Assembly: GCA_017466345.1 (NCBI GenBank)
Contig: JAFTUI010000004.1
Span: 62,001 to 126,000 of the forward strand
Direction: 5' to 3'
Length of the DNA stretch: 64,000 nt
From: Tidjanibacter sp.
Lineage (GTDB): Bacteria > Bacteroidota > Bacteroidia > Bacteroidales > Rikenellaceae
Shown: piece after piece, positions 1 through 64,000 of the stretch
Numbering within the stretch: position 1 is the first letter of the stretch
How the letters are laid out: each line of letters begins with the position of its first letter
Translations under genes and position numbers: made by a program
Notes under the pieces: generated by a model
The model's input: only the letters and a program-made list of their open reading frames with translations
What the model was told of the DNA's origin: nothing
Database searches by the model: none

Positions 1-2
1 AG

Positions 3-1340
3 AAGGTAGAGCAGAATGCCGAGGATATTGCCACCCTCTCGGCACTCATTGAGGCCTCCAATCAGGGCAAGGTAATCACCTCTACCGAGTACACTACTGA
101 GGGTGTGGTGCTCAATTTCAGCGACGGCTCATCGGTTACTATCAAAAATGGCAAAGACGGAGCCGATGGCAAGGATGGCGAAAATGGTAAAGATGGTAAA
201 GATGGTGCCGATGGTGAGAAAGGCGAGAAAGGCGATGCTGGCAAGGATGGAGCAGACGGTAAAGATGGTGAGAACGGCAAAGACGGTGCTGATGGCAAGG
301 ACGGTGCTGATGGCAAGGACGGCGACTCGTTCTTTGTATCGGTAGAGGAGACCGACACCACCGTTATTATTACTCTTGCCGATGGTCGCGTCATCACACT
401 GCCCAAAGCAACCGAGGGTGGCGAAGAGGGAGGTGAGGAGCCCGAACCCGAGTTGCCCTATGAGTTGCGTGTGCTCTCTTTCGAGGATGCAGATGCTCGT
501 TTTGCGCCATACACTTTGGACTATGCCTATGATTGGGCGGGAGCAGAGATTACGACTTGGAGCGATTTGATTGACGATCCTCAATATGGCGGTCCTCTGA
601 CCTATGCAGACCAGATGTCGGCAGAGTATCGTTGGTATGACGAGGGCAACACCGAGCTCACCCACACCTTCCCCTACAACTACTCCTACTGCTACTGGGG
701 TGGTGGTCACGCCATCTCCAACTATTGGGGCGAGGGTTGGAGCGATGAGGACAGAGATCTGCACATCGCAAAGTATTATGGCGAGGACTATGTTGCGGAG
801 AATGCTGGTAACGACTCGATGCTTGGTTGGTTCAACCTCCAATATATGATACCCGTAGAGGCTCATTCGGGCGACAACTTCGCAGTACACTACGGCTACA
901 AAGACCAATACTCGTATGTCGAGAACCTGCCCGAGATTTCGTTTGGTGATGATGTGTCTCGTGTTATCGACCATATGTATGTCATCAACACCAACTATAC
1001 ACTCAATCAGCTTTACAACGGTGTGAAGAGTGAGGCGGGCAATAGCTTTGGTGGCAATTGGGAGGGTCTCACAGAGGATGCTTGGTTGAAGATTGTGGCC
1101 CAAGGCTTTGATGATGTTGAGGCCGATGCTTACGCCGAGCCTATCAGCGAGGTTGAGTTCTACTTGGTGCAGGGCGAAAATGTCGTAACCGATTGGCAGA
1201 AGTGGGATCTTTCGGGTCTTGGTGCAGTCAAAAAGGTTCGCTTCAACTTCCTCTACTCCGATGAGATGGGTGGTAAGTATGGTTTCACCATTCCCGGCTA
1301 CTTTGCCTACGACGATGTAGCAGTTCGTTTCGACAAGTAA
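3..1340 (+). CDS. surface protein, DUF4988-like N-terminus, collagen-like repeat, DUF4465 (5' partial)
   Basis: The reading frame is open to the left window edge, so the true start and signal peptide lie outside; a GTG at 105 is only an internal codon. Visible order: a DUF4988-like stretch (VLNFSDGSSVTIKNGKDG), about 16 Gly-x-y triplets of the GADGKDG type (roughly 156-330), a short strand segment (VIITLADGRVITLPK), an acidic Gly/Glu linker, then a C-terminal domain resembling DUF4465 (RVIDHMYVINTNYTLNQL; WDLSGLGAVKKVRFNFLYSD; PGYFAYDDVAV). DUF4465 proteins commonly sit beside corrinoid uptake genes in Bacteroidetes, and this gene is followed at 15 bases by three genes of that kind. I infer a surface-exposed corrinoid or ligand-binding protein on a stiff stalk; the ligand is unproven. 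Confidence 0.7.
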   Translation, partial: KVEQNAEDIATLSALIEASNQGKVITSTEYTTEGVVLNFSDGSSVTIKNGKDGADGKDGENGKDGKDGADGEKGEKGDAGKDGADGKDGENGKDGADGKDGADGKDGDSFFVSVEETDTTVIITLADGRVITLPKATEGGEEGGEEPEPELPYELRVLSFEDADARFAPYTLDYAYDWAGAEITTWSDLIDDPQYGGPLTYADQMSAEYRWYDEGNTELTHTFPYNYSYCYWGGGHAISNYWGEGWSDEDRDLHIAKYYGEDYVAENAGNDSMLGWFNLQYMIPVEAHSGDNFAVHYGYKDQYSYVENLPEISFGDDVSRVIDHMYVINTNYTLNQLYNGVKSEAGNSFGGNWEGLTEDAWLKIVAQGFDDVEADAYAEPISEVEFYLVQGENVVTDWQKWDLSGLGAVKKVRFNFLYSDEMGGKYGFTIPGYFAYDDVAVRFDK

Positions 1341-1355
1341 ACACCTTCATTTATT

Positions 1356-2351
1356 ATGACCTTTCGTAAAGGATTTTTATTTATAGTTAGTTTGATTGTC
1401 GGGGTGGTCTGCTGGTCGTGCAATTTCGACCAGGAGATTACCACCGACATAGGAGGCGAGGAGGGTAGTGCTATGGAGCACTACCGTCCTGCCCTTGTTG
1501 GTAGTAGTCCCAATTGGAACAAGGTCTACGACTACACTCCCGCTCCGGGGCAGTTCATAAACGAAACCAAAACGGGTGGATTCGATGGCTCGCAGACCAC
1601 ATCCGAGGCAGCCGTAGCCTATGCCGAGAGCCGAATGAGAGATGACATTTGGGTGTCGCTCGGTGGTTTTGGTGGCTATATCGTTGTGGGCTTCGACCAC
1701 AGCATCGACAACTCCGGTGGATATGACATCGGTGTTATAGGCAACTCTTTCAGTGGCTCATCGGAGCCGGGTGTAGTGTGGGTTATGAGAGATGAGAATG
1801 GCAACTCGCTGCCCGACGACACTTGGTATGAACTTGCAGGCTCCGAGACGGGTAAGGAGGGCACCATACAGAACTACTCGGTTACCTACTACCGCCCCGC
1901 CGAGCCCCAAATGCCGGTGCAGTGGACCGACAATCTGGGTGGTAGTGGCGAGGTGGACTACCTCGTGCAGTTTCATCGTCAGGATTACTACTACCCTCTG
2001 TGGATTGAGGCGGATAGTTACACCCTCACGGGTACCCGCCTCACGGCTCGCAACTACGACGCTTCGGGCAATGGTTCCTATTGGGTGAATGGCGAGTACG
2101 ATTGGGGGTATGCCGACAATTTCAGCTCGATTGACCGCCTGACCGATGACGCCAATGTGGGCGCGGCGGCAAATGCCAACCACTTCAAGATTTCCGATGC
2201 GATAGATGGCGAAGGCAACCCTGTGGAGTTGAAATTCATAGACTTTGTGAAGGTGCAGTGTGCCGTCAACGCCAAGAGTGGCTGGCTCGGCGAGGTCTCA
2301 ACCGAGGTGCTCGGTCTTTATGATTACAATCTCAAACAAGCACAACAATAG
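1356..2351 (+). CDS. surface lipoprotein of the corrinoid-uptake locus
   Basis: 331 residues with a lipoprotein signal: hydrophobic stretch at about 6-20 and lipobox Cys22 (VVCWSC). The body resembles the 'cell surface protein' family found with BtuG-like genes (YTPAPGQFINET; VSLGGFGGYIVVGFDHSI; SLPDDTWYELAGSE). It is rich in Gly, Asp, Tyr and Trp, as in a secreted beta-sandwich. It lies 15 bases after the DUF4465 gene and 8 bases before the BtuG-like gene, so these are almost certainly co-transcribed. I infer a surface accessory of the TonB transporter. No catalytic motif is visible, and its exact role is not known to me. Confidence 0.65.
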   Translation: MTFRKGFLFIVSLIVGVVCWSCNFDQEITTDIGGEEGSAMEHYRPALVGSSPNWNKVYDYTPAPGQFINETKTGGFDGSQTTSEAAVAYAESRMRDDIWVSLGGFGGYIVVGFDHSIDNSGGYDIGVIGNSFSGSSEPGVVWVMRDENGNSLPDDTWYELAGSETGKEGTIQNYSVTYYRPAEPQMPVQWTDNLGGSGEVDYLVQFHRQDYYYPLWIEADSYTLTGTRLTARNYDASGNGSYWVNGEYDWGYADNFSSIDRLTDDANVGAAANANHFKISDAIDGEGNPVELKFIDFVKVQCAVNAKSGWLGEVSTEVLGLYDYNLKQAQQ

Positions 2352-2359
2352 AGCGAGAG

Positions 2360-3427
2360 ATGAGGAGGTTTGTTAGGTTACTGCTATTCGGAGGGCTTCT
2401 GCTTGCCACTTCGTGTATGAAGTGGGAGTATGGCTTGGTGGAGGAGTTCGACACATCGGGCTCCCCAAAAGGACTTTTTATCTGCAACGAGGGGAATTTT
2501 CAGTATGGCAACGCTACGCTCTCCTACTACAACCCGGAGGTGGGAGAGGTCGAGAACGAGGTGTTCTATCGCGCCAACGCTATGAAACTCGGCGATGTGT
2601 GTCAGAGTATGGTTATTCGTGATGGCATAGGTTGGGTAGTGGTCAATAACTCCCACGCCATCTTCGCCATAGACACCCGCACCTTCAAGGAGGTAGGGCG
2701 CATTGTCAATCTCACCTCGCCCCGATATATTCATTTCATCTCCGACACCAAGGCGTACGTTACGCAGATTTGGGACAATAGAATTTTTATCGTAAATCCC
2801 AAGCGCTACGAGATTACGGGATATATAGAGGTGCCCAATATGACTATGGAGAGCGGTTCGACAGAGCAGATGGTGCAGTGGGGTAAGTACCTCTATGTAA
2901 ATTGCTGGTCGTACCAAAACCGAATCCTCAAAATCGACACCGAAACAGATACCGTGGTTGATGAACTCACGGTGGGAATCCAACCCACATCGCTTGTTCT
3001 GGATTGCAACGATAAACTCTGGACCATCACTGACGGAGGCTACGCAGGCTCGCCCTATGGACACGAAGCCCCATCGCTCTATCGCATTGATGCCGAGTTG
3101 TTCACCATCGAAAAGCAGTTTCGATTTGAGTTTGGCGACGCTCCCTCCGAGGTGCAGCTCAACGGCACGGGGGATAGGCTCTATTGGCTCAACGATGATG
3201 TGTGGGAGATGGATGTAACCGCAGAGTGTGTGCCGAGCGAGCCCTTCCTGCCATACAACGGTACGCTCTACTATGGACTCACAGTGAGCCCCTACAATGG
3301 AGATGTCTATGTGGCGGATGCGATTGACTATGTTCAGCAGGGCAAGGTCTATCGCTACTCGAAAGAGAGGGAGTTGCTCGATAGTTTCTATGTGGGTATC
3401 ATCCCGGGTGCATTTTGTTGGAAATAG
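2360..3427 (+). CDS. btuG: BtuG-like YncE-type beta-propeller lipoprotein (DUF5074-like)
   Basis: 355 residues, lipoprotein signal with Cys19 (LLLATSC). The body shows repeated propeller blades: VVVNNSHAIFAIDTRTF, AYVTQIWDNRIFIVNPK, LYVNCWSYQNRILKIDTE, LWTITDGGYAG and VYVADAIDYVQQGKVYRYS. The layout matches BtuG, the surface lipoprotein of gut Bacteroides that binds cobalamin very tightly and caps the BtuB TonB receptor. A TonB receptor gene follows after 9 bases, as expected for a BtuG-BtuB complex. The symbol is given by family and context; related YncE-like lipoproteins in TonB loci could bind other ligands. Confidence 0.7.
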   Translation: MRRFVRLLLFGGLLLATSCMKWEYGLVEEFDTSGSPKGLFICNEGNFQYGNATLSYYNPEVGEVENEVFYRANAMKLGDVCQSMVIRDGIGWVVVNNSHAIFAIDTRTFKEVGRIVNLTSPRYIHFISDTKAYVTQIWDNRIFIVNPKRYEITGYIEVPNMTMESGSTEQMVQWGKYLYVNCWSYQNRILKIDTETDTVVDELTVGIQPTSLVLDCNDKLWTITDGGYAGSPYGHEAPSLYRIDAELFTIEKQFRFEFGDAPSEVQLNGTGDRLYWLNDDVWEMDVTAECVPSEPFLPYNGTLYYGLTVSPYNGDVYVADAIDYVQQGKVYRYSKERELLDSFYVGIIPGAFCWK

Positions 3428-3436
3428 TCCGAAATT

Positions 3437-5488
3437 ATGAAAATTATCCTCTCCATAATAGCACTTATACTCTGCCACACCTCACTCTTTGCGCAAGAGG
3501 TCGAGTGGCACAAGCGGCTCCACGCCATACCCGAAGTGACGGTCTATGGCAAACGCCCCCTGAAAGAGATTGGCACGCAGCAGACCAAGTTCGACTCGGT
3601 GGTGCTGAAAGAGAGTGTAGCCCTCTCGATGGCAGACATTCTCACCTTCAACTCCTCGATTTTTGTCAAGAGCTATGGTCGTGCAACCCTCTCTACGGTC
3701 GCCTTTCGTGGAACTTCTGCCTCCCACACGCAGGTGACTTGGAATGGTATGCGCATCAACAACCCTATGCTCGGTATGACCGACTTCTCAATGATTCCCT
3801 CCTACTTCATCGACGACGCCTCGCTACTGCACGGTACCTCCTCGGTCAATGAGACGGGTGGCGGTATGGGTGGTGCCGTCAAACTCTCCACCAAACCCGC
3901 CCAGAGCGATGGTTTTGGGGTGCAATACATTCAAGGTCTGGGTTCTTTTAGGACCTTTGATGAGTTCCTGCGCCTGACCTATGGCGATGAGAGTTGGCAG
4001 ATTTCGACCCGTGCGGTATTCTCCACCTCGCCCAATGATTTCGAGTATCGCAACCACGACAAGAAGGAGAATGTTTACGATGAGTATATGAATATCATCG
4101 ACCAATACTACCCCGTAGAGCGAAACCGTAGTGGCTCGTTTAGAGATTTTCACCTTTTACAAGAGGCATATTATAATACGGGGCGGGGCGACCGCTTCGG
4201 GCTCAACGGGTGGTATATCAACTCCAACCGCGAGCTCCCAATGCTCACTACCGACTACGGCAACGCCACCGATTTCGACAACCGCCAAAGGGAGGAGACC
4301 TTCCGAGGCATCCTCTCGTGGGACCACCTCGGCGAGCAGTGGAAGGTTGCGACCAAGGCGGGCTACATCCACACTTGGATGGCATACGACTATAAGCGTG
4401 ATGTGGGCAACGGTACAATGGCACATATGACCCGCTCTCGCAGTAAGATAGACACCTTCTATGGTCAAGCCGAGGGCGAGTACTATATCGGTAGCGATTG
4501 GCTTTTCACCGCCAACCTCGCACTCCATCAGCACATTGTGCAGAGCGAGGATAAAAACATCATCCGTCAAGACGGAAACAAGGCGATTGTAGGATACCGC
4601 AAAGGTCGTGCGGAACTATCGGGAGTGCTCTCCGCCAAGTGGCGACCCACCGACCGATTCGGCATTTCGGCAACCCTGCGCGAGGAGATGTATGGCACCG
4701 AGTGGACACCACTTATTCCTGCTCTGTTTATAGATGGAGTACTCTCTGAGAGGGGCAACATCACAGCCAAAGCCTCCCTGTCGCACAACTATCGCTTCCC
4801 CACGCTCAACGACCTATACTTCCTTCCTGGTGGCAATCCCGACCTCAAAAAGGAGAGCGGTTGGACCTACGATGCAGGACTCTCGTTTGCCGCTGGCAGA
4901 GAGGGGAGTTATTCATTGAGCGGCTCGGCAAGTTGGTTTGAATCCTACATTCACGATTGGATACTCTGGCTACCGACCGTTAAGGGTTTCTTCTCGCCCA
5001 AGAACATTAAGGATGTACACGCCTATGGCATTGAGGCAAAGGCAAATCTCTCGGTAGCACTCACCCCCGAGTGGCACCTCTCAATAGATGGCAACTACTC
5101 GTGGACACCCTCCATTAACGAGGGCGAACCCATGAGCGAGGCGGACCGCTCGGTGGGCAAGCAGCTCCCATATATACCCCGTCACTCGGCAAACCTCACG
5201 GGAAGAATCTCTTGGCGCAGTTGGTCATTCCTCTATAAGTGGTGCTACTACTCGGAGCGCTTTACGATGTCTTCTAATGACCTCACGCTGACGGGCAAAC
5301 TCCCCAAATACTATATGAGCAATATCACGCTCGAAAAAGCACTTTCGTTCAGTTGGGCTGACATCTCTCTGAAAGGTACAATTAACAACCTCTTCGATGA
5401 GGAGTATCTCTCGGTGCTCTCGCGACCAATGCCGGGTATCAACTTCGAGTTTTTCATCGGCATCACGCCCAAGTGGAGTAAGAAATAA
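3437..5488 (+). CDS. btuB: TonB-dependent outer-membrane receptor, BtuB-like
   Basis: 683 residues. A signal peptide ends near AQE (about 20). A plug domain follows (PEVTVYGKRPLKEIG, SLSMADILTFNSSIFVKSYG, VTWNGMRINNPMLGMTDFS), then a 22-strand-type barrel with aromatic strand ends. It has no carboxypeptidase-like N-terminal extension, so it is a classic vitamin/siderophore-type receptor rather than SusC. The C-terminus (INFEFFIGITPKWSKK) looks like a final barrel strand. It imports a ligand across the outer membrane using TonB energy; the BtuG-like gene 9 bases upstream suggests corrinoids. No cobalamin riboswitch is visible because the operon start is outside the window. Confidence 0.75.
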   Translation: MKIILSIIALILCHTSLFAQEVEWHKRLHAIPEVTVYGKRPLKEIGTQQTKFDSVVLKESVALSMADILTFNSSIFVKSYGRATLSTVAFRGTSASHTQVTWNGMRINNPMLGMTDFSMIPSYFIDDASLLHGTSSVNETGGGMGGAVKLSTKPAQSDGFGVQYIQGLGSFRTFDEFLRLTYGDESWQISTRAVFSTSPNDFEYRNHDKKENVYDEYMNIIDQYYPVERNRSGSFRDFHLLQEAYYNTGRGDRFGLNGWYINSNRELPMLTTDYGNATDFDNRQREETFRGILSWDHLGEQWKVATKAGYIHTWMAYDYKRDVGNGTMAHMTRSRSKIDTFYGQAEGEYYIGSDWLFTANLALHQHIVQSEDKNIIRQDGNKAIVGYRKGRAELSGVLSAKWRPTDRFGISATLREEMYGTEWTPLIPALFIDGVLSERGNITAKASLSHNYRFPTLNDLYFLPGGNPDLKKESGWTYDAGLSFAAGREGSYSLSGSASWFESYIHDWILWLPTVKGFFSPKNIKDVHAYGIEAKANLSVALTPEWHLSIDGNYSWTPSINEGEPMSEADRSVGKQLPYIPRHSANLTGRISWRSWSFLYKWCYYSERFTMSSNDLTLTGKLPKYYMSNITLEKALSFSWADISLKGTINNLFDEEYLSVLSRPMPGINFEFFIGITPKWSKK

Positions 5489-5505
5489 TAAGTATTTTTG
5501 TGGCT

Positions 5506-6060
5506 ATGATTGAGTACACACGAGAGGAACTGACACAAACCATCCCCACCGAGGAGCTCTTCCGCCGCTTCCACAATGAGGAGGTGGTGGGTGGCTATTG
5601 CCGCGAGTGCGAAAACTATGGTAGGAGTTGGGGATGCCCGCCATTCGACTTCGATGCGAAGGAGCGACTGCGCCAATATCAGAATGTATTGCTAATTGCC
5701 ACAAAAATCACCCCACGAGAACAAGGTTTACCTCTGAATGTTGCCGAGGAGTTGATTTTGCCGGAGCGCAGACAGATTGATAAACACCTGCTCCGTTTGG
5801 AAAAGGAGCATAATGGCTTGGCGTGTTCCTATGTCGGAAAATGTTACTATTGCGCCGAAGAAGAGAACTGCTCGCGCCTGTGTGGAGAGCCTTGCCGGCA
5901 CCCCCAATTTGTCCGCCCCTCGCTCGAAGCCTATGGCTTTGATGTCGCCCAAATATCCCAAGAACTTTTTGGTATTAAACTTCGGTGGGGCAAAGATGGG
6001 CTACTCCCGGAATATCTTGTGATTGTTTGTGCCATTTTCTATAATGCACCTGAAAAATAG
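5506..6060 (+). CDS. DUF2284 Cys-rich predicted metal-binding protein
   Basis: About 184 residues, rich in cysteine: CRECENYGRSWGCPPF near the N-terminus, then CYYCAEEENCSRLCGEPC in the second half. These match the DUF2284 family, predicted to bind metal or an Fe-S cluster; function unknown. The ATG at 5506 is preferred over the GTG at 5500. A TAnnTTTG-type box (TATTTTTG, 5493-5500) ends six bases before this ATG, which would make its own transcript nearly leaderless. It otherwise follows the TonB receptor by 17 bases and could be read from that operon. Confidence 0.7.
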   Translation: MIEYTREELTQTIPTEELFRRFHNEEVVGGYCRECENYGRSWGCPPFDFDAKERLRQYQNVLLIATKITPREQGLPLNVAEELILPERRQIDKHLLRLEKEHNGLACSYVGKCYYCAEEENCSRLCGEPCRHPQFVRPSLEAYGFDVAQISQELFGIKLRWGKDGLLPEYLVIVCAIFYNAPEK

Positions 6061-6229
6061 AAGACGATTTGAAAAAATCTTTCGGTGTAACAAATAATAA
6101 TTTTTATTTTTTGTTGTTCCTCCCGAAGAAGCGACTTTTTGGATATTTTTTGACCGCTTTTGAGGCATTTTTTGGACCCCCATTTTCAAAGTGGTGACCA
6201 AAAGTGACCATTTTTGAGGTTTTGAAAAG

Positions 6230-6265
6230 AAGAAACCCCCGTAGAAGTTGTTCTACGAGGGTTTT
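6230..6265 (-). terminator. intrinsic terminator after tRNA-Leu
   Basis: Stem of about 11 pairs (CGTAGAA with TTCTACG, extended by CCC/GGG around one mismatch) with a GTTG/CAAC loop, followed on the minus strand by a T-rich run. It lies directly behind the tRNA-Leu 3' end. Confidence 0.75.
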
Positions 6266-6268
6266 CAG

Positions 6269-6350
6269 TACCCAGAGCCGGGGTCGAACCGGCACAGGTT
6301 GCCCTATTGGTGTTTGAGACCAACGCGTCTACCGATTCCGCCATCTGGGC
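6269..6350 (-). tRNA. tRNA-Leu (anticodon CAA)
   Basis: On the minus strand the gene begins GCCCAGATGGCGGAATCGG and ends TCTGGGTA. The acceptor stem GCCCAGA pairs with TCTGGGT, allowing a terminal G-U. The anticodon stem-loop is TTGGT-CTCAAAC-ACCAA, placing CAA at 34-36. The long variable arm, GGTTCGA T-loop and discriminator A fit leucine. CCA is not encoded. Confidence 0.93.
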
Positions 6351-6386
6351 TCGTGCTAAATCACGTTGAGCGCACAAAGATACATA

Positions 6387-6676
6387 TAAAATTGAAAATT
6401 GAAAATTGAACATTGAAAATTTTGCAAAAAAACGATTTTTATGCACAAAGAGGTGTGTGCTCCCATCTCTAAAAAAAGAAAATTGAAGCAAATGCGAGTA
6501 AGCGAGGGCAGAGCGGGCTTGCACGCTATGCCGAGCGTGAGCATTTTAGAGCAGCCGAAGGCTGGTCAATTGAAAGCTGAAAATTTTGCAAAAAAACGAT
6601 TTTTGTGTGTGAAGAGGTGTGCGCTCCCATCCCTAAATAAAAGAAAATTGAAGCACAAGCGACCATTTAGCGAGGG
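6387..6676. repeat. two-copy direct repeat in the tRNA-Leu/lipoprotein gap
   Basis: Copies at about 6409-6507 and 6567-6676 share GAAAATTTTGCAAAAAAACG, then AAGAGGTGTG(T/C)GCTCCCAT, then AGAAAATTGAAGCA and a closing AGCGAGGG. Between them, 6512-6548 carries GCTTGCACGCTATGCCGAGC, which recurs inverted near 21981-22014. Short AATTGAAAATTG units precede copy 1. Copy 2 runs into the last codons of the following minus-strand gene. No gene is visible in 6351-6666. Confidence 0.7.
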
Positions 6677-7569
6677 GTGACGCTGGCACCATTCCAATTG
6701 TAATATCCCCGGACGGACTCACTATCTTTGTGGTGGTAGTCGATGACTATGGTGTTGTAGAGCGTCATACTCACATCTGCCCACTCGCCGAGGCTGTTGG
6801 TTATATGCATCGTACCGACACTTGCCTTGTTGCTGGCAATCAGACCGTTATCCTCAAAACTCACACGCAGGGGCTCGGTAATCTCGAAAGCCAATTCGTA
6901 TCGTTCGCTCTGGTCGTAGAGTTTTCCTGAGCCCGTGATGACAAATTGCAGCAGGGGAGCATCGCCCGCACGGAATTCTGCATTGTTGGTTGCCACCGAG
7001 AGTTCGGCAGTGAGGGTTGCGGTGTCGTAGTTCCTATGCCACGAGTGGAGATACTTGAAGAGTGTGTCGTAGGGGTACAACCCCACAACTATGGGAACAT
7101 TTTCAAACACCACCTCAAACTTATCCTCTGCAATATGGCTGATGGTGGGGTTGATGGTGGAGTCCAAGAGATGGAAGAATGTGGGGTGTTGGCGAGCCTG
7201 CCACACTGCCCCGTTGTCGCTGAGTGTCAATCCGTTGCGCAGAAAGTAGAGTTCGCTGCTCGCACTATCATATATATCCCATAAATTCTCCTTCACCTCG
7301 CGAATTTTGCGGAATGTGTAGTATTTGTCCTCCAACTCCCAGCGGCTCTCCTCATCGGGAGCAATGAGCCACTCGTTGAAGTTGAGTGCGCTCACAAGGC
7401 TTCCTGAGGCGGCGCAAATACCCTTCATGCTCTGCACGAACATCACATATGCAGGTGCGGTGTGGTCGAAACTCTCAATCAGACGTTGGTCCTCCTCGAT
7501 GGGGTCGCAACTCATCAGCGCAAATGCCGCAAGTGGCAGAAGCAACATATATCGTAAATCTCTCTTCAT
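6667..7569 (-). CDS. hypothetical lipoprotein
   Basis: 300 residues with a clear lipoprotein signal (LLLPLAAFALMSC, Cys21). The rest looks like a secreted all-beta protein without transmembrane segments; I recognise no family or catalytic motif. It lies 15 bases downstream of a small outer-membrane barrel gene on the same strand, so the two are probably one transcript and may act together at the cell envelope. Its last codons overlap the second copy of a local direct repeat, so the extreme C-terminus (WNGASVTPR) may be newly acquired. Confidence 0.6.
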   Translation of the reverse strand: MKRDLRYMLLLPLAAFALMSCDPIEEDQRLIESFDHTAPAYVMFVQSMKGICAASGSLVSALNFNEWLIAPDEESRWELEDKYYTFRKIREVKENLWDIYDSASSELYFLRNGLTLSDNGAVWQARQHPTFFHLLDSTINPTISHIAEDKFEVVFENVPIVVGLYPYDTLFKYLHSWHRNYDTATLTAELSVATNNAEFRAGDAPLLQFVITGSGKLYDQSERYELAFEITEPLRVSFEDNGLIASNKASVGTMHITNSLGEWADVSMTLYNTIVIDYHHKDSESVRGYYNWNGASVTPR

Positions 7570-7584
7570 AACATACCTCCTTTC

Positions 7585-8259
7585 TTAGAACCTATAACCA
7601 ATACCCATTGAGTTTATGATGGTGTCGCCATAGCCACCACCCTCCGCGAAGAAGAAAATCTTTTTGCCGATGGTGTAGCCATAGCCAATGAAGACCTCCG
7701 TCTCGCCATAAGGAGCCATCCCCGACTCATCTATCTTCGACTCGTTTACAATAAAGTAGTTCAGACCCATCTGCACATAAAACCTAAACCAATTCCAACG
7801 GATGATGTTCCAACGCATGGTTGGCGAGAGGGTCATAATTTTGTGTCGTTGGCTTTGGATGACCTCGCTCGTGGAGGTGTTGTAGAGGTTTTGGCGCACC
7901 TGCGAGTAGAGCACACTCACACCATACTCCCAACGCTTACCCCAACGAGCCATATAACTGAGTTGTGGCGAGGAGTAGGTGTGAACTCCACCAACCCTTT
8001 GAGAAGCAGAGATATAGTCGCCTTTGAGCCCACCCCCTAAGGTGTTGTTTCTCAGTGTGCCAATAAAGCCATAGTCGAGTATGGGGAGTCCCAAACGTAT
8101 CTCATTGTGGGTTTGCAGGTTGGGTACGCTCCAATTTGTGAAACGCTCCCAGAGGCTCTGCTCATCGTAGGTCTTGGGGGTGGGGTTTTGTGGCTCGTTG
8201 GCACTCAAAAATCCACACCAACAGACCATAGAAATCAGTAGTATAAGATGTCTTTTCAT
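7585..8259 (-). CDS. small outer-membrane beta-barrel protein, unknown function
   Basis: 224 residues with a signal peptide (to about residue 20, FLSANE). Alternating polar/hydrophobic strands rich in Tyr, Trp and Gly follow (FRFYVQMGLNYFIV, GETEVFIGYGYTIG, FFFAEGGGYG), ending in GIGYRF with a terminal Phe typical of Bam-assembled barrels. The size suggests an 8-12 strand barrel. First gene of a likely two-gene unit with the lipoprotein at 6667-7569. No specific family recognised. Confidence 0.6.
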   Translation of the reverse strand: MKRHLILLISMVCWCGFLSANEPQNPTPKTYDEQSLWERFTNWSVPNLQTHNEIRLGLPILDYGFIGTLRNNTLGGGLKGDYISASQRVGGVHTYSSPQLSYMARWGKRWEYGVSVLYSQVRQNLYNTSTSEVIQSQRHKIMTLSPTMRWNIIRWNWFRFYVQMGLNYFIVNESKIDESGMAPYGETEVFIGYGYTIGKKIFFFAEGGGYGDTIINSMGIGYRF

Positions 8260-8391
8260 AGGCTCGCGTGTTTGGGGGCGGGGTGTTTCTTTTATATAAG
8301 ATGCACGAGCATCGCAAAACGTTGCATCGCCCGTGCAAAATTACCATTTTCCGCAAGTGTGACCCCTGTGGTGGAGCCCCTTGCGGAGGTG

Positions 8392-9417
8392 TTAAATTCC
8401 GTTCTCTTTGAAGTACTCGATAACAGCCTTCTTGTAAATCTCGATGGTTTCGTCTATCGACACGAAGGACTTGCCACCCGCAGCGTTCTTGTGACCTCCG
8501 CCACCGAAGTAGCGCCTTGCGAAGAGGTTTACATCCACCTCATCGCCGCGCGAGCGCAACGACACACGCACAAACTTGCGCGTCTCGATAAAAATTGCCG
8601 ACATCTTCATACCCGCAATCGAGAGGGGGTAGTTCACAAAACCCTCGCTGTCGCCCAGCTGGAAGTTGTAGCGGCGCATCTCCTTCTCGGTGAGCGACAT
8701 ATAGGCAGCCTTGCCCTTTGCCAACACCTCCATCTTCTTGCCCAGCGAGTAGCCCAAGAGCTTCACGCGCGAGGCGGAATAGGAGTTGTAGACCGCATTG
8801 TAGACCTTAGGAATCTCCAATCCGCGCTCCAACAGCACCGCCACCGAACGCATCAAATCGGGCGTGAGGTAGCTGAATGCAAAGTTGCCCGTATCGGTCA
8901 TGATGCCCGCATAGAGGTTCTCCGCCATCTCGGTTGTGATAGCCTCGGTGCCCACCATCGCCTCAATAATTTTGTAGGTCACAAAGGCGGTGGAGCACAT
9001 CTCGGGGTAGGAGAACTGCAACGAGTAGTCGTCGGGGGGCATGAGGTGGTGGTCGATGAGGATATGGGGAGCTTCGGATGCCATAAGGGGCTCCGTCATA
9101 GAGTCGAGGCGGTCAATTTTGTTGAGGTCCATGACAAAGACCAGCTCGGCAGCCGCGATTATCTCTGTCGCCACCTCGGGTTGCTCCTTGGCAACGACCA
9201 TCTCGCCAATGCCGTCCATCCAATCCAAAAAGGCGGGATAGCGGTTGGGAACCAGCGTGTGGACCTCGTGACCCATGTCGCGCAAAACCTTCGCCCAAGC
9301 AAGCGAGGAGCCTATGGCGTCGCCGTCGGGGTTGGTGTGTGTGACGATGGCAATGTTCTTACATCCGCCACTTAAATAGCCTTTCAGGCTCTCAATTTTT
9401 TCCAAAAAATCAACCAT
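8392..9417 (-). CDS. DHH/DHHA1 phosphoesterase, NrnA-like
   Basis: 341 residues, the usual length for the bifunctional oligoribonuclease/pAp-phosphatase family. Motifs in order: IVTHTNPDGDAIGSSLAW (metal ligands), VFVMDLNKID, HILIDHHLMPP (the DHH motif), GIMTDTGNFAFS, and the C-terminal DHHA1 signature FGGGGHKNAAGG. Family members cleave short RNAs, 3'-phosphoadenosine 5'-phosphate or cyclic dinucleotide breakdown products in the cytosol with Mn. The window also carries a diadenylate cyclase (56193-57053), so a pApA-degrading role is possible but not shown by sequence. It is divergent from the EF-G2 gene. Confidence 0.85.
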   Translation of the reverse strand: MVDFLEKIESLKGYLSGGCKNIAIVTHTNPDGDAIGSSLAWAKVLRDMGHEVHTLVPNRYPAFLDWMDGIGEMVVAKEQPEVATEIIAAAELVFVMDLNKIDRLDSMTEPLMASEAPHILIDHHLMPPDDYSLQFSYPEMCSTAFVTYKIIEAMVGTEAITTEMAENLYAGIMTDTGNFAFSYLTPDLMRSVAVLLERGLEIPKVYNAVYNSYSASRVKLLGYSLGKKMEVLAKGKAAYMSLTEKEMRRYNFQLGDSEGFVNYPLSIAGMKMSAIFIETRKFVRVSLRSRGDEVDVNLFARRYFGGGGHKNAAGGKSFVSIDETIEIYKKAVIEYFKENGI

Positions 9418-9546
9418 CTCGGTAACAAAGATATAAAAAACATTTGGAATTTGTCAAATTGGTGCAGATTATTGAAAAAAAATACATACCTTAGAGGGCT
9501 CAAATTGGGGCAAACTTGAAACTAACATAACTAAATCATAAACAAA

Positions 9547-11697
9547 ATGAAAACTTACCAAACTCAAAACCTCCGCAACGTGGCTATCGTTGGCGGCACG
9601 GGTAGCGGCAAGACCACTCTTGCCGAAGCATTCGCATTCGAAAGTAAACTCATCGACCGTAAAGGTACTGTTGAGGCAGGCAACACCCTCTCGGACAACA
9701 CCGAGTTGGAGCAGGCTCAGGGTAGAAGTCTTTATCCCGCAGTTATTTACACCGAGTTCGCAGGTCACAAATTCAACTTCATCGACACTCCCGGTGTGGA
9801 CGACCTCTGTGGTGGTGTATTTTCCGCATACAAGGTTTGCGACTTGGCAGCCCTCGTCATCAATGGCAACCAGGGCTTCGATGTTGGTAGCGAGATTCAC
9901 AGCCGCTACGCAGCACAGGCTAAGATGCCCGTTGTAGGTATCGTAAACCAGCTCGACAAAGAGAACGCTTCGTGGGACAAAGTTATCGACTCCATCAAAG
10001 GTAACTCGCCCATCAGCCCCGTAGTTGTTCAGTACCCCGTAAATCCCGGTCTTGGTTTTGACGCCATCATTGACGTTCTGACAATGAAGATGTACAAAGC
10101 AAAAGACGAGAACGGCAATCAGGAGGAGTTGGAGATTCCCGCTTCGGAGGCAGATCGTGCAGAGGAGTACCACAACGAACTCTTGGAGGCTGCTGCCATC
10201 AACGATGAGGCTCTGATGGAGAAATTCTTCGAGACCAACGACCTCTCGGCAGACGAGATTCGTCAGGGTTTGAGGGATGGCGTTGCTAACCGCGACTTTA
10301 TGCCCATCTTCTGCTGCTCGGCAAAGAAGAGCTTTGGTCTGAAACGTGTTATGGAGTTCATCATCAACGTGCTTCCCGATCCCTCGGCTGCAAATGCTAT
10401 GACCGATGTTGAGGGTAACGAGGTTAAGGCTGACGCTTCGGCTCCCACCTCCATCTTCGTATTCCGCAGTGCCGTTGAGCAGCACGTTGGCGAGGTTAGC
10501 TACTTCCGCGTAGTGACCGGTAAACTCACCGAGGGTATGGAGCTTACCAACCCCCGCAATGGCAACAAAGAGAAAATTTCGCAGATTTTCGCTGTTGCAG
10601 GCAAGAAACGCGAGAAAGTTACCGAACTCGTTGCCGGTGAGATTGGTTGCACCGTGAAACTCAAAGGCACCAAAGCAAACGACACTCTCGGTGTTGGTGA
10701 TGTTGCCGAGATTTCGCCCATCAACTTCCCCGCTCCCCGCTACCGCGCAGCAGTACGCGCTCTCGACCAGAACAACGAGGAGAAACTCGGCGAGATGCTC
10801 AACCGCATCAAACAGGAGGATTTGACCTACAAGGTGGAATACTCGAAAGAGCTCAAACAGACCATCGTACAGTGCCAGGGTGAGATGCACATCAACCTCT
10901 TGAAGACCATCATCCAGAACAACAAAATCGAGATTGAGTTCTTGGCTCCCAAGATTCCCTACCGCGAGACCATTACCAAAGTGGCTGCTGCAAACTACCG
11001 CCACCGCAAACAGTCGGGTGGTTCGGGACAGTTCGGCGAGGTTCATATGGTTGTTGAGCCCTACTATGAGGGTATGCCCGAGCCCAAACAGTACAAAGTT
11101 GACGGCAGGGAACTCCTTGTGAACATCAAAGGCAAAGAGGAGTTCGACCTCGAATGGGGTGGCAAACTCATCTACTACAACGCAATTGTTGGTGGTGCTA
11201 TTGATGCACGCTTTATGCCCGCTATCTTGAAGGGTATCAAAGATAAACTCAACGAAGGTCCTCTTACCGGTTCGTACGCTCGCGACATCCGCGTAGTTAT
11301 CTACGATGGTAAGATGCACCCCGTAGACTCCAACGAGATTTCGTTCGTTTTGGCTGCTCGCAACGCCTTCAAAGAGGCTTTCCGCAACGCAGGTCCTAAG
11401 ATTTTGGAGCCTATCTACAATGTAGAGATTTTGGTTCCCAGCGAGAATATGGGTGATATTATGAGTGACCTCAATGGTCGTCGTGCTCAGATTATGGGTA
11501 TGAACGCTGAGGGTGCATACAGTCGCCTTAACGCAAGGGTACCTCTGGCAGAACTCTACCGCTACTCGACTACCCTGAGCGCACTGACTCTTGGTCGCGC
11601 AAACTACACTATGGAGTTTGCTTCCTATGAGCAAGTGCCTGCCGATGTTCAGGATAAACTTCTTAAAGCATATCAGGAAGAAGAGAAAGACGAGTAA
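9547..11697 (+). CDS. EF-G2-type translation factor with altered GTPase motifs
   Basis: 716 residues, full EF-G length with all five domains; domain IV carries HRKQSGGSGQFGEV. The G-domain departs from canonical EF-G. The P-loop is GGTGSGKT (16-23). The switch I position expected to read RGITI is GRSLYPA (59-65). The G3 motif is DTPGVDD (80-86), so the His used by EF-G to activate water is Val84. G4 is NQLD (134-137) instead of NKxD. A Bacteroides paralogue of this class was shown to lack GTPase activity and to support growth in starvation and gut colonisation. A near-consensus box (TACCTTAG, 9487) precedes it. It is a paralogue of housekeeping fusA, not a replacement. Confidence 0.85.
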   Translation: MKTYQTQNLRNVAIVGGTGSGKTTLAEAFAFESKLIDRKGTVEAGNTLSDNTELEQAQGRSLYPAVIYTEFAGHKFNFIDTPGVDDLCGGVFSAYKVCDLAALVINGNQGFDVGSEIHSRYAAQAKMPVVGIVNQLDKENASWDKVIDSIKGNSPISPVVVQYPVNPGLGFDAIIDVLTMKMYKAKDENGNQEELEIPASEADRAEEYHNELLEAAAINDEALMEKFFETNDLSADEIRQGLRDGVANRDFMPIFCCSAKKSFGLKRVMEFIINVLPDPSAANAMTDVEGNEVKADASAPTSIFVFRSAVEQHVGEVSYFRVVTGKLTEGMELTNPRNGNKEKISQIFAVAGKKREKVTELVAGEIGCTVKLKGTKANDTLGVGDVAEISPINFPAPRYRAAVRALDQNNEEKLGEMLNRIKQEDLTYKVEYSKELKQTIVQCQGEMHINLLKTIIQNNKIEIEFLAPKIPYRETITKVAAANYRHRKQSGGSGQFGEVHMVVEPYYEGMPEPKQYKVDGRELLVNIKGKEEFDLEWGGKLIYYNAIVGGAIDARFMPAILKGIKDKLNEGPLTGSYARDIRVVIYDGKMHPVDSNEISFVLAARNAFKEAFRNAGPKILEPIYNVEILVPSENMGDIMSDLNGRRAQIMGMNAEGAYSRLNARVPLAELYRYSTTLSALTLGRANYTMEFASYEQVPADVQDKLLKAYQEEEKDE

Positions 11698-11822
11698 AAT
11701 CGCGCAAATATGCGGCGTCTTTGGCGTTGCACTGCGACAAACCCCTGCCTCATTTACGAAGAGTAAACTCGGCAGGGGTTTTCTTGTGCGCCTAAAATCC
11801 GCTAGCCTATTTGCGCGATTTA
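11695..11822 (+). terminator. 3'-end palindromic element, copy 1 (after EF-G2)
   Basis: Outer arms TAAAATCGCGCAAATA (starting at the stop codon) and TATTTGCGCGATTTA (11808-11822) pair. The inner stem AACCCCTGCC (11740-11749) pairs with GGCAGGGGTT (11771-11780), followed by TTTTCTTG. The loop holds CTCATTTACG and GAGTAAACT. Flanks GGCGTTGCACTGCGACAAA and CTTGTGCGCCTAAAATCCGC recur at copies 4 and 5. It probably terminates the EF-G2 transcript. Confidence 0.75.
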
Positions 11823-11834
11823 CCGCTTTGGGGT

Positions 11835-11965
11835 AAACTGCGGGGATAGATCTATTGCCCATAAGCCCTATATGCCCTATAAGGCATTATCGCCCACCCC
11901 AACCTCGTGGGTATTAAAAAAGATACCCGTGAAGCAACGCGGGGGGCACGAAGTAGTTGTATTGG
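11835..11965. repeat. mosaic intergenic repeat: CCTATAAGG units plus GGGTATT hairpin
   Basis: 11858-11890 holds GCCCATAAGCCCTATATGCC and CCTATAAGG-type units; 11909-11928 is the hairpin GGGTATTAAAAAAGATACCC followed by GTGAAGCAACG. The same order of modules recurs at 38590-38670, and the hairpin a third time at 38840-38859. No coding potential is evident. Confidence 0.65.
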
Positions 11966-12056
11966 AGGGGGGCTGGGAGCGGTCTTTAAGCCTTGTTGCG
12001 CGTGTGTTTCTTGTGGTACTTTCTTTGTGAATTATCTTTTTTTCAACATTTATTTG

Positions 12057-12064
12057 TATATTTG
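12057..12064 (+). promoter_or_regulatory. Bacteroidetes -7 promoter box TATATTTG
   Basis: Matches TAnnTTTG. The surrounding TTTATTTGTATATTTG is identical to the box at 18175-18182 in front of the second structured RNA, so both are probably true promoters of one RNA family. Confidence 0.65.
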
Positions 12065-12294
12065 TAGAAACAAACAAAAACCAATTTGCCGATAGAAAAA
12101 CAAAACTACTTACATATTTACTAATTAGCGTTTGCTATTTGTTCCAACTCTTGAAACGTAGGAAATTTCAAATTGATAACCGGAACGGATGTTGCGAATG
12201 CCCCGCTATGTGTGGGCATTCTTGTCTGTTATCACGGTTTCCTACGACCGCAAGGGTGGACAAGTTATGTCCACCTTTTTTGTTTGGTCGTAGG
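12065..12294 (+). ncRNA. structured leader RNA candidate, copy A
   Basis: Nested helices: P1 CGTAGGAAA (12157-12165) with TTTCCTACG (12238-12246); P2 GATAAC (12175-12180) with GTTATC (12228-12233); P3 GAATGCCC (12196-12203) with GGGCATTC (12214-12221). A terminator follows: GGTGGAC (12255-12261) with GTCCACC (12269-12275), then a T-run. CCTACGACC (12241-12249), which overlaps the 3' strand of P1, can instead pair with GGTCGTAGG (12286-12294), so two folds exclude each other. AAATTTCA sits between P1 and P2 as in copy B. It ends about 40 bases before the methyltransferase ATG. It could be an attenuator or an independent RNA. Confidence 0.55.
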
Positions 12295-12331
12295 ATTGAG
12301 CGGATTGCAGGCGCACAACACCCACAAGCCT

Positions 12332-13324
12332 ATGGCAAATGCAACTCTTACGGCAGCAAAAGCCGCCAAGAACGATGAGTTCTACACCCAAATGTCCGAT
12401 ATTGAGCGTGAACTTGCCAACTACGGACACCATTTTCGCGGTAAAACAGTGCTCTGCAACTGTGACGACCCGCGAGTAAGCAATTTCTTTAAGTATTTCA
12501 CACGCAACTTCGAGGTTCTTGGACTAAAAAAGGTCATTGCCACCTGCTACAAGAGTCAGGATGTAGACCTCTTCTCGGCTGGGACAAGCGAAAAGGCGGT
12601 CTATCAAATCTATGAGGGCGACCGAGATGGCAACTCAATGCCAGATGATGACGAGATAGAGGTGCGCCCTCTCAGGGGCGATGGCGATTTCCGCTCCCCC
12701 GAATGTGTAGAACTGCTCCGCCAAGCCGACATCATCGTCACTAACCCACCTTTTTCTCTCTTCCGCGAGTATGTGGCACAACTTGTTGCTTATCACAAAA
12801 AATTTCTAATCGTGGGGAATAAAAATGCGATTACATATAAAGAGGTTTTTCCCCTAATACAAGACAACCAAATCTGGATAGGAGTACAGCCTATGGGTGT
12901 TGATATGCTTTTTGACATTCCAGACGAGAGAGCAGAAGAACTCAAAGAGAATGAGGATGCAAAGGGAAGCAAGTATAGGTTAGTTGGCGGATTGGTTAAA
13001 GCACGCTCCTCGTCTATCTGGTTTACCAACCTCGACCATCACAAGCGACACGAGGAGTTGGTGTTGTACAAAAAGTACACCCCCGAAGAGTACCCTCGCT
13101 ATGATAACTACGCCGCAATCAATGTGAACAAAGTTACCGAAATACCCTATGATTATGAGGGTGTTATGGGTGTGCCCATCACTTTCCTCGACAAATACAA
13201 CCCAGAGCAATTCGAGATTGTGGGATTGATGGCATCAACAGGTGTAGATGATTACAACAAAGGGTATCCATATATTAATGGAGAGAAAAAATACGCCCGA
13301 ATTTTAGTTAAACTCAAAAAATAA
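12332..13324 (+). CDS. EcoRI-family adenine-specific DNA methyltransferase
   Basis: 330 residues from the ATG at 12332. The frame is open 53 codons further upstream, but that stretch is the structured RNA and its terminator, so the longer start is rejected. Motifs of the EcoRI methyltransferase family: KNDEFYTQ (about 13-20), NCDDPRVSNFF at the SAM site (about 43-53) and NPPF at the catalytic site (138-141) preceded by ADIIV. It transfers a methyl group from SAM to adenine N6 in a short DNA site; GAATTC is the paradigm but specificity cannot be read from sequence. It lies 8 bases before a DUF262-HNH gene, suggesting a modification-restriction pair. Confidence 0.85.
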   Translation: MANATLTAAKAAKNDEFYTQMSDIERELANYGHHFRGKTVLCNCDDPRVSNFFKYFTRNFEVLGLKKVIATCYKSQDVDLFSAGTSEKAVYQIYEGDRDGNSMPDDDEIEVRPLRGDGDFRSPECVELLRQADIIVTNPPFSLFREYVAQLVAYHKKFLIVGNKNAITYKEVFPLIQDNQIWIGVQPMGVDMLFDIPDERAEELKENEDAKGSKYRLVGGLVKARSSSIWFTNLDHHKRHEELVLYKKYTPEEYPRYDNYAAINVNKVTEIPYDYEGVMGVPITFLDKYNPEQFEIVGLMASTGVDDYNKGYPYINGEKKYARILVKLKK

Positions 13325-13332
13325 TAAACACA

Positions 13333-14433
13333 ATGAAAATCGAATTACACAAGATTACAATCAGAGAGTTGGTAGAGGGTTATCGCGACAACGATGAAGA
13401 GGGTGTTGTGGGCTACGGCGGCAGGCTCGACATCCGACCAAAATATCAGCGAGAGTTTGTCTATGATGACAAACAGCGCAATGCGGTAATAGAGACAGTG
13501 CGTCAGGGCTTTCCGCTCAATGTGATGTATTGGATGAAGAGAGAGGACGGTGGTTTTGAGGTGCTCGATGGGCAGCAACGTACTGTATCCATCTGCCGAT
13601 ATGTAGAGGGGCGCGGAGGTGGTATAGGGCGTTTCTCCATTGACGACCTCTACTTTCACAACCTTGACGAAACACAACAAAAGCAGATTTTGGACTACCC
13701 TCTGATGGTCTATTTTTGCGAGGGGGAGCCTGAGGAGAGGTTGAAATGGTTTGAGACAGTGAACATTGCGGGAGCCAAACTCACCCAGCAGGAGTTGCGC
13801 AATGCAACCTATTCGGGTAGTTGGGTGACCGATGCAAAGCGCTATTTTAGCAAAACAGGGTGCGCTGCCCACGGAATGGCAAAAGACTATATGAATGGCT
13901 CGCCCATACGACAAGACTATCTCGAAACAGCCATATGTTGGCTCTCGGAAGGTCACATCAACAACTATATGGGGCAGCATCAGCACGATGACTCGGCAAA
14001 TGAGTTGTGGCTTTACTTCAAAAGGGTAATAGATTGGGTTGAGGCAACATTCCCTGTTATGCGTAAAGAGATGAAAGGTGTGGAGTGGGGATGGCTCTAC
14101 AATCGCTACGGCTCACAAACCCGAAGCCCCAAAGAAATCGAAGCCGAAGTGTCGCGTCTTATGCAGGATGAGGATGTGTCAAACAAAAAGGGCATCTATA
14201 AATACATCTTCACACGCGAGGAGAAGTGGCTGAACATTAGGGAGTTTTCGGATAAAATGAAGCGAGAGGCGTATGAGCGTCAGCGTGGTTTTTGTGTGCG
14301 CTGTGGCGAACACTTCGAGTTGTCCAAAATGGAGGCAGACCACATTACGCCTTGGTGTGAAGGGGGTGCAACCTCTGCCGAAAATTGCCAAATGCTGTGC
14401 AGGAGTTGCAATAGGCGCAAGTCGTATAAGTGA
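13333..14433 (+). CDS. DUF262 (ParB-like NTPase) plus HNH endonuclease protein
   Basis: 366 residues. N-terminal DUF262: YQREFVYDDKQRNAVI (about 38-53) and the NTPase signature VLDGQQRT (77-84), as in GmrSD, BrxU and SspE. The middle is helical. The C-terminus (about 315-366) is an HNH/zinc-knuckle nuclease: CVRCGEHFEL, then ADHITPW, then NCQMLCRSCNRRKS. GmrSD carries DUF1524 instead; here a compact HNH is fused. It sits 8 bases behind an EcoRI-family methyltransferase, so I infer a nuclease restrained by, or sensing, the methylation of that partner. Alternatives: a type IV-like enzyme that attacks foreign modified DNA. The gene ends just before a bidirectional terminator. Confidence 0.8.
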   Translation: MKIELHKITIRELVEGYRDNDEEGVVGYGGRLDIRPKYQREFVYDDKQRNAVIETVRQGFPLNVMYWMKREDGGFEVLDGQQRTVSICRYVEGRGGGIGRFSIDDLYFHNLDETQQKQILDYPLMVYFCEGEPEERLKWFETVNIAGAKLTQQELRNATYSGSWVTDAKRYFSKTGCAAHGMAKDYMNGSPIRQDYLETAICWLSEGHINNYMGQHQHDDSANELWLYFKRVIDWVEATFPVMRKEMKGVEWGWLYNRYGSQTRSPKEIEAEVSRLMQDEDVSNKKGIYKYIFTREEKWLNIREFSDKMKREAYERQRGFCVRCGEHFELSKMEADHITPWCEGGATSAENCQMLCRSCNRRKSYK

Positions 14434-14446
14434 TATCAAAAACACA

Positions 14447-14473
14447 AAAGGAGCACCACATTGGTGCTCCTTT
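14447..14473. terminator. bidirectional terminator between DUF262-HNH and ppa
   Basis: Perfect 12-bp stem AAAGGAGCACCA with TGGTGCTCCTTT around a 3-base loop, between two convergent genes. Confidence 0.85.
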
Positions 14474-14497
14474 GGCTTAAACCACATAACAACGCAT

Positions 14498-15121
14498 CTA
14501 CTCCTCTTGGCTCTCGACAAGGCGTTTGTAGTCGTCCATAGAACGCTTGATAACCTCGCGTGCCACATCGGGACCATAGATGCTAACAAATTTCATCCTC
14601 TGGGTGTTCTCGCCGGGGATGTCCTTATAGGTCGTGAAGTAGTGGATGAGTCGCCTTACGATGCGTGTGGGCAACTGTTCGATGTCGGTCATATCGCCAT
14701 AGATGGCATCGTTTTTCAGCACAGCAATAATTTTGTCGTCCGCCTGATTGTGGTCGAGCAACCTCAAACCACCAATGGGGCGTGCCGAAACCAAAATATC
14801 GCCGTGGGTAACGTCCTTCTCCGTGAGGACACAAATATCCAGAGGGTCGCCATCGCCCTCCACATCAAACCTCGCAAGAGCCTTATTTGTGAGTTCTGCC
14901 ATATTGGTGGCGCAGTAGGTGCGAGGGATGAAACCGTAGAGCGAGGGTACGATGTTGGAGAATTTCTGTGGGCGGTCGAGGGCGAGGTAGCCGCTTGCTT
15001 TGTCCACCTCATATTTTACGGTGTCGGTAGGCACAATCTCAATAAATGCTCTAATCTCCTCGGGCGTTCCGGGGTCAATGCCGTGCCACGGATGGGCTTT
15101 GTGTAGTGTGCTGAAATCCAT
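14498..15121 (-). CDS. ppa: inorganic pyrophosphatase (family I)
   Basis: 207 residues. Hydrolyses PPi to two phosphates in the cytosol with Mg, pulling biosynthetic reactions forward. The metal site EGDGDPLDICVL (DxDPxD) is intact, preceded by YGFIPRTYC and followed by GDILVSARPIGGLRLLDHNQADDKI. It is a single-gene unit converging on the DUF262-HNH gene. The start ATG at 15121 gives a standard N-terminus (MDFSTLHKAHPWHGI). Confidence 0.93.
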   Translation of the reverse strand: MDFSTLHKAHPWHGIDPGTPEEIRAFIEIVPTDTVKYEVDKASGYLALDRPQKFSNIVPSLYGFIPRTYCATNMAELTNKALARFDVEGDGDPLDICVLTEKDVTHGDILVSARPIGGLRLLDHNQADDKIIAVLKNDAIYGDMTDIEQLPTRIVRRLIHYFTTYKDIPGENTQRMKFVSIYGPDVAREVIKRSMDDYKRLVESQEE

Positions 15122-15404
15122 AATTATCTCGTTTTTGTTGGTTCGGTCTTAGGTGCCCAAGGGCGCGAAAAGCCCTTCGGTAACCACAAAGATACAATTT
15201 TGAATTGAAAGTTGAAAGTTGCGAGTTGAAATTTTGCAAAAAATACCCCGCAAAAGCCTTGTGCTATGGTATGGGGCGGTAGAGATACTTGTTTTTCTTG
15301 TCGCTTGTGTTGTTCGCTTTGCTTTTGGGGTAGACCAGATTACCTCGCTACGAGCCACACGCGGTGGCTCTTCGCTCGGTGATCGTAGGTTGTGGGGTGG
15401 CTGT

Positions 15405-15537
15405 CAATTTGAGCACAAAAGGCGGCTGCAAGCCGCCTACTTTTTGTTTTTATACCACCCCTTTGTGTGCAAGCACCCACGAGGTGGGTATAAAAACAAA
15501 AGCCCGCAATTTCTTGCAGGCTTTTGTGCTCAAATTG
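15405..15537. repeat. nested palindrome next to tRNA-Pro
   Basis: CAATTTGAGCACAAAAG (15405-15421) is the exact inverse of CTTTTGTGCTCAAATTG (15521-15537). Inside, TTTTGTTTTTATACCACC (15442-15459) pairs with 15483-15501 apart from one extra G, and GGCGGC-TGCAA-GCCGCC (15421-15436) is a separate hairpin. The right arm reaches the 3' end of tRNA-Pro. Possibly a MITE-like or terminator-derived element. The remainder of 15122-15535 holds no gene; AATTGAAAGTTG-type units lie at about 15200-15230. Confidence 0.7.
15491..15522 (-). terminator. intrinsic terminator after tRNA-Pro
   Basis: AGCCCGCAA (15501-15509) pairs with TTGCAGGCT (15514-15522) with one mismatch; on the minus strand a TTTTGTTTTTA run follows. 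Confidence 0.7.
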
Positions 15538-15613
15538 GTCGGGGTGACTAGATTCGAACTAGCGACACCACGCCCCCCAGACGTGTACTCTAACCGGGCT
15601 GAGCTACACCCCG
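15536..15613 (-). tRNA. tRNA-Pro (anticodon GGG)
   Basis: On the minus strand CGGGGTGTAGCTCAGC opens the gene and CACCCCG closes the acceptor stem, followed by discriminator A and an encoded CCA. Anticodon stem CACGT/GCGTG surrounds the loop CTGGGGG, giving GGG. GTTCGAATC is the T-loop. Confidence 0.93.
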
Positions 15614-15816
15614 AACTATTCCGAAAGCAGCACAGGGGATTTGTTGGTCCGCTTTCGGACTGCAAAGATAGCAATAATTTCTTAAAACAAAATTTTCGGG
15701 CGATTTTTTTTGATTTTTACCCCTTTTAGAGCCACAAACAGACTACGAACATTTACCAAATCGTTAATTTTCGGGCTACAAAGGGGCAAGCATACCCCTC
15801 GCGCGAGAGTTTTTTG

Positions 15817-15824
15817 TACCTTTG
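15817..15824 (+). promoter_or_regulatory. -7 promoter box TACCTTTG for rnr
   Basis: Matches TAnnTTTG, 24 bases before the rnr ATG at 15848, leaving a short leader. Confidence 0.6.
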
Positions 15825-15847
15825 TGGCGTATTATAATAGGTAAGAT

Positions 15848-18133
15848 ATGTCAAAGAAAGACACAAAGCGCAGCACAAGGGGTGCTGCAAAGGGTGCGCA
15901 AAGAGGTGATCGCGCAGCCGTAATTATGCAACTTTTCCGCTCGTTTCCACAGCGCAAATTCGCGCTCAAAACCCTTGCAGCCCAGAGCGGTGGCGCAGAT
16001 CGCGAGGGACGTTATCAGACGAAAGCAATTGTTTATCAGATGGTTGAGGAGGGCTCGGTGGAGGCAACTTCGGCATCCACATTCCGTCTTGCAGCACGCG
16101 CACTGCCCTCGGTGGAGGGTGTGGCGCAGATGCTCTCTTCGGGCAGTATGTACGTCACAGTTGAAGGTATTGACAAGGATATTTTCGTGGACCGCCGCAA
16201 CACCGCCCGCGCCTTAGATGGCGACCGCGTGAAGGTGGCCATAACCCGCCGCCGTGCCTCGGGCGACCCAGAAGGTCAGATTGTGGAGGTTACCGAGAGA
16301 GCCGACCGCAACTATGTCGGCACAATCGAAAAAACCCGCTCGCACGCCTTTGTGAGGGTGTCGAGCAAGAGTATGCCCGTAGATATTTTCATCGAGAAGG
16401 GGGTTGATAAGCTCTCCGATGGCGACAAGGTTGTGGTGCGCATTGTGGCGTGGGAGCCCGAGAGCAAGTGCCCCACAGGCAGGGTGGTGACCATCCTCGG
16501 CAAGGAGGGCGACAACACCGCCGAGATGCACGCCATACTCGCCGAGTACAACCTCCCCTACAACTTCCCGCGCGAGGTTGAGGAGGAGGCAGAGCGCATC
16601 CCCGAAAAAATAACCGCCCGTGAGCGTGCCGCACGCCGAGATATGCGCGATGTGGTGACCTTTACGATAGACCCTGCCGATGCCAAGGACTTCGATGATG
16701 CTCTCTCGTTCCGAGTGCTCGACAGTGGCAATGTGGAGGTGGGTGTTCACATAGCCGATGTGACGCACTACGTTCAGGAGGGCTCTATGGTCGAGCAGGA
16801 GGCTCGCGAGAGGGCTACAAGTGTCTATCTGGTCGATAGAACAATACCTATGCTCCCCGAGAGGCTCTCCAATGGGTTGTGCTCTTTGCGCCCGAACGAG
16901 GAGAAACTCTGCTTCTCGGCAATCTTCGAGATGGATAGTGAGGCTCGTGTTGTCGGCAGCTGGTTTGGTCGCACCACCATCCTCTCCAACCGCCGCTTTA
17001 CCTATGAGGAGGCACAGAGGATAATTGAGGGCGAGGATGGCGACTACCGCTCGGAGATATTGGCACTCAACACTTTGGCGCAGAAGATGCGCCACCGCCG
17101 CTTCGAGGAGGGCTCCATAGCCTTCGAGCGTGAGGAGGCAAAATTCCACCTCGACAGCGAGGGTAAGCCCCTGGGTGTCTACTTCAAGGTGCAGAAGGAG
17201 GCTAACCAACTGATTGAGGAGTTTATGCTGCTTGCCAACCGCTCGGTGTCGGAGTTCATAGGCTCCAAGAAGGGCAAAAACGGCAAACCCAAAACCTTTG
17301 TCTACCGCGTGCACGAGAAACCGGACGAGGACAAACTCGCACGCTTTGCTAACTTCATCCTGCGCTTTGGCTACTACTTCGATGCCCGCAGGGGTAGGGC
17401 AGTGGCTCAGCAGATGAACGCACTAATGGGTGAGATTAAGGGCAAGAGCGAGGAGAATGTGGTGTCGATTTTGGCGGTGCGCACTATGCAGAAAGCGTAC
17501 TACTCCACCGAGAATAAGGGACACTACGGCTTGGCGTTCCCCTACTACTCCCACTTCACATCGCCCATCCGCCGCTACCCCGATATGATGCTCCACCGAC
17601 TGCTGGCGCACTACTTGGAGGGTGGCAGTTCGGTCGATGCGGAGGTTGTGGAGGAACTCTGCGAACATTCGAGCGATCAGGAGACGAGGGCTGCCGAGGC
17701 AGAACGCGCTTCGGTTAAATATAAAATGGTGGAGTTTATGCGCGAGCGTGTGGGCGAGGAGTTCGATGGCTCCATTAGTGGCGTTACCGAGTGGGGGCTG
17801 TATGTGGAGTTGGAGGATACCCATATAGAGGGTATGGTGGCTCTGCGCGACCTCTCGGACGAGTTCTACGCCTTCGATGAGGAGGAATATGCCGCTGTGG
17901 GCACCCGCTCGGGCAGGAAGTTTACGCTTGGCGATAGGGTGCGCGTGAGGGTTAAGAACGCCGACCTCAGGCTGAAACAACTCGACTTCGAGATGGTGGG
18001 CTCCTATGACGGCAAGGGCGAATTGTGGCGCATTAACGACCGCCCCACCGTCCCCGCAAACCCCAAATCAAAATCCCGCCCTACCACCTCCACCGACACT
18101 CCCTTCTATAAGGGCATCAAACGCCGCCGATAA
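15848..18133 (+). CDS. rnr: ribonuclease R
   Basis: 761 residues, standard RNase R length. A basic N-terminal tail is followed by a winged-helix region (IMQLFRSFPQRKFALKTLA, about 26-45), cold-shock domains, the RNB catalytic domain with DPADAKDFDDALSF (Mg-binding aspartates) and RPNEEKLCFSAIFEMD, and a C-terminal S1 domain (EFDGSISGVTEWGLYVELED). A 3'-to-5' exonuclease that degrades structured RNA. It has its own TAnnTTTG promoter. The tail past the S1 domain is Ser/Thr/Pro/Lys-rich. Monocistronic; the next promoter starts 42 bases after its stop. Confidence 0.93.
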   Translation: MSKKDTKRSTRGAAKGAQRGDRAAVIMQLFRSFPQRKFALKTLAAQSGGADREGRYQTKAIVYQMVEEGSVEATSASTFRLAARALPSVEGVAQMLSSGSMYVTVEGIDKDIFVDRRNTARALDGDRVKVAITRRRASGDPEGQIVEVTERADRNYVGTIEKTRSHAFVRVSSKSMPVDIFIEKGVDKLSDGDKVVVRIVAWEPESKCPTGRVVTILGKEGDNTAEMHAILAEYNLPYNFPREVEEEAERIPEKITARERAARRDMRDVVTFTIDPADAKDFDDALSFRVLDSGNVEVGVHIADVTHYVQEGSMVEQEARERATSVYLVDRTIPMLPERLSNGLCSLRPNEEKLCFSAIFEMDSEARVVGSWFGRTTILSNRRFTYEEAQRIIEGEDGDYRSEILALNTLAQKMRHRRFEEGSIAFEREEAKFHLDSEGKPLGVYFKVQKEANQLIEEFMLLANRSVSEFIGSKKGKNGKPKTFVYRVHEKPDEDKLARFANFILRFGYYFDARRGRAVAQQMNALMGEIKGKSEENVVSILAVRTMQKAYYSTENKGHYGLAFPYYSHFTSPIRRYPDMMLHRLLAHYLEGGSSVDAEVVEELCEHSSDQETRAAEAERASVKYKMVEFMRERVGEEFDGSISGVTEWGLYVELEDTHIEGMVALRDLSDEFYAFDEEEYAAVGTRSGRKFTLGDRVRVRVKNADLRLKQLDFEMVGSYDGKGELWRINDRPTVPANPKSKSRPTTSTDTPFYKGIKRRR

Positions 18134-18174
18134 GAAAAATCGCCCACATTGCACTGCCGATATGATTTTATTTG

Positions 18175-18182
18175 TATATTTG
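18175..18182 (+). promoter_or_regulatory. Bacteroidetes -7 promoter box TATATTTG
   Basis: Matches TAnnTTTG within TTTATTTGTATATTTG, the same 16 bases as at 12049-12064, ahead of structured RNA copy B. Confidence 0.65.
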
Positions 18183-18188
18183 AGCAAC

Positions 18189-18430
18189 CAAACACAAAAA
18201 CATTGACTAAGAAACAGATATAACATTTTAACATACATATTTCAATAACAGAACTTTAAGTTCTTATTCTCGCTTTCAGAAATCCGCCAAATTTCACAGA
18301 AACCAAATGGGAATAAGTTTTGAAGGTTTGCGCCTATGGCGTGAACCGTTCGTACTTATACATTTGGTAGGGTCTTGGCGGAACCTCTGAGGCGTGTGAG
18401 CAACTAGCGGACGGTCTCGCGCCTTTTTTT
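18189..18430 (+). ncRNA. structured leader RNA candidate, copy B
   Basis: Hairpin GAAC-TTTAA-GTTC (18251-18263). Nested stems: P1 TCCGCCAA (18283-18290) with TTGGCGGA (18375-18382); P2 ACCAAATG (18302-18309) with CATTTGGT (18361-18368); ATAAGT (18313-18318) with ACTTAT (18354-18359); apical GGTT..CGCC-TAT-GGCG..AACC (18325-18347). A terminator follows: GGCG..GAG (18391-18400) with CTC.CGCC (18416-18423), then seven T. AAATTTCA follows P1 as in copy A. It lies 57 bases before the lipoprotein ATG at 18488. Confidence 0.55.
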
Positions 18431-18487
18431 ATGTTCGTTGGTGCACACGGGGAATGGAAAATTCACAAACCAAAAACCAATAGAACT

Positions 18488-20398
18488 ATGAAAAAACTTT
18501 TACTTATTCTCAGCGCAGCCTTGATGTTTGCTTTTGTGGGCTGTGAGTCGTTGGGTGACGACAATGTTGTTGGTGGCTCCTACTCGATTAGTGGCGCAAT
18601 CCAAAAAGGACCTTTTGTGCAGGGCTCCACTATCACTATTCAGCCTCTGAACTCAAATTTGAAGCCCATCGGTCAGATGTACACCACGCAGACCACCAAT
18701 GATGCGGGTATGTTTGAGATGGACGATGTAAACTCCAAGTATGCAGAGATTATCGCAACAGGATATTATTTCGATGAGGTCGAGGGCAAAATCTCGTCAG
18801 GTATGCTTACATTGCGCTCTATCGCCGACCTCAAAGATGGCACGCAAACCAATGTAAACCTCCTTACATCACTCACATACAACCGTATCAAAAACCTTGT
18901 AACCAACAATGGCAGAGGTGTCTCGGAGGCTCAGGAGCAAGCCGAGAAAGAACTCTATACGGCTTTGGGTATTCCCGCAGAGTTGCAGCCCAATGTTAGT
19001 TGTGGTGCTATGAACATTGCCAACAATGGCGAGGGTAATGGACTATTATTGGCAATATCTATTGTTTTTCAAGATGGGCGCACCACAGGCGAACTTACTG
19101 AATACATTTCAAAGTTTAGCACTGATTTGTCAGATGATGGTAAAATTGAGTCTTCTGTTTTGGACAAGATACGCCCCAATATCACTGATTTGTATGAATT
19201 TGAAGACAGAATAAACAATAATTTACAGAGACGATACAATGAACTTGGTTTGGAGTGCGTTATTCCACAATACATACAATATCTACCATATTTTTATGGT
19301 TTAAGTAGTTATTGCATCATTCCTTTTACTTACATCGAGACCTATGATACTCTTCATAACAACGGAAGTCTTTTCAAAAGCGAGGTTCCTTTGGAAACAG
19401 ATGTTGAACTCATAGATTACAAGTATGCCGATGGAAAAGGAGAGTTCTGTTTATCTTCTTATCCCAAAATCATTTATAAATGCGAAGGCGAGAATATCTC
19501 TTCCATCTCTCTTCCAAACAGTGTTACCACTATCGAAGTTGAGGCTTTTAATGGTAGCGATCTTTCAGAAGGCATAACATTACCAGAAGGTTTATTAACA
19601 ATTAAGGGCGGTGCATTTGGAACAAGTAAAATTAGACAAATAACTATTCCTCAAAGTGTTACTTTCCTTGGCGCAGCTGCCTTTTGTGACTGTCGCAACT
19701 TAACAGATGTAAAACTACTTTGCAATATTGACGGCATCTATAAGCACATATTTAGTGGATGTTGGGAGTTGAGAACTGTGATTCTTCCTGAAACTATAAC
19801 TGCTATTAAGGCATATGCTTTCTCATGTTGTTTGAGTTTGACTAATATTCATATTCCAGATAGTGTTACTTCGATTGGAGAGTATGCATTCGAAAGTTGC
19901 GACTCGCTGACAAGTATAAATATCCCCCAAAACTACGACGATAGAGCAATTTTCGCATTGCAATTTGCATTCTATAATTGCTTTGGCATAAATGAGTTTA
20001 CGGGTAAATATGCAACAGAAAATGGAGCATGTCTTGTTTACGATAACTCACTGATTTTGTTTGCAAACATAAAGTCTATGAGATACAACATTCCAGAAGG
20101 TATTACAAGATTCTTCTCAGATAATCCTTTTGCATACTGTAATGATATACTAAGCATAACCTTCCCTGAAAGTTTTAATGAAATCACAAGCCTGCCATAT
20201 TTATTTGAGAGAGTAGAAGAAAGTGTTTTTTGTAAACCAACTACACCTCCAACAGTATTGGAGGGAAACCTTGGGTATGATATTAGTAAAGATGAACATT
20301 TTAAGATATATGTACCTCTTGAGAGTGTAAAAGCATACAAGACTGCCGATGGTTGGAGCGAGTATGCCGACTACATTGTTGGCTACGACTTTGAGTAA
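18488..20398 (+). CDS. BspA-like leucine-rich-repeat lipoprotein
   Basis: 636 residues from the ATG at 18488, chosen because it opens a lipoprotein signal (LLLILSAALMFAFVGC, Cys19); the in-frame ATG at 18431 overlaps the upstream terminator. Residues about 30-260 form an N-terminal domain (GPFVQGSTITIQPLN). LRR_5 (TpLRR/BspA) repeats follow (ISLPNSVTTIEVEAF, IHIPDSVTSIGEYAFESC), ending in a short cap with KIYVPLESVKAYKTADGW and the tail YIVGYDFE. The 62276-64000 gene has the same cap and tail. Surface display and adhesion or ligand binding are family-level roles. From about 19020 the DNA becomes visibly more A/T-rich than the first part. Possibly regulated by the preceding attenuator-like RNA. 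Confidence 0.8.
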   Translation: MKKLLLILSAALMFAFVGCESLGDDNVVGGSYSISGAIQKGPFVQGSTITIQPLNSNLKPIGQMYTTQTTNDAGMFEMDDVNSKYAEIIATGYYFDEVEGKISSGMLTLRSIADLKDGTQTNVNLLTSLTYNRIKNLVTNNGRGVSEAQEQAEKELYTALGIPAELQPNVSCGAMNIANNGEGNGLLLAISIVFQDGRTTGELTEYISKFSTDLSDDGKIESSVLDKIRPNITDLYEFEDRINNNLQRRYNELGLECVIPQYIQYLPYFYGLSSYCIIPFTYIETYDTLHNNGSLFKSEVPLETDVELIDYKYADGKGEFCLSSYPKIIYKCEGENISSISLPNSVTTIEVEAFNGSDLSEGITLPEGLLTIKGGAFGTSKIRQITIPQSVTFLGAAAFCDCRNLTDVKLLCNIDGIYKHIFSGCWELRTVILPETITAIKAYAFSCCLSLTNIHIPDSVTSIGEYAFESCDSLTSINIPQNYDDRAIFALQFAFYNCFGINEFTGKYATENGACLVYDNSLILFANIKSMRYNIPEGITRFFSDNPFAYCNDILSITFPESFNEITSLPYLFERVEESVFCKPTTPPTVLEGNLGYDISKDEHFKIYVPLESVKAYKTADGWSEYADYIVGYDFE

Positions 20399-20430
20399 TT
20401 GAGCAAACAAATCGTAAATAACCGACCACG

Positions 20431-20467
20431 AAAAATGGCAGCCACTACCCAAGTGGCTGCCATTTTT
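20431..20467. terminator. bidirectional terminator between LRR lipoprotein and miaB
   Basis: Perfect stem AAATGGCAGCCACT with AGTGGCTGCCATTT around a 5-base loop, flanked by A and T runs; the two genes converge. Confidence 0.88.
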
Positions 20468-20536
20468 GTTATATTGTGTGGTGCGGAGTTGTGTCGCGGT
20501 GGTAAAACGCAGTAATCGCCCGCAAGGCGCAATTCG

Positions 20537-21895
20537 CTACACAAGTTCGCCAAAGAGTGTGGCAGATGAGCAGTCAGTGATGCGCACGGTGGCGTAGTCG
20601 CCAGCCTTCAAATCCTCGGTAGCATCGAAGACCACCATCTTATTTTGCGAAGTCCTGCCGCAGAGTTGTTTGTCGCTACGTTTAGAGTATCCCTCCACGA
20701 GCACCTCGAAGGTCTTGCCCACATCGCGGCGGTTGGAGGCGATGGAGAGTTCGTTTTGGAGGTTGATGATCTCCGTCAGGCGGCGTGTCTTCTCCTCCTC
20801 GCTGATGTCGTCTGCCAGGTGGCGGTAGGCGTAGGTGCCGGGGCGCATCGAGAACTTGAACATAAAGGCGCTCTCGTAGCCCACCTCGCGCATCAGCGAG
20901 AGGGTGTCGGCGTGGTCTTCGAGAGTCTCGGTACAGAAGCCCGCAATGAGGTCGGTGGTGATAGCGCAGTCGGGCATTGCCTTGCGGATGGCGGCAATAC
21001 GGTCGAGGTACCACTCACGGGTATATTTGCGGTTCATCAGTGCGAGCATACGGGTGCTACCACTCTGTGCGGGCAGGTGGATAGCCTTGCAGATGTTGTG
21101 GTGCGAAGCCATAACCTCAATAAGGCGGTCGCTGAGGTCTTTGGGGTGGGAGGTTGCGAACCTAACCCTCAGGTCGGGAGCCACCGCAGCAGCCATCTCC
21201 ATAAGGCGTGGGAAGTCTACCACAACCTCGCCCTCGGCATTCTTCCAGCGGTAGGAGTTTACGTTCTGACCGAGGAGTGTCACCTCGCGGTAGCCCTGCG
21301 CGTAGATGTCGTGCAACTCGCGGAGGATGGTCTCGGGGTCGCGGCTTCGCTCAATGCCTCTGGTGTAGGGCACCACGCAGTAGGCGCACATATTGATGCA
21401 ACCACGCATAATGCTCACAAAGGCACTCACACCGTTGCTGTCGAGCCTCACGGGGCGGATGTCGCCATAGGTCTCCTCTTGCGAGAGGGCAACATTGACA
21501 CCCTTACCGCCGGCCGTCACAGCCTCCACCAAGCGGGGCATATCGCGGTAGGCATCGGGACCCGCCACAATATCCACAATGGGCTCTCGCTCCAAGAGTT
21601 GCTCTTTGAGCCTCTCTGCCATACAGCCCACAATGCCGATGATGAGCGAGCGTTTGGCGCGTTTGTAACGCTGGAACTCTTTGAGCCTTCCCCAGATGCG
21701 CTGCTCGGCATTGTCGCGTATGGAGCAGGTGTTCACAAGGATGATGTCTGCCTCCTCGATGTTGCGGGTGTAGATATAACCCTCGCCCTGCATTATCGAA
21801 ACGATAATCTCGGTGTCGCCAACATTCATCTGACAGCCGTAGGTCTCGATGTAGAGTTTTCGTCCCCTGCCTGTTGCTACTTTTGTAATCTCCAT
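20537..21895 (-). CDS. miaB: tRNA-2-methylthio-N6-dimethylallyladenosine synthase
   Basis: 452 residues. N-terminal MTTase domain with ETYGCQMNVGDTE and NTCSIRDNAEQR; radical-SAM CxxxCxxC in MRGCINMCAYCVVPYTRG; C-terminal TRAM domain (EVLVEGYSKRSDKQLCGRT). Adds the methylthio group to i6A37 of tRNAs reading UNN codons, using two Fe-S clusters. The CVVPYTRG signature separates MiaB from MtaB and RimO. A single gene facing the LRR lipoprotein across a bidirectional terminator. Confidence 0.93.
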   Translation of the reverse strand: MEITKVATGRGRKLYIETYGCQMNVGDTEIIVSIMQGEGYIYTRNIEEADIILVNTCSIRDNAEQRIWGRLKEFQRYKRAKRSLIIGIVGCMAERLKEQLLEREPIVDIVAGPDAYRDMPRLVEAVTAGGKGVNVALSQEETYGDIRPVRLDSNGVSAFVSIMRGCINMCAYCVVPYTRGIERSRDPETILRELHDIYAQGYREVTLLGQNVNSYRWKNAEGEVVVDFPRLMEMAAAVAPDLRVRFATSHPKDLSDRLIEVMASHHNICKAIHLPAQSGSTRMLALMNRKYTREWYLDRIAAIRKAMPDCAITTDLIAGFCTETLEDHADTLSLMREVGYESAFMFKFSMRPGTYAYRHLADDISEEEKTRRLTEIINLQNELSIASNRRDVGKTFEVLVEGYSKRSDKQLCGRTSQNKMVVFDATEDLKAGDYATVRITDCSSATLFGELV

Positions 21896-21980
21896 ATAGT
21901 TGTCTGTTTTTTATCTCTTTCAGCGGGGCAAAAATACCTATTATAATTGAGAATTGAAAATTGACAAAACAATGTTTTGT

Positions 21981-22014
21981 CTAAAATGCTCTCGCTCGGC
22001 ATAGCGTGCAAGCC
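21981..22014. repeat. inverted copy of the 6512-6548 repeat
   Basis: CTAAAATGCTCTCGCTCGGC followed by ATAGCGTGCAAGCC is the reverse complement of the segment near 6512-6548 except for one base. Just upstream lies the palindrome ACAAAACAATGTTTTGT. No gene here. Confidence 0.65.
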
Positions 22015-22055
22015 TTAGGACTCTTGATGTTAGACCTTAGACGTTAGACAAAAAA

Positions 22056-22084
22056 GAGTGGCGCACTGCCACGGTGCGCCACTC
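22056..22084 (-). terminator. intrinsic terminator after yitT-like gene
   Basis: 11-bp stem GAGTGGCGCAC with GTGCGCCACTC, followed on the minus strand by a T-rich run. Confidence 0.8.
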
Positions 22085-22091
22085 GGTTTTG

Positions 22092-23045
22092 TTATGCATT
22101 GGTGTTCTCGTCTTTGTCGAACGTCTTGAAGCCATCGCCATAGGTTTCGTGGGCATCGACCACCACCACAAACGACTGATCGTCAATCGCGTGGAGTTTG
22201 CTCTTGACGGCTGCAATCTCCTTGCGGCTCACAACAAGGAAAATCATATTTCGATCCTTGTCGGTGTACATACCGCTTGACTTAATATAGGTACCACCCC
22301 TGCCCAACTCTTCGAGGATGTATTTCTTTATCTCCTCGTTCTTCTCGGAGATAACAAAGAGCAGTTTCTCGTAGGTCGCACCATCCAAAACAAAGTCCAC
22401 CGCCTTGCTGCTCACAAAGATACTCACGAGCGAGTAGAGGGGCAGCAGCCAATCCTGGAAGCGCAGCATACCTATAACCACAATGGTACTCTCGACCATA
22501 ACCATAGCGGTCGAAAACTTCATCTTGCAGAACTTGCTGATAATCATCGACACGATGTCCGTACCACCCGATGTTGCACCACCACGAATGATGATACCCA
22601 CGCCAGCACCAATCAGCAGACCGCCGAAGATGGCCGCCATCAGGGGGTCATCGGCGAAGTTAAACGAGGTAGCAATCCAACCATTGTCGTAGTAGGGGCC
22701 CTCGCCCACAAGGTCTGTAAGTCCGTTCATCACCAGAGGCGAGATGAGTGCGGCGTAGATGGTCTTGGCACCAAAGCTGCCACCAAAGACCAACAAGCCG
22801 ATAATCATCAGAGGAACATCGAACATAAAACCGAAAGTACCTGTGGGGATGGCGGGGAAGATGTCGTGCAACACGCGACCTAAACCATAGACACCGCCAG
22901 GGATGATTTTGTAGGGGTTGGTAAAGAGGGCAAAACCTGCCGACATCACCACAACGCCCACCGTAACAACCAACCACGAAAGTAGGTTTTTGACGGTGAA
23001 GAACTCCTTCGCATTGAAGGCTTTGAACTTAATTTTTGCGCTCAT
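22092..23045 (-). CDS. YitT family membrane protein (DUF161 plus DUF2179)
   Basis: 317 residues. About five hydrophobic segments in the N-terminal two thirds (LLSWLVVTVGVVVMSAGFALF, FGGLLIGAGVGIIIRGG), with the family motif GGATSGGTDIVSMIISK. A soluble C-terminal DUF2179 domain follows (VISEKNEEIKKYILEELGRGGT, then MIFLVVSRKEIAAVK). Function unknown in the family; transport or regulation is often guessed. Stands alone, divergent from plsY. Confidence 0.85.
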   Translation of the reverse strand: MSAKIKFKAFNAKEFFTVKNLLSWLVVTVGVVVMSAGFALFTNPYKIIPGGVYGLGRVLHDIFPAIPTGTFGFMFDVPLMIIGLLVFGGSFGAKTIYAALISPLVMNGLTDLVGEGPYYDNGWIATSFNFADDPLMAAIFGGLLIGAGVGIIIRGGATSGGTDIVSMIISKFCKMKFSTAMVMVESTIVVIGMLRFQDWLLPLYSLVSIFVSSKAVDFVLDGATYEKLLFVISEKNEEIKKYILEELGRGGTYIKSSGMYTDKDRNMIFLVVSRKEIAAVKSKLHAIDDQSFVVVVDAHETYGDGFKTFDKDENTNA

Positions 23046-23416
23046 AGGTTGTTAAAAGTAGTAATAGTAGTTAGTTTTCTCTTAGTTCTTAGGTCATTTG
23101 TGCAAATTGCTGCTTTTCGCCTCTGTTTTTGGCGAGTTCTCTTTTTTGAGCCCATCTCGCCCAGTGGTTTTAATCGCAATGCAACTGACAAATATACGAA
23201 ATTTGTTAAAACAATTGCATCTTTGCCCAAAATTTGTTCTTTATCTTACCCCTTTTGTGCTTGCCATAAACCTTGCCACAACAACACCGTCCGATAAGGA
23301 GAATAAAGTGTTGTTTTTGCGACAAAAATTTCGGTTGGGCATCGTAGCAAAAAGCGACACAGCGCCCCTGCTTGGCTCAACATTGTGACAAGTGTGGATT
23401 TTTCACAAAATTTGCT

Positions 23417-23424
23417 TATCTTTG
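23417..23424 (+). promoter_or_regulatory. -7 promoter box TATCTTTG for plsY
   Basis: Matches TAnnTTTG, about 90 bases before the plsY ATG. The whole 23046-23512 gap is otherwise empty of recognisable genes; AACAACAC at about 23279 and GTGTTGTT at about 23308 form a loose inverted pair. Confidence 0.55.
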
Positions 23425-23512
23425 TATTTGTGAATTAAAAATTTCAACCGAAAAGATAGGTGCAAAAACCGCCCCAAGCCGATGGGTGGTGGAGCACAAA
23501 ATTGTTTGGACT

Positions 23513-24157
23513 ATGAATTGGACTGTGATAACACTTTTGATTGTGGGAGCCTACCTTTTGGGCTCCATTCCGAGTGCTGTATGGATTGGCAAAATTTTCT
23601 ATGGTGTGGATGTGCGCACTAAGGGTAGTGGCAATGCAGGCACTACAAACGTGCTGAGGGTTTTGGGTGCAAAAGCGGCACTCCCTGTCTTTGTTATCGA
23701 CATTTTGAAGGGCTATGCAGCCGTTTCGCTTGCATCGCTGGGTGGCTTTGCGCCCGACACTCCCCAACACCTCTACCTCAAAATAGCCCTCTGCCTTGTG
23801 GTGGTTTTGGGACATATGTACCCCATCTTTGCGGGCTTCAAGGGGGGCAAGGGTGTTGCCACCCTTGTGGGCTGTATGTTTGCCTTTTCGGTGGGTGGCA
23901 TACTCCTTGCACTTGCCACCTTTGCGGTGATTGTTGGCGCAACACACTATGTGTCGGTAGGTTCTATGGTGGGTGGTTTGCTCCTGCCTTTCTACTCGGC
24001 ACTATGTGGCGATAGCGACTGGCGACTGATGGTTTTTATGGCTTTTGTGTCGTTGCTGCTCTTCTACACCCACCGCTCCAACATCGGACGCTTGTTGCAC
24101 GGTACGGAGAACAAAACTTACCTCTTTGGACGTAGTAAATCGGATACCCCAAAGTAG
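23513..24157 (+). CDS. plsY: acyl-phosphate:glycerol-3-phosphate acyltransferase
   Basis: 214 residues from the ATG at 23513; a longer in-frame start at 23372 would add a non-conserved tail across the promoter. Five or so membrane segments. Motifs: YLLGSIPSAVWIGK, GSGNAGTTNVLRVLG and FKGGKGVAT, the three loops that form the active site. Transfers acyl from acyl-phosphate to glycerol-3-phosphate, the first step of phospholipid synthesis, in the inner membrane. Followed after 148 bases by an acyl-CoA ligase gene. Confidence 0.92.
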   Translation: MNWTVITLLIVGAYLLGSIPSAVWIGKIFYGVDVRTKGSGNAGTTNVLRVLGAKAALPVFVIDILKGYAAVSLASLGGFAPDTPQHLYLKIALCLVVVLGHMYPIFAGFKGGKGVATLVGCMFAFSVGGILLALATFAVIVGATHYVSVGSMVGGLLLPFYSALCGDSDWRLMVFMAFVSLLLFYTHRSNIGRLLHGTENKTYLFGRSKSDTPK

Positions 24158-24305
24158 TACCCCATTTTGTTGGTTGTCGTAGGTGTTTTTATCTTTGCCT
24201 CGGCAATAAGCCAAACTTTGCGAGAGAAGAGTGTTGCCTTTGCTTTGGTGCTTTTTGGCACTGAGGAATGGCAATACAAAAGAAAATAAACATAAAAATT
24301 CTGTT

Positions 24306-25967
24306 ATGCTGCGAGAGAACTTAATTAGAATTTATGAGCAGAGTTTTCGCGACAATCGCGAACTCCCTGCCTTGACCGACTATTTCAAGAAAGAGACCTT
24401 TTCGTACTACGAGATGGCAAAGGAGATTGCAAAACTCCATATGCTCTTCGAGGAGTGCGGCATCCAAAAGGGCGACAAAATAGCCCTCATTGGTCGTAAC
24501 AACCCCCGATGGGTTATCACCTACGTTGCGACCATCACATACGGTGCAGTGATTGTCCCCATTTTGCAGGACTTCAACCCCAACGACATCAACCACATCA
24601 TCAACCACTCCGAGTCGAAACTCCTCTTCTTGGGCGATGCCTTTTGGGATGTTATTGAGGAGGACCGAGTGCCCGCCATTAAGGCTGTCTTCTCGCTTAC
24701 CGACTTCCGCTGTATCTTCGAGCGCGAGGGCGAGGATATTTCCACATTCCAGAAGAATATCGTCAAGCACTACCGCGCACGCTATCCTCGCGGCTTCTCT
24801 GCCGATGATATTAAATACCCCGAGGTGGGCAACGATGAGGTCTGCTTGCTGAGCTACACAAGTGGCTCTACGGGTTTCAGCAAGGGTGTAATGCTTACCA
24901 TAAACAACCTCACTGCTCAACTTGTCTACGTTCTGCCTAAGAAATACCACTTCCGTGGCTCGCGAGTATTGTGCTTCCTGCCTTTGGCTCACGCCTTTGG
25001 TGCGGCAATTGATATGCTCAGCTCGCTTGGTGCAGGTACGCACATCACCCTCTTGGGTAGAATACCCTCGCCCAAAATCCTCATTGAGGCTATGGCAGAG
25101 GTACGCCCCCACGTCATCTGCTCGGTGCCTATGATTATCGAGAAGGTGGTCAAAAAACAGATATTCCCCATTCTGGGTAGCGGTCTGATGAAAACCGCCC
25201 TCTCCATTCCTCTGATTGACAATGTGGTATATGCACAAATCCGCAAGAAACTTGTGGCAACCCTCGGTGGCGAATTCTACGAATTTATTGTGGGTGGTGC
25301 GGCACTCAACGCCGATGTTGAGGAGTTCCTCCACCGCATCAAATTCCCCATCACAGTGGGCTACGGTATGACCGAGTGCGGACCCCTCATCAGCCACCGA
25401 CTCTACACTGATGGTTACATACCAACCTCGGCAGGTAGGATTATTACCGAATTTTGCGAGTGCCGTGTGCTCTCGCCCGACCCCGCACACATCCCCGGCG
25501 AGATCCTCATTCGTGGCGAGCAGGTTATGAAGGGATACTACAAAAATCCCGAGGCTACGGCTCAGGCTATTGACGAGGAGGGCTGGCTCCATACAGGCGA
25601 TATGGGTACCATAGACGCCGACCACAACATCTTCCTCAGGGGTCGTAGCAAGACTATGATTCTTATGAGCGGAGGTCAGAACGTCTATCCCGAGGAGATT
25701 GAGGCTAAACTCAACAACCTTGCCTACGTTTTGGAGAGCCTTGTTGTTGAGCGTGACGGCAAACTTGTGGCACTTGTGGTGCCCGACTACGAGCAGTTGG
25801 ATGCTGCGGGCATCCCCCACTCGCAGTTGCAGGAACTTATGAACGAAACCCTCAAAGAACTCAACACTCTCGTTGCAAGTTACGAGAAGGTGGCGCAGAT
25901 TGAGTTGCGTCCCACCGAGTTCGAGAAGACGCCCAAGAAGTCTATCAAACGCTTCCTCTACCGATAG
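24306..25967 (+). CDS. long-chain fatty acid-CoA ligase (AMP-binding)
   Basis: 553 residues from the ATG at 24306 (MLRENLIRIYEQSF); an upstream in-frame start at 24231 adds an unlikely extension. ANL-superfamily motifs: LLSYTSGSTGFSKGVMLT (P-loop-like), GYGMTECGPLIS, GWLHTGDMGTIDADHNIFLRGR, and a C-terminal Lys in KTPKKSIKRFLY. Activates fatty acids to acyl-AMP and then acyl-CoA. No transmembrane segments. A palindromic 3'-end element begins a few bases after its stop. Exact chain-length preference cannot be told. Confidence 0.87.
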   Translation: MLRENLIRIYEQSFRDNRELPALTDYFKKETFSYYEMAKEIAKLHMLFEECGIQKGDKIALIGRNNPRWVITYVATITYGAVIVPILQDFNPNDINHIINHSESKLLFLGDAFWDVIEEDRVPAIKAVFSLTDFRCIFEREGEDISTFQKNIVKHYRARYPRGFSADDIKYPEVGNDEVCLLSYTSGSTGFSKGVMLTINNLTAQLVYVLPKKYHFRGSRVLCFLPLAHAFGAAIDMLSSLGAGTHITLLGRIPSPKILIEAMAEVRPHVICSVPMIIEKVVKKQIFPILGSGLMKTALSIPLIDNVVYAQIRKKLVATLGGEFYEFIVGGAALNADVEEFLHRIKFPITVGYGMTECGPLISHRLYTDGYIPTSAGRIITEFCECRVLSPDPAHIPGEILIRGEQVMKGYYKNPEATAQAIDEEGWLHTGDMGTIDADHNIFLRGRSKTMILMSGGQNVYPEEIEAKLNNLAYVLESLVVERDGKLVALVVPDYEQLDAAGIPHSQLQELMNETLKELNTLVASYEKVAQIELRPTEFEKTPKKSIKRFLYR

Positions 25968-25981
25968 CACATCTTGTTGGT

Positions 25982-26068
25982 GATTTTTGCACCAAACATC
26001 AAGTGGCGACCTTCCTCATTTGCGCTTAGCAAACTGCGGAGGTCGCCCTTTCGTTTGGCACAAAAATC
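25982..26068 (+). terminator. 3'-end palindromic element, copy 2 (after acyl-CoA ligase)
   Basis: Outer arms GATTTTTGCACCAAAC (25982-25997) and GTTTGGCACAAAAATC (26053-26068); inner stem GGCGACC (26005-26011) with GGTCGCC (26041-26047). The loop carries TTCCTCATTTGCG and GCAAACTGCGGA, shared with copy 3 and, with small changes, copies 1 and 6. Confidence 0.72.
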
Positions 26069-26155
26069 CCTCAACAATCTGCACTATCGGGGGGTGGTGG
26101 TAATTACAGGGGTAACAGGGATCGCAAGGATCGCAGGGGACCAATCTCCTATCAT

Positions 26156-26203
26156 CCTTGTAACCCTTGTAACCCTTGTGACCCTTGTAACCCTTGTAAC
26201 CCC
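26156..26203. repeat. 9-bp tandem repeat CCTTGTAAC x5
   Basis: Five units of CCTTGTAAC, one with a G, then a degenerate CCCTGCAA. A related run built on CCCTGTTAC lies at about 38765-38815. An upstream G-rich mirror (26108-26140) could base-pair weakly with it. Confidence 0.75.
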
Positions 26204-26205
26204 TG

Positions 26206-26239
26206 CAAAAAGCGGTTGCCCCAAAGGCGACCGCTTTTC
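26206..26239. terminator. terminator after TlpA-like gene
   Basis: AAAAGCGGT and ACCGCTTTT form the stem, extended by GCC/GGC, with A and T runs on either side. Lies against the stop codon of the minus-strand gene. Confidence 0.78.
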
Positions 26240-27145
26240 TCAATTTAATAGCCTTTCGATTACTTGGAGGAACTCCTCAATCGTGGGGTCTTTCATAAGC
26301 ACCCGTTTCTCCTCATCGAGCAAGTAGATGGTGGGGATTGCTTTTAGGTCGTATAGCCCTTTGTTGTTGATATTCTGCCCTTTATCATAGGCGACAATCC
26401 ACTCCTCGGGCATTTCGTGGAGTCGGCGGCGCCACTCCGTAAGGTCCTCATCTGGGTGGAGAGCCAGCACCTCCACCAACCCTCTTTGGTGGAGAATTTC
26501 GAGGTAGCCCGAGGCGACAATCTGCTCCTTCGTGCGGGTGCACTCGCTACACCCCGGGTTATAGAAGTAGATGACCACAAAAGGAGCCTCTATGTCGTGC
26601 AGACGCCCTTCGGAGCCATCGGGTAGTGTATAGGCGAAATCGGTGGCAATGGTGCCCTGTTGGTTGCGCCTCACGAGTTCCAAGAGGGAGCGATAACGCT
26701 CCTTTGAGGGCTCATCAAGAGGGCTCTCTTCGCCCACTGCGTGGCGCACAAACGCCTCCCACAGCAGGTCGTTGCGCATTTGCGATTCGGGGGCGTAGAG
26801 CACCACCTCTGCCATCTCCAAAAAGTACCAATAACCCTCCTCGCTCACCGCAGCCCTCCGCATCATATTCTCAATGGACTCGGAGGAGTGTTTGGGTGTG
26901 GTGGCATAGAGCGAGGAGATAAACTCCATAAACCCCCTTTTGTTCGTGTCGGGGGAGTATCTTTGTTGTGCGGCCGAGAAGTCGTAATTGTCCCACCAAT
27001 GGAGTGTGAGCCACTCCATAGCTGCCTCTTGGGTTGCGATGTAGTGGGGGATTTGGGGGTATGGGAAATCGCCCATAGGCTGTGCTTTCGCCCCCGTTGC
27101 GAGGAGCGTGACGAGCGCAAAGAGCGTGTAAAGTGACCTTTTCAT
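26240..27145 (-). CDS. thioredoxin-like periplasmic protein with DUF5106-like N-terminus
   Basis: About 301 residues with a signal peptide ([15 protein letters not shown]). The N-terminal half resembles DUF5106 ([30 protein letters not shown]). The C-terminal half is a TlpA/ResA-like thioredoxin fold with [14 protein letters not shown] (CxxC near 199-202) and cis-Pro in AIPTIYLLD. Likely a periplasmic thiol-disulfide oxidoreductase of the Bacteroidetes type; partner unknown. The first ATG of the MKRSLY start is preferred over the in-frame TTG two codons upstream. Monocistronic and divergent from sdhC. Confidence 0.75.
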
Positions 27146-27210
27146 CGGCAAAATCGGCTTTTGGTTGTGACAAAGTTACCCAAATAATTGTGTTATTCAA
27201 AAAACAATGA

Positions 27211-27218
27211 TAACTTTG
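27211..27218 (+). promoter_or_regulatory. -7 promoter box TAACTTTG for the sdh operon
   Basis: Matches TAnnTTTG, with a TTG about 20 bases upstream; about 105 bases before the sdhC ATG. Confidence 0.6.
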
Positions 27219-27323
27219 CGGAATTAAAAGGGCGTCCCATCTACGATGGGAGAGCCTGAGGATGGGAGAAAAGCAACAAATCAAACAATAATAAACTTTT
27301 TTAATCACTTTAACCTAAAAATT

Positions 27324-28031
27324 ATGAGTGGAAGTATTTTTACCTCTTCAATCGGCAAGAAGATGTTTATGAGCATCTCTGGCTGTGTACTCGTTTTGTT
27401 CCTCACATTCCATATGTGTATGAACTTGGCACTCGTCTTTTCCGATGCAGCGTACAACGCTATTTGCGGATTTCTCGGTGCTAACTGGTACGCCGTTGCC
27501 GCAACCGCTTTGCTTGCATTGGTGATTGTTCTTCACATTGCATTGGCAATCGTTCTCACCATCCAGAACCGTAAGGCTCGTGGTACCATCCGCTATCGCG
27601 TAACCGAGCGCGAGCAGGGCGTAGAGTGGTCCTCGAAGAATATGCTCGTTCTGGGCTTTGTGGTAATCATTGGTTTGGTATTGCACTTGGTACACTTCTG
27701 GTACAAGATGATGTTCGCAGAGTTGCAGGGCGCACACGAGGTTGCTCTCGGCGTAGCAATGGTGACTCCCACCGATGGCGCAGCAATCGTTCGCTACTAC
27801 TTCGCACAGTTGCCCTACCTTCTCCTCTACCTCGTATGGTTCGGTGGTATCTGGATGCACCTCACTCACGGCGTATGGAGTATGATGCACTCGCTCGGTT
27901 TGAACAGCAAAGTGTGGTTCAAACGTATGAAATGCATCTCGTGGATTGTTTCGACCGTTATCATTGGCGGCTTTGCTCTCTGCGCTATCGTTATTTATTT
28001 GCAGGAGAACTTCGGTATCCTCTGCTTCTAA
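27324..28031 (+). CDS. sdhC: succinate dehydrogenase/fumarate reductase cytochrome b558 subunit
   Basis: 235 residues from the ATG at 27324 (MSGSIFTSSIGKKMFM); the frame is open further upstream but that part is a leader. Five membrane helices with histidines for two hemes (LFLTFHMCMNL, VIVLHIALAI, VLHLVHFWYK, WMHLTHGVWSMMHSLG). The single-polypeptide b558 anchor passes electrons between menaquinone and the Fe-S subunit. It heads an sdhC-sdhA-sdhB operon with short gaps of 27 and 58 bases. Confidence 0.92.
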   Translation: MSGSIFTSSIGKKMFMSISGCVLVLFLTFHMCMNLALVFSDAAYNAICGFLGANWYAVAATALLALVIVLHIALAIVLTIQNRKARGTIRYRVTEREQGVEWSSKNMLVLGFVVIIGLVLHLVHFWYKMMFAELQGAHEVALGVAMVTPTDGAAIVRYYFAQLPYLLLYLVWFGGIWMHLTHGVWSMMHSLGLNSKVWFKRMKCISWIVSTVIIGGFALCAIVIYLQENFGILCF

Positions 28032-28058
28032 TCCTAAACCACTAAAACTTTACGCTTT

Positions 28059-30005
28059 ATGATTAAACTCGATTCCAAAATCCCCGCAGGTCCTATTGAG
28101 GGCAAGTGGACAAAACATAAAGGAGACATCAAAGTTGTTAGCCCCGCTAACAAACGCAAATTGGACGTTATCGTTATCGGTACCGGTCTGGGTGGTGGCG
28201 CAGCAGCTGCTTCGCTCGGCGAACTTGGCTACAACGTAAAGGTGTTCTGCATCAGCGACTCGCCCCGTAGGGCTCACTCTATCGCTGCTCAGGGCGGTAT
28301 CAACGCTGCTAAGAACTACCAGAACGACAACGACTCGGTTTACCGCCTCTTCTACGATACCATCAAGGGTGGCGACTACCGTGCAAGGGAGGCTAACGTC
28401 TACCGCTTGGCAGAGGTGTCGAACCTTATTATCGACCAGTGCGTGGCTCAGGGCGTACCTTTCGCTCGCGAGTATGGTGGTCTTTTGGCTAACCGTTCGT
28501 TCGGTGGCGCACAGGTATCGCGAACCTTCTACGCTCGTGGTCAGACCGGTCAGCAGCTCTTGCTCGGTGCTTACGCTGCTCTGAACCGCCAGATTGCAGC
28601 CAAGACCGTTAAGAGCTACCCCCGCCACGAGATTCTCGACATCGTTCTGATTGACGGCAAGGCAAGGGGTGTTATTGCTCGTAACCTTGTGACCGGCGAG
28701 TTGGAGCGTCACGGTGCTCACGCAGTTGTTATGGCGACCGGTGGCTACGGTAACGTATTCTTCCTCTCGACCAACGCAATGAACTCCAACGGCTCGGTGG
28801 CTTGGCAGGCTTATAAGAAAGGTGCAGCATTTGCTAACCCCTGCTTCACTCAGATCCACCCCACCTGTATCCCCGTACACGGCACTCAGCAGAGCAAACT
28901 TACCCTTATGAGTGAGTCGCTCCGTAACGATGGTCGTATCTGGGTTCCCAAGAACCTCACCGATGTAAAGGCTCTCCGCGCAGGTATCAAACAGCCTTCG
29001 GATATCGCCGAGGAGGATAGGGACTACTACTTGGAGCGCCGCTATCCCGCATTCGGTAACCTCGTACCTCGTGACGTGGCTTCGCGTGCCGCTAAGGAGC
29101 GTTGCGATGCAGGCTACGGTGTGAACGAGACCGGTTTGGCAGTATATCTCGACTTCAAGACCGCTATCGACCGCCTCGGTATCGACAAGATTCGTGAGCG
29201 TTATGGCAACCTCTTCCAGATGTACGAGAAGATTACCGCCGTTAACCCCTACGAGCAGCCTATGCAGATCTACCCCGCAGTTCACTACACAATGGGTGGT
29301 ACTTGGGTAGACTACAACCTTATGACCACCATCCCCGGTCTCTATTCGATTGGCGAGGCTAACTTCTCGGACCACGGTGCCAACCGTCTGGGAGCTTCGG
29401 CTCTTATGCAGGGTTTGGCTGACGGCTACTTCGTGCTGCCCTACACCATCGGTGACTACCTCTCGCACGAGATTCAGTCGCCTAAGGTAGATACCAACGA
29501 CCCCGCATTCGAGGAGGCAGAGAACGCCATCCGTGCTAAAATCGAGAAACTCTACGCAATCAAGGGTACTCAGACTCCCGATGAGTTGCACAAGAAACTC
29601 GGTTGTGGCATTATGTGGGAGAAGGTAGGTATGGCTCGTACCAAAGAGTCTTTGGAGCAGGCTATCGTTGAGATTCAGGCTCTGAGGAAAGAGTTTTGGA
29701 GCGACCTAAAACTTATGGGTAAGCCCGATGAGTTCAACCAGGAGTTGGAGAAGGCTCTCCGCTTGGCAGACTTCCTCGAACTTGGCGAACTTATGGCTCG
29801 TGACGCACTGAACCGTAATGAGAGTTGCGGTGGTCACTTCCGCGAGGAGTTCCAGACTCCCGAGGGCGAGGCTCTGCGCGATGACGAGAACTATGCTTAT
29901 GTTGCAGTTTGGGAGTACCAGGGCGAGGACAAAGAGCCCGTGCTCTACAAGGAGCCTCTCACCTTCGAGACCATCCACTTGCAGCAGCGTAACTACAAAG
30001 ACTAA
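28059..30005 (+). CDS. sdhA: succinate dehydrogenase/fumarate reductase flavoprotein subunit
   Basis: 648 residues. FAD-binding [20 protein letters not shown]; covalent-flavin His region [13 protein letters not shown]; substrate-binding [12 protein letters not shown] and [14 protein letters not shown]-terminal FAD contact [16 protein letters not shown]. Interconverts succinate and fumarate at the cytoplasmic face of the membrane. In anaerobic Bacteroidales this complex mainly reduces fumarate and feeds succinate to the methylmalonyl-CoA mutase pathway encoded at 34427-38423. Confidence 0.94.
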
Positions 30006-30063
30006 CTTTTACGGTCGAACAGCTTACTCAAACTATTAACAAGGTAAAAACAAAACATTAGAT

Positions 30064-30807
30064 ATGAATTTAACACTTGAAATCTGGCGTCAGCCTAACG
30101 CCAAAGCAGAGGGCAAATTCGAGACTTATGTGGTTAAAGATGTCTCGACTGAGAGTTCGTTCTTGGAGATGCTCGACATTCTCAACAACCAGCTCATCCA
30201 CGAGGGTAAAGAGCCCGTAGCATTCGACCACGACTGCCGCGAGGGTATCTGCGGTGCTTGCTCGTTGCGTATCAACGGTCACGCTCACGGTCCCGAGAGC
30301 GAGGTTACCACTTGCCAATTGCATATGCGTAACTTCAAAGATGGCGACAAAATCGTTATCGAGCCCTGGCGTAGCCGCGCATTCCCCGTTATCAAAGACC
30401 TCGTTGTTGACCGCACAGCATACGAGACCATCCTCCAAGCAGGTGGTTTTGTGTCGGTAAACACCGGCGGTGTACCCGATGCAAACGCTATTCCTATCGC
30501 TAAGGACGATGCAGAGGAGAGTATGGATGCTGCCGCTTGTATCGGTTGCGGTGCTTGCGCTGCAACTTGTAAGAATGGCTCGGCAATGTTGTTTGTTGCT
30601 GCTCGTGTTTCGTCACTCGCAAAACTGCCTCAGGGTCAGGTAGAGGGCGCACGCAGGGCAAAAGCAATGGTTGCTAAGATGGACGAGCTCGGCTTCGGTA
30701 ACTGTACCAACACCGGTGCTTGCCAGGCAGAGTGCCCCAAAGGCATTACCATCAACCACATCGCTCGCCTCAACCGCGAGTATCTGAAAGCTAAATTCCG
30801 TAGCTAA
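30064..30807 (+). CDS. sdhB: succinate dehydrogenase/fumarate reductase iron-sulfur subunit
   Basis: 247 residues. [2Fe-2S] ligands in [14 protein letters not shown] and TCQLHM; [4Fe-4S] in [14 protein letters not shown]; [3Fe-4S] in [15 protein letters not shown]. Carries electrons between flavin and the cytochrome b subunit. Last gene of the sdh operon; a hairpin lies 22 bases behind it. Confidence 0.94.
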
Positions 30808-30829
30808 AAGCGACAAAACAAAGTTGTGG

Positions 30830-30851
30830 GGAGGGTGCTGTTGCGCCCTCC
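30830..30851 (+). terminator. hairpin between sdhB and eno
   Basis: GGAGGGTGC pairs with GCGCCCTCC (one G-U) around a 4-base loop. No T-run follows, so it may be a weak terminator or an mRNA-stabilising hairpin. Confidence 0.45.
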
Positions 30852-30897
30852 TTGCGACAAAGCTATAACAAGTTAGGTTAATTAATTATTCACTTAA

Positions 30898-32196
<1,299 letters not shown>

Positions 32197-32199
<3 letters not shown>

Positions 32200-32323
32200 A
32201 AAACGCATATAACGCGCGTCTGCTGCGTTATACTTCGATAAGCGGCTTCCTCATTTGCGCTAAGCAAACTGCGGAGCCGCTTTCTCGTATGCCTTGCATC
32301 CATCACGTTATCTGCGTTTTTTT
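32197..32323 (+). terminator. 3'-end palindromic element, copy 3 (after eno)
   Basis: Outer arms AAAAACGCATATAACG (from the stop) and CGTTATCTGCGTTTTTT (32306-); inner stem AAGCGGCT (32240-32247) with AGCCGCTT (32275-32282). Blocks CGCGTCTGCTGCGTTATAC, TTCGATAAGCGG and TCTCGTATGCCTTGCATCCA recur nearly unchanged, inverted, in copy 6 behind frr. Confidence 0.8.
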
Positions 32324-32384
32324 GGTCGGGAGAAATCTCAGCACAGAGGAGGCGTTCCGCCTCCTTAGATTTTTTTGCGCTTGC

Positions 32385-32520
32385 GGTATTCGGCAGGGGT
32401 TTTCTTGTGCGCCCAAAACCGCTCCTTCTTTGGGCACAAAATTTTCTCCGTTATCTGTGTTTTTTTGTCTAAGGCTTATAGGGCTTATATGCCCTATAAG
32501 GCTTATATGCCTTAGGACTA
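32385..32520. repeat. remnants of the palindromic element and CCTATAAGG units
   Basis: GGCAGGGGTTTTCTTGTGCG (32393-32412) matches the right half of copy 1 but lacks its left half. 32467-32520 holds AAGGCTTATAGGGCTTATAT and CCTATAAGG units like those at 11858 and 38590. No gene is visible in 32200-32666. Confidence 0.6.
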
Positions 32521-32549
32521 TTGGCACCAAAGGCAGGTATTTCATCCGA

Positions 32550-32675
32550 GAAGAGTAGTAAATAAGCGAGCGGATTTTAGGCGCACAAGAAAACGACCTC
32601 CGCGCATAGTTGCCTATGTAAGGAGGTCGTTTATCGCAGTGCAACGCCAAAGGCGCCGCTTATTTGCTACTCTTC
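32550..32675 (-). terminator. 3'-end palindromic element, copy 4 (after rpsU)
   Basis: GAAGAGTAGTAAATAAGCG (32550-32568) mirrors CGCTTATTTGCTACTCTTC (32657-32675) with one mismatch; the right arm includes the last rpsU codons and stop. Inner stem AAACGACCTCC (32591-32601) with GGAGGTCGTTT (32622-32632). On the minus strand the flanks read GGCGTTGCACTGCGATAAA and CTTGTGCGCCTAAAATCCGC, as in copy 1. Confidence 0.78.
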
Positions 32676-32861
32676 GTCTTGGCGGTGCAGCTGCTCTACA
32701 TAAACAGCGTGCTGCATCTTCTCGCGTTTTGCCCAGCTGGGTTTGATGAAGTACTGACGTGCGCGGAGCTCTTTGAGGACGCCGGTGCGCTCGTATTTAC
32801 GTTTGAATTTTTTAAGAGCGCGCTCAATGTTCTCGCCCTCTTTTACAGGCATAATAATCAT
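32667..32861 (-). CDS. rpsU: 30S ribosomal protein S21
   Basis: 64 residues: PVKEGENIERALKKFKRKYE is the S21 signature and the C-terminal half is basic with QYFIKPSWAKR. The MII- start matches Bacteroidetes homologues. In this phylum S21 sits near the 16S 3' end and takes part in start-site choice. Its final codons form one arm of a palindromic 3' element. Confidence 0.92.
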   Translation of the reverse strand: MIIMPVKEGENIERALKKFKRKYERTGVLKELRARQYFIKPSWAKREKMQHAVYVEQLHRQDEE

Positions 32862-32987
32862 AGTTGTATTCTTTTTTTAGTTTTTAATAATTCGTTGTTT
32901 GTCAGGCTCTTTGGTGCGCCTTAGGACTCTCCTTTGCGCTCCTCCCTTGCCTGTGGGGTTGTGGTGTTGTTTTACTCTGAAATACTC

Positions 32988-34277
32988 CTATTCGATAGAG
33001 GTAAACTGGAAGTATGGGGCGAGTCTTTCTCTCTCGTCCTCGGTGAATATGTCGTCATTCATAAACTCTTCCAGCCCTTTCCAGCCTCCTTTCGTTTTCT
33101 GTCGTTTGAGTATTTTCCTTAACCTCGGGGTTGTTATGTACGGATGCTCCGCCAACTCCTTTGGGGGTGCAAAGTTAATATCAATTTTTCTAATTTTGCA
33201 ACTATCGCACCAAAATTCTTCTTTGAAGAGGTCGTAATTCTCTTTTGTAACCACTTTCAGGTCGAGAAGTTGGGATACTCGGAAGTAGCCACCGAGCCTC
33301 TGGCGGTAGAGCAGAATATCCTCGGCAGTGCGGGGTCCCACGCCCCTGACACCTACCAATGTGAGCGAGTCGGCACTGTTGAGGTCGATGCGCACTTTGG
33401 GGATGGGCGAGAGGGTGAGATACTCTTTCGTTTCTGCCCAAATGAGGGAGTCTATGAGGTAACAATCGCGCCATTCGAGGTCGCTACGAAAACCGCCTCG
33501 GCGTGTGCGGTACTCCACCAGAGCCTGCGCCTGACGTGCCGAAAAACAGCCCAACTCGTAGAACCCTTCGGCTGTGAGAGTGTTGGGGTCGAATGGGACT
33601 TTTTTGAATATGCGAGAACGGAAAGTGGTGTTTGGTAACTCGGTCTTACTCAGCGTTATGTATGGCTTCATTTGGGCAAAGAGTGCACTATCTATGAGAT
33701 AGCAGTCGGCAAACTCCAAGAGCGAACGAAAACCTCCGTTACGGTCGCGATACTCCACCAAAGCCTCTGCCTGACGAGCCGTAAAACACCCCAACTCATA
33801 GAACCCCTCGGCGGTGAGCGTGTTGGGGTCGAAAGGGATGTTGCGGAAGGCTCGCTTGGGGGCTGAGGAGGTGGTACCCGATGGGTATGTTTTGGGCTTT
33901 ATGCGATACTCCTTGCCGATGCGGATGTGGGGCTTCAAGAGGGCGTAGAGCGAGTCGCTTATGCCATAGACTATCGCCACATCTTCGGGTATGGCGTAGG
34001 TGCGCCCGCCCTCGCGAAACTTCACTATGCCGCGAGCCACAAATTTTTCTATGCCCATCTGGCGCAACTCCTCATAAGTGACGGTGTTTGGGTCAAAGGG
34101 CACAAGGCGTAGGGTGTCTGCTTGGGGTGCCACCGTTGCCTCTTTGGGGTTGATTTTGGAGGCGGTGGAAGGGTTGGGCGAAGTGAGTGCTCCGACCAAA
34201 ATCCACGCTCCGACAACCACTATCGGAAGCAACAAAGCTATGCCTCTAATCTCCTGTTTTGTGAACAAATGCGCCAT
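32988..34277 (-). CDS. membrane-anchored protein with five helix-hairpin-helix (ComEA-like) modules
   Basis: 429 residues. One membrane helix near the N-terminus (GIALLLPIVVVGAWILVGAL). Five tandem modules follow, each starting FDPN, IDLN or IDIN: FDPNTVTYEELRQMG, FDPNTLTAEGFYELGCFTAR, FDPNTLTAEGFYELGCFSAR, IDLNSADSLTLVGVRGVGPR and IDINFAPPKELAEHPYITTP. Modules 2 and 3 are near duplicates, also at DNA level (about 33530-33600 and 33770-33840). ComEA-type HhH modules bind DNA backbone; here a periplasm-facing DNA-binding or uptake role is possible but unproven. 126 bases upstream of rpsU on the same strand. Confidence 0.75.
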   Translation of the reverse strand: MAHLFTKQEIRGIALLLPIVVVGAWILVGALTSPNPSTASKINPKEATVAPQADTLRLVPFDPNTVTYEELRQMGIEKFVARGIVKFREGGRTYAIPEDVAIVYGISDSLYALLKPHIRIGKEYRIKPKTYPSGTTSSAPKRAFRNIPFDPNTLTAEGFYELGCFTARQAEALVEYRDRNGGFRSLLEFADCYLIDSALFAQMKPYITLSKTELPNTTFRSRIFKKVPFDPNTLTAEGFYELGCFSARQAQALVEYRTRRGGFRSDLEWRDCYLIDSLIWAETKEYLTLSPIPKVRIDLNSADSLTLVGVRGVGPRTAEDILLYRQRLGGYFRVSQLLDLKVVTKENYDLFKEEFWCDSCKIRKIDINFAPPKELAEHPYITTPRLRKILKRQKTKGGWKGLEEFMNDDIFTEDERERLAPYFQFTSIE

Positions 34278-34347
34278 ATAGAACCGTTAAAGTAGGGCAA
34301 AAATAAAAAACATTCTCTGAAAATGGGCTTTTCTTATTTATAAATTG

Positions 34348-34355
34348 TATATTTG
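34348..34355 (+). promoter_or_regulatory. -7 promoter box TATATTTG for mutAB
   Basis: Matches TAnnTTTG, 71 bases before the mutA ATG. Confidence 0.6.
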
Positions 34356-34426
34356 CACGCCCGTATGTGGTAAATAGCGATACTAAGACAATCAACTAAC
34401 TATAAACTCACATCATTAAAAAAGTT

Positions 34427-36277
34427 ATGGCAAATAACAAGTACGAAAGGTTGTTTGACGAGTTCCCAGCAGTTTCGACTGAGCAGTGGGAGGCTGTCAT
34501 CACGACCGACCTCAAAGGTGCCGACTATCAGAAAAAGTTAGTTTGGCGCACAGCAGAGGGCTTCAATGTACGCCCTTATTACCGTGCTGAGGATTTGGCA
34601 GCTGTTAAATTCCTCGGAGCTTCGGCTGGCGAGTTCCCCTATGTTCGCGGCGTGAAGAACTGCAACAGGTGGAAAGTTTTCCAGACCATCTATGTAGAGT
34701 GCCCCGCAGAGGCTAACAAGAAGGCACTCCACGCATTCGACTGTGGCGCAGAGAGCGTTGCTTTCGAGATTTGCAAAGAGGTGGACAAAGAGTTCGTAGA
34801 GGCTCTTACCGCAGGTATCGACCCCACCAAGAACGAGGTTGTATTCTACATCTGCACCTCCAACACCACCATCGTGGAGCCCGCAATGGAGTGGGCTGCT
34901 AAGTTCGACAAAGAGGCAGTGCGCATCGCTTTCGATTTCGATCCCCTTATGTGGGGTCTTACCCGCTTCGGCAAATTCTGCTGCGGTAAAGAGCGTGGCG
35001 AAGAGTGCTTCGACAAAATCGCAGGCTACATCAAACGCTACGGCAAAGAGTTCAAGCACGTTCGCTTTGCAGGTATCGATGGCTCCATCCTCGGCAACAG
35101 TGGTTCGACCATCGTTGAGGAACTTGGCTATATGATGGCAGCAGGTCACGAGATGCTCGTGGAACTTGTAGAGCGTGGCGTAAGCGTAACCGATGCCGCA
35201 AAGAGCATCCGCTTTACCACTTCGATTACCTCGAACTACTTTATGGAGATTGCAAAACTCCGCGCAGCACGCCTCTTGTGGGCTAACATCACCAAGGCTT
35301 ATGAGCCCGAGTGCAAGTGCGCCGAGAAGATCTACCTCCACGCTGTTACCTCGGCTTGGAACCAGACCGTCTATGACTCGTATGTCAATATGCTTCGTGG
35401 CACTACCGAGGCTATGAGTGCTGCTATTGGTGGCGTTCATTCGTTGGAGGTATTGCCCTTTAATGCTGCTACTACCAAGAACGATGAGTTCTCGGAGCGC
35501 ATCGCTCGCAATGTACAGCTGCTGTTGAAGAACGAGGCTCACTTCGACAACGTAGTAGACCCCGCAGGTGGCTCGTACTACATCGAGAACCTCACTGCTT
35601 CGATTGCAGAGGAGGCTTGGAAACTCTTCCGCGAGGTGGAGGCTGAGGGTGGCTACATCGCTGCTTTCAACAAAGGCATCATCAGCGCAAGGGTTAAGGC
35701 TTCGGCTGAGAAGAAGAACAAAGAGGTGGCTACCCGCCGCACCATCCTTCTTGGTACCAACCAGTACCCCAACTTCGGCGAGACTTTGGAGGCAGTAAAG
35801 GCAGAGTGTGGTTGCACTTGCGAGGTTGGCGAGAACGCACTTGTACCCTACCGTGGTGGCGAGCAGTTTGAGGCTATGCGCCAAATGGTAGACGCAAGTG
35901 GCAAGGCTCCCAAGGCATTTATGCTCACTTGTGGCAGCTTGGCTATGGCTCGTGCAAGGGCTCAGTTCAGCTGCAACTTCTTCGCTTGCGCAGGTATCAA
36001 AGTTCAGGACAACACCTTCTTTGCTTCGGTTGAGGAGGGCGTGAAGGCAGCCAAAGAGGCTAAGGCAGAGATCGTAGTTGTTTGCTCTTCGGATGACGAC
36101 TACGCAACCGTGGCTCCCGAGGTGGCTAAGCTCATCGGCGATGAGGCTATCGTTGTTGTTGCTGGTGCTCCTGCTTGTGCCGAGGAGTTGAAGGCTCAGG
36201 GTATTACCCACTTCATCAGCGTAAGGGACAATGTTCTGGAAACGCTCAAAGGTTATCTTAAAGAGTTGGGTTTTTAA
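34427..36277 (+). CDS. mutA: methylmalonyl-CoA mutase small (alpha-type, non-catalytic) subunit
   Basis: 616 residues. Mutase barrel motifs (ANITKAYEPECKCAEKIYLHA, DPAGGSYYIENLT) are present, but the C-terminal B12-like domain lacks DxHxxG, as usual in the small subunit. Forms a heterodimer with MutB. The pathway links succinyl-CoA to methylmalonyl-CoA and propionate. Gap to mutB is 16 bases, so one operon. Confidence 0.93.
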   Translation: MANNKYERLFDEFPAVSTEQWEAVITTDLKGADYQKKLVWRTAEGFNVRPYYRAEDLAAVKFLGASAGEFPYVRGVKNCNRWKVFQTIYVECPAEANKKALHAFDCGAESVAFEICKEVDKEFVEALTAGIDPTKNEVVFYICTSNTTIVEPAMEWAAKFDKEAVRIAFDFDPLMWGLTRFGKFCCGKERGEECFDKIAGYIKRYGKEFKHVRFAGIDGSILGNSGSTIVEELGYMMAAGHEMLVELVERGVSVTDAAKSIRFTTSITSNYFMEIAKLRAARLLWANITKAYEPECKCAEKIYLHAVTSAWNQTVYDSYVNMLRGTTEAMSAAIGGVHSLEVLPFNAATTKNDEFSERIARNVQLLLKNEAHFDNVVDPAGGSYYIENLTASIAEEAWKLFREVEAEGGYIAAFNKGIISARVKASAEKKNKEVATRRTILLGTNQYPNFGETLEAVKAECGCTCEVGENALVPYRGGEQFEAMRQMVDASGKAPKAFMLTCGSLAMARARAQFSCNFFACAGIKVQDNTFFASVEEGVKAAKEAKAEIVVVCSSDDDYATVAPEVAKLIGDEAIVVVAGAPACAEELKAQGITHFISVRDNVLETLKGYLKELGF

Positions 36278-36293
36278 TCATTAGGACAGAATT

Positions 36294-38423
36294 ATGAGAG
36301 CACAATTTACAGATATTAAGTTTGCCGGCGCAACCGAGGGTTGCTGCCAGAGCAAGTGCGCTGCCCCCGAGAAAGAGTGGATGACTGCTGAGCAGATTCC
36401 CGTCAAAGGTCTTTACAGCGCAGAGGATTTGGAGGGTATGGAGCACCTGAACTATGCAGCAGGTGTGGCTCCTTTCCTTCGTGGTCCTTATAGCACAATG
36501 TACGTTATGCGCCCCTGGACCATCCGCCAGTATGCAGGTTTTTCGACAGCAGAGGAGAGTAACGCCTTCTACCGCCGTAACCTCGCTTCGGGTCAGAAAG
36601 GTCTGTCGGTAGCATTCGACTTGGCTACTCACCGTGGCTACGATGCCGACCACCCCAGGGTTGTTGGTGACGTAGGTAAGGCAGGTGTAAGTATCTGCTC
36701 GGTTGAGGATATGAAGGTGCTGTTCGATGGTATTCCATTGAACCAGATGTCGGTTTCGATGACTATGAACGGTGCTGTACTTCCCGTATTGGCATTCTAT
36801 ATCGTTGCAGGTTTGGAGCAGGGTTGCACCCTCGACCAACTCGCTGGTACCATCCAGAACGACATCTTGAAAGAGTTTATGGTGCGTAACACCTACATCT
36901 ACCCACCAGAATTCTCGATGCGTATTATTGCCGACATCTTTGAGTACACCTCGAAGAATATGCCCAAATTCAACTCGATTTCTATCTCGGGTTACCATAT
37001 GCAGGAGGCAGGTGCTACCGCCGACATCGAGTTGGCATACACCTTGGCTGACGGCTTGGAGTACCTCCGCGCAGGTGTGAATGCAGGTATGAGCATCGAC
37101 CAGTTTGCTCCCCGTCTGTCGTTCTTCTGGGCTGTTGGTATGAACCACTTTATGGAGATTGCCAAGATGAGGGCTGCACGTCTGTTGTGGGCTAAAATTG
37201 TTAAACAGTTCAACCCCAAGAACCCCAAATCGCTCGCATTGCGTACCCACTGCCAGACTTCGGGTTGGTCGCTTACCGAGCAGGATCCTTTCAACAACGT
37301 AGGTCGTACAGCTATCGAGGCTATGGGTGCTGCTCTGGGTCACACTCAGTCGCTCCACACCAACGCACTCGATGAGGCTATCGCACTGCCTACCGACTTC
37401 TCGGCTCGTATTGCTCGTAACACCCAGATCTACATCCAGGAGGAGACCAACGTATGCCGCTCGGTTGACCCCTGGGCAGGTTCGTACTATGTTGAGAGCC
37501 TCACCAACGAGATTGCTCACAAGGCTTGGGAGCACATCCAGGAGATTGAGAAACTTGGCGGTATGGCTAAGGCTATCGAGACCGGTATTCCTAAGATGCG
37601 TATCGAGGAGGCTTCGGCTCGTAAACAGGCTTGGATCGACTCTGGCGATGAGGTTATCGTGGGTCTGAACCGCTACCGTTTGGAGAAAGAGGCTCCCATC
37701 GACATCCTCGCTGTGGACAACACCGCAGTACGCGAGAGCCAGGTTAAACGCCTCCAAGAGTTGCGTGCAAACCGTGACGAGGCTGCCGTACAGAAAGCTC
37801 TGGCTGCCATCACCGAGGCTGTTAAGACCAAGACCGGCAACCTCTTGGAACTCGCTGTTGAGGCTGCGAAAGTTCGCGCTTCGTTGGGCGAGATTTCCGA
37901 TGCTTGCGAGGTTGTTGTAGGTCGCTACAAAGCAGTTATTCGTTCAATCTCTGGTGTATATTCGAGTGCTATGAAGAATGATGCAGATTTCGCCAAGGCG
38001 AAAGAGATGGTTGATGAGTTCGCAAAACGCGAGGGTCGTCAGCCCCGTATTATGATCGCAAAACTTGGTCAGGACGGTCACGACCGTGGTGCAAAAGTTG
38101 TTGCTACCGGTTACGCCGACCTCGGCTTTGACGTGGATATGGGTCCCTTGTTCCAGACTCCCGAGGAGGCTGCAAAACAGGCTGTCGAGAATGACGTACA
38201 CGTTGTAGGTGTATCCTCGCTTGCAGCGGGTCACTTGACTCTCGTTCCTCAGATCATCGCAGAGTTGAAGAAACTCGGCAGGGAGGACATCGTTGTTGTT
38301 GTGGGTGGTGTTATTCCCGCACAGGACTACGATGAACTCTACCGCGATGGTGCAGCAGCAATCTTTGGTCCTGGTACCCCTGTGGCTACTGCGGCTATCA
38401 AGATGCTCGAAATTTTGGCATAA
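36294..38423 (+). CDS. mutB: methylmalonyl-CoA mutase large catalytic subunit
   Basis: 709 residues. TIM barrel with [32 protein letters not shown] and [16 protein letters not shown]. The C-terminal B12-binding domain has [11 protein letters not shown] (DxHxxG, lower cobalt ligand) and [18 protein letters not shown]. Adenosylcobalamin-dependent isomerisation of succinyl-CoA and methylmalonyl-CoA. Corrinoid capture genes lie at the left end of the window. Ends in a palindromic 3' element. Confidence 0.95.
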
Positions 38424-38530
38424 ACGCCCATTGCACAGCAACTGCTGTGTTGCACTGCGACAAATCCCCTCCTCATTTACCTCGTGTAAATTGAGGAGGG
38501 GATTTTCTTCTTGCGCCTAAAACACGCTTG
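38424..38530 (+). terminator. 3'-end palindromic element, copy 5 (after mutB)
   Basis: Inner stem AATCCCCTCC (38463-38472) with GGAGGGGATT (38495-38504), extended by CTCATTTAC with GTAAATTGAG, then TTTTC. Flanks GTTGCACTGCGACAAA and TTGCGCCTAAAACACGC match copies 1 and 4. Outer arms are not clear in this copy; GCACAGCA-ACTGCTGTGT (38434-) forms a small extra hairpin. Confidence 0.72.
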
Positions 38531-38574
38531 CTTCCCTGCTCGGCGGGGACGCTGAGCAGGGAGGGTGCTGCGCA

Positions 38575-38870
38575 GCAGTGGGAGAGGTCTGTCGCCCATA
38601 AGCCCTATAAGCCTTATAAGCCCCATAAGCCCTATACGAACTTGGGTATTAAAAAAGATACCCGCGAAGAAAGGGATCGACCTTTATCTTATAGAGTGGT
38701 AGATGCCAACCGCCTCAACTCCGTTGAGTCGTGGCAAGACGGAGTTTGGCAACTCCTATTTTCCCTGTCACTCCTGCAACCCCTGTTACCCCTGTTATCC
38801 CTGCAAGAAAAACAGGAGAAGCAAGCCCCAAAACCTCACGGGTATTAAAAAAGATACCTGCGCCCAAAAA
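38575..38870. repeat. mosaic intergenic repeats (CCTATAAGG units, two GGGTATT hairpins, CCCTGTTAC units)
   Basis: 38590-38637: ATAAGCCCTATAAGCC-type units. 38644-38663: GGGTATTAAAAAAGATACCC. 38765-38815: CCTGCAACCCCTGTTACCCC-type 9-mers. 38840-38859: a second hairpin with a final T. After it comes an A-run and a G-run (38863-38880). The rest of 38424-39011 holds no gene. Confidence 0.68.
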
Positions 38871-38949
38871 AAAGGGGGGGGTATGTGTGTGGGGGCGATG
38901 TGTATGGAGTGTGTTGGGGTAGGAGTGTGTGAGGGGGATAGATGCAAAG

Positions 38950-38978
38950 AGCCGACTCTGCGAGAGCAAAGTCGGCTC
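38950..38978 (-). terminator. terminator after fimbrillin-like lipoprotein
   Basis: GAGCCGACT pairs with AGTCGGCTC; on the minus strand CTTTGCATC follows, a weak T-run. Lies 33 bases behind the stop. Confidence 0.6.
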
Positions 38979-39011
38979 CATTTGTTTGATTATGCGAAAT
39001 TTGTTTGATAA

Positions 39012-40502
39012 CTACTCGGTTGCAGGAACATCAATTTTTATGTTATCTACATAAATATATGGAGCAGCTGTCGAGTTGGAGAGGTATATCTCAATAGTTT
39101 TTGAACCGTCAACAGTTATATTATGGGTAATGTGCTGTATTATGTTTGCTTGGTCGGCAGGGATTGTTGTGAGAAGTTTAGTCCAAGAGCCACCAGTGTT
39201 CTTATATGCAAAATTCACTTTTGTTTCTGTCTCACTTGTAAATACCAAATCAAAAGAGACCTCTAATTCATTATTACCATCAACACTAATGCCAGTGTAT
39301 TTGAACATAGAGCCCACTTTTGCGCCACTAAACCTACCACAAGCGCCTGTTATGGTTCCACCAGTTGGATATCCCGATGTTTGATACGCAGCTCCGCTCG
39401 AAGGCGTAGAAACAGTTATACCAGAAACGTCATCATTGTACACAATAATATTGTTTTTATCATATGTTGCACTTGTACCAAAGGTTTCCAAGAAGATGGG
39501 TTTTGCTTCCTCTACATAAACATAGTCATACACAAGGTTTGCGGTGTTGTAGGTGCCTGCCTTGAACTCGATGTCTGCGGTGGCAGTTTTCTCTAAGGTC
39601 TGCTCGCCGGTAGAGGTCGTGATGGTTACCTTGAAGGTCTCGCCAGTAGCGAGAGTGAAGGGTGCGGTAATCATATAGAAATCGGCACTTGCGCCAACAG
39701 CCAACTCCTCGGCAGCCAACTCATTGCCATCTTCATCAAGTGCGCCTTTAATCGTCAACCCGCGAGTCTTGAAGGAGTCTGCTGTGTTGTTTGCTTTTGT
39801 GAGGTCAATTTTGGGCTCATCTGCGGTAAGGTCAATCCAGAAAGCACCAAAGATGTTAGTGTTGCCCGTAACGGTCAACTTCTGGATGACGGTGGGTTGG
39901 TCCGAGTTGTTGGTAACGGTAAATTTGTGCAACACTGCAAGGTGTTTGAGGGTTACGTTGGGCTCACGAGTATCCTTTGCCTTACCCACCATAATATCCA
40001 TACCTGCAATATGGTCAGTGTTGTTGTAGCCGTACTGAGTGGTTGCACCAATAGCAAAATATCCATCATCTTTCGATTGACCAAGGGGAGTTTTGAGAGT
40101 AGGCTCATCGTTGTTTGTGCTATAAGGATATACCACATACCAATCGTAGTTCACGCCATCCTCAAAAGGAACCTCAACACCCTCGGCTGGACTAAATTTG
40201 CCCTCAGCATTCTCGTCAATCACAAAATTGAGGTTGTCCGAATACTCCTCGGTACCTGTGGGGGCGTTAAATACGGCGAGTTGGTCGTTTTGGGTCCACG
40301 ACAACTTAAAGTCGCTATCGAGGATGGTGCGAGTGGTGGGGAGGTTTGCGCGCAATACGAGTTCGGAAGGCTCGGCGGGCTCCTCTACTACGGGTTCATC
40401 GGGGGTTACGGGAGTGTTGCCCTCTTCGATAGGCTCGTTCTCACAGCCTACCACTGCAAGTGCCAACATTGCGGCACCCAAAATCTGAAATGTCTTTTTC
40501 AT
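39012..40502 (-). CDS. fimbrillin-like lipoprotein with C-terminal binding-type domain
   Basis: 496 residues, lipoprotein Cys20 (ALAVVGC). Residues about 45-335 resemble Bacteroidales fimbrillin-like proteins (RTILDSDFKLSWTQNDQLAVF; LKHLAVLHKFTVTN; GTYNTANLVYDY). The C-terminal ~150 residues look like a jelly-roll domain ending IYVDNIKIDV, similar in style to the end of the glycan-binding candidate at 44964 (VRIDNLKLVEV). Last gene of the leftward locus. Could be a surface glycan-binding protein or minor fimbrial subunit; no protease-processing site was sought. Confidence 0.65.
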   Translation of the reverse strand: MKKTFQILGAAMLALAVVGCENEPIEEGNTPVTPDEPVVEEPAEPSELVLRANLPTTRTILDSDFKLSWTQNDQLAVFNAPTGTEEYSDNLNFVIDENAEGKFSPAEGVEVPFEDGVNYDWYVVYPYSTNNDEPTLKTPLGQSKDDGYFAIGATTQYGYNNTDHIAGMDIMVGKAKDTREPNVTLKHLAVLHKFTVTNNSDQPTVIQKLTVTGNTNIFGAFWIDLTADEPKIDLTKANNTADSFKTRGLTIKGALDEDGNELAAEELAVGASADFYMITAPFTLATGETFKVTITTSTGEQTLEKTATADIEFKAGTYNTANLVYDYVYVEEAKPIFLETFGTSATYDKNNIIVYNDDVSGITVSTPSSGAAYQTSGYPTGGTITGACGRFSGAKVGSMFKYTGISVDGNNELEVSFDLVFTSETETKVNFAYKNTGGSWTKLLTTIPADQANIIQHITHNITVDGSKTIEIYLSNSTAAPYIYVDNIKIDVPATE

Positions 40503-40561
40503 TGTTGTTATAGATTTAAGTTCTGTTTAATTAATCGTTTTTCATTTTTTCGGGGGGGCAA

Positions 40562-40705
40562 CTACCACCAATCGGTATTTCCCTCTTCCCAATCTTTGAG
40601 CATTGTGTTCTCTTCAATAATAAGGATGGTGCTTACGGCAATACCTTGCTCAACCATTACCACCTCTTGCTCCACCGAGGGAGCGTTGTAAATTCTCTTT
40701 TTCAT
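40562..40705 (-). CDS. 47-residue small protein
   Basis: ATG AAA AAG at 40705 opens a 47-codon frame ending TAG at 40562: starts MKKRIYNAPSVEQEVVMVEQ, has a hydrophobic middle (AVSTILIIEENTMLKDW) and ends EEGNTDWW. It lies between the GH3 gene (gap 13) and the fimbrillin-like gene (gap 59), same strand, with lysine-rich start and bacterial codon usage. Short proteins of similar style (MKK..Y..PS.E...VVEQ, aromatic acidic tail) occur near Bacteroidales surface-protein genes. No function known to me; a secreted peptide is possible. Confidence 0.6.
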   Translation of the reverse strand: MKKRIYNAPSVEQEVVMVEQGIAVSTILIIEENTMLKDWEEGNTDWW

Positions 40706-40718
40706 AGCGTTAGTGTTT

Positions 40719-42950
40719 TTATTTAGTGATTTTGAAATAAGTTTTCAGACCTGTTTGGCTATCGGTGCCGATGGTGAGGGTATATTTGCCCTCCTCAACA
40801 GCCAGCACCATATCGCGGTTGTGGAACGCCAAGCGGCTCACGGGAACCTCGAACTCCACCCTGCGGCACTCGCCGGCTCCGAGCGTCACGCGCTGGAACT
40901 CTTTGAGCTCCTTCATAGGCTGGGTGACCGAGGCGGTTTTGCGACCTGTGTAGAGTTGCACGACCTCCGTACCCTCGCGTCTGCCCGTATTGGTAAGCAG
41001 CACGCTAACCTTGATGCTCTCATCGGGGGTTACGGCGGTCTTCTCAATCTTGATGTCCGACAACTCGAATGTAGTATAACTCAGACCGTAGCCGAAGGGG
41101 AATAGTGGCGAGGGTGCAACATCCAAGTAGGAGGAGGTGTGCCCCATAACCGACTGGTAAGCCTCGCGAGGAATACTATCGAGGTTGCCCTCGGTGCCTT
41201 TGGCGCGGTGGCTGGTGTGTTTGTGGTTATAATAAATAGGTATCTGACCTACGTTGCGGGGGAAGGTTGCGGGGAGTTTGCCCGAGGGGCTAACCTCGCC
41301 AAAGAGGATGTTTGCCAGAGCCTTGCCACCCATAGTGCCGGGGTGCCAAGCGTACAAAATGGCGTCCGAAATCTCCACCTGGCGAGCAATAGTCAAGGGG
41401 CGACCAGCCATAAAGACCGTAACCAGAGGAGTTTCGACCTCTGCCAAAGCCTCCAACATATCGCCCTGTGCGCCCTGCAAGTCGAGCGATGAGAGCGAGT
41501 GAGCCTCGCCCGACATCATCTGCTCCTCGCCAACAAACGCCACAACAACGTCTGCCTTGCGGGCAGCCTCCTGCATTCTTGCAAACTCGGCTGTCGACCT
41601 ATCGCGGGGGTGGGTAAGGCAGGGTATGTAGTCAATCTCCACCTTCTTAGCCCAATCCTCGCGGATAGCCGCAATGGGAGTCACAGTGTGGGTTTTGTCG
41701 CCATCCAGAGCCCAAGTACCCATCTGGTCGTAGGGGGCGTCTGCCATAGGACCTACAACAAGCACCCTCTTAACTTTTTCGGGGAGGAGGGGAAGCACCT
41801 CGCCCTCGTTTTTGAGCATCACAACGCTCTCCTCTGCCAAGCGGCAAGCGGTAGCCAGCACGCTCTCGGAGTAGATGTCGCTCTTCTCGGTGGTGCGGGC
41901 GTAGGGCTGCTCGAACAAGCCGAGAGCCACTTTGAGCCTCAGCACGCGGCGTACAGCCTCGTCCAGCACTGCCATATCAACCTCGCCACTCTCGATGAGT
42001 TCTTTGAGGTTCAGCAGGTACGACCTCGATGACATATCCACATCGCAGCCCGCCTCGATACATTGGTGTGCAGCATCCCTCTTGTCGTAGGCTACGCCGT
42101 GGGGGATAAGACCTGCCACAGAGCCCCAATCGCTCACAACAACACCCTCGAAGCCCCACTGCTCCCTAAGGAGTTCCGTCAGGAGCCAACGGTTACCCGT
42201 AGAGGGAAGACCGTCATTGTCGTTGAAAGAGGTCATAATGGAGGCACAGCCCTCATCAACGCAAGCCTTGAAGGGGGGGAGATAGACATCCCTCAGCGTG
42301 CGGGGAGGGATGCTGGTGGTGTTGTAGTCACGACCACCCTCGGCATCGCCATAGCCCACAAAGTGTTTGGCGCAAGCCGCCATAGAGGTCTGGTCGCTCA
42401 GAGAGTTGCCCTGATAACCCCTAACAACTGCCGTAGCGAGCCTGCCCGCCATATAGGTGTCCTCGCCGAACGACTCGGCAATACGTCCCCAGCGGGCGTC
42501 ACGAGCAATATCCATCATAGGCGCAAAAGCCCAGCGGATACCCCTCTCGGTAGCCTCCAAAGCGGTGTTGCGCGAAGCCTTCTCAATGAGCTCTTCGTCC
42601 CACGAGGCAGCCTGACCCAGAGGAATGGGAAGTACGGTGTTGAAACCGTGCACCACATCGCGGGCAAACAAGAGAGGAATACCTGCGGGGCTCTCCTCGA
42701 TGGCAATGCGCTGCAACTCGTTGGTCACTGCGGGGTCCACGATGTTCATAATCGAAGAGAGTGTACCCTCGCGCACCTCCTTTTTGATTTGCTCCAAATC
42801 GCGCCTACCGTCCATCTGGTTGAGCTGTCCGATTTTGTCTTCGATGGTCATCTTTGCCATTATCTCCTCCACCCTCTGGTCAATATCCTTCTGGGCAAAG
42901 GCGAAGAGTGGCAAAGCCATCACAACAAATGCAATAAGTTTTTTCATCAT
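40719..42950 (-). CDS. bglX: glycoside hydrolase family 3 beta-glucosidase, BglX-like
   Basis: 743 residues from ATG 42950 (MMKKLIAFVVMALPLFAFAQ signal peptide). The in-frame upstream extension runs antisense to nothing conserved and is rejected. GH3 N-domain with DIDQRVEEIMAKMTIEDKIGQ start, GRIAESFGEDTYMAGRLA, KHFVGYG and nucleophile Asp in VVVSDWGSV. C-domain with VAFVGEEQMMSGEAHSLSSL and a FnIII-like end (GLSYTTFELS; EVVQLYTGRK). Removes terminal beta-linked glucose or xylose from oligosaccharides in the periplasm. Part of the leftward SusCD operon. Confidence 0.88.
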   Translation of the reverse strand: MMKKLIAFVVMALPLFAFAQKDIDQRVEEIMAKMTIEDKIGQLNQMDGRRDLEQIKKEVREGTLSSIMNIVDPAVTNELQRIAIEESPAGIPLLFARDVVHGFNTVLPIPLGQAASWDEELIEKASRNTALEATERGIRWAFAPMMDIARDARWGRIAESFGEDTYMAGRLATAVVRGYQGNSLSDQTSMAACAKHFVGYGDAEGGRDYNTTSIPPRTLRDVYLPPFKACVDEGCASIMTSFNDNDGLPSTGNRWLLTELLREQWGFEGVVVSDWGSVAGLIPHGVAYDKRDAAHQCIEAGCDVDMSSRSYLLNLKELIESGEVDMAVLDEAVRRVLRLKVALGLFEQPYARTTEKSDIYSESVLATACRLAEESVVMLKNEGEVLPLLPEKVKRVLVVGPMADAPYDQMGTWALDGDKTHTVTPIAAIREDWAKKVEIDYIPCLTHPRDRSTAEFARMQEAARKADVVVAFVGEEQMMSGEAHSLSSLDLQGAQGDMLEALAEVETPLVTVFMAGRPLTIARQVEISDAILYAWHPGTMGGKALANILFGEVSPSGKLPATFPRNVGQIPIYYNHKHTSHRAKGTEGNLDSIPREAYQSVMGHTSSYLDVAPSPLFPFGYGLSYTTFELSDIKIEKTAVTPDESIKVSVLLTNTGRREGTEVVQLYTGRKTASVTQPMKELKEFQRVTLGAGECRRVEFEVPVSRLAFHNRDMVLAVEEGKYTLTIGTDSQTGLKTYFKITK

Positions 42951-42964
42951 AGTATGGTTTTGGA

Positions 42965-44962
42965 TTATTGTTTTACCAAAAGGATGGCATCTGCACGCAT
43001 TGTGGCATCTGCTGTCGCGTTGGAGATGGTAACCACCACAGGTGCGCCCTCCTCGAACTCGAAGGTGCCCAAGTGAGCCCAATCGCCCGAGGTCTGACCT
43101 AATACATCGAGGTCGTCACGCAGGAAGGTGATGTGGTGAGCCTTCTCGCCCGAAAGGATGTCGAAAGTGGTGCTCGAAGTGAGTTTTTTGTTCGCGCTCT
43201 GGTAGCTATACACAGCCCACTCGCCCGCAGAGGGCAGAGCATCAACCGTAAAGCGCACGCTCTGGGGTTTGGTGGTGGGAGCCAACTCGTAGAACGAGAG
43301 TCCATAGCCACCCCTGCCCTTTGCAACCCACTTGTCGTCTGCCACAACACCTGCATCGGCATCATCCACGAGGATGTCGGGCTCGGAGCCGTCCATATAG
43401 GGGTCTTGGGCTATTACGTTGTTGATTTCGTTGCTATCTACCAACTGTATGTCGCAGCAACCCTGCTTGTGAGCCAAAGCAGCGGCAACACCTGCCGACT
43501 GACCAAGCACCATAAACACAGGCTCCATACGGATAGAGCCATAGGCGATGTGGCTGGCCGAGAGGCATACGGGCACCAAAAGGTTGGTGCACTGCTCCCT
43601 CTTGGGAGTGATGGAGCGGTAGGCAATGGGATAGGGCAGTCCGCCACCAATCTCCACATTACCCTCGTTTTTGACCATCTTCTTGCCATTCTTCTCGATG
43701 ACAATACGCTGGCAGTTGTGCGAGTCCATCTGGTAGGCTGCCATACCTACACCATCGGTAACGGTTGTGCGTCCCTCGCAGTCGGCTTGGGTGGCGACAT
43801 ACTCGCCCACCATACGCCTTGCCTCACGAATGTAGAGCTGGGGTGTCCAATTGCCATTGTTGGTGTACTCATCTTTGGGGTAGCCCCAGAGCTGCATCCT
43901 CTCGCGGAGCAACTCAGGTACACGCTCATCGTGACCGATGAAGTAGAGCAAACCCTTAGTGTAGGAGGTGTGGGCGTCAATAATCTCTTGGCGCTCTTCG
44001 TAGGATGCCTCGGGGTAGTTGTGGTTCATACCAATCATATCGCTCGAAAAACCGCCTCGATTGTTCACATCGGTCTTGTTGTTGGGCATACGGCTCCAAA
44101 TGAAGTAGTCGTTGAGTGAGAGTTTCTCGGGCTGCACCTCCATAAGCCTCAGGAGCAACTCGTAACGAGTGGAGTCGTAATCCTCGGGGCGGGTAATTTC
44201 GATGCGGTTTGCGGGGTCGTCTGTCAGGCAGATGCGGTAGTTGTATGCCTGCACCATCTGGTCGGCAGTACCATCCTCTGCCACCTCGGCGGGCGAGATA
44301 CCCCACAGCAGACCACTCTCAGGGTTGCCTTTCTCCTTGTAGGGGTCGATGCCATCGGGGAATTGGTGGCGGGTCATCAGCTCCACGCCATTGTAGGTCT
44401 CGCCATACTGAGCGTTAGCCTCCCTACCAACCGTATACTCCACACCCGAGCGAGCCATCAGGTCGCCCTCGTAGGAGCAGTCGATGAAGTAGTCTGCCTT
44501 GATGGTGCGGGTTTTGGAGGGTTTCGAGGAGTTTTCCACAACGATTTTGGCAATGCGGGTGCCCTCTTTGTGGCTCTCGCGGATGCGGTAGCCCTCCATC
44601 ACACGGATGTTGTCGTTACGGAGATAGTCGCGCATAATGCCCTCAGCCACCGAAGGCTCAAAAATCCACTGCTCCAAGCGTCCGTAGTGTGCGCCCACCT
44701 TGCGGTAGAACTGCTTTGCAACGCCCGAGATAACCTGCTTGTTGCCGATGTCGGTGAAGCCCAAACCGCCGGTGGTCATACCGCCAATGTGGTTTGTGGG
44801 CTCTACCAACACAACATCCAAACCCTGCTGGGCTGCCGAGTAGGCTGCCACAACACCTGCCGAAGTACCACCATAGACACACAGGTCGTACTGAGCAGGC
44901 TGGTTGCAACCGCCCAATGCGAGGGCGGCTGCAACAACTGCTATAAGTTTCAATGCTTTCAT
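42965..44962 (-). CDS. FAD-dependent oxidoreductase lipoprotein with golvesin/xanthan-lyase-like C-terminus
   Basis: 665 residues from ATG 44962, lipoprotein Cys19 (ALALGGC). FAD_oxidored fold: LCVYGGTSAGVVAAYSAAQQG (dinucleotide loop), HIGGMTTGGLGFTD, KADYFIDCSYEGDLMARSGVEY. The C-terminal ~130 residues (GRGGYGLSFYEL..., ending TMRADAILLVKQ) resemble the golvesin/Xly carbohydrate-binding-like domain. It is exported, which suggests it acts on glycans or released sugars at the surface or in the periplasm. Its start is 1 base from the stop of the upstream gene. Substrate unknown; a paralogue lies at 47711. Confidence 0.8.
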   Translation of the reverse strand: MKALKLIAVVAAALALGGCNQPAQYDLCVYGGTSAGVVAAYSAAQQGLDVVLVEPTNHIGGMTTGGLGFTDIGNKQVISGVAKQFYRKVGAHYGRLEQWIFEPSVAEGIMRDYLRNDNIRVMEGYRIRESHKEGTRIAKIVVENSSKPSKTRTIKADYFIDCSYEGDLMARSGVEYTVGREANAQYGETYNGVELMTRHQFPDGIDPYKEKGNPESGLLWGISPAEVAEDGTADQMVQAYNYRICLTDDPANRIEITRPEDYDSTRYELLLRLMEVQPEKLSLNDYFIWSRMPNNKTDVNNRGGFSSDMIGMNHNYPEASYEERQEIIDAHTSYTKGLLYFIGHDERVPELLRERMQLWGYPKDEYTNNGNWTPQLYIREARRMVGEYVATQADCEGRTTVTDGVGMAAYQMDSHNCQRIVIEKNGKKMVKNEGNVEIGGGLPYPIAYRSITPKREQCTNLLVPVCLSASHIAYGSIRMEPVFMVLGQSAGVAAALAHKQGCCDIQLVDSNEINNVIAQDPYMDGSEPDILVDDADAGVVADDKWVAKGRGGYGLSFYELAPTTKPQSVRFTVDALPSAGEWAVYSYQSANKKLTSSTTFDILSGEKAHHITFLRDDLDVLGQTSGDWAHLGTFEFEEGAPVVVTISNATADATMRADAILLVKQ

Positions 44963-44963
44963 A

Positions 44964-46304
44964 CTACAATACCTCCACAAGTTTCAGGTTGTCAATACGA
45001 ACGTGGCCTGTACCACCATTCTCGGTAAAGCGGAGCGAAATGGTCTCGGCACTCTCGGAGAGTGTGAACTTGTGCTCTGCAACCTCAATACTACCCTCGG
45101 TAGCACCAAGTTCTACCCAAGTGGTACCGCCATCGAGCGAGTAGTCTACCTTCATCTTCTGAGCCGACTGCGAATAGGTCAGTTTGAGCGATGTTGCACC
45201 GTGCAACCTGATGCCATCCACGCGGAACCAACCGCCCTTAGCCTTGCGGAACCATAGGTAAGCACCATCCATATACTTAATGCTTGTAGTGTCGTACTTG
45301 GAAATACAAACATCCGTACCATCTGAGGTATATTTAATGGAGGTAATATCATCGTCATAAACCTCGCAACCTGCCATAGCACCCTCGTTGGGTTTCAGTT
45401 CACTCTCGGGATTCTCGGGATCGGAGAGAACGTAGAGAGTGTTGTACTCGGTAATCTTACCGGGCTTGAACTCGGTAGCCGAGTTGCCCGTAATGCCACC
45501 TGCTGTGGTGTTGTGCTCGGAGGTGTTGGAGATGGACATTGTAGTGTCGAAAATCTCGCTCCAAAGCATCTTACCCACAGCATCTGCCTTGATGATAGAG
45601 ATGGTGTAGGAAGCCTCAGCAGTGTTGCCCTTCACATCGGTAGCCACAAAGCGGAATGTTACATCGGTAGCCACATCCTCCTCGGCGGGGGTGTAAGTGA
45701 AGGGGTAGGAATAGGTCTTCTCATCGGTAAAATCGCTCTTCGAGGCGTAGGCGGTCTCGCCATCGTTCTTGAATACCTCGATAGATTTGAGAATGTTGCC
45801 ACACTCTACGTTCACGTTGAAGTCCAGAGTTCCATCGCTATACATATTGGTGGGCAAGCCCTCGGGGATGGTTACGGTAAACTCAACAGCGTTGGCAGTA
45901 ATCCACAATGCGTAATCTACGCTCTGGGTGTAGCCATTGGCAGCAACAGCAGTGAACACAAAGTCGAGAGTCTCACCAAACTGCGCACCCTTGACCGTAT
46001 ATGTGAAGGAGTATTCCACCTCGGTTTGGGGCTCGGCAGAGTTGTCCCAACTCTCCTCGGAGCCTGCCAAAACCTCTCCGTTGAGCGAGGTAGAAGCACT
46101 TGCGATACCCTCCGAGTAGGAGAGTTTGAATCGGTAGGTCACCTCCTCATCGGGAGCAGCCACTGCGGGCTCCTTGGCGTTGAGCAGAGTGAAAATAATG
46201 CGCTCGTGGGGGGTCTCAATACCACCCTCCACATCATCGGGGCTACACGCCACAAATGACAGCGAGGCGAGGAGCGCAAAGAGTAACAAATGGAGTTTCT
46301 TCAT
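44964..46304 (-). CDS. surface glycan-binding lipoprotein candidate
   Basis: 446 residues, lipoprotein Cys20 (ASLSFVAC). At least two Ig-like/PKD-like beta-sandwich stretches (about 35-240: TVKGAQFGETLDFVFTAVAAN; VATDVTFRFVATDVKGNTAE), then a jelly-roll-type C-domain (WFRVDGIRLHGATSLKLTYS; KVDYSLDGGTTWVELG; HVRIDNLKL). No enzyme motif. Position within a SusCD operon and multi-module build fit a SusE/F-like glycan-binding protein. Ligand unknown. Confidence 0.65.
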   Translation of the reverse strand: MKKLHLLLFALLASLSFVACSPDDVEGGIETPHERIIFTLLNAKEPAVAAPDEEVTYRFKLSYSEGIASASTSLNGEVLAGSEESWDNSAEPQTEVEYSFTYTVKGAQFGETLDFVFTAVAANGYTQSVDYALWITANAVEFTVTIPEGLPTNMYSDGTLDFNVNVECGNILKSIEVFKNDGETAYASKSDFTDEKTYSYPFTYTPAEEDVATDVTFRFVATDVKGNTAEASYTISIIKADAVGKMLWSEIFDTTMSISNTSEHNTTAGGITGNSATEFKPGKITEYNTLYVLSDPENPESELKPNEGAMAGCEVYDDDITSIKYTSDGTDVCISKYDTTSIKYMDGAYLWFRKAKGGWFRVDGIRLHGATSLKLTYSQSAQKMKVDYSLDGGTTWVELGATEGSIEVAEHKFTLSESAETISLRFTENGGTGHVRIDNLKLVEVL

Positions 46305-46326
46305 AGTTCTATCTTAGTTTTATTTG

Positions 46327-47709
46327 TTAGTTATCTTTTACGAGGAATGGGATGCAAGCCAAAGCCACCTTGTGATTAACCTCATCGGTCACAAAGACAT
46401 AGAGCCTATAACCACCCTTTGTCGAGGGGGCTTTGAAAGAGATTGTGGGCTTTGTGGCATCCTCAATCAAACCCTCAATACCATCGGGCATAGAGCCATC
46501 GGCAAGTTTGTCGCCCTCTTTGTAGATGAGCCAATGGTAGTTGAGCGTCTCGCCCGATGGCGAAGTAGCCTCAACGGTGGCGGTGTTGGTGGAGTTCTTA
46601 ACAACAGTCACACCCGCGCCCGAGGTCTTGCCATTGAGGGTCATCTTCGAGCGGTTTTCGATGCGGGGTGCGGGGTTTGTTACAGCCACACCTGTCCAGC
46701 ACTCCGAGATTTCATCCACACCTCCGAAGGTGTTTTTCTGCTTGTCGAAGAGTCCATACCAGGGGAGTACTGCTCCGTGTGTCTGGTAGCCCCAAACGAA
46801 GATGAACGAGCCAATACAGCCCTTCGACTCGTTGGGTTTGATGTCCTCGCGCCAAATTTTGTTGTATATCTCTGCCTTCTCGGTGGAGGTCATCTCCTCC
46901 AAGCAGCCCCACGAGAGTTCCTTGGGGTCGCTCGTAGTGGACATATTCCACGTTCCGCGAGGACCAAACTCCGTAATCATCCAGGGTTTATCCCAGCCCG
47001 CAGCAGCAACATTCTTGGCAACATTGCCAACATTGGGATAGTAGGCATTTACCGAGAGAATATCCACGCTTGGTGCGTTCTGCATAAGCACCTTGATGCG
47101 GTTATTGGGTTCGGAGGTGGAGAAAGTGACCGTTACGGGGTGGTTGGGGTCCTCCTTGTGAATCATCTGTGCAATATCCTCAACGTGTTTGAAGTAGGCA
47201 GCGTTGCTGGTGGCATTGCCTGTCTCAGCCTCGTTACCGATAGACCAGCAGAGCACAGCAGGGTGATTTTTGTAGCGGCGCACCCAAGTGCGGTGGTCTT
47301 CAAGTTGCTTGTCGAGAATCTCCTTGTTGGAGGCAGCAGAGTAGTCGATACCGCCATCGCTAACATCGCTGTCGCGCATATAGAGTCCCATATTGACATA
47401 CAAACCCTTCGACCACGCCTCATCGAGGATGGCTTTGGTGTTGGCATTGGTGGAGTAGGTACGCACCACGTTGCCACCCCAATCTTTCACTTCGGCATAG
47501 AAGTTATTGGTGGCGGCACCATTGATGTAGAACTCACTATCGCCCTTGAAGAGTTTCCACACGCCATCCACCTTCTTAGTCTCGAACTTGGTGGCTTGCT
47601 GCGAGGGGCGTGTGCTGGGAGGGATGACAGTCTGTCGGTTGTCATCCTCGCAACCCACCACAAGGAGGGTTGCCAGCAGTGTAAATGCTAAATTATAGAT
47701 ACGTTTCAT
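46327..47709 (-). CDS. GH2-type TIM-barrel glycoside hydrolase lipoprotein
   Basis: 460 residues, lipoprotein Cys20. A TIM barrel of clan GH-A: AVLCWSIGNEAETG (acid/base Glu160) and PWMITEFGPRG (likely nucleophile Glu247), with VVRTYSTNANTKAILDEAWSKG before them. It lacks the N-terminal sandwich of true GH2 beta-galactosidases, and an Ig-like domain closes the C-terminus (LNYHWLIYKEGDKLADG). Probably cleaves or remodels a beta-glycan outside the cytoplasm; specificity unknown. One base separates its start from the stop of the next upstream gene. Confidence 0.78.
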   Translation of the reverse strand: MKRIYNLAFTLLATLLVVGCEDDNRQTVIPPSTRPSQQATKFETKKVDGVWKLFKGDSEFYINGAATNNFYAEVKDWGGNVVRTYSTNANTKAILDEAWSKGLYVNMGLYMRDSDVSDGGIDYSAASNKEILDKQLEDHRTWVRRYKNHPAVLCWSIGNEAETGNATSNAAYFKHVEDIAQMIHKEDPNHPVTVTFSTSEPNNRIKVLMQNAPSVDILSVNAYYPNVGNVAKNVAAAGWDKPWMITEFGPRGTWNMSTTSDPKELSWGCLEEMTSTEKAEIYNKIWREDIKPNESKGCIGSFIFVWGYQTHGAVLPWYGLFDKQKNTFGGVDEISECWTGVAVTNPAPRIENRSKMTLNGKTSGAGVTVVKNSTNTATVEATSPSGETLNYHWLIYKEGDKLADGSMPDGIEGLIEDATKPTISFKAPSTKGGYRLYVFVTDEVNHKVALACIPFLVKDN

Positions 47710-47710
47710 A

Positions 47711-49354
47711 CTATCGTGCTACCTTTTCGGTGTGTTGAACTTTCTTGGACGAAGGGTTGAGGAGTTGTCCTACCTCTTCGAGTTTGGTGCGGAGTGTGGG
47801 GTAGTCTACATCCTGCACAGCGCACTCGGAGTCGATAGCCATCGCTGCCGCCATAGCCGCCGACTGTCCCAATATCATATAGGTAGGCTCCATACGGATG
47901 GTTGTGTAGGCAACGTGCGATGCCGAGAGGCATACGGGCACCAAGAGGTTGCTGCACTCGCCGCGTTTGGGAGTGAGCGAGTAGTAGTCAATAGCGTAGG
48001 GCTTGGTCGAAGTGAAGATACCGCCCTCGATGTTGATGCCGCCATCGCCTGCTACATAGGATACAAAGTGGCAGTCCATCATATAGGTGCCAATACCCAC
48101 CGAGTGCTCTACGGGCACGCGGTTATCCTTCTGCACATTGTGCTGGGTCATAACCTTCTCGCCCACCATACGCCTTGCCTCGCGTACATAGATTTGGTAG
48201 GGGAAGCCGCCATTCTCCACAAACTCATCTTTGGGCCAGCCCCAGCGCAACATCTCTTGGCGGATGTGTTCGGGGACACGCTCGTTGTGACCGAGGCAGT
48301 AGAGCATACCCACTGCGTAGTCCTTGTGCTCCTGCTCCATACGAGCCCTATCGGCATAGTCACCCTCGGCATAACCGCTGCTTGCACCGAAGAAGTCGAG
48401 GTGGTTGGTGTCGGTTTTGCGGTTGGGCATAGGAGTGAAGGTAATGATGTTTTTGAGTTGCAATTCGGGGTCTGTCTCGAAGCGGCGGATGACAATCTCG
48501 TAGAGTGCGGGATTGTAGTTTTCGGGCTTCTCGATAGGAATCATATTCTCCTGGTCATCCGTAAGGGTTACACGGTAGCAATATGCCTGTGTGCGGTGGT
48601 CGGCACTGCCAATTTCGCCATACAATTCGGGAGCAACATAGGGAATCAGCTCGCCATCCTTGCCATTGAGGTAGGGCGAGGTGGGGATAAAGTCGAAGAT
48701 GCGAATACCTGCCATATCCTCGCCATACTGCTCGCTCGACTCCCTGCCGATGATGTGCGACACACCTGCGGCAGCCATCAGGTCGCCCTCGTAGGAGCAA
48801 TCAATGAACATCTTTGCCTTTACGGTGGTGCCGTCCAACAAGCGGATGGAGCGAATCTTTCCACCCTTGGTCTTTGCGCCATTTTCGAGGTCGAGGGGAG
48901 CGTTGTAGAGCACCTCCACACCTGCCTCTGCGAGCATCTCTTTCATAATGCGCTCTGCCACGCCCGACTCATATACCCACTGGATTTGGCGGGCATCGTT
49001 CTTGCCCGAGAAGGTGCGTTTCTTGCTCGACTCCATAAACTCCTCGCGAGTTTGGTTGCGCCACACCTCGGGCTGGATATAGTAGTCCCAAATGCGACCA
49101 TAGAACTCGGCAGCAATGCCACCCACCTGGTCTTGGCGGTTGATGTCGGTAGCCGTCAAGCCCGAAGTAGCCATACCGCCAACGTGGTCGTTCTTGGAGA
49201 TAAGCAGGGTTTGCTTACCGAGCCTTGCGGACTGAATGGCAGCCACAACACCCGAAGCACTCTCGCCATAGATGCAGACCTCGGTCTTGATGGTGGCACC
49301 CTGCACCGCCACAGCGGCGCAGAGTGTCAGAAATATCAGAGATAGTTTTTTCAT
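47711..49354 (-). CDS. secreted FAD-dependent oxidoreductase
   Basis: 547 residues with a signal peptide (LIFLTLCAAVAVQGA). Same fold as the 42965-44962 protein: VCIYGESASGVVAAIQSARLG, DHVGGMATSGLTATDI, KAKMFIDCSYEGDLMAAAGVSH. It has no C-terminal carbohydrate-binding domain. Conserved late motif VPVCLSASHVAYTTIRMEPTYMILG is shared with the paralogue (VPVCLSASHIAYGSIRMEPV). Follows susD by 26 bases. Role in the locus unknown; oxidation of a sugar or aglycone is my inference. Confidence 0.8.
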   Translation of the reverse strand: MKKLSLIFLTLCAAVAVQGATIKTEVCIYGESASGVVAAIQSARLGKQTLLISKNDHVGGMATSGLTATDINRQDQVGGIAAEFYGRIWDYYIQPEVWRNQTREEFMESSKKRTFSGKNDARQIQWVYESGVAERIMKEMLAEAGVEVLYNAPLDLENGAKTKGGKIRSIRLLDGTTVKAKMFIDCSYEGDLMAAAGVSHIIGRESSEQYGEDMAGIRIFDFIPTSPYLNGKDGELIPYVAPELYGEIGSADHRTQAYCYRVTLTDDQENMIPIEKPENYNPALYEIVIRRFETDPELQLKNIITFTPMPNRKTDTNHLDFFGASSGYAEGDYADRARMEQEHKDYAVGMLYCLGHNERVPEHIRQEMLRWGWPKDEFVENGGFPYQIYVREARRMVGEKVMTQHNVQKDNRVPVEHSVGIGTYMMDCHFVSYVAGDGGINIEGGIFTSTKPYAIDYYSLTPKRGECSNLLVPVCLSASHVAYTTIRMEPTYMILGQSAAMAAAMAIDSECAVQDVDYPTLRTKLEEVGQLLNPSSKKVQHTEKVAR

Positions 49355-49380
49355 AGTACTATTTTACACCTATATATTAA

Positions 49381-50967
49381 TTAATAGCCTACATTCTGAG
49401 GGAAGTTGTCGGCACCCATATTGATAATCTCCTCTTCGGGGATGGGCCAGCGTACAAAGTGGGGGTTGGCGGGAAGGTTGGTCCTGCCTGCAAGCGAAGC
49501 CTCCCAGCCCTCGTTGCCTGCATACTTCCTCACCTGGTCGATGAGCAAGCCGAGGCGTTTGAGGAAGTACCAGCGGTCGTTCTCGAAGCACATCTCGCGA
49601 GCCTCCTCATCGATGATGTGTTGGAGTGTCAGGGTGCCCGTAAATGCGGCATTGCCCGCCCTTGTGTAGGTCTTATTGAAATACTCTTTTGCTTTGGTCT
49701 GGTCGCCAAGGCGGTAGGCAGCCTCAGCACCCATAATATAGACGTCTGCCAAGCGGTAGAGGATGAAGTCTTTGTATCCCCTCGAAGCAAAGAGCTCGCG
49801 GGTATCTACATCACCGTGCTTGGTACAACCGGGCAGAATATCCTGATCTACTTTACCATCCTTGGTCTCGGGGAAGTACTCGCCGGGCTTAACTACCACC
49901 TTGCCGTACTCAACATCCACATCTCTGGTGTTTTTGTAGCGGTGGATGAACCAATCGTTGAAGCGGGCATCTTTCTTCTGGTCGTAGAGCGAGAGCAGAT
50001 AGGGGTTGGGGAGCATACGTCCAAAGGTGTAGCCCCAGTTCTCAACCGAGCAAGCCTCCTTGTTGGAGCCACCGATGGGGCGGCGCGACATAGAGATAAA
50101 CAGGGTGGAGAGTTGGTGACCTTGGGGGGTTGCGGTCGAGAGGTTGCCACCGGGGTTCTCGCTCCACTGAACCACCATAAGAGCCTCCGAGTGGTTCAGG
50201 TCGGCACCCTCAAAGACTTTCTTTGGCGAGTCGAGCAAGCGGTATTGGCCCGACAACTCGATGGAGTCTGCCTGATTGAGAGCAGTCTGCCAATCCTTCT
50301 TCCAGAGAGCCACCTTAGCCAAAATGGAGCGTGCAGCTGCCTGATTGAACCTACCGGGTTGGTAGGAGAGCCAATCGAGGTTCTCGACAGCATAGCGAAG
50401 GTCGGAGTAGAGAAGGTCGAAGACCTCGTCTTGGGTTGCGGGGCGATACTCCCTCTTGTCGTTCACATTCTCCCAAGTTACGGGCTCGGTGTTGAGCCAG
50501 ATGCGGTCGTAGGTACGCAGCAAGAGGAAATATGACTGTGCACGGAAAGCCTTTGCCTCAGCAAGGATTACTTTCAACTCATCGGTTTGCTCCATAGCCT
50601 CGCCAGCTGCGATAATCTCGTTGCAGCGACCGATAATCTGGTACATAAGGGTCCACATCCTCGACACCTGAGCAGCCGAGGGTTTGAGGTGGTTGGGGTC
50701 GTAGATACCGTAGAAGTTACCCGTACCACCATTGGTCATAACAATGTCGGTACCGCGCTCAACAGCCCACGAGGTGTTGCTCTCTTGGTCTTCACCCAAA
50801 TAGTTGCGGTGAAGGACATAGAGTGCCGAAGTGGCAAGTGCCAAGCCATCCTCGGACTCGAAGATATACTCCTGCGAATACTGTGTTTTGTTCTCTTCGA
50901 CAAGGAAGTCGGTGCAGGAGGAGAAGCCGACAGCCACGAGCAACAATAATGCTATATACTTTTTCAT
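49381..50967 (-). CDS. susD: SusD/RagB family nutrient-binding lipoprotein
   Basis: 528 residues, lipoprotein Cys18 (VAVGFSSC). N-terminal helical TPR-like region (SALYVLHRNYL; RMWTLMYQIIGRCNEIIAAGE; AKAFRAQSYFLLLRTYD) and C-terminal SusD part (FILYRLADVYIMGAEAAYRLGD; ARE-like EEAREMCFENDRWYFLKRLG). Forms the lid on the SusC barrel and captures oligosaccharides at the cell surface. 24 bases downstream of susC. Confidence 0.93.
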   Translation of the reverse strand: MKKYIALLLLVAVGFSSCTDFLVEENKTQYSQEYIFESEDGLALATSALYVLHRNYLGEDQESNTSWAVERGTDIVMTNGGTGNFYGIYDPNHLKPSAAQVSRMWTLMYQIIGRCNEIIAAGEAMEQTDELKVILAEAKAFRAQSYFLLLRTYDRIWLNTEPVTWENVNDKREYRPATQDEVFDLLYSDLRYAVENLDWLSYQPGRFNQAAARSILAKVALWKKDWQTALNQADSIELSGQYRLLDSPKKVFEGADLNHSEALMVVQWSENPGGNLSTATPQGHQLSTLFISMSRRPIGGSNKEACSVENWGYTFGRMLPNPYLLSLYDQKKDARFNDWFIHRYKNTRDVDVEYGKVVVKPGEYFPETKDGKVDQDILPGCTKHGDVDTRELFASRGYKDFILYRLADVYIMGAEAAYRLGDQTKAKEYFNKTYTRAGNAAFTGTLTLQHIIDEEAREMCFENDRWYFLKRLGLLIDQVRKYAGNEGWEASLAGRTNLPANPHFVRWPIPEEEIINMGADNFPQNVGY

Positions 50968-50991
50968 AATTATTTATCTCCTTCGTTTGGT

Positions 50992-53900
50992 TTAGAATGT
51001 TACGTTAACACCAAAGAGTACGGTGCGAGGCTCTGGATAACTACCAGGGTTCTGTTCGGGACCGTAGCCGATAACATCCGTAAGTGTCCAGATGTTGGTG
51101 AGGGTTGCGTAGAGCCTGAGCGACTGCATCGAGAGAGCCTTGGTTACGCTCTTGGGGAAGTTGTAACCAATCTGTACATTCCTCAGACGAACAAAAGAGG
51201 CGTCCTGATAGCCGAGGGCTGTGATATAGGCGGGAGCCTGAGTCATATTGGGTGCGGGAGCCTCGTTGGAGGGGTTCACGGGAGTCCAATAGTTGCGGCG
51301 CACACCGTTGCGCTTACCCGTCAAGTCGCCACCCTGATTGAAGGCTGTCAGATAGGAGTTGTAGCGAGTGCCTCCTGCCGAAACATACAACTCGGCACTA
51401 AGATCGAAGCCCTTGTAGTAGAAACCTGTCGAAAGAGCACCAATCCAGTCGGGGTCGCGGTACATAATCACGCGGTCCGTATCATCCAGCTCGCCATCGC
51501 CATTGGCATCCTTAACCCTCACAGCACCAGGTTGTGCATCGGGCATATGCGAAGAGGTAATATCGTCCTCCAACTGCCAAATACCATCGAAGGCGTAGTC
51601 GTAGTAGACATTCATAGGCTCGCCGATGAACCAGTTGTTGTTAACATCGTTCTTGGGCTGACCCTTCTCGTCTAATGAGCCATCGATGCGTACAATCTCG
51701 TTCTTGTTCTTAGCAAACGTAATATCTACGGTCCACTCCAAGTCGCGGGTCTTGACGGGAACAAGGTTGAGCGTTACCTCAATACCCCTATTGTTCACAC
51801 GACCCATATTTACCAGCTGGCTCTTGTAGCCTGTCGATTGGCTGAGCGATTTGGCAACCAAAAGGTCGGTGGTGTCGGTGTTGTAGAACTCCACAGTACC
51901 GCCAATGCGACCATCGAAGATGCCGAAGTCAAGACCAATGTTTGTCGAGGTAGAGGTCTCCCATTTGAGTTTGGGGTTGGGGAGTTGGGTGTCGGGCAAG
52001 TAGCCCACAACGGGTGTCGAGCCAAACTCGTACATATACTTGTCGGCAAGACCGAGGGTGGTGTAGGGCGAGATACCCTGGTTACCAACCTGACCAATAC
52101 TTGCCCTCAGTTTGAGGTTGGATACCCACTCGGCATTCTGCATAAACTCCTCCTCGCTTGCCCTCCAAGCAAACGATGCCGAGGGGAATACACCCCACTT
52201 ATTGCTCGCTCCGAATACCGAAGAACCATCCAAACGAACAGCAGCGGTCAGCAGGTAGCGGTCCTTGTAGTTGTACCTCACACGAGCCAACGAAGAGAGC
52301 ATCTTTCGCTCGGAGAATTGGTAGGAGGGAACACCGTGCTCAACTGCCGAGCCGATGGCGTGGAACGAGAGGTCATCGTTGGCGAAGCCTGTGCCACTGA
52401 TACCTATCGACTTCCAAGTGATATAGTTCACACTCTGCATCAGCGTTGCGTCAATCTTGTGGTCATCGCCAATCTTGGTGGAGTAGTTGAGAATGTTTTC
52501 GAGCAGATAGTCGAAGTAGTTGCTCTGCGAGATGGTTGCCTTACCCTGAGTGTTTGTACCTGTGGTGTGCTCCAAGCCCAAGTAGGAACCGCTATCCACC
52601 TGACGCTGGTTGAGGCTGGCGTTGAGGCGATAGGAAAGACCTTTGGCGATTTTCCAATCTGCAAAGAGGTTCATCAAGAGGCGGTCGGTCTGGCTGAGAC
52701 TCTCGGAGTTGTTGATATTCCACAGAGGGTTGTAGTGCGACTCGCCAGCCTCGGTAACATCCATACGGAGCGTTACGCCATCGTCCTCATAGACCTTTGC
52801 CAAGGGAGGCATCGTCACAAATGTGTTGAACGAACCATCGGCGCTCTCCTTCCAAGCACGCGAGTAGGAGAGGTTGGCACCCAAAGAGATGTTTTTGGTG
52901 AGTTTGTGGTCGATGTTGAGCCTACCCGACAACTTCTCGAAGCCAGAGTTGAGCACCATACCGTTCTGGCTGTATGCGCCAATACCGAAGGCATATTTGG
53001 TCTTGTCGTTACCCGACTGCACAAGTACATCGTGCTTCTGTTGGAGAGCCTTATGAATCATAAGTTTCTCCCAATCTACCCACTCGCCAGAGAGGTAAAC
53101 TTCCTCCATCAGACCACCGAGGTAGTCTTTGGTGGGCATAGTGTTGAAATCGCCACCGTAGGCGTTCCAATAAGCCTCCTTACGGTAGGCAGCGAACTCC
53201 TCGCCATTGTAGAACTCGAAGTTGCGATTGATGTCCTGAATGGCTGCATAGCCACTATACGACACCCTCAACTGTCCCTCTTGACCGCGTTTGGTGGTAA
53301 TCAGAATCACACCATTAGCAGCCCTCGCACCATAGATAGACTGCGAAGAGGCGTCTTTGAGAATCTCCATCGACTCAATATCGTTGGAGTTGATGTCGTC
53401 AATGCTGCTCATAGGCACGCCATCGACAATGTACAAAGGAGCGTTGTCGCCCGAAAGCGAGCGGCGACCACGAATCAGGATAGACGAAGAGCCACCAGGC
53501 TCGGCACTACCAAGCGAAACGTGCACACCAGCCGCAGCACCACGCAACATCTCGCCCAGCGAGGTGGTGGGGGTGGTGTTGAGTTTCTCGCTCGATACGG
53601 AGGCAATAGCACCCGTCACATCGCTACGTCTTTGGGTACCATAACCAACCACAATGACCTCTTCGAGCATCTGGAAGTCGTCTTTGAGGACAATTTTAGC
53701 CTCCGACTTGCCGGCTGTGATGGTCTGGGTGGTGTAGCCGATGCACGAAATCTCCAATTTCTCGCCTGCGGAGGCTGCAATCTCGAAGCGACCGTTGGCA
53801 TCGGCGATGGTGGCATTTGCCATATTGCCAAGCGAAATGATAGTAGCACCAATCACGGGATCGCCAGCCTTATCCACAACATAGCCCACAAAGTGTTTCG

Positions 53901-54240
53901 ACTGGGGCTTAGTGGCGGTCTGCTGTGGCTTTACAGTGTCGTTGCCCTCCAAGACGATATTGCCGTCTATGATGGAGCAGGTGATGTTCCTGCCCTCGAA
54001 AATCTTTTCGAGAGTTGCCAAAACATCCTCTCCATTGGCATTGACAGTAACCTTGCGCGAGGTATCTACTGTTTTGTCGCTGTAAAAGAATTTGTAGCCG
54101 CTCTGGCTCTCGATGTTGGCGAAGACCTCCCCAAGTGGAGCATTCTTCATCCTCAGAGTTATGTTGCGCGTTTGGGCGTAGCCCTCCGACAACACAAGCG
54201 AGCATACAAGACACAGAATAAATAGTCTGATGTGCTTCAT
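50992..54240 (-). CDS. susC: SusC/RagA TonB-linked outer-membrane transporter with STN domain
   Basis: 1082 residues. Signal peptide, STN domain (about 24-75: MKNAPLGEVFANIESQSGYKF), carboxypeptidase-like beta-sandwich (about 118-190: GYVVDKAGDPVIGATIISLG), plug (VVGYGTQRRSDVTGAIASVS; ILIRGRRSLSGDNAPLYIVDG) and a C-terminal barrel ending RTVLFGVNVTF. Imports glycan fragments across the outer membrane. The STN domain marks it as a signal-sending receptor that works with the FecR protein and ECF sigma factor encoded next to it. Confidence 0.94.
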   Translation of the reverse strand: MKHIRLFILCLVCSLVLSEGYAQTRNITLRMKNAPLGEVFANIESQSGYKFFYSDKTVDTSRKVTVNANGEDVLATLEKIFEGRNITCSIIDGNIVLEGNDTVKPQQTATKPQSKHFVGYVVDKAGDPVIGATIISLGNMANATIADANGRFEIAASAGEKLEISCIGYTTQTITAGKSEAKIVLKDDFQMLEEVIVVGYGTQRRSDVTGAIASVSSEKLNTTPTTSLGEMLRGAAAGVHVSLGSAEPGGSSSILIRGRRSLSGDNAPLYIVDGVPMSSIDDINSNDIESMEILKDASSQSIYGARAANGVILITTKRGQEGQLRVSYSGYAAIQDINRNFEFYNGEEFAAYRKEAYWNAYGGDFNTMPTKDYLGGLMEEVYLSGEWVDWEKLMIHKALQQKHDVLVQSGNDKTKYAFGIGAYSQNGMVLNSGFEKLSGRLNIDHKLTKNISLGANLSYSRAWKESADGSFNTFVTMPPLAKVYEDDGVTLRMDVTEAGESHYNPLWNINNSESLSQTDRLLMNLFADWKIAKGLSYRLNASLNQRQVDSGSYLGLEHTTGTNTQGKATISQSNYFDYLLENILNYSTKIGDDHKIDATLMQSVNYITWKSIGISGTGFANDDLSFHAIGSAVEHGVPSYQFSERKMLSSLARVRYNYKDRYLLTAAVRLDGSSVFGASNKWGVFPSASFAWRASEEEFMQNAEWVSNLKLRASIGQVGNQGISPYTTLGLADKYMYEFGSTPVVGYLPDTQLPNPKLKWETSTSTNIGLDFGIFDGRIGGTVEFYNTDTTDLLVAKSLSQSTGYKSQLVNMGRVNNRGIEVTLNLVPVKTRDLEWTVDITFAKNKNEIVRIDGSLDEKGQPKNDVNNNWFIGEPMNVYYDYAFDGIWQLEDDITSSHMPDAQPGAVRVKDANGDGELDDTDRVIMYRDPDWIGALSTGFYYKGFDLSAELYVSAGGTRYNSYLTAFNQGGDLTGKRNGVRRNYWTPVNPSNEAPAPNMTQAPAYITALGYQDASFVRLRNVQIGYNFPKSVTKALSMQSLRLYATLTNIWTLTDVIGYGPEQNPGSYPEPRTVLFGVNVTF

Positions 54241-54323
54241 AAATTTAAGTGATTATTAGGATTAGTTTATTTATAATTATTTGATTTCTCCTCAAAAATA
54301 GGATTTGGGCTGGGTGGCGAAGA

Positions 54324-55325
54324 TTAGTAGATCTCTATCAACTCGTAGCCACTAAGGTTGCCCCCTTCGCCCCTCTCGATGGTCCTGAAACGCATATTGG
54401 ACGAGCGTTTGAAGTGTTCGAGGATGATGTCGAGCCTCTGGTCGGTGAACATACCCGTGAAGTTGTGCTCGTAGAACTTGGGGTTCTTTACCGTAAACTC
54501 CACATTGAAGCGGTTTTCGATCATACGCAGTGCCTCCGCAAGGGGTGTCTTGTCGAAAATGATGCGCCCGTCCTTCCACGATGCGGCATCGGCAGCATTT
54601 ACCCTGCGGATATTCCAATCCATCGATGCGGGATCTATCGTAACCCTCTGACCGGGGTGCACCTCCACATAGTGCTCCCTATTGTCGTTGCCATCGAAGG
54701 TCATATTGATGCTGCCGCTAATGAGTGTGGTGCGCACATCGCGACCGCTACGATCGTAGGCATCCACGTTGAACTCGGTGCCCGTAACCTCAATCTCCAT
54801 AACATCGGTCTCGACCACAAAACGCTTTTGGTCGTCTTTGGCAACCCTGAAATAGCCCTCGCCAACGAGTTTTACACGCCTTTCGCCCTCGAAACGGATG
54901 GGGTATTTGAGGTAGGAGTTGGAGTTGAGCCACACCTTGCTACTGTCGGGCAGTGTGACGGTTGATACCATACCCGATGTGGTCTTCATCTCCACATACT
55001 GCATAGCCTCCTGGGTAGGAGCCACTTCGCGCATAGCCCAAAAAGCCACCGCCGCAACGGGCAAAAACAACACAGCCGCCACCTGAACGATGCGGTTCCA
55101 AATCACACGTCTGCGCGAGGCAGCAATGCGACCACGGACTTTGCGGAGTGCAGACTTGGTGTCCACGCTCTGCATTGTGTGTAGTGTGGAGGTTGCGTAG
55201 TGGAGCCAATAGAGTTGCTCGGCAAGTTTGCGATTCTCCTCAGAGGAGTTAATCCACGCCTCCACCTCGGCAATCTCGTGCTCTGGGAGGGTGTTGTCGA
55301 AATAACAGAAAAGTTTGGTTTCCAT
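54324..55325 (-). CDS. FecR-type anti-sigma regulator
   Basis: 333 residues. Cytosolic N-terminus with an anti-sigma helix region (EVEAWINSSEENRKLAEQLYWL), one membrane helix (about 78-100: VQVAAVLFLPVAAVAFWAM), periplasmic FecR domain (MVSTVTLPDSSKVWLNSNSYLKYP; GEGYFRVAKDDQKRFVVET; VEVTGTEFNVDAY) and a C-terminal STN-binding part. Holds the ECF sigma factor until SusC reports its ligand. 83 bases upstream of susC; divergent from the sigma gene. Confidence 0.92.
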   Translation of the reverse strand: METKLFCYFDNTLPEHEIAEVEAWINSSEENRKLAEQLYWLHYATSTLHTMQSVDTKSALRKVRGRIAASRRRVIWNRIVQVAAVLFLPVAAVAFWAMREVAPTQEAMQYVEMKTTSGMVSTVTLPDSSKVWLNSNSYLKYPIRFEGERRVKLVGEGYFRVAKDDQKRFVVETDVMEIEVTGTEFNVDAYDRSGRDVRTTLISGSINMTFDGNDNREHYVEVHPGQRVTIDPASMDWNIRRVNAADAASWKDGRIIFDKTPLAEALRMIENRFNVEFTVKNPKFYEHNFTGMFTDQRLDIILEHFKRSSNMRFRTIERGEGGNLSGYELIEIY

Positions 55326-55441
55326 ATAGTGATACCTAATAATTATTACCTATTTTTATTATTAAGACCACCCAACTACATTTTTCCCTAAACGAAAACA
55401 AAGTTTTCTGTTAGAATTTGCATTTAACTAAAAAAGATTCG

Positions 55442-55449
55442 TACTTTTG
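55442..55449 (+). promoter_or_regulatory. -7 promoter box TACTTTTG for the ECF sigma gene
   Basis: Matches TAnnTTTG, 20 bases before the ATG at 55470, in the 144-base divergent region between fecR and the sigma gene. Confidence 0.58.
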
Positions 55450-55469
55450 TAATAAGTAGTGAACTCACA

Positions 55470-56057
55470 ATGGCAAATCAAGTGGCAACAGACCACCAAC
55501 TATGCCAAAGATTGATTGGTGGAGATAAAAGGGCGTATGAACTTCTCTTTGAGAGGTTCTATCCCGAATTGTGTGCCTATGCAAACCAATGGGTAGAGCT
55601 CGAAGATGCCGAAAATGTGGTGCAGGATATTATGCTGTGGCTGTGGCAAAACCACCAAGAACTGCATATCGAAACCTCCCTGCGCACCTACCTCTTCGCT
55701 GCGACCAAAAACCGATGCCTCACACTCATCAATAGAGGTCAGATGCGACAGCGCATTATGAGTAGCCTCCACAAGGTTATGGAGGAGCAGTTTGAGGCCC
55801 CCGACTTCTACATTCTTGGCGACCTTGTGACCAAACTCGAAGAGGCTCTCGATGAACTGCCAGAGAGCTACCGAGAGGCGTTTGTTCAGCACCGCTTCAA
55901 CAATAAGAGTTATAAGGATTTGGCCACCGAAATGGGCGTGTCGCAGAAGACCATTGAGTACCGCATTTCGCAGGCCATAAGGCTCCTGCGTGTGAGTCTG
56001 AAAGACTACCTGCCGCTGCTCATTCTGCTCTTTGGCGACCCCAGCACTTGGGACTAA
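55470..56057 (+). CDS. ECF RNA polymerase sigma factor (SusC/FecR-linked)
   Basis: 195 residues. Sigma-2 region with LLFERFYPELCAYANQWVEL and DAENVVQDIMLWLWQN (about 26-63); sigma-4 region with ELPESYREAFVQHRFNNKSY and DLATEMGVSQKTIEYRISQA (helix-turn-helix, about 130-170). Bacteroides-type ECF factor that directs transcription of the adjacent SusCD locus when released by FecR. Divergent placement from fecR, rather than the usual sigma-fecR-susC order, means the two are separately promoted. Confidence 0.9.
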   Translation: MANQVATDHQLCQRLIGGDKRAYELLFERFYPELCAYANQWVELEDAENVVQDIMLWLWQNHQELHIETSLRTYLFAATKNRCLTLINRGQMRQRIMSSLHKVMEEQFEAPDFYILGDLVTKLEEALDELPESYREAFVQHRFNNKSYKDLATEMGVSQKTIEYRISQAIRLLRVSLKDYLPLLILLFGDPSTWD

Positions 56058-56118
56058 TCCACTCCTTCTGTGCGGACGCAAAAGCGACTCTCGGAGTGAA
56101 GGTCTCGACCATTTTTTG

Positions 56119-56126
56119 TATTTTTG
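56119..56126 (+). promoter_or_regulatory. -7 promoter box TATTTTTG for cdaA
   Basis: Matches TAnnTTTG, 66 bases before the cdaA ATG. Confidence 0.55.
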
Positions 56127-56192
56127 TGGCACTACACGCAGGTGGTGGTGCGTTTATAAAAAGTGTATACACTATAACAACTTAGGCATACT

Positions 56193-57053
56193 ATGGGTTT
56201 TATTAAGATGACGCTCTTCGATGTGGTCGATATTTTGATGGTGGCAATCATTATGTACTACATCTACAAGCTTATACGAGGTACTCAGGCAACAAGCATC
56301 CTGGCGGGTATCTTGGTTATATATGTTGCGTGGATTGTGGCTCGTGCCTTCAATATGGAGCTGATGTCGGGCATTTTGGGCTCGGTGGTCAGCGTGGGAC
56401 TTATTGCGCTTATCATCATCTTCCAGAGCGAGATACGCAAATTCCTCCAAACACTCGGCTCGCGTAGCCAGCAGACAGGACCCTTGGCGGTAATCTACAA
56501 ACTCCTCAGCCCCGCAAAGAGCAAGCACGAGAATATAGACAATGTCATCGATCCCATTGTCAGCGCGTGTGGCAGTATGAGCGCATCCCTCACGGGTGCA
56601 CTGATTGTCATCAAGCAGGATGGCTCGTTGGATGATATTATTGCTACGGGCGTGGAGATAGACGCCAACATAGACCCCTCGCTAATCAAAAACATCTTCT
56701 TCAAAAACTCGCCTCTGCACGATGGCGCAATGGTTGTGGGTGGAGGTAGGATTGTGGCGGCCAAGTGTGTGCTGCCCTCCACGAAGAGCGAGGTGCCACT
56801 CTCGTTTGGAATGCGCCATAGGGCTGCTATGGGTTTGTGCGAAGAGAGTGACGCCATTGTGGTTGTTGTGAGCGAGGAGACGGGTGCTATCTCGGTGGCT
56901 CAGAATGGCAAGATAAGGCGAGGTCTGAGCGAGACGGAGCTCAAAGCCGAACTGATGAGGCTTGCGCAAGGTAACCGACAGCAGGAGAAAAACGAGGGGG
57001 AGAACCAGCCCTCGTGGCTCACAAAATTCTTCAAACCAACCGACAAGAAATAG
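56193..57053 (+). CDS. cdaA: diadenylate cyclase CdaA (membrane-bound)
   Basis: 286 residues. Three membrane helices (about 8-24, 36-52, 62-77) then the DAC/DisA_N domain with SPLHDGAMVV (DGA at 177-179) and FGMRHRAAMG (RHR at 208-210), both needed to make cyclic di-AMP from two ATP. The usual regulator CdaR is not adjacent. A lipoprotein gene starts on the base after the stop (TAGATG), so translation is probably coupled. Confidence 0.93.
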   Translation: MGFIKMTLFDVVDILMVAIIMYYIYKLIRGTQATSILAGILVIYVAWIVARAFNMELMSGILGSVVSVGLIALIIIFQSEIRKFLQTLGSRSQQTGPLAVIYKLLSPAKSKHENIDNVIDPIVSACGSMSASLTGALIVIKQDGSLDDIIATGVEIDANIDPSLIKNIFFKNSPLHDGAMVVGGGRIVAAKCVLPSTKSEVPLSFGMRHRAAMGLCEESDAIVVVVSEETGAISVAQNGKIRRGLSETELKAELMRLAQGNRQQEKNEGENQPSWLTKFFKPTDKK

Positions 57054-57617
57054 ATGAAGATAAAACGTGTCGTGAGGCTTTTTGCCTTGTTATTTGCAAC
57101 CGTAGGATTGTGGTCGTGCGATAGTCTGCTGGGCGAAGAGGAGAGTGGTAGTGGGCTTTCGAGCCTTACTAAGGATGCAGAGTTTGTGGCAACGAGCGTT
57201 GTTGCCCAACACCACCCCGATAGCAGCGTAAATAACGAGCCACGCGAGAATTTCCTCTTGGAGTTTGTGGGTGCTGAGCAGGCGGGTGTGTGCGATGTGC
57301 TGATACTCGATTTGCTGGCTCCCGATGGGGCGGAGAGCCTTGTGGGCGAATATGTTGTGGGATATGAGGGCGACTTTGTTGCCCTTTCGAGATATGATAG
57401 CAAAGATCCCAATACGGGCTTGCTCTACTCAGACGGAAGCCTCTATGCCGAGGCTAAGAATGGCTACCTTACAGACTACTTCGGCTACCTTACCAAAGGC
57501 ACCATAACCATCCAACAACTCGAAGATGGCACCTACAATGTCGCAGTGGATGCCAAGAGTGTCTACCACACAATAAAGATGACCTATACGGGGAAGATTG
57601 AGCTAAGAGTTTTCTAA
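57054..57617 (+). CDS. hypothetical lipoprotein coupled to cdaA
   Basis: 187 residues with lipobox Cys22 (FATVGLWSC). Mature part is small and beta-rich (FLLEFVGAEQAGVCDVLILDLL; GSLYAEAKNGYLTDYFGYLTKGT; GTYNVAVDAKSVYHTIKMTYTG) with the style of a calycin- or lipocalin-like fold; I do not recognise the family. It begins immediately after the cdaA stop. The link to c-di-AMP, for example envelope stress reporting, is only inference. Confidence 0.6.
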   Translation: MKIKRVVRLFALLFATVGLWSCDSLLGEEESGSGLSSLTKDAEFVATSVVAQHHPDSSVNNEPRENFLLEFVGAEQAGVCDVLILDLLAPDGAESLVGEYVVGYEGDFVALSRYDSKDPNTGLLYSDGSLYAEAKNGYLTDYFGYLTKGTITIQQLEDGTYNVAVDAKSVYHTIKMTYTGKIELRVF

Positions 57618-57646
57618 GAACTCTTACAAGGAGTTTCCCAAGCGGT

Positions 57647-57772
57647 AAAAACGCAGATAAAGCGATGGATGCAAGGCATACGAGAAAGCGGAGTCCGCAG
57701 TTTACTCTTCGTAAATGAGGAACTCCGCTTATCGAAGTATAACGCCGCAGACGCGCGTTAGATGCGTTTTTA
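57647..57772 (-). terminator. 3'-end palindromic element, copy 6 (after frr)
   Basis: TAAAAACGCAGATAA on the left mirrors TTAGATGCGTTTTTA on the right, which contains the frr stop. Inner stem AAGCGGAGT (57686-57694) with ACTCCGCTT (57722-57730); loop with GCAGTTTAC and GTAAATGAGGA. On the minus strand it is nearly identical to copy 3 outside the inner stem. Confidence 0.8.
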
Positions 57773-58333
57773 TACGGTCATAATCTCTTTCTCTTTCGCC
57801 GCCACCAACTCTTCGAGCTTCTTGGTATAGCGGTCGATAAGTTTCTGAGCATCAGCCTCGCCATCTTTGGCTACATCCTCTGGCATACCGTCTTTCTGAG
57901 CCTTCTTGAAGGCATCCACAGCATCGCGCCTTGCGTTACGAAGACTTACCTTGCCGGTCTCGGCATAGCTACGCACCTGCTTCACGAGGTCCTTGCGGCG
58001 CTCCTCGGTGAGGGCGGGGATGGTAAGACGGATGTGCTCGCCATTGTTAGAGGGGGTAAGACCAATGTTGCTCACAAGGATAGCCTTTTCGATGGGGCCA
58101 ATCATATTCCTGTCCCAGGGCTGGATGAGGATGGTCTTAGCATCGGGTACGGTAACGCTCGACACCTGCTCGATGGGTGTTGCTGCACCGTAGTACTCTA
58201 CCATTATACCTTTCAGAACGTGCTGGCTGGCTTTACCTGCCCTAACACTCAGCAGAGCCTCTTCGAGGTGGTTGATGGCCTTGGTCATCTTCTCCTCTGC
58301 CATTTCAAGAATCAATACGCTGTCGTCATTCAT
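57770..58333 (-). CDS. frr: ribosome recycling factor
   Basis: 187 residues, standard length. Signature regions [63 protein letters not shown] and the C-terminal helix to KEKEIMTV. Splits post-termination ribosomes together with EF-G. Third in a pyrH-tlpA-frr cluster, 14 bases behind the thioredoxin-like gene. Confidence 0.95.
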
Positions 58334-58347
58334 AGTCTTATAGTTTT

Positions 58348-58860
58348 TTAGTTCAATGTTTCCTTTACTTGGTTGATGAGTTCGCCCAACGCTTTGCGCG
58401 AGTAGGCACAGCTGTGACTAATGATTGCCCCATCTCTGCCAACGATGATGTTGCGGGGTATCTCCTGCTCGGCAAAGAGCTCATAGACCTTGCGGTCGGG
58501 ATCCACCCCTGAGAGAATGTCGTAACCCTTCTTGCGAAGCCACGTTGTGACTGTTGCGCTGTTCTCTTCGCGGGCAATGGGAAGAAATACAAAGTCGCTC
58601 TGCTGGCTTAGGGCTGCAAACTCCTCGTTCTGGTGGAGCCACCTAAACTCCTTGCGACACGAGGGGCACCAACTTGCCCAAAGGCATATCCACACAACCT
58701 TGCCCTCTAAGTCGGCAGTGCGGAGCGTTGTACCGTCTGCCATCGCAACCTCAAAATCGGGCAACCTGTCGCCCTCGTGGAGCCTCGCATAAGGATCCTC
58801 CTGCCCCCACACAAGGAGCACAGAGAACAACAAGGCAAAGAGTGCAAAGAGGCGTTTCAT
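58348..58860 (-). CDS. TlpA-like periplasmic thioredoxin-fold protein
   Basis: 170 residues. Signal peptide ([17 protein letters not shown]), AhpC/TSA-Redoxin fold with [12 protein letters not shown] (C65/C68) and cis-Pro region [13 protein letters not shown]. Likely thiol-disulfide exchange in the periplasm. It sits between pyrH and frr, which are otherwise neighbours in many bacteria, with gaps of 18 and 14 bases. Confidence 0.85.
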
Positions 58861-58878
58861 TGCTCGGCAGAGGAACTG

Positions 58879-59586
58879 TTAGTTGTGTACGAGTGTGCCA
58901 CAGTTGTCGCCTTCGAGCACCTTTTGGAGATTGCCCTCGGTGTCCATATCGAAGACGATGATTGGTAGGCGGTTCTCCTTGCAGAGCGTGAAGGCTGTAA
59001 GATCCATAATTTTCAACCCCCTGCCATAGACCTCATCGAAGGTTATCTCGTCAAACTTGGTGGCTGTGGGATCTTTTTCGGGGTCGGCAGTATAGACGCC
59101 ATCTACGCGGGTGCCCTTCAAGAGCACCTCTGCCTCAATCTCCACACCGCGGAGTGCCGAAGCACTGTCGGTCGAGAAGTAGGGGTTGGAGGTGCCTCCA
59201 CCGATGATCACCACATAGCCCGCTTCGAGATATTCGAGCGCTTTGGCCTTGGAGAAGTACTCGCCGATAGGCTCCATACGGATAGATGTGAGGACTTTGG
59301 TCCTGACGCCAATGCTCTCCAAGTGGCTCTGCAAAGCGAGTGAGTTGATGATTGTGGCGAGCATACCCATCTGGTCGCCCTTCACACGGTCGAAACCACG
59401 CCCTACGCCCTGCAAGCCGCGGAAGATGTTGCCACCACCGATGACAATACCTATCTGCACACCTGTCTCTACTGCACCCTTAATCTGCTGAGAGTAGCTG
59501 TCGAGCACCTCGGTCGAAAGACCTTTGCCGCTCTCGCCTGCGAGCGACTCGCCACTGAGTTTAAGAAGAATTCTTTTGTACTTCAT
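58879..59586 (-). CDS. pyrH: UMP kinase
   Basis: 235 residues from ATG 59586 (MKYKRILLKLSGESLAGE); the frame is open far upstream but that part is antisense to dxs. Motifs IGIVIGGGNIFRG, FDRVKGDQMGMLATIINSLAL, GGGTSNPYFSTDSASALRG, GRGLKIMDLTAFTLCKEN. Phosphorylates UMP to UDP. Heads the pyrH-tlpA-frr unit and is divergent from dxs. Confidence 0.95.
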   Translation of the reverse strand: MKYKRILLKLSGESLAGESGKGLSTEVLDSYSQQIKGAVETGVQIGIVIGGGNIFRGLQGVGRGFDRVKGDQMGMLATIINSLALQSHLESIGVRTKVLTSIRMEPIGEYFSKAKALEYLEAGYVVIIGGGTSNPYFSTDSASALRGVEIEAEVLLKGTRVDGVYTADPEKDPTATKFDEITFDEVYGRGLKIMDLTAFTLCKENRLPIIVFDMDTEGNLQKVLEGDNCGTLVHN

Positions 59587-59709
59587 ATTGTTCGTTTTGT
59601 TATTTGTCGTCACTGAGAAAACCCTTTGCCTGCGATGTAACACACCAATATCGGACACGAATATACGACTTTTTTTGTACAAAAGCTCACGTCTTCCATA
59701 TTTTCTTGG

Positions 59710-59717
59710 TATATTTG
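59710..59717 (+). promoter_or_regulatory. -7 promoter box TATATTTG for dxs
   Basis: Matches TAnnTTTG, 23 bases before the GTG start of dxs. Confidence 0.62.
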
Positions 59718-59739
59718 CACTATTATAGCACAAAGAGCA

Positions 59740-61599
59740 GTGGAAAAACCTGTTTATAAATATCTCGACAACATCTCTTCGCCAGCCGATGTGAAAAAAC
59801 TCGGACTCGCCGAACTCCCCGCACTTTGTGAGGAGTTGCGCGACTACATTGTGCGCTCGTGTGCCGAAAACCCTGGGCACCTCTCTTCGAGCTTGGGAGC
59901 TGTGGAGTTGGCAGTTGCCATACACTATGTCTTTGATTTCCCGACCGATAAGGTTGTGTGGGACGTGGGACACCAAGCCTACGCACACAAGATACTCACC
60001 GGCAGGCGTGAGGCTTTCTCCTCGCAGCGCACATTGGGCGGCATTGCGGGCTTCCCCCGTATGGAGGAGGGCGACTCGTTTGGTGCGGGACACTCTTCGG
60101 TGTCGATTTCTGCCGCCTATGGTCTGGCAGAGGCGGCAGCGATGCAGGGACAAAGGGAGAGTGTTATTGCCGTTATAGGCGATGGCGCAATGACGGGTGG
60201 CTTGGCGTTTGAGGGACTCAACAATGCGGGAGCCTCCAAAGCCAACATCCTCGTTATACTCAACGACAACCGACAAAGTATAGATACCAACGTAGGAGCA
60301 CTGCGTAAGCACCTCTTGCGCATAACCTCTTCGAGGAAATATAACGCAATGAAGCGCAAGGTGTGGGGCGGTTTGAGGTTCAGCCCCCGCCTGAGGGCAC
60401 TTTTGCAGACCGCCGCACACGCCATAAAGCGAGGCTTGTTGCGCCAGAGCAACCTCTTCGAGAGTATGAACTTCCGCTACTTCGGTCCCACCAATGGACA
60501 CGATGTGGTAACGCTTGTGCGCACACTCCGCGCTCTCAAAAACATTGACGGACCCAAGTTGCTCCACGCAATGACCATCAAGGGTAAGGGTTATGCCCCT
60601 GCCGAGCAAGGCGACCCCGCAGTATGGCACTCGCCTGGTAGGTTCAACCCCGCAACGGGCGAGCGTGAGCCTTCGGGCAAGGGGGCTGCGAAGTATCAGT
60701 ACGTCTTTGGTCGTGCGCTGCTCGAACTTGCAAGGGAAGACAAGAGGGTTGTGGGCGTTACGCCTGCAATGGCTACGGGCTCCTCGATGAACATACTGCA
60801 AGGCGAGATGCCCGAGAGGGTGTTCGATGTTGGCATTGCCGAGGGACACGCTGTGACCTTCTCGGCGGGCTTGGCGGCGGGAGGTATGATACCCTTCTGC
60901 GCCATCTACTCCTCGTTTATGCAGAGGGCTTATGACAATGTAATTCACGATGTTGCGCTCCAAAATCTCCACGTTGTTTTCTGCTTGGATAGGGCAGGAT
61001 TGGTGGGCGAGGATGGCGCAACACATCACGGCGAATTCGACATCGCCTATATGCGCCCCATCCCCAATCTGCGCATACTCGCACCCCGCAACGAACAGGA
61101 GCTGAGGGATGCTATGTGGACCGCCTACAAGGGCGAGGGTCCCTACGTTATTCGCTACCCGCGCGGTAGGGCTGCGGGTGCCCAGGAGGGTCCTATGAAG
61201 ATGCTCGAAGAGGGCAAGGCGGAGATTTTGCGTGAGGGCACAGATGTTGCGCTCCTCTCACTCGGTCATACTGCCCAGGATGCGGCTACGGCGGCTGAGA
61301 GGGCTGCCGAAGAGGGCATCTCGGTGTGCCATATAGACCTCCGCTGGGCAAAACCGCTGGATGAGAAGATGCTCCGCTGGGTTGGCGAGAACTTTGGGAG
61401 AGTTGTGACGGTGGAGGATGGCGTGCTGAACGGTGGCGTGGGTAGCGCTGTGGCAGATTGGCTGCTCGATAATGGCTTTTCGCCCCGCATCGTGCGCCTT
61501 GGCATAGATGACGAGTTTGTGGAGCACGGCACCGTTGCCCAACTCAAAAACCTCTGCGGCTACGATGCCGAAGGCATCCTCAAAGCCCTGAAAAACTAA
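59740..61599 (+). CDS. dxs: 1-deoxy-D-xylulose-5-phosphate synthase
   Basis: 619 residues with a GTG start at 59740 that gives the normal N-terminus (EKPVYKYLDNISSPADVKKL). Motifs: NPGHLSSSLGAVELAVAIHY, WDVGHQAYAHKILTGR, TPP-binding GDGAMTGGLAFEGLNNAG, DRAGLVGEDGATHHGEFDIAY, YPRGRAAG. Condenses pyruvate and glyceraldehyde-3-phosphate, first step of the MEP isoprenoid route. Has its own TAnnTTTG promoter. Confidence 0.95.
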   Translation: MEKPVYKYLDNISSPADVKKLGLAELPALCEELRDYIVRSCAENPGHLSSSLGAVELAVAIHYVFDFPTDKVVWDVGHQAYAHKILTGRREAFSSQRTLGGIAGFPRMEEGDSFGAGHSSVSISAAYGLAEAAAMQGQRESVIAVIGDGAMTGGLAFEGLNNAGASKANILVILNDNRQSIDTNVGALRKHLLRITSSRKYNAMKRKVWGGLRFSPRLRALLQTAAHAIKRGLLRQSNLFESMNFRYFGPTNGHDVVTLVRTLRALKNIDGPKLLHAMTIKGKGYAPAEQGDPAVWHSPGRFNPATGEREPSGKGAAKYQYVFGRALLELAREDKRVVGVTPAMATGSSMNILQGEMPERVFDVGIAEGHAVTFSAGLAAGGMIPFCAIYSSFMQRAYDNVIHDVALQNLHVVFCLDRAGLVGEDGATHHGEFDIAYMRPIPNLRILAPRNEQELRDAMWTAYKGEGPYVIRYPRGRAAGAQEGPMKMLEEGKAEILREGTDVALLSLGHTAQDAATAAERAAEEGISVCHIDLRWAKPLDEKMLRWVGENFGRVVTVEDGVLNGGVGSAVADWLLDNGFSPRIVRLGIDDEFVEHGTVAQLKNLCGYDAEGILKALKN

Positions 61600-61635
61600 C
61601 TGCCCGCCGAAAAATTAAGACAATGATACCAAAAC

Positions 61636-61668
61636 AAAGTGCGACCACCTCTTCGGCGGTCGCACTTT
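61636..61668. terminator. bidirectional terminator after dxs
   Basis: AAAGTGCGACC pairs with GGTCGCACTTT around a CUUCGG-containing loop, with A and T runs; the neighbouring genes converge. Confidence 0.86.
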
Positions 61669-61674
61669 TTGTGG

Positions 61675-62241
61675 CTAACAACAGCAGCCCCGTGAAGAAC
61701 CACACACATTATTGTTTTTTAACCCATGTCGCACCTTCTTACATTTTATTTCATCTCCTTGCAGGCAGGATTTATAGATGCATAGAAAGTCCTCTATTTG
61801 CGCAGGATTCATCTGCTCAAACTCACCACAGATTATATTAAAAACCTCTTGCGGTTGCTTTCTACCTTTTATACCGAGAGCTTTTGCCCCTGCTGCTGCA
61901 CCTTGATTGAGGTAGACCTGCTTTGGGAACACTCCTCTTTCAAAGCCAATACAAGTTGCAGTGTCATATACTGTCAGTGGACCTATGCCTACGATTTTTT
62001 CTGCTAATTTTGCAACCTTTGTGTGAAGTTTGTCAAAATCATTAAGCTGCTTTAACTCATCTATATTTTGTTCAACAAGAGCAATCCATCGCTTAGAACA
62101 AGGGACTCCACTTTCATCTATTCGGTCGAATTGAAGCCTGTGTATCAACATCATATTCCAATTGCGATTCATCACATCATTGCCTTTGTACGCAAGATAC
62201 TCTTTTATATACTCTGCTATTTGCTCTTTTGTTGGTTTCAT
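61675..62241 (-). CDS. hypothetical HhH-containing protein with Cys-rich tail
   Basis: 188 residues from ATG 62241 (MKPTKEQIAEYIKEYLAYKG). A mostly helical protein with a helix-hairpin-helix-like turn AEKIVGIGPLTVYDTATCIG and a C-terminal GSSRGCCC tail after CLQGDEIKCKKVRHG. No membrane segment or signal. A DNA-binding or lesion-recognition role is only suggested by the hairpin; I do not recognise the family. The DNA is A/T-richer than nearby housekeeping genes. It lies 34 bases behind the BspA-like gene on the same strand. Confidence 0.55.
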   Translation of the reverse strand: MKPTKEQIAEYIKEYLAYKGNDVMNRNWNMMLIHRLQFDRIDESGVPCSKRWIALVEQNIDELKQLNDFDKLHTKVAKLAEKIVGIGPLTVYDTATCIGFERGVFPKQVYLNQGAAAGAKALGIKGRKQPQEVFNIICGEFEQMNPAQIEDFLCIYKSCLQGDEIKCKKVRHGLKNNNVCGSSRGCCC

Positions 62242-62275
62242 AATTTTACTTTTAGGGTTAATTATTAGTTTGTGT

Positions 62276-64000
62276 TTATTCAAAGTCATATCCTACAATG
62301 GAGTATCGATACTCACTCCAACCCTCGGCAGCCTTATATTCTTCCACGCTCTCGGTGGGCACATAAATCTTACGTCCCGAAGCATTGTCGTAGAACATAT
62401 CCGAGCCTCCTGTGGGTGGTGTTGTAGCCTTACAATATACACTTGTCAGCGAGAAGCAACTAGCGAATGCCCCATCTCCAATCGAAGTAACGCCATTGCC
62501 AATGGTAACACTTGTCAGCGAGGTGCAAGCCCAGAATGCACTATTCCCAATCCAAGTAACGCTGTCGGGAATGGTAATACTTGTCAGCGAGGAGCAATCA
62601 GCGAATGCCATATCTCCAATCGAAGTGACACTATCGGGAATGGTGTATTCTGTAAGTCCTGCGGGAGCAAAATGGTAGAGAGTAGCACCAAGAATCAAGC
62701 AACGACCATCTTCCGAAGCGAATTTGCCACAAAAACTTGTCAGTGAGGTGCAACCATAGAATGCAAGACCTCCAATCGAAGTGACACTATCTGGAATGGT
62801 AACACTTGTCAGCGAGGGGCAACCATAGAATGCCCAACTTCCAATCGAAGTAACACCCTCGGGAATGGTAACACTTGTCAGCGAGGTGCAACCAGAGAAT
62901 GCAGAATTTCCAATCGAAGTAACACCCTCGGGAATGGTGTATTCAGTAAGCTCTGCTGCGGGAGCATATTTGGTGAGATGTCGGTCAATAATAAGACATC
63001 TTCGGTCTTCCGAGGCAAATTTACCATTAAATTCCGCAAGGCTTGGACAATCAGCGAACGCACCCTCTGCGAGTGAAGTAACACTGTTGGGAATGGTAAT
63101 ACTTCTCAGCGAGGTACAGCCACTGAATACCCTCTCTCCAATCTCAGTAACACTATTGGGAATGGTGATACTTGCAAGGCTCAAACATCTTTTGAAAGCA
63201 TAACTTCCTATTCTCGTTACATTATCACCAATAACTATACTTGTAAATCCAGAGTCTACAAAAATACCATCATCAAAATCATAGTTTGTTTCAATAATTT
63301 TACTATTGATCACAAGTTCACCCATACCACCGTAAGAGAATGCCCAACGTCCAATTGAAATAACACTTTCTGGAATGGTGAGGCTCATCAGTCTTTTACA
63401 ACCATAGAATGCACCCACCCCAATCGAAGTAACACTATTGGGAATGGTAATACTTCTCAGCGAGGTACAGCCATTGAATGCACTCTCTCCAATCTCAGTA
63501 ACACTATCGGGAATGATAACACTTGCTAGCGAGGTGCAATTTAGGAATGCGGTATAAGGAATATGGGTTATGGCATTATCAGATATTAGAAGACCTATTT
63601 CCCCATTGTATATATTTAATGCAATATCCTTCCATTGCTGCTCAATATCAATTGGACTGCCATCCGTTGAGGTGTAAACAATCATATTATCAGCAAGTTT
63701 GTGGTAACGCGGGTAGAGGGCAATGTACTCGGTGTTTCGGTCGTTGTTGCCATCCGAGATGGTGAGCATCACCCTTGCGTTCTTCCTCATATAGAAGAAG
63801 TCCTCGCCAAGGTTGTCGCAAGTCATACTAATGGTCAAAACACCATTCTCCGCATCGGCAGTGCAAGATGTGATGGGCAGGCTTACGAAATCGGTTGTGC
63901 CGACAAAGTTGGCTTTGAGGGTCAAAATCTCCTCGAACCTCTCGGCGATGTCTGCAACAGCGCTCTTGGGCGAGATTATGAAGTCCATAGTCATCGTGCT
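62276..64000 (-). CDS. BspA-like leucine-rich-repeat protein (5' partial)
   Basis: The frame runs to the right window edge, so the N-terminus is missing; an ATG at 63994 is probably internal (S-T-M-T-M-D). The visible part opens with a beta-rich region (LISPKSAV-like to YIALYPRYHK, ~95 residues). About 15 BspA/TpLRR repeats of the form SITIPNSVTSIGVGAFYGC follow, interrupted by three KFASEDGRCLI-type insertions. It ends with the cap KIYVPTESVEEYKAAEGW and the tail YSIVGYDFE, also seen at 20398. A surface-exposed binding role is the family expectation. DNA repeats make it prone to repeat-number change. Confidence 0.8.
   Translation of the reverse strand, partial: STMTMDFIISPKSAVADIAERFEEILTLKANFVGTTDFVSLPITSCTADAENGVLTISMTCDNLGEDFFYMRKNARVMLTISDGNNDRNTEYIALYPRYHKLADNMIVYTSTDGSPIDIEQQWKDIALNIYNGEIGLLISDNAITHIPYTAFLNCTSLASVIIPDSVTEIGESAFNGCTSLRSITIPNSVTSIGVGAFYGCKRLMSLTIPESVISIGRWAFSYGGMGELVINSKIIETNYDFDDGIFVDSGFTSIVIGDNVTRIGSYAFKRCLSLASITIPNSVTEIGERVFSGCTSLRSITIPNSVTSLAEGAFADCPSLAEFNGKFASEDRRCLIIDRHLTKYAPAAELTEYTIPEGVTSIGNSAFSGCTSLTSVTIPEGVTSIGSWAFYGCPSLTSVTIPDSVTSIGGLAFYGCTSLTSFCGKFASEDGRCLILGATLYHFAPAGLTEYTIPDSVTSIGDMAFADCSSLTSITIPDSVTWIGNSAFWACTSLTSVTIGNGVTSIGDGAFASCFSLTSVYCKATTPPTGGSDMFYDNASGRKIYVPTESVEEYKAAEGWSEYRYSIVGYDFE

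Follow-up and report, generated by a model that had tools for sequence, protein, structure and literature searches.

What are the long palindromes that stand directly behind stop codons in Tidjanibacter sp. (Rikenellaceae), and how did they come to be there? The question is raised by the window, by which we mean the whole analysed stretch of 64,000 nucleotides (positions 62,001 to 126,000 of contig JAFTUI010000004.1, assembly GCA_017466345.1). An initial annotation had described six such elements, each on the strand of the gene upstream, and all six were found so (Table 1).

Table 1. Palindromic elements and associated features in the window (positions counted from the first letter of the window)
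Feature	Positions	Strand	Remarks
Element 3' of EF-G2-like gene	11695..11822	+	starts at TAA stop; core apex 11749-11773
Orphan right half GTAAACTGCGG	11832..11849	+	directly downstream of the full EF-G2 copy
Element 3' of acyl-CoA ligase-like gene	25965..26089	+	starts at TAG stop; core 26015-26039
Element 3' of eno	32197..32323	+	starts at TAA stop; core 32250-32274
Terminator-like hairpin and T run, 3' of the eno element	32346..32376	+	judged by eye
Right-side remnant of a further copy, repeat family D19	32391..32422	+	matches the EF-G2 copy at 97% over 29 nt
Element 3' of rpsU	32550..32675	-	left arm includes last coding bases and TAG stop; apex 32600-32622
Element 3' of mutB	38421..38536 (right end approximate)	+	starts at TAA stop; core 38472-38496
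Element 3' of frr	57646..57772	-	starts at TAA stop; core 57695-57719

In structure the six copies follow the first description only in part. The start of the acyl-CoA ligase copy, placed at 25982, had to be moved to the TAG stop at 25965. The loop, said to be conserved, has the consensus form in the acyl-CoA ligase, eno and frr copies, is modified in the EF-G2 and mutB copies and is absent from the rpsU copy, where a different apical hairpin, not the family core, stands between flanks like those of the family. Self-complementary outer arms had been ascribed to all copies; those of the mutB copy no longer pair, and those of its G014 ortholog are intact. The gene end had been placed inside an outer arm of the rpsU and frr copies, and pairing clearly extends into the coding sequence in the former; in the frr copy, as in the eno copy, it starts only within the stop codon. 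The EF-G2 arm was correctly said to include the stop codon, at which the element starts; a 9-base extension of its pairing into the coding sequence is the output of a script based on a gapped alignment. In the acyl-CoA ligase copy the pairing extends 4 bases into the coding sequence. The idea that outer arms always copy the end of the host gene does not hold in the genome at large: arms reach at least 4 nt into the coding sequence in 19/72 copies, a weak excess over shuffled controls (mean 10.25, maximum 15). Arms that are clear copies of the gene end were found in rpsU and in the copy at C10:27685, where 8 coding bases are paired with the right arm, and are otherwise the exception.

The six copies belong to a dispersed family, as had been expected. 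Patterns and scripts were used in place of a covariance model, and the core matched 117 times in the 1.82-Mb genome at two mismatches or fewer, the reversed pattern not once. The module consists, in this order, of GCGTTA, a variable stem arm, the apex CTCATTTRC-N5-GYAAACTGCGG, the complementary arm and GCCTTG. Conservation of the apex is ascertained, since the search pattern fixes most of its bases; free of this bias are the free or half-free positions R8-Y16 and C23 and the two flanks. The flanks were tested on one copy per group from 23 hand-chosen groups, two of them without a full flank, which gives 21 copies, two of these being nearly identical. GCGTTA was found in 18/21 (shuffled mean 3.5, maximum 9) and GCCTTG in 16/21 (mean 3.8, maximum 9). 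An Rfam 15 covariance-model search of the window returned two tRNAs only and no match to the elements, and a permissive Rfam search of the eno-rpsU region gave only weak matches far below the gathering scores. In a body of full-text literature without preprints and with few subscription papers, the family was not described in any title or opening of an abstract among the matches listed.

One apical pair is A-T in 57 and G-C in 50 of 107 copies and broken in none, as compared with a mean of 80.3 and a maximum of 88 intact pairs after shuffling; copies too close to block ends are omitted from the pairing analysis. It follows from this covariation, for which the initial annotation had sought statistical support, that the pairing is kept. 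A T-C mismatch, at a position left free by the search, is present in 102/107 copies. For the outer arms the pairing score is 20.1 against their own partner and 12.0 against other partners (n = 63), a difference that is partly a subfamily effect.

Orientation and position are likewise far from random, as the initial annotation had supposed. The upstream gene's strand carries 101/108 scoreable copies (random mean 72.8, maximum 87), and the core starts 46-54 nt past the stop codon in 64/108 (random mean 1.4, maximum 6). It should be noted that this count omits one copy without an upstream gene and contains the single copy of contig C27, a redundant contig that duplicates a part of C19; without C27 the values are 100/107 and 63/107. 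C27 is also contained in the stop-codon and arm-extension counts and was left out of the pairing, own-genome duplication, remnant and terminator counts. Genes were called with a home-made codon-score script, one stop-codon count being made on longest open reading frames. Most palindromes start with the native stop codon itself, and the C-terminal ends of orthologous proteins differ by a few residues at most. Only 2/80 genes with an element stop in TGA, as compared with 20/139 other genes (Fisher p 0.004), and insertions present in few congeners (at glyA, gcvP, asnS and eno) lie at the stop or within about 10 nt of it.

The spacing, the intact C-termini, the scarcity of TGA and the position of these few insertions would all be expected of a mobile element that is actively directed to the point where translation ends, for instance via the TA in stop codons or by coupling to the ribosome or to RNA. 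This explanation is unlikely, because in hosts other than that of the window insertion occurs at non-stop sites ending in TA, and because a reverse transcriptase (PF00078) was matched in only 4/24 congeners, the four loci containing neither the element core nor an Rfam match. All four congeners bear the element, at least two kinds of enzyme are represented among them, and PF00078 is missing from 12 bearing genomes; a shared reverse transcriptase was therefore rejected as driver. Nor is the anchoring a property of the core: among 39 copies from Anaerophaga (four without an upstream gene being omitted) only two lie 49 nt from a stop and 15 on the strand of the upstream gene. Anchoring at stops is thus a trait of some lineages. 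Integron attC sites are also imperfect palindromes found directly after stop codons in fixed orientation, with an R-box pair and the integrase IntI. The likeness in place and orientation, drawn by eye, does not extend to the conserved part, which is here the centre and not the outer boxes, and several of the upstream genes are housekeeping genes.

Mobility, which had been proposed as one possibility, is indicated by presence/absence polymorphism at orthologous stops and by target duplications in two other organisms. At eno the element is found in 2/16 readable ends, our genome included, and is absent from the stop in 14/16. In Anaerophaga, 24/36 distinct copies are bordered by 5-bp duplications (shuffled mean 4.8, maximum 12), and in the metagenome-assembled genome GMC8 12/20 copies by 8-bp duplications (mean 0.54, maximum 3). 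Among 62 anchored copies of our own genome duplications were not above permutation, which counts against the explanation preferred below. In both Anaerophaga and GMC8 the core is enclosed in miniature transposable elements whose ends are unrelated. The end sequences also occur without the core in the loci examined; locus L140 holds a miniature element without the core that carries the left end of GMC8 and an 8-bp repeat. No autonomous transposon was found near the end sequences in L360 and L140, where the open reading frames were judged by eye and only counted, respectively.

Miniature inverted-repeat transposable elements (MITEs) are grouped by their ends. The present family resembles ERIC/IRU, Correia/NEMIS and RUP in being short, in having inverted ends and many dispersed copies (117 in our genome, 473 core matches at two mismatches or fewer in Anaerophaga) and in its target duplications in two hosts; its inverted repeats are evident from own-partner pairing and from the ends located in Anaerophaga and GMC8. 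What sets it apart is that conservation resides in the centre, the ends varying from host to host. The core within MITEs of unrelated ends, together with duplications of 5 and 8 bp, points to a superfamily of palindromic MITEs in which the centre is conserved and the arms can be exchanged. De Gregorio and coworkers reportedly described in 2006 that YPAL inserts close to stop codons. In the portions consulted of a review, terminal inverted repeats are emphasised for MITEs, and YPAL/RU-2 of Yersinia is presented as a small palindromic element, judged to be mobile, with duplications of 3-26 bp, that is transcribed with upstream genes (the review's word is co-translated) and possibly affects transcript stability (PMC2229807). 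The likeness to YPAL/RU-2, by description and not by sequence, lies in miniature size, mobility and target duplication. Unlike YPAL/RU-2, our family has duplications of 5 or 8 bp, a core common to different phyla, ends that are exchangeable and a stop spacing kept within 1-2 nt.

The distribution is patchy. Within the genus 16/24 genomes, ours included, carry the core at one mismatch or none, and at the same threshold 0/17 genomes from elsewhere in the family and order do. Eighteen genomes searched individually have 2-473 matches each and the controls 0. The module is multicopy in scattered Bacteroidota and present in few copies in some Proteobacteria; among 247 Bacteroidota genomes drawn, ours was the only multicopy one. 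Carriage by phages or plasmids was discarded, as the eno copy had no BLAST match and a viral contig collection held no exact core. In other bacteria, copies lie 3' of homologues of ftsZ, lptF, an M17 peptidase and panC. These positions, the lack of the exact core in viral contigs, the strand and spacing fixed in our genome, the covariation and the recurrent mismatch would fit a functional RNA family, a recognised terminator or 3'-end stabiliser that is spread with genes by horizontal transfer and recombination and is not transposable. We consider this rather unlikely in view of the patchiness, the insertion polymorphism at eno and, in other hosts, the target duplications and lost anchoring.

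Dispersed palindromes with a conserved mismatch and bulge also recall REP elements mobilised by RAYT or another Y1 transposase, and Y1_Tnp was matched in 11/16 bearing genomes tested outside the genus. The remaining 5/16 lacked it, however, as did all 16 bearing draft genomes of the genus, our own included (PF01797); the only congener with PF01797, G007, showed no element match. RAYT was accordingly rejected as driver within the genus. Considering also the target duplications of 5 and 8 bp, the fixed orientation and the units of about 120 nt, a REP origin is highly improbable.

In place and form the elements resemble intrinsic terminators: they are strong hairpins past the stop codon, 3' of genes, with T-rich tracts. 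That they are nothing else and resemble each other incidentally is scarcely credible, however, in view of an apex and flanks that recur in other phyla, of nested arms about 120 nt long and of tandem and truncated copies of a mobile family; the family searches had already contradicted it. A simple script, applied to sequence alone, found a separate terminator-like site within 125 nt past the element in 9/76 element genes, as compared with 33/69 other genes within 125 nt past the stop (p 3e-6). When sites inside the element are counted, the proportions are 33/76 and 41/69, with no clear difference (p 0.07). The copies in the genus of the window have apparently been retained as RNA hairpins at 3' ends.

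Taken together, the elements are probably old, non-autonomous, MITE-like palindromes with a conserved central hairpin module, which in this genus have been kept as stop-anchored 3'-end hairpins. Insertion adjoining TA would leave a TAA or TAG stop kept or rebuilt, which may be why these stops are preserved and TGA is rare. Copies between the stop and the native terminator would be retained because they form, in the 3'-UTR RNA, a strong hairpin able to act as terminator or to protect the 3' end instead, after which the native terminator would decay. TA targeting plus selection may be insufficient for an anchoring within 1-2 nt. If the explanation is correct, mobile DNA has been turned into gene ends throughout a genome, and there is a transposable-element family that is conserved between phyla in its centre instead of its ends. 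Whether small palindromes are kept as 3'-UTR hairpins and whether insertion is aimed at stop codons become testable questions.

A tentative alternative is that what moves, or what is selected, is the hairpin of about 90 nt itself. It would be recognised in folded form, as DNA or RNA, unrelated MITEs would have captured it in different phyla, and in the genus of the window it would have been installed at stop codons as a shared 3'-end device, the palindromes swapping their interiors at the loop and keeping the arm that adjoins the stop codon.

The preferred explanation, that of retained MITE-like palindromes, includes a step in which hairpin-associated repair or strand switching would rewrite copies in place, the outer arm at the stop staying. 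New interiors, the tandem copies and orphan right halves would result. A nuclease or recombinase that could carry out this step was not found. In the genome stretches examined by eye there were 12 orphan right halves and no clear orphan left half. A break or strand switch centred on the loop, by a process we leave unnamed, is retained as their inferred origin. Breakage by SbcCD gains no clear support: SbcD was above the cut-off in 0/24 congeners, with weak matches below it in 13/24, a cut-off passed by only 8/14 control genomes. The family offers a natural system for the copying and rewriting of long palindromes in a genome. For example, the eno copies of our genome (G000) and of G005, and likewise the fusA2 and secA copies of G013 and G018, are alike in the outer arm and different in the interior.

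In the window's own genome the elements constitute a dispersed palindromic family with a fixed orientation and a fixed spacing to stop codons. The palindromes that the initial annotation had noticed after EF-G2, acyl-CoA ligase, eno, rpsU, mutB and frr are real, each being nested, approximately 115–130 nt long (6/6) and located on the strand of the gene preceding it. What had been said of their internal make-up is correct only in part: the apex (CTCATTTRC-N5-GYAAACTGCGG), a conserved central hairpin whose loop was supposed to be constant or nearly so, is kept in the copies after acyl-CoA ligase, eno and frr but altered in those after EF-G2 and mutB and replaced in that after rpsU; the arms are self-complementary except for the outer arms of the mutB copy, which are broken; and the left outer arm, thought to include the end of the gene in some copies, starts at the stop codon, or slightly before it in rpsU. 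At gathering scores Rfam finds two tRNAs and no further family in the whole window, and a permissive Rfam search of the eno-rpsU region yields weak matches only.

The orientation proposed from these six copies holds generally. Among the 108 copies with an upstream gene in the examined stretches, 101 are on the strand of that gene (mean 72.8, maximum 87 in 2,000 random placements within the intergenic space of the examined blocks), and in 64 the core starts 46–54 nt past the stop (random mean 1.4, maximum 6); genes were called for this purpose by an ab initio codon-score caller trained on the window. When the redundant contig C27 is removed, the values are 100/107 and 63/107, respectively. Where both neighbours were called, 0/98 copies are found between divergent genes and 6/98 are reversed between co-oriented genes. 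Another 17 same-strand copies are 76–400 nt from the stop, many of them second or third tandem copies. In 42/72 copies the first paired base of the arm falls within the stop codon or directly follows it, and in the window's genus the anchoring is precise to within 1–2 nt. TGA is rarer as the stop of element genes (TAA 48, TAG 30, TGA 2; n = 80) than of other called genes (TAA 70, TAG 49, TGA 20; n = 139) (Fisher p = 0.004).

Further copies, as expected of a family, are abundant in the same genome: the apex pattern with up to two mismatches has 39 forward and 78 reverse matches (places given for the first 100) versus 0 for the reversed pattern, and the EF-G2 copy as BLAST query gives 37. A like pattern has 109 matches in the examined genome stretches, a count made independently of the whole-genome one. 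The matches on contig C27 are those at the end of contig C19 at a constant offset, which suggests assembly redundancy or a second strain. The covariation that had been anticipated is seen in one apical pair, which is A-T in 57, G-C in 50 and broken in 0 of 107 distinct copies (shuffled control: mean 80.3, maximum 88), and a T-C mismatch is retained in 102/107. The inner-stem pairs gave a mixed outcome in an ungapped test, which is attributed to differences in register among the subfamilies. Outer arms score on average 20.1 with their own partner versus 12.0 with the partners of other copies (n = 63), part of this excess being subfamily structure.

Congeners are polymorphic for the insertions. 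For example, eno was located in 20 of the 24 genomes of the genus, and of the 16 eno ends read, only those of the window's genome and of G005 have an element; both copies are placed precisely at the TAA and share the outer arm, but their interiors differ. The other 14 have none at the stop. Reading the ends of ten element genes in nine congeners by eye, we found an element in 8/8 orthologs of secA (one degenerate), 6/8 of fusA2 (one degenerate), 1/8 of gcvP and 0/8 of glyA, the protein C-termini matching within a few residues. A script found fewer because it used a core of fixed length and many congener loops differ in length. The interiors of congeners G013 and G018 differ at the same stop in fusA2 and secA and are alike in infB.

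The apex (≤1 mismatch) is also present in relatives, namely in 16/24 genomes of the genus, own included, and in 0/17 other relatives. Among 247 Bacteroidota genomes only the window's own has it in multiple copies; three others have one 1-mismatch match each, similar to the reversed-pattern control (2 matches). An exact scan of GTDB genomes gives at least 113 stretches, and according to record titles the matches listed include other gut Bacteroidales, Anaerophaga, Cytophagales and Flavobacteriales MAGs and also Zeta-, Beta- and Gammaproteobacteria. Eighteen of these genomes, searched singly, have 2 to 473 copies each. Among the matches listed, 74 of 106 copies with an upstream ORF are on its strand and 33/106 are 44–58 nt past its stop. 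The core is flanked by GCGTTA in 18 and by GCCTTG in 16 of 21 representatives (shuffled means 3.5 and 3.8), and neighbour genes in other bacteria include homologues of ftsZ, lptF and M17 peptidase (ten proteins scanned). The exact core was not found in viral contigs, nor did the eno copy match plasmids or phages in BLAST.

In two of these other hosts the element is mobile as DNA and generates duplications. In Anaerophaga thermohalophila the hairpin is part of a unit of approximately 163 bp (left end GTGTCTGTCCATAAA, right end TTTATAGACACGCACT), whose examined copies look alike and are not anchored at stops (15/39 on the upstream gene's strand; 2/39 at 49 nt past the stop). Both ends were found for 36 distinct copies, and an exact 5-bp direct repeat flanks 24 of these (shuffled mean 4.8, maximum 12, high values because most repeats end in TA). 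The unit of the MAG GMC8 is 124 bp long with unrelated ends (GGCATTTTTCATAAATGC), and an exact repeat of 8 bp flanks 12/20 copies (shuffled mean 0.54, maximum 3); a core-less GMC8 MITE at L140 (see table) shares the left end of the core-bearing one. At least two different MITE frames therefore share one conserved centre. In a Cytophagales MAG a 5-bp repeat is found in 2/4 copies, a sample too small to carry weight; its core-less hairpins at L092 suggest that the core was lost or was captured by a pre-existing hairpin.

In 62 anchored copies of the window's genome no target duplication is detectable. Classed by eye, there are 12 orphan right halves, each starting at the hairpin loop and 11 of them 58–112 nt downstream of a full copy, and no clear intergenic left halves, one match at a stretch edge being unjudgeable. 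Since copies also share outer arms while differing in their interiors, this bias suggests that rewriting is centred on the loop, with the gene side as its anchor. A simple script finds a canonical terminator within 125 nt after the element in 9/76 element genes, as compared with 33/69 other genes with room, for which the 125 nt were counted from the stop (p = 3 × 10⁻⁶). In 22/76 element genes there are sites inside the first 125 nt, which mostly means within the element, and counting all sites to 330 nt there is no clear difference (33/76 versus 41/69, p = 0.07). Replacement of a terminator by the element would fit these data, which do not prove it; by eye, several Alistipes and Bacteroidaceae loci still have a terminator-like hairpin directly after the element.

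The original insertion may have been next to TA, which would leave a TAA or TAG stop intact; copies situated after the stop and before the terminator would be retained because they act in the RNA, native terminators would have decayed, and copies would have been rewritten around the loop. By description, the nearest known kind is that of the small mobile palindromic sequences, above all YPAL/RU-2 (PMC2229807; PMC2759123). YPAL sequences were reportedly described by De Gregorio in 2006. REP families are the subject of PMC3733652; a REP driven by RAYT, a Y1 transposase, is not supported as the element type in the window's genus, and Y1 proteins are present in 11/16 other element-bearing genomes. 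We regard the elements as a MITE-like palindromic superfamily whose centre is conserved while its ends can be exchanged; in the window's genus it has apparently been co-opted at stop codons.

The examined stretch of L326, a locus with a reverse transcriptase gene, contains no element core. A further hairpin motif, GCGTCAYTCTGACGC, recurs by eye downstream of many copies.

Coordinates of remnants, core-less relatives and neighbouring features
Location	Feature	Remark
Window 11832–11849	Orphan right half after full copy	Similar sites in G000 (own genome); often preceded by linker like ACCGCTTnGGGnA (by eye)
Window 11892–11931	GGGTATTAAAAAAGATACCYG hairpin	Another dispersed palindrome (repeat search)
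Window 38627–38666	GGGTATTAAAAAAGATACCYG hairpin	As preceding
Window 38823–38862	GGGTATTAAAAAAGATACCYG hairpin	As preceding
Window 26147–26205	Nine-base tandem repeats like CCTTGTAAC / CCCTGTTAC	Intergenic, after element
Window 38763–38803	Nine-base tandem repeats like CCTTGTAAC / CCCTGTTAC	Intergenic, after element
L140 (GMC8), offset 3289 (−)	247-bp core-less MITE	Flanked by 8-bp direct repeat
L092 (Cytophagales MAG SS36425bin_5), offset 1291 (−)	Outer arms alone	Short core-less hairpin
L092, offset 2490 (+)	Outer arms alone	Short core-less hairpin
L326 (G000:C14:118193–118777)	Reverse transcriptase gene	~530 aa, YADD motif, retron-like by eye
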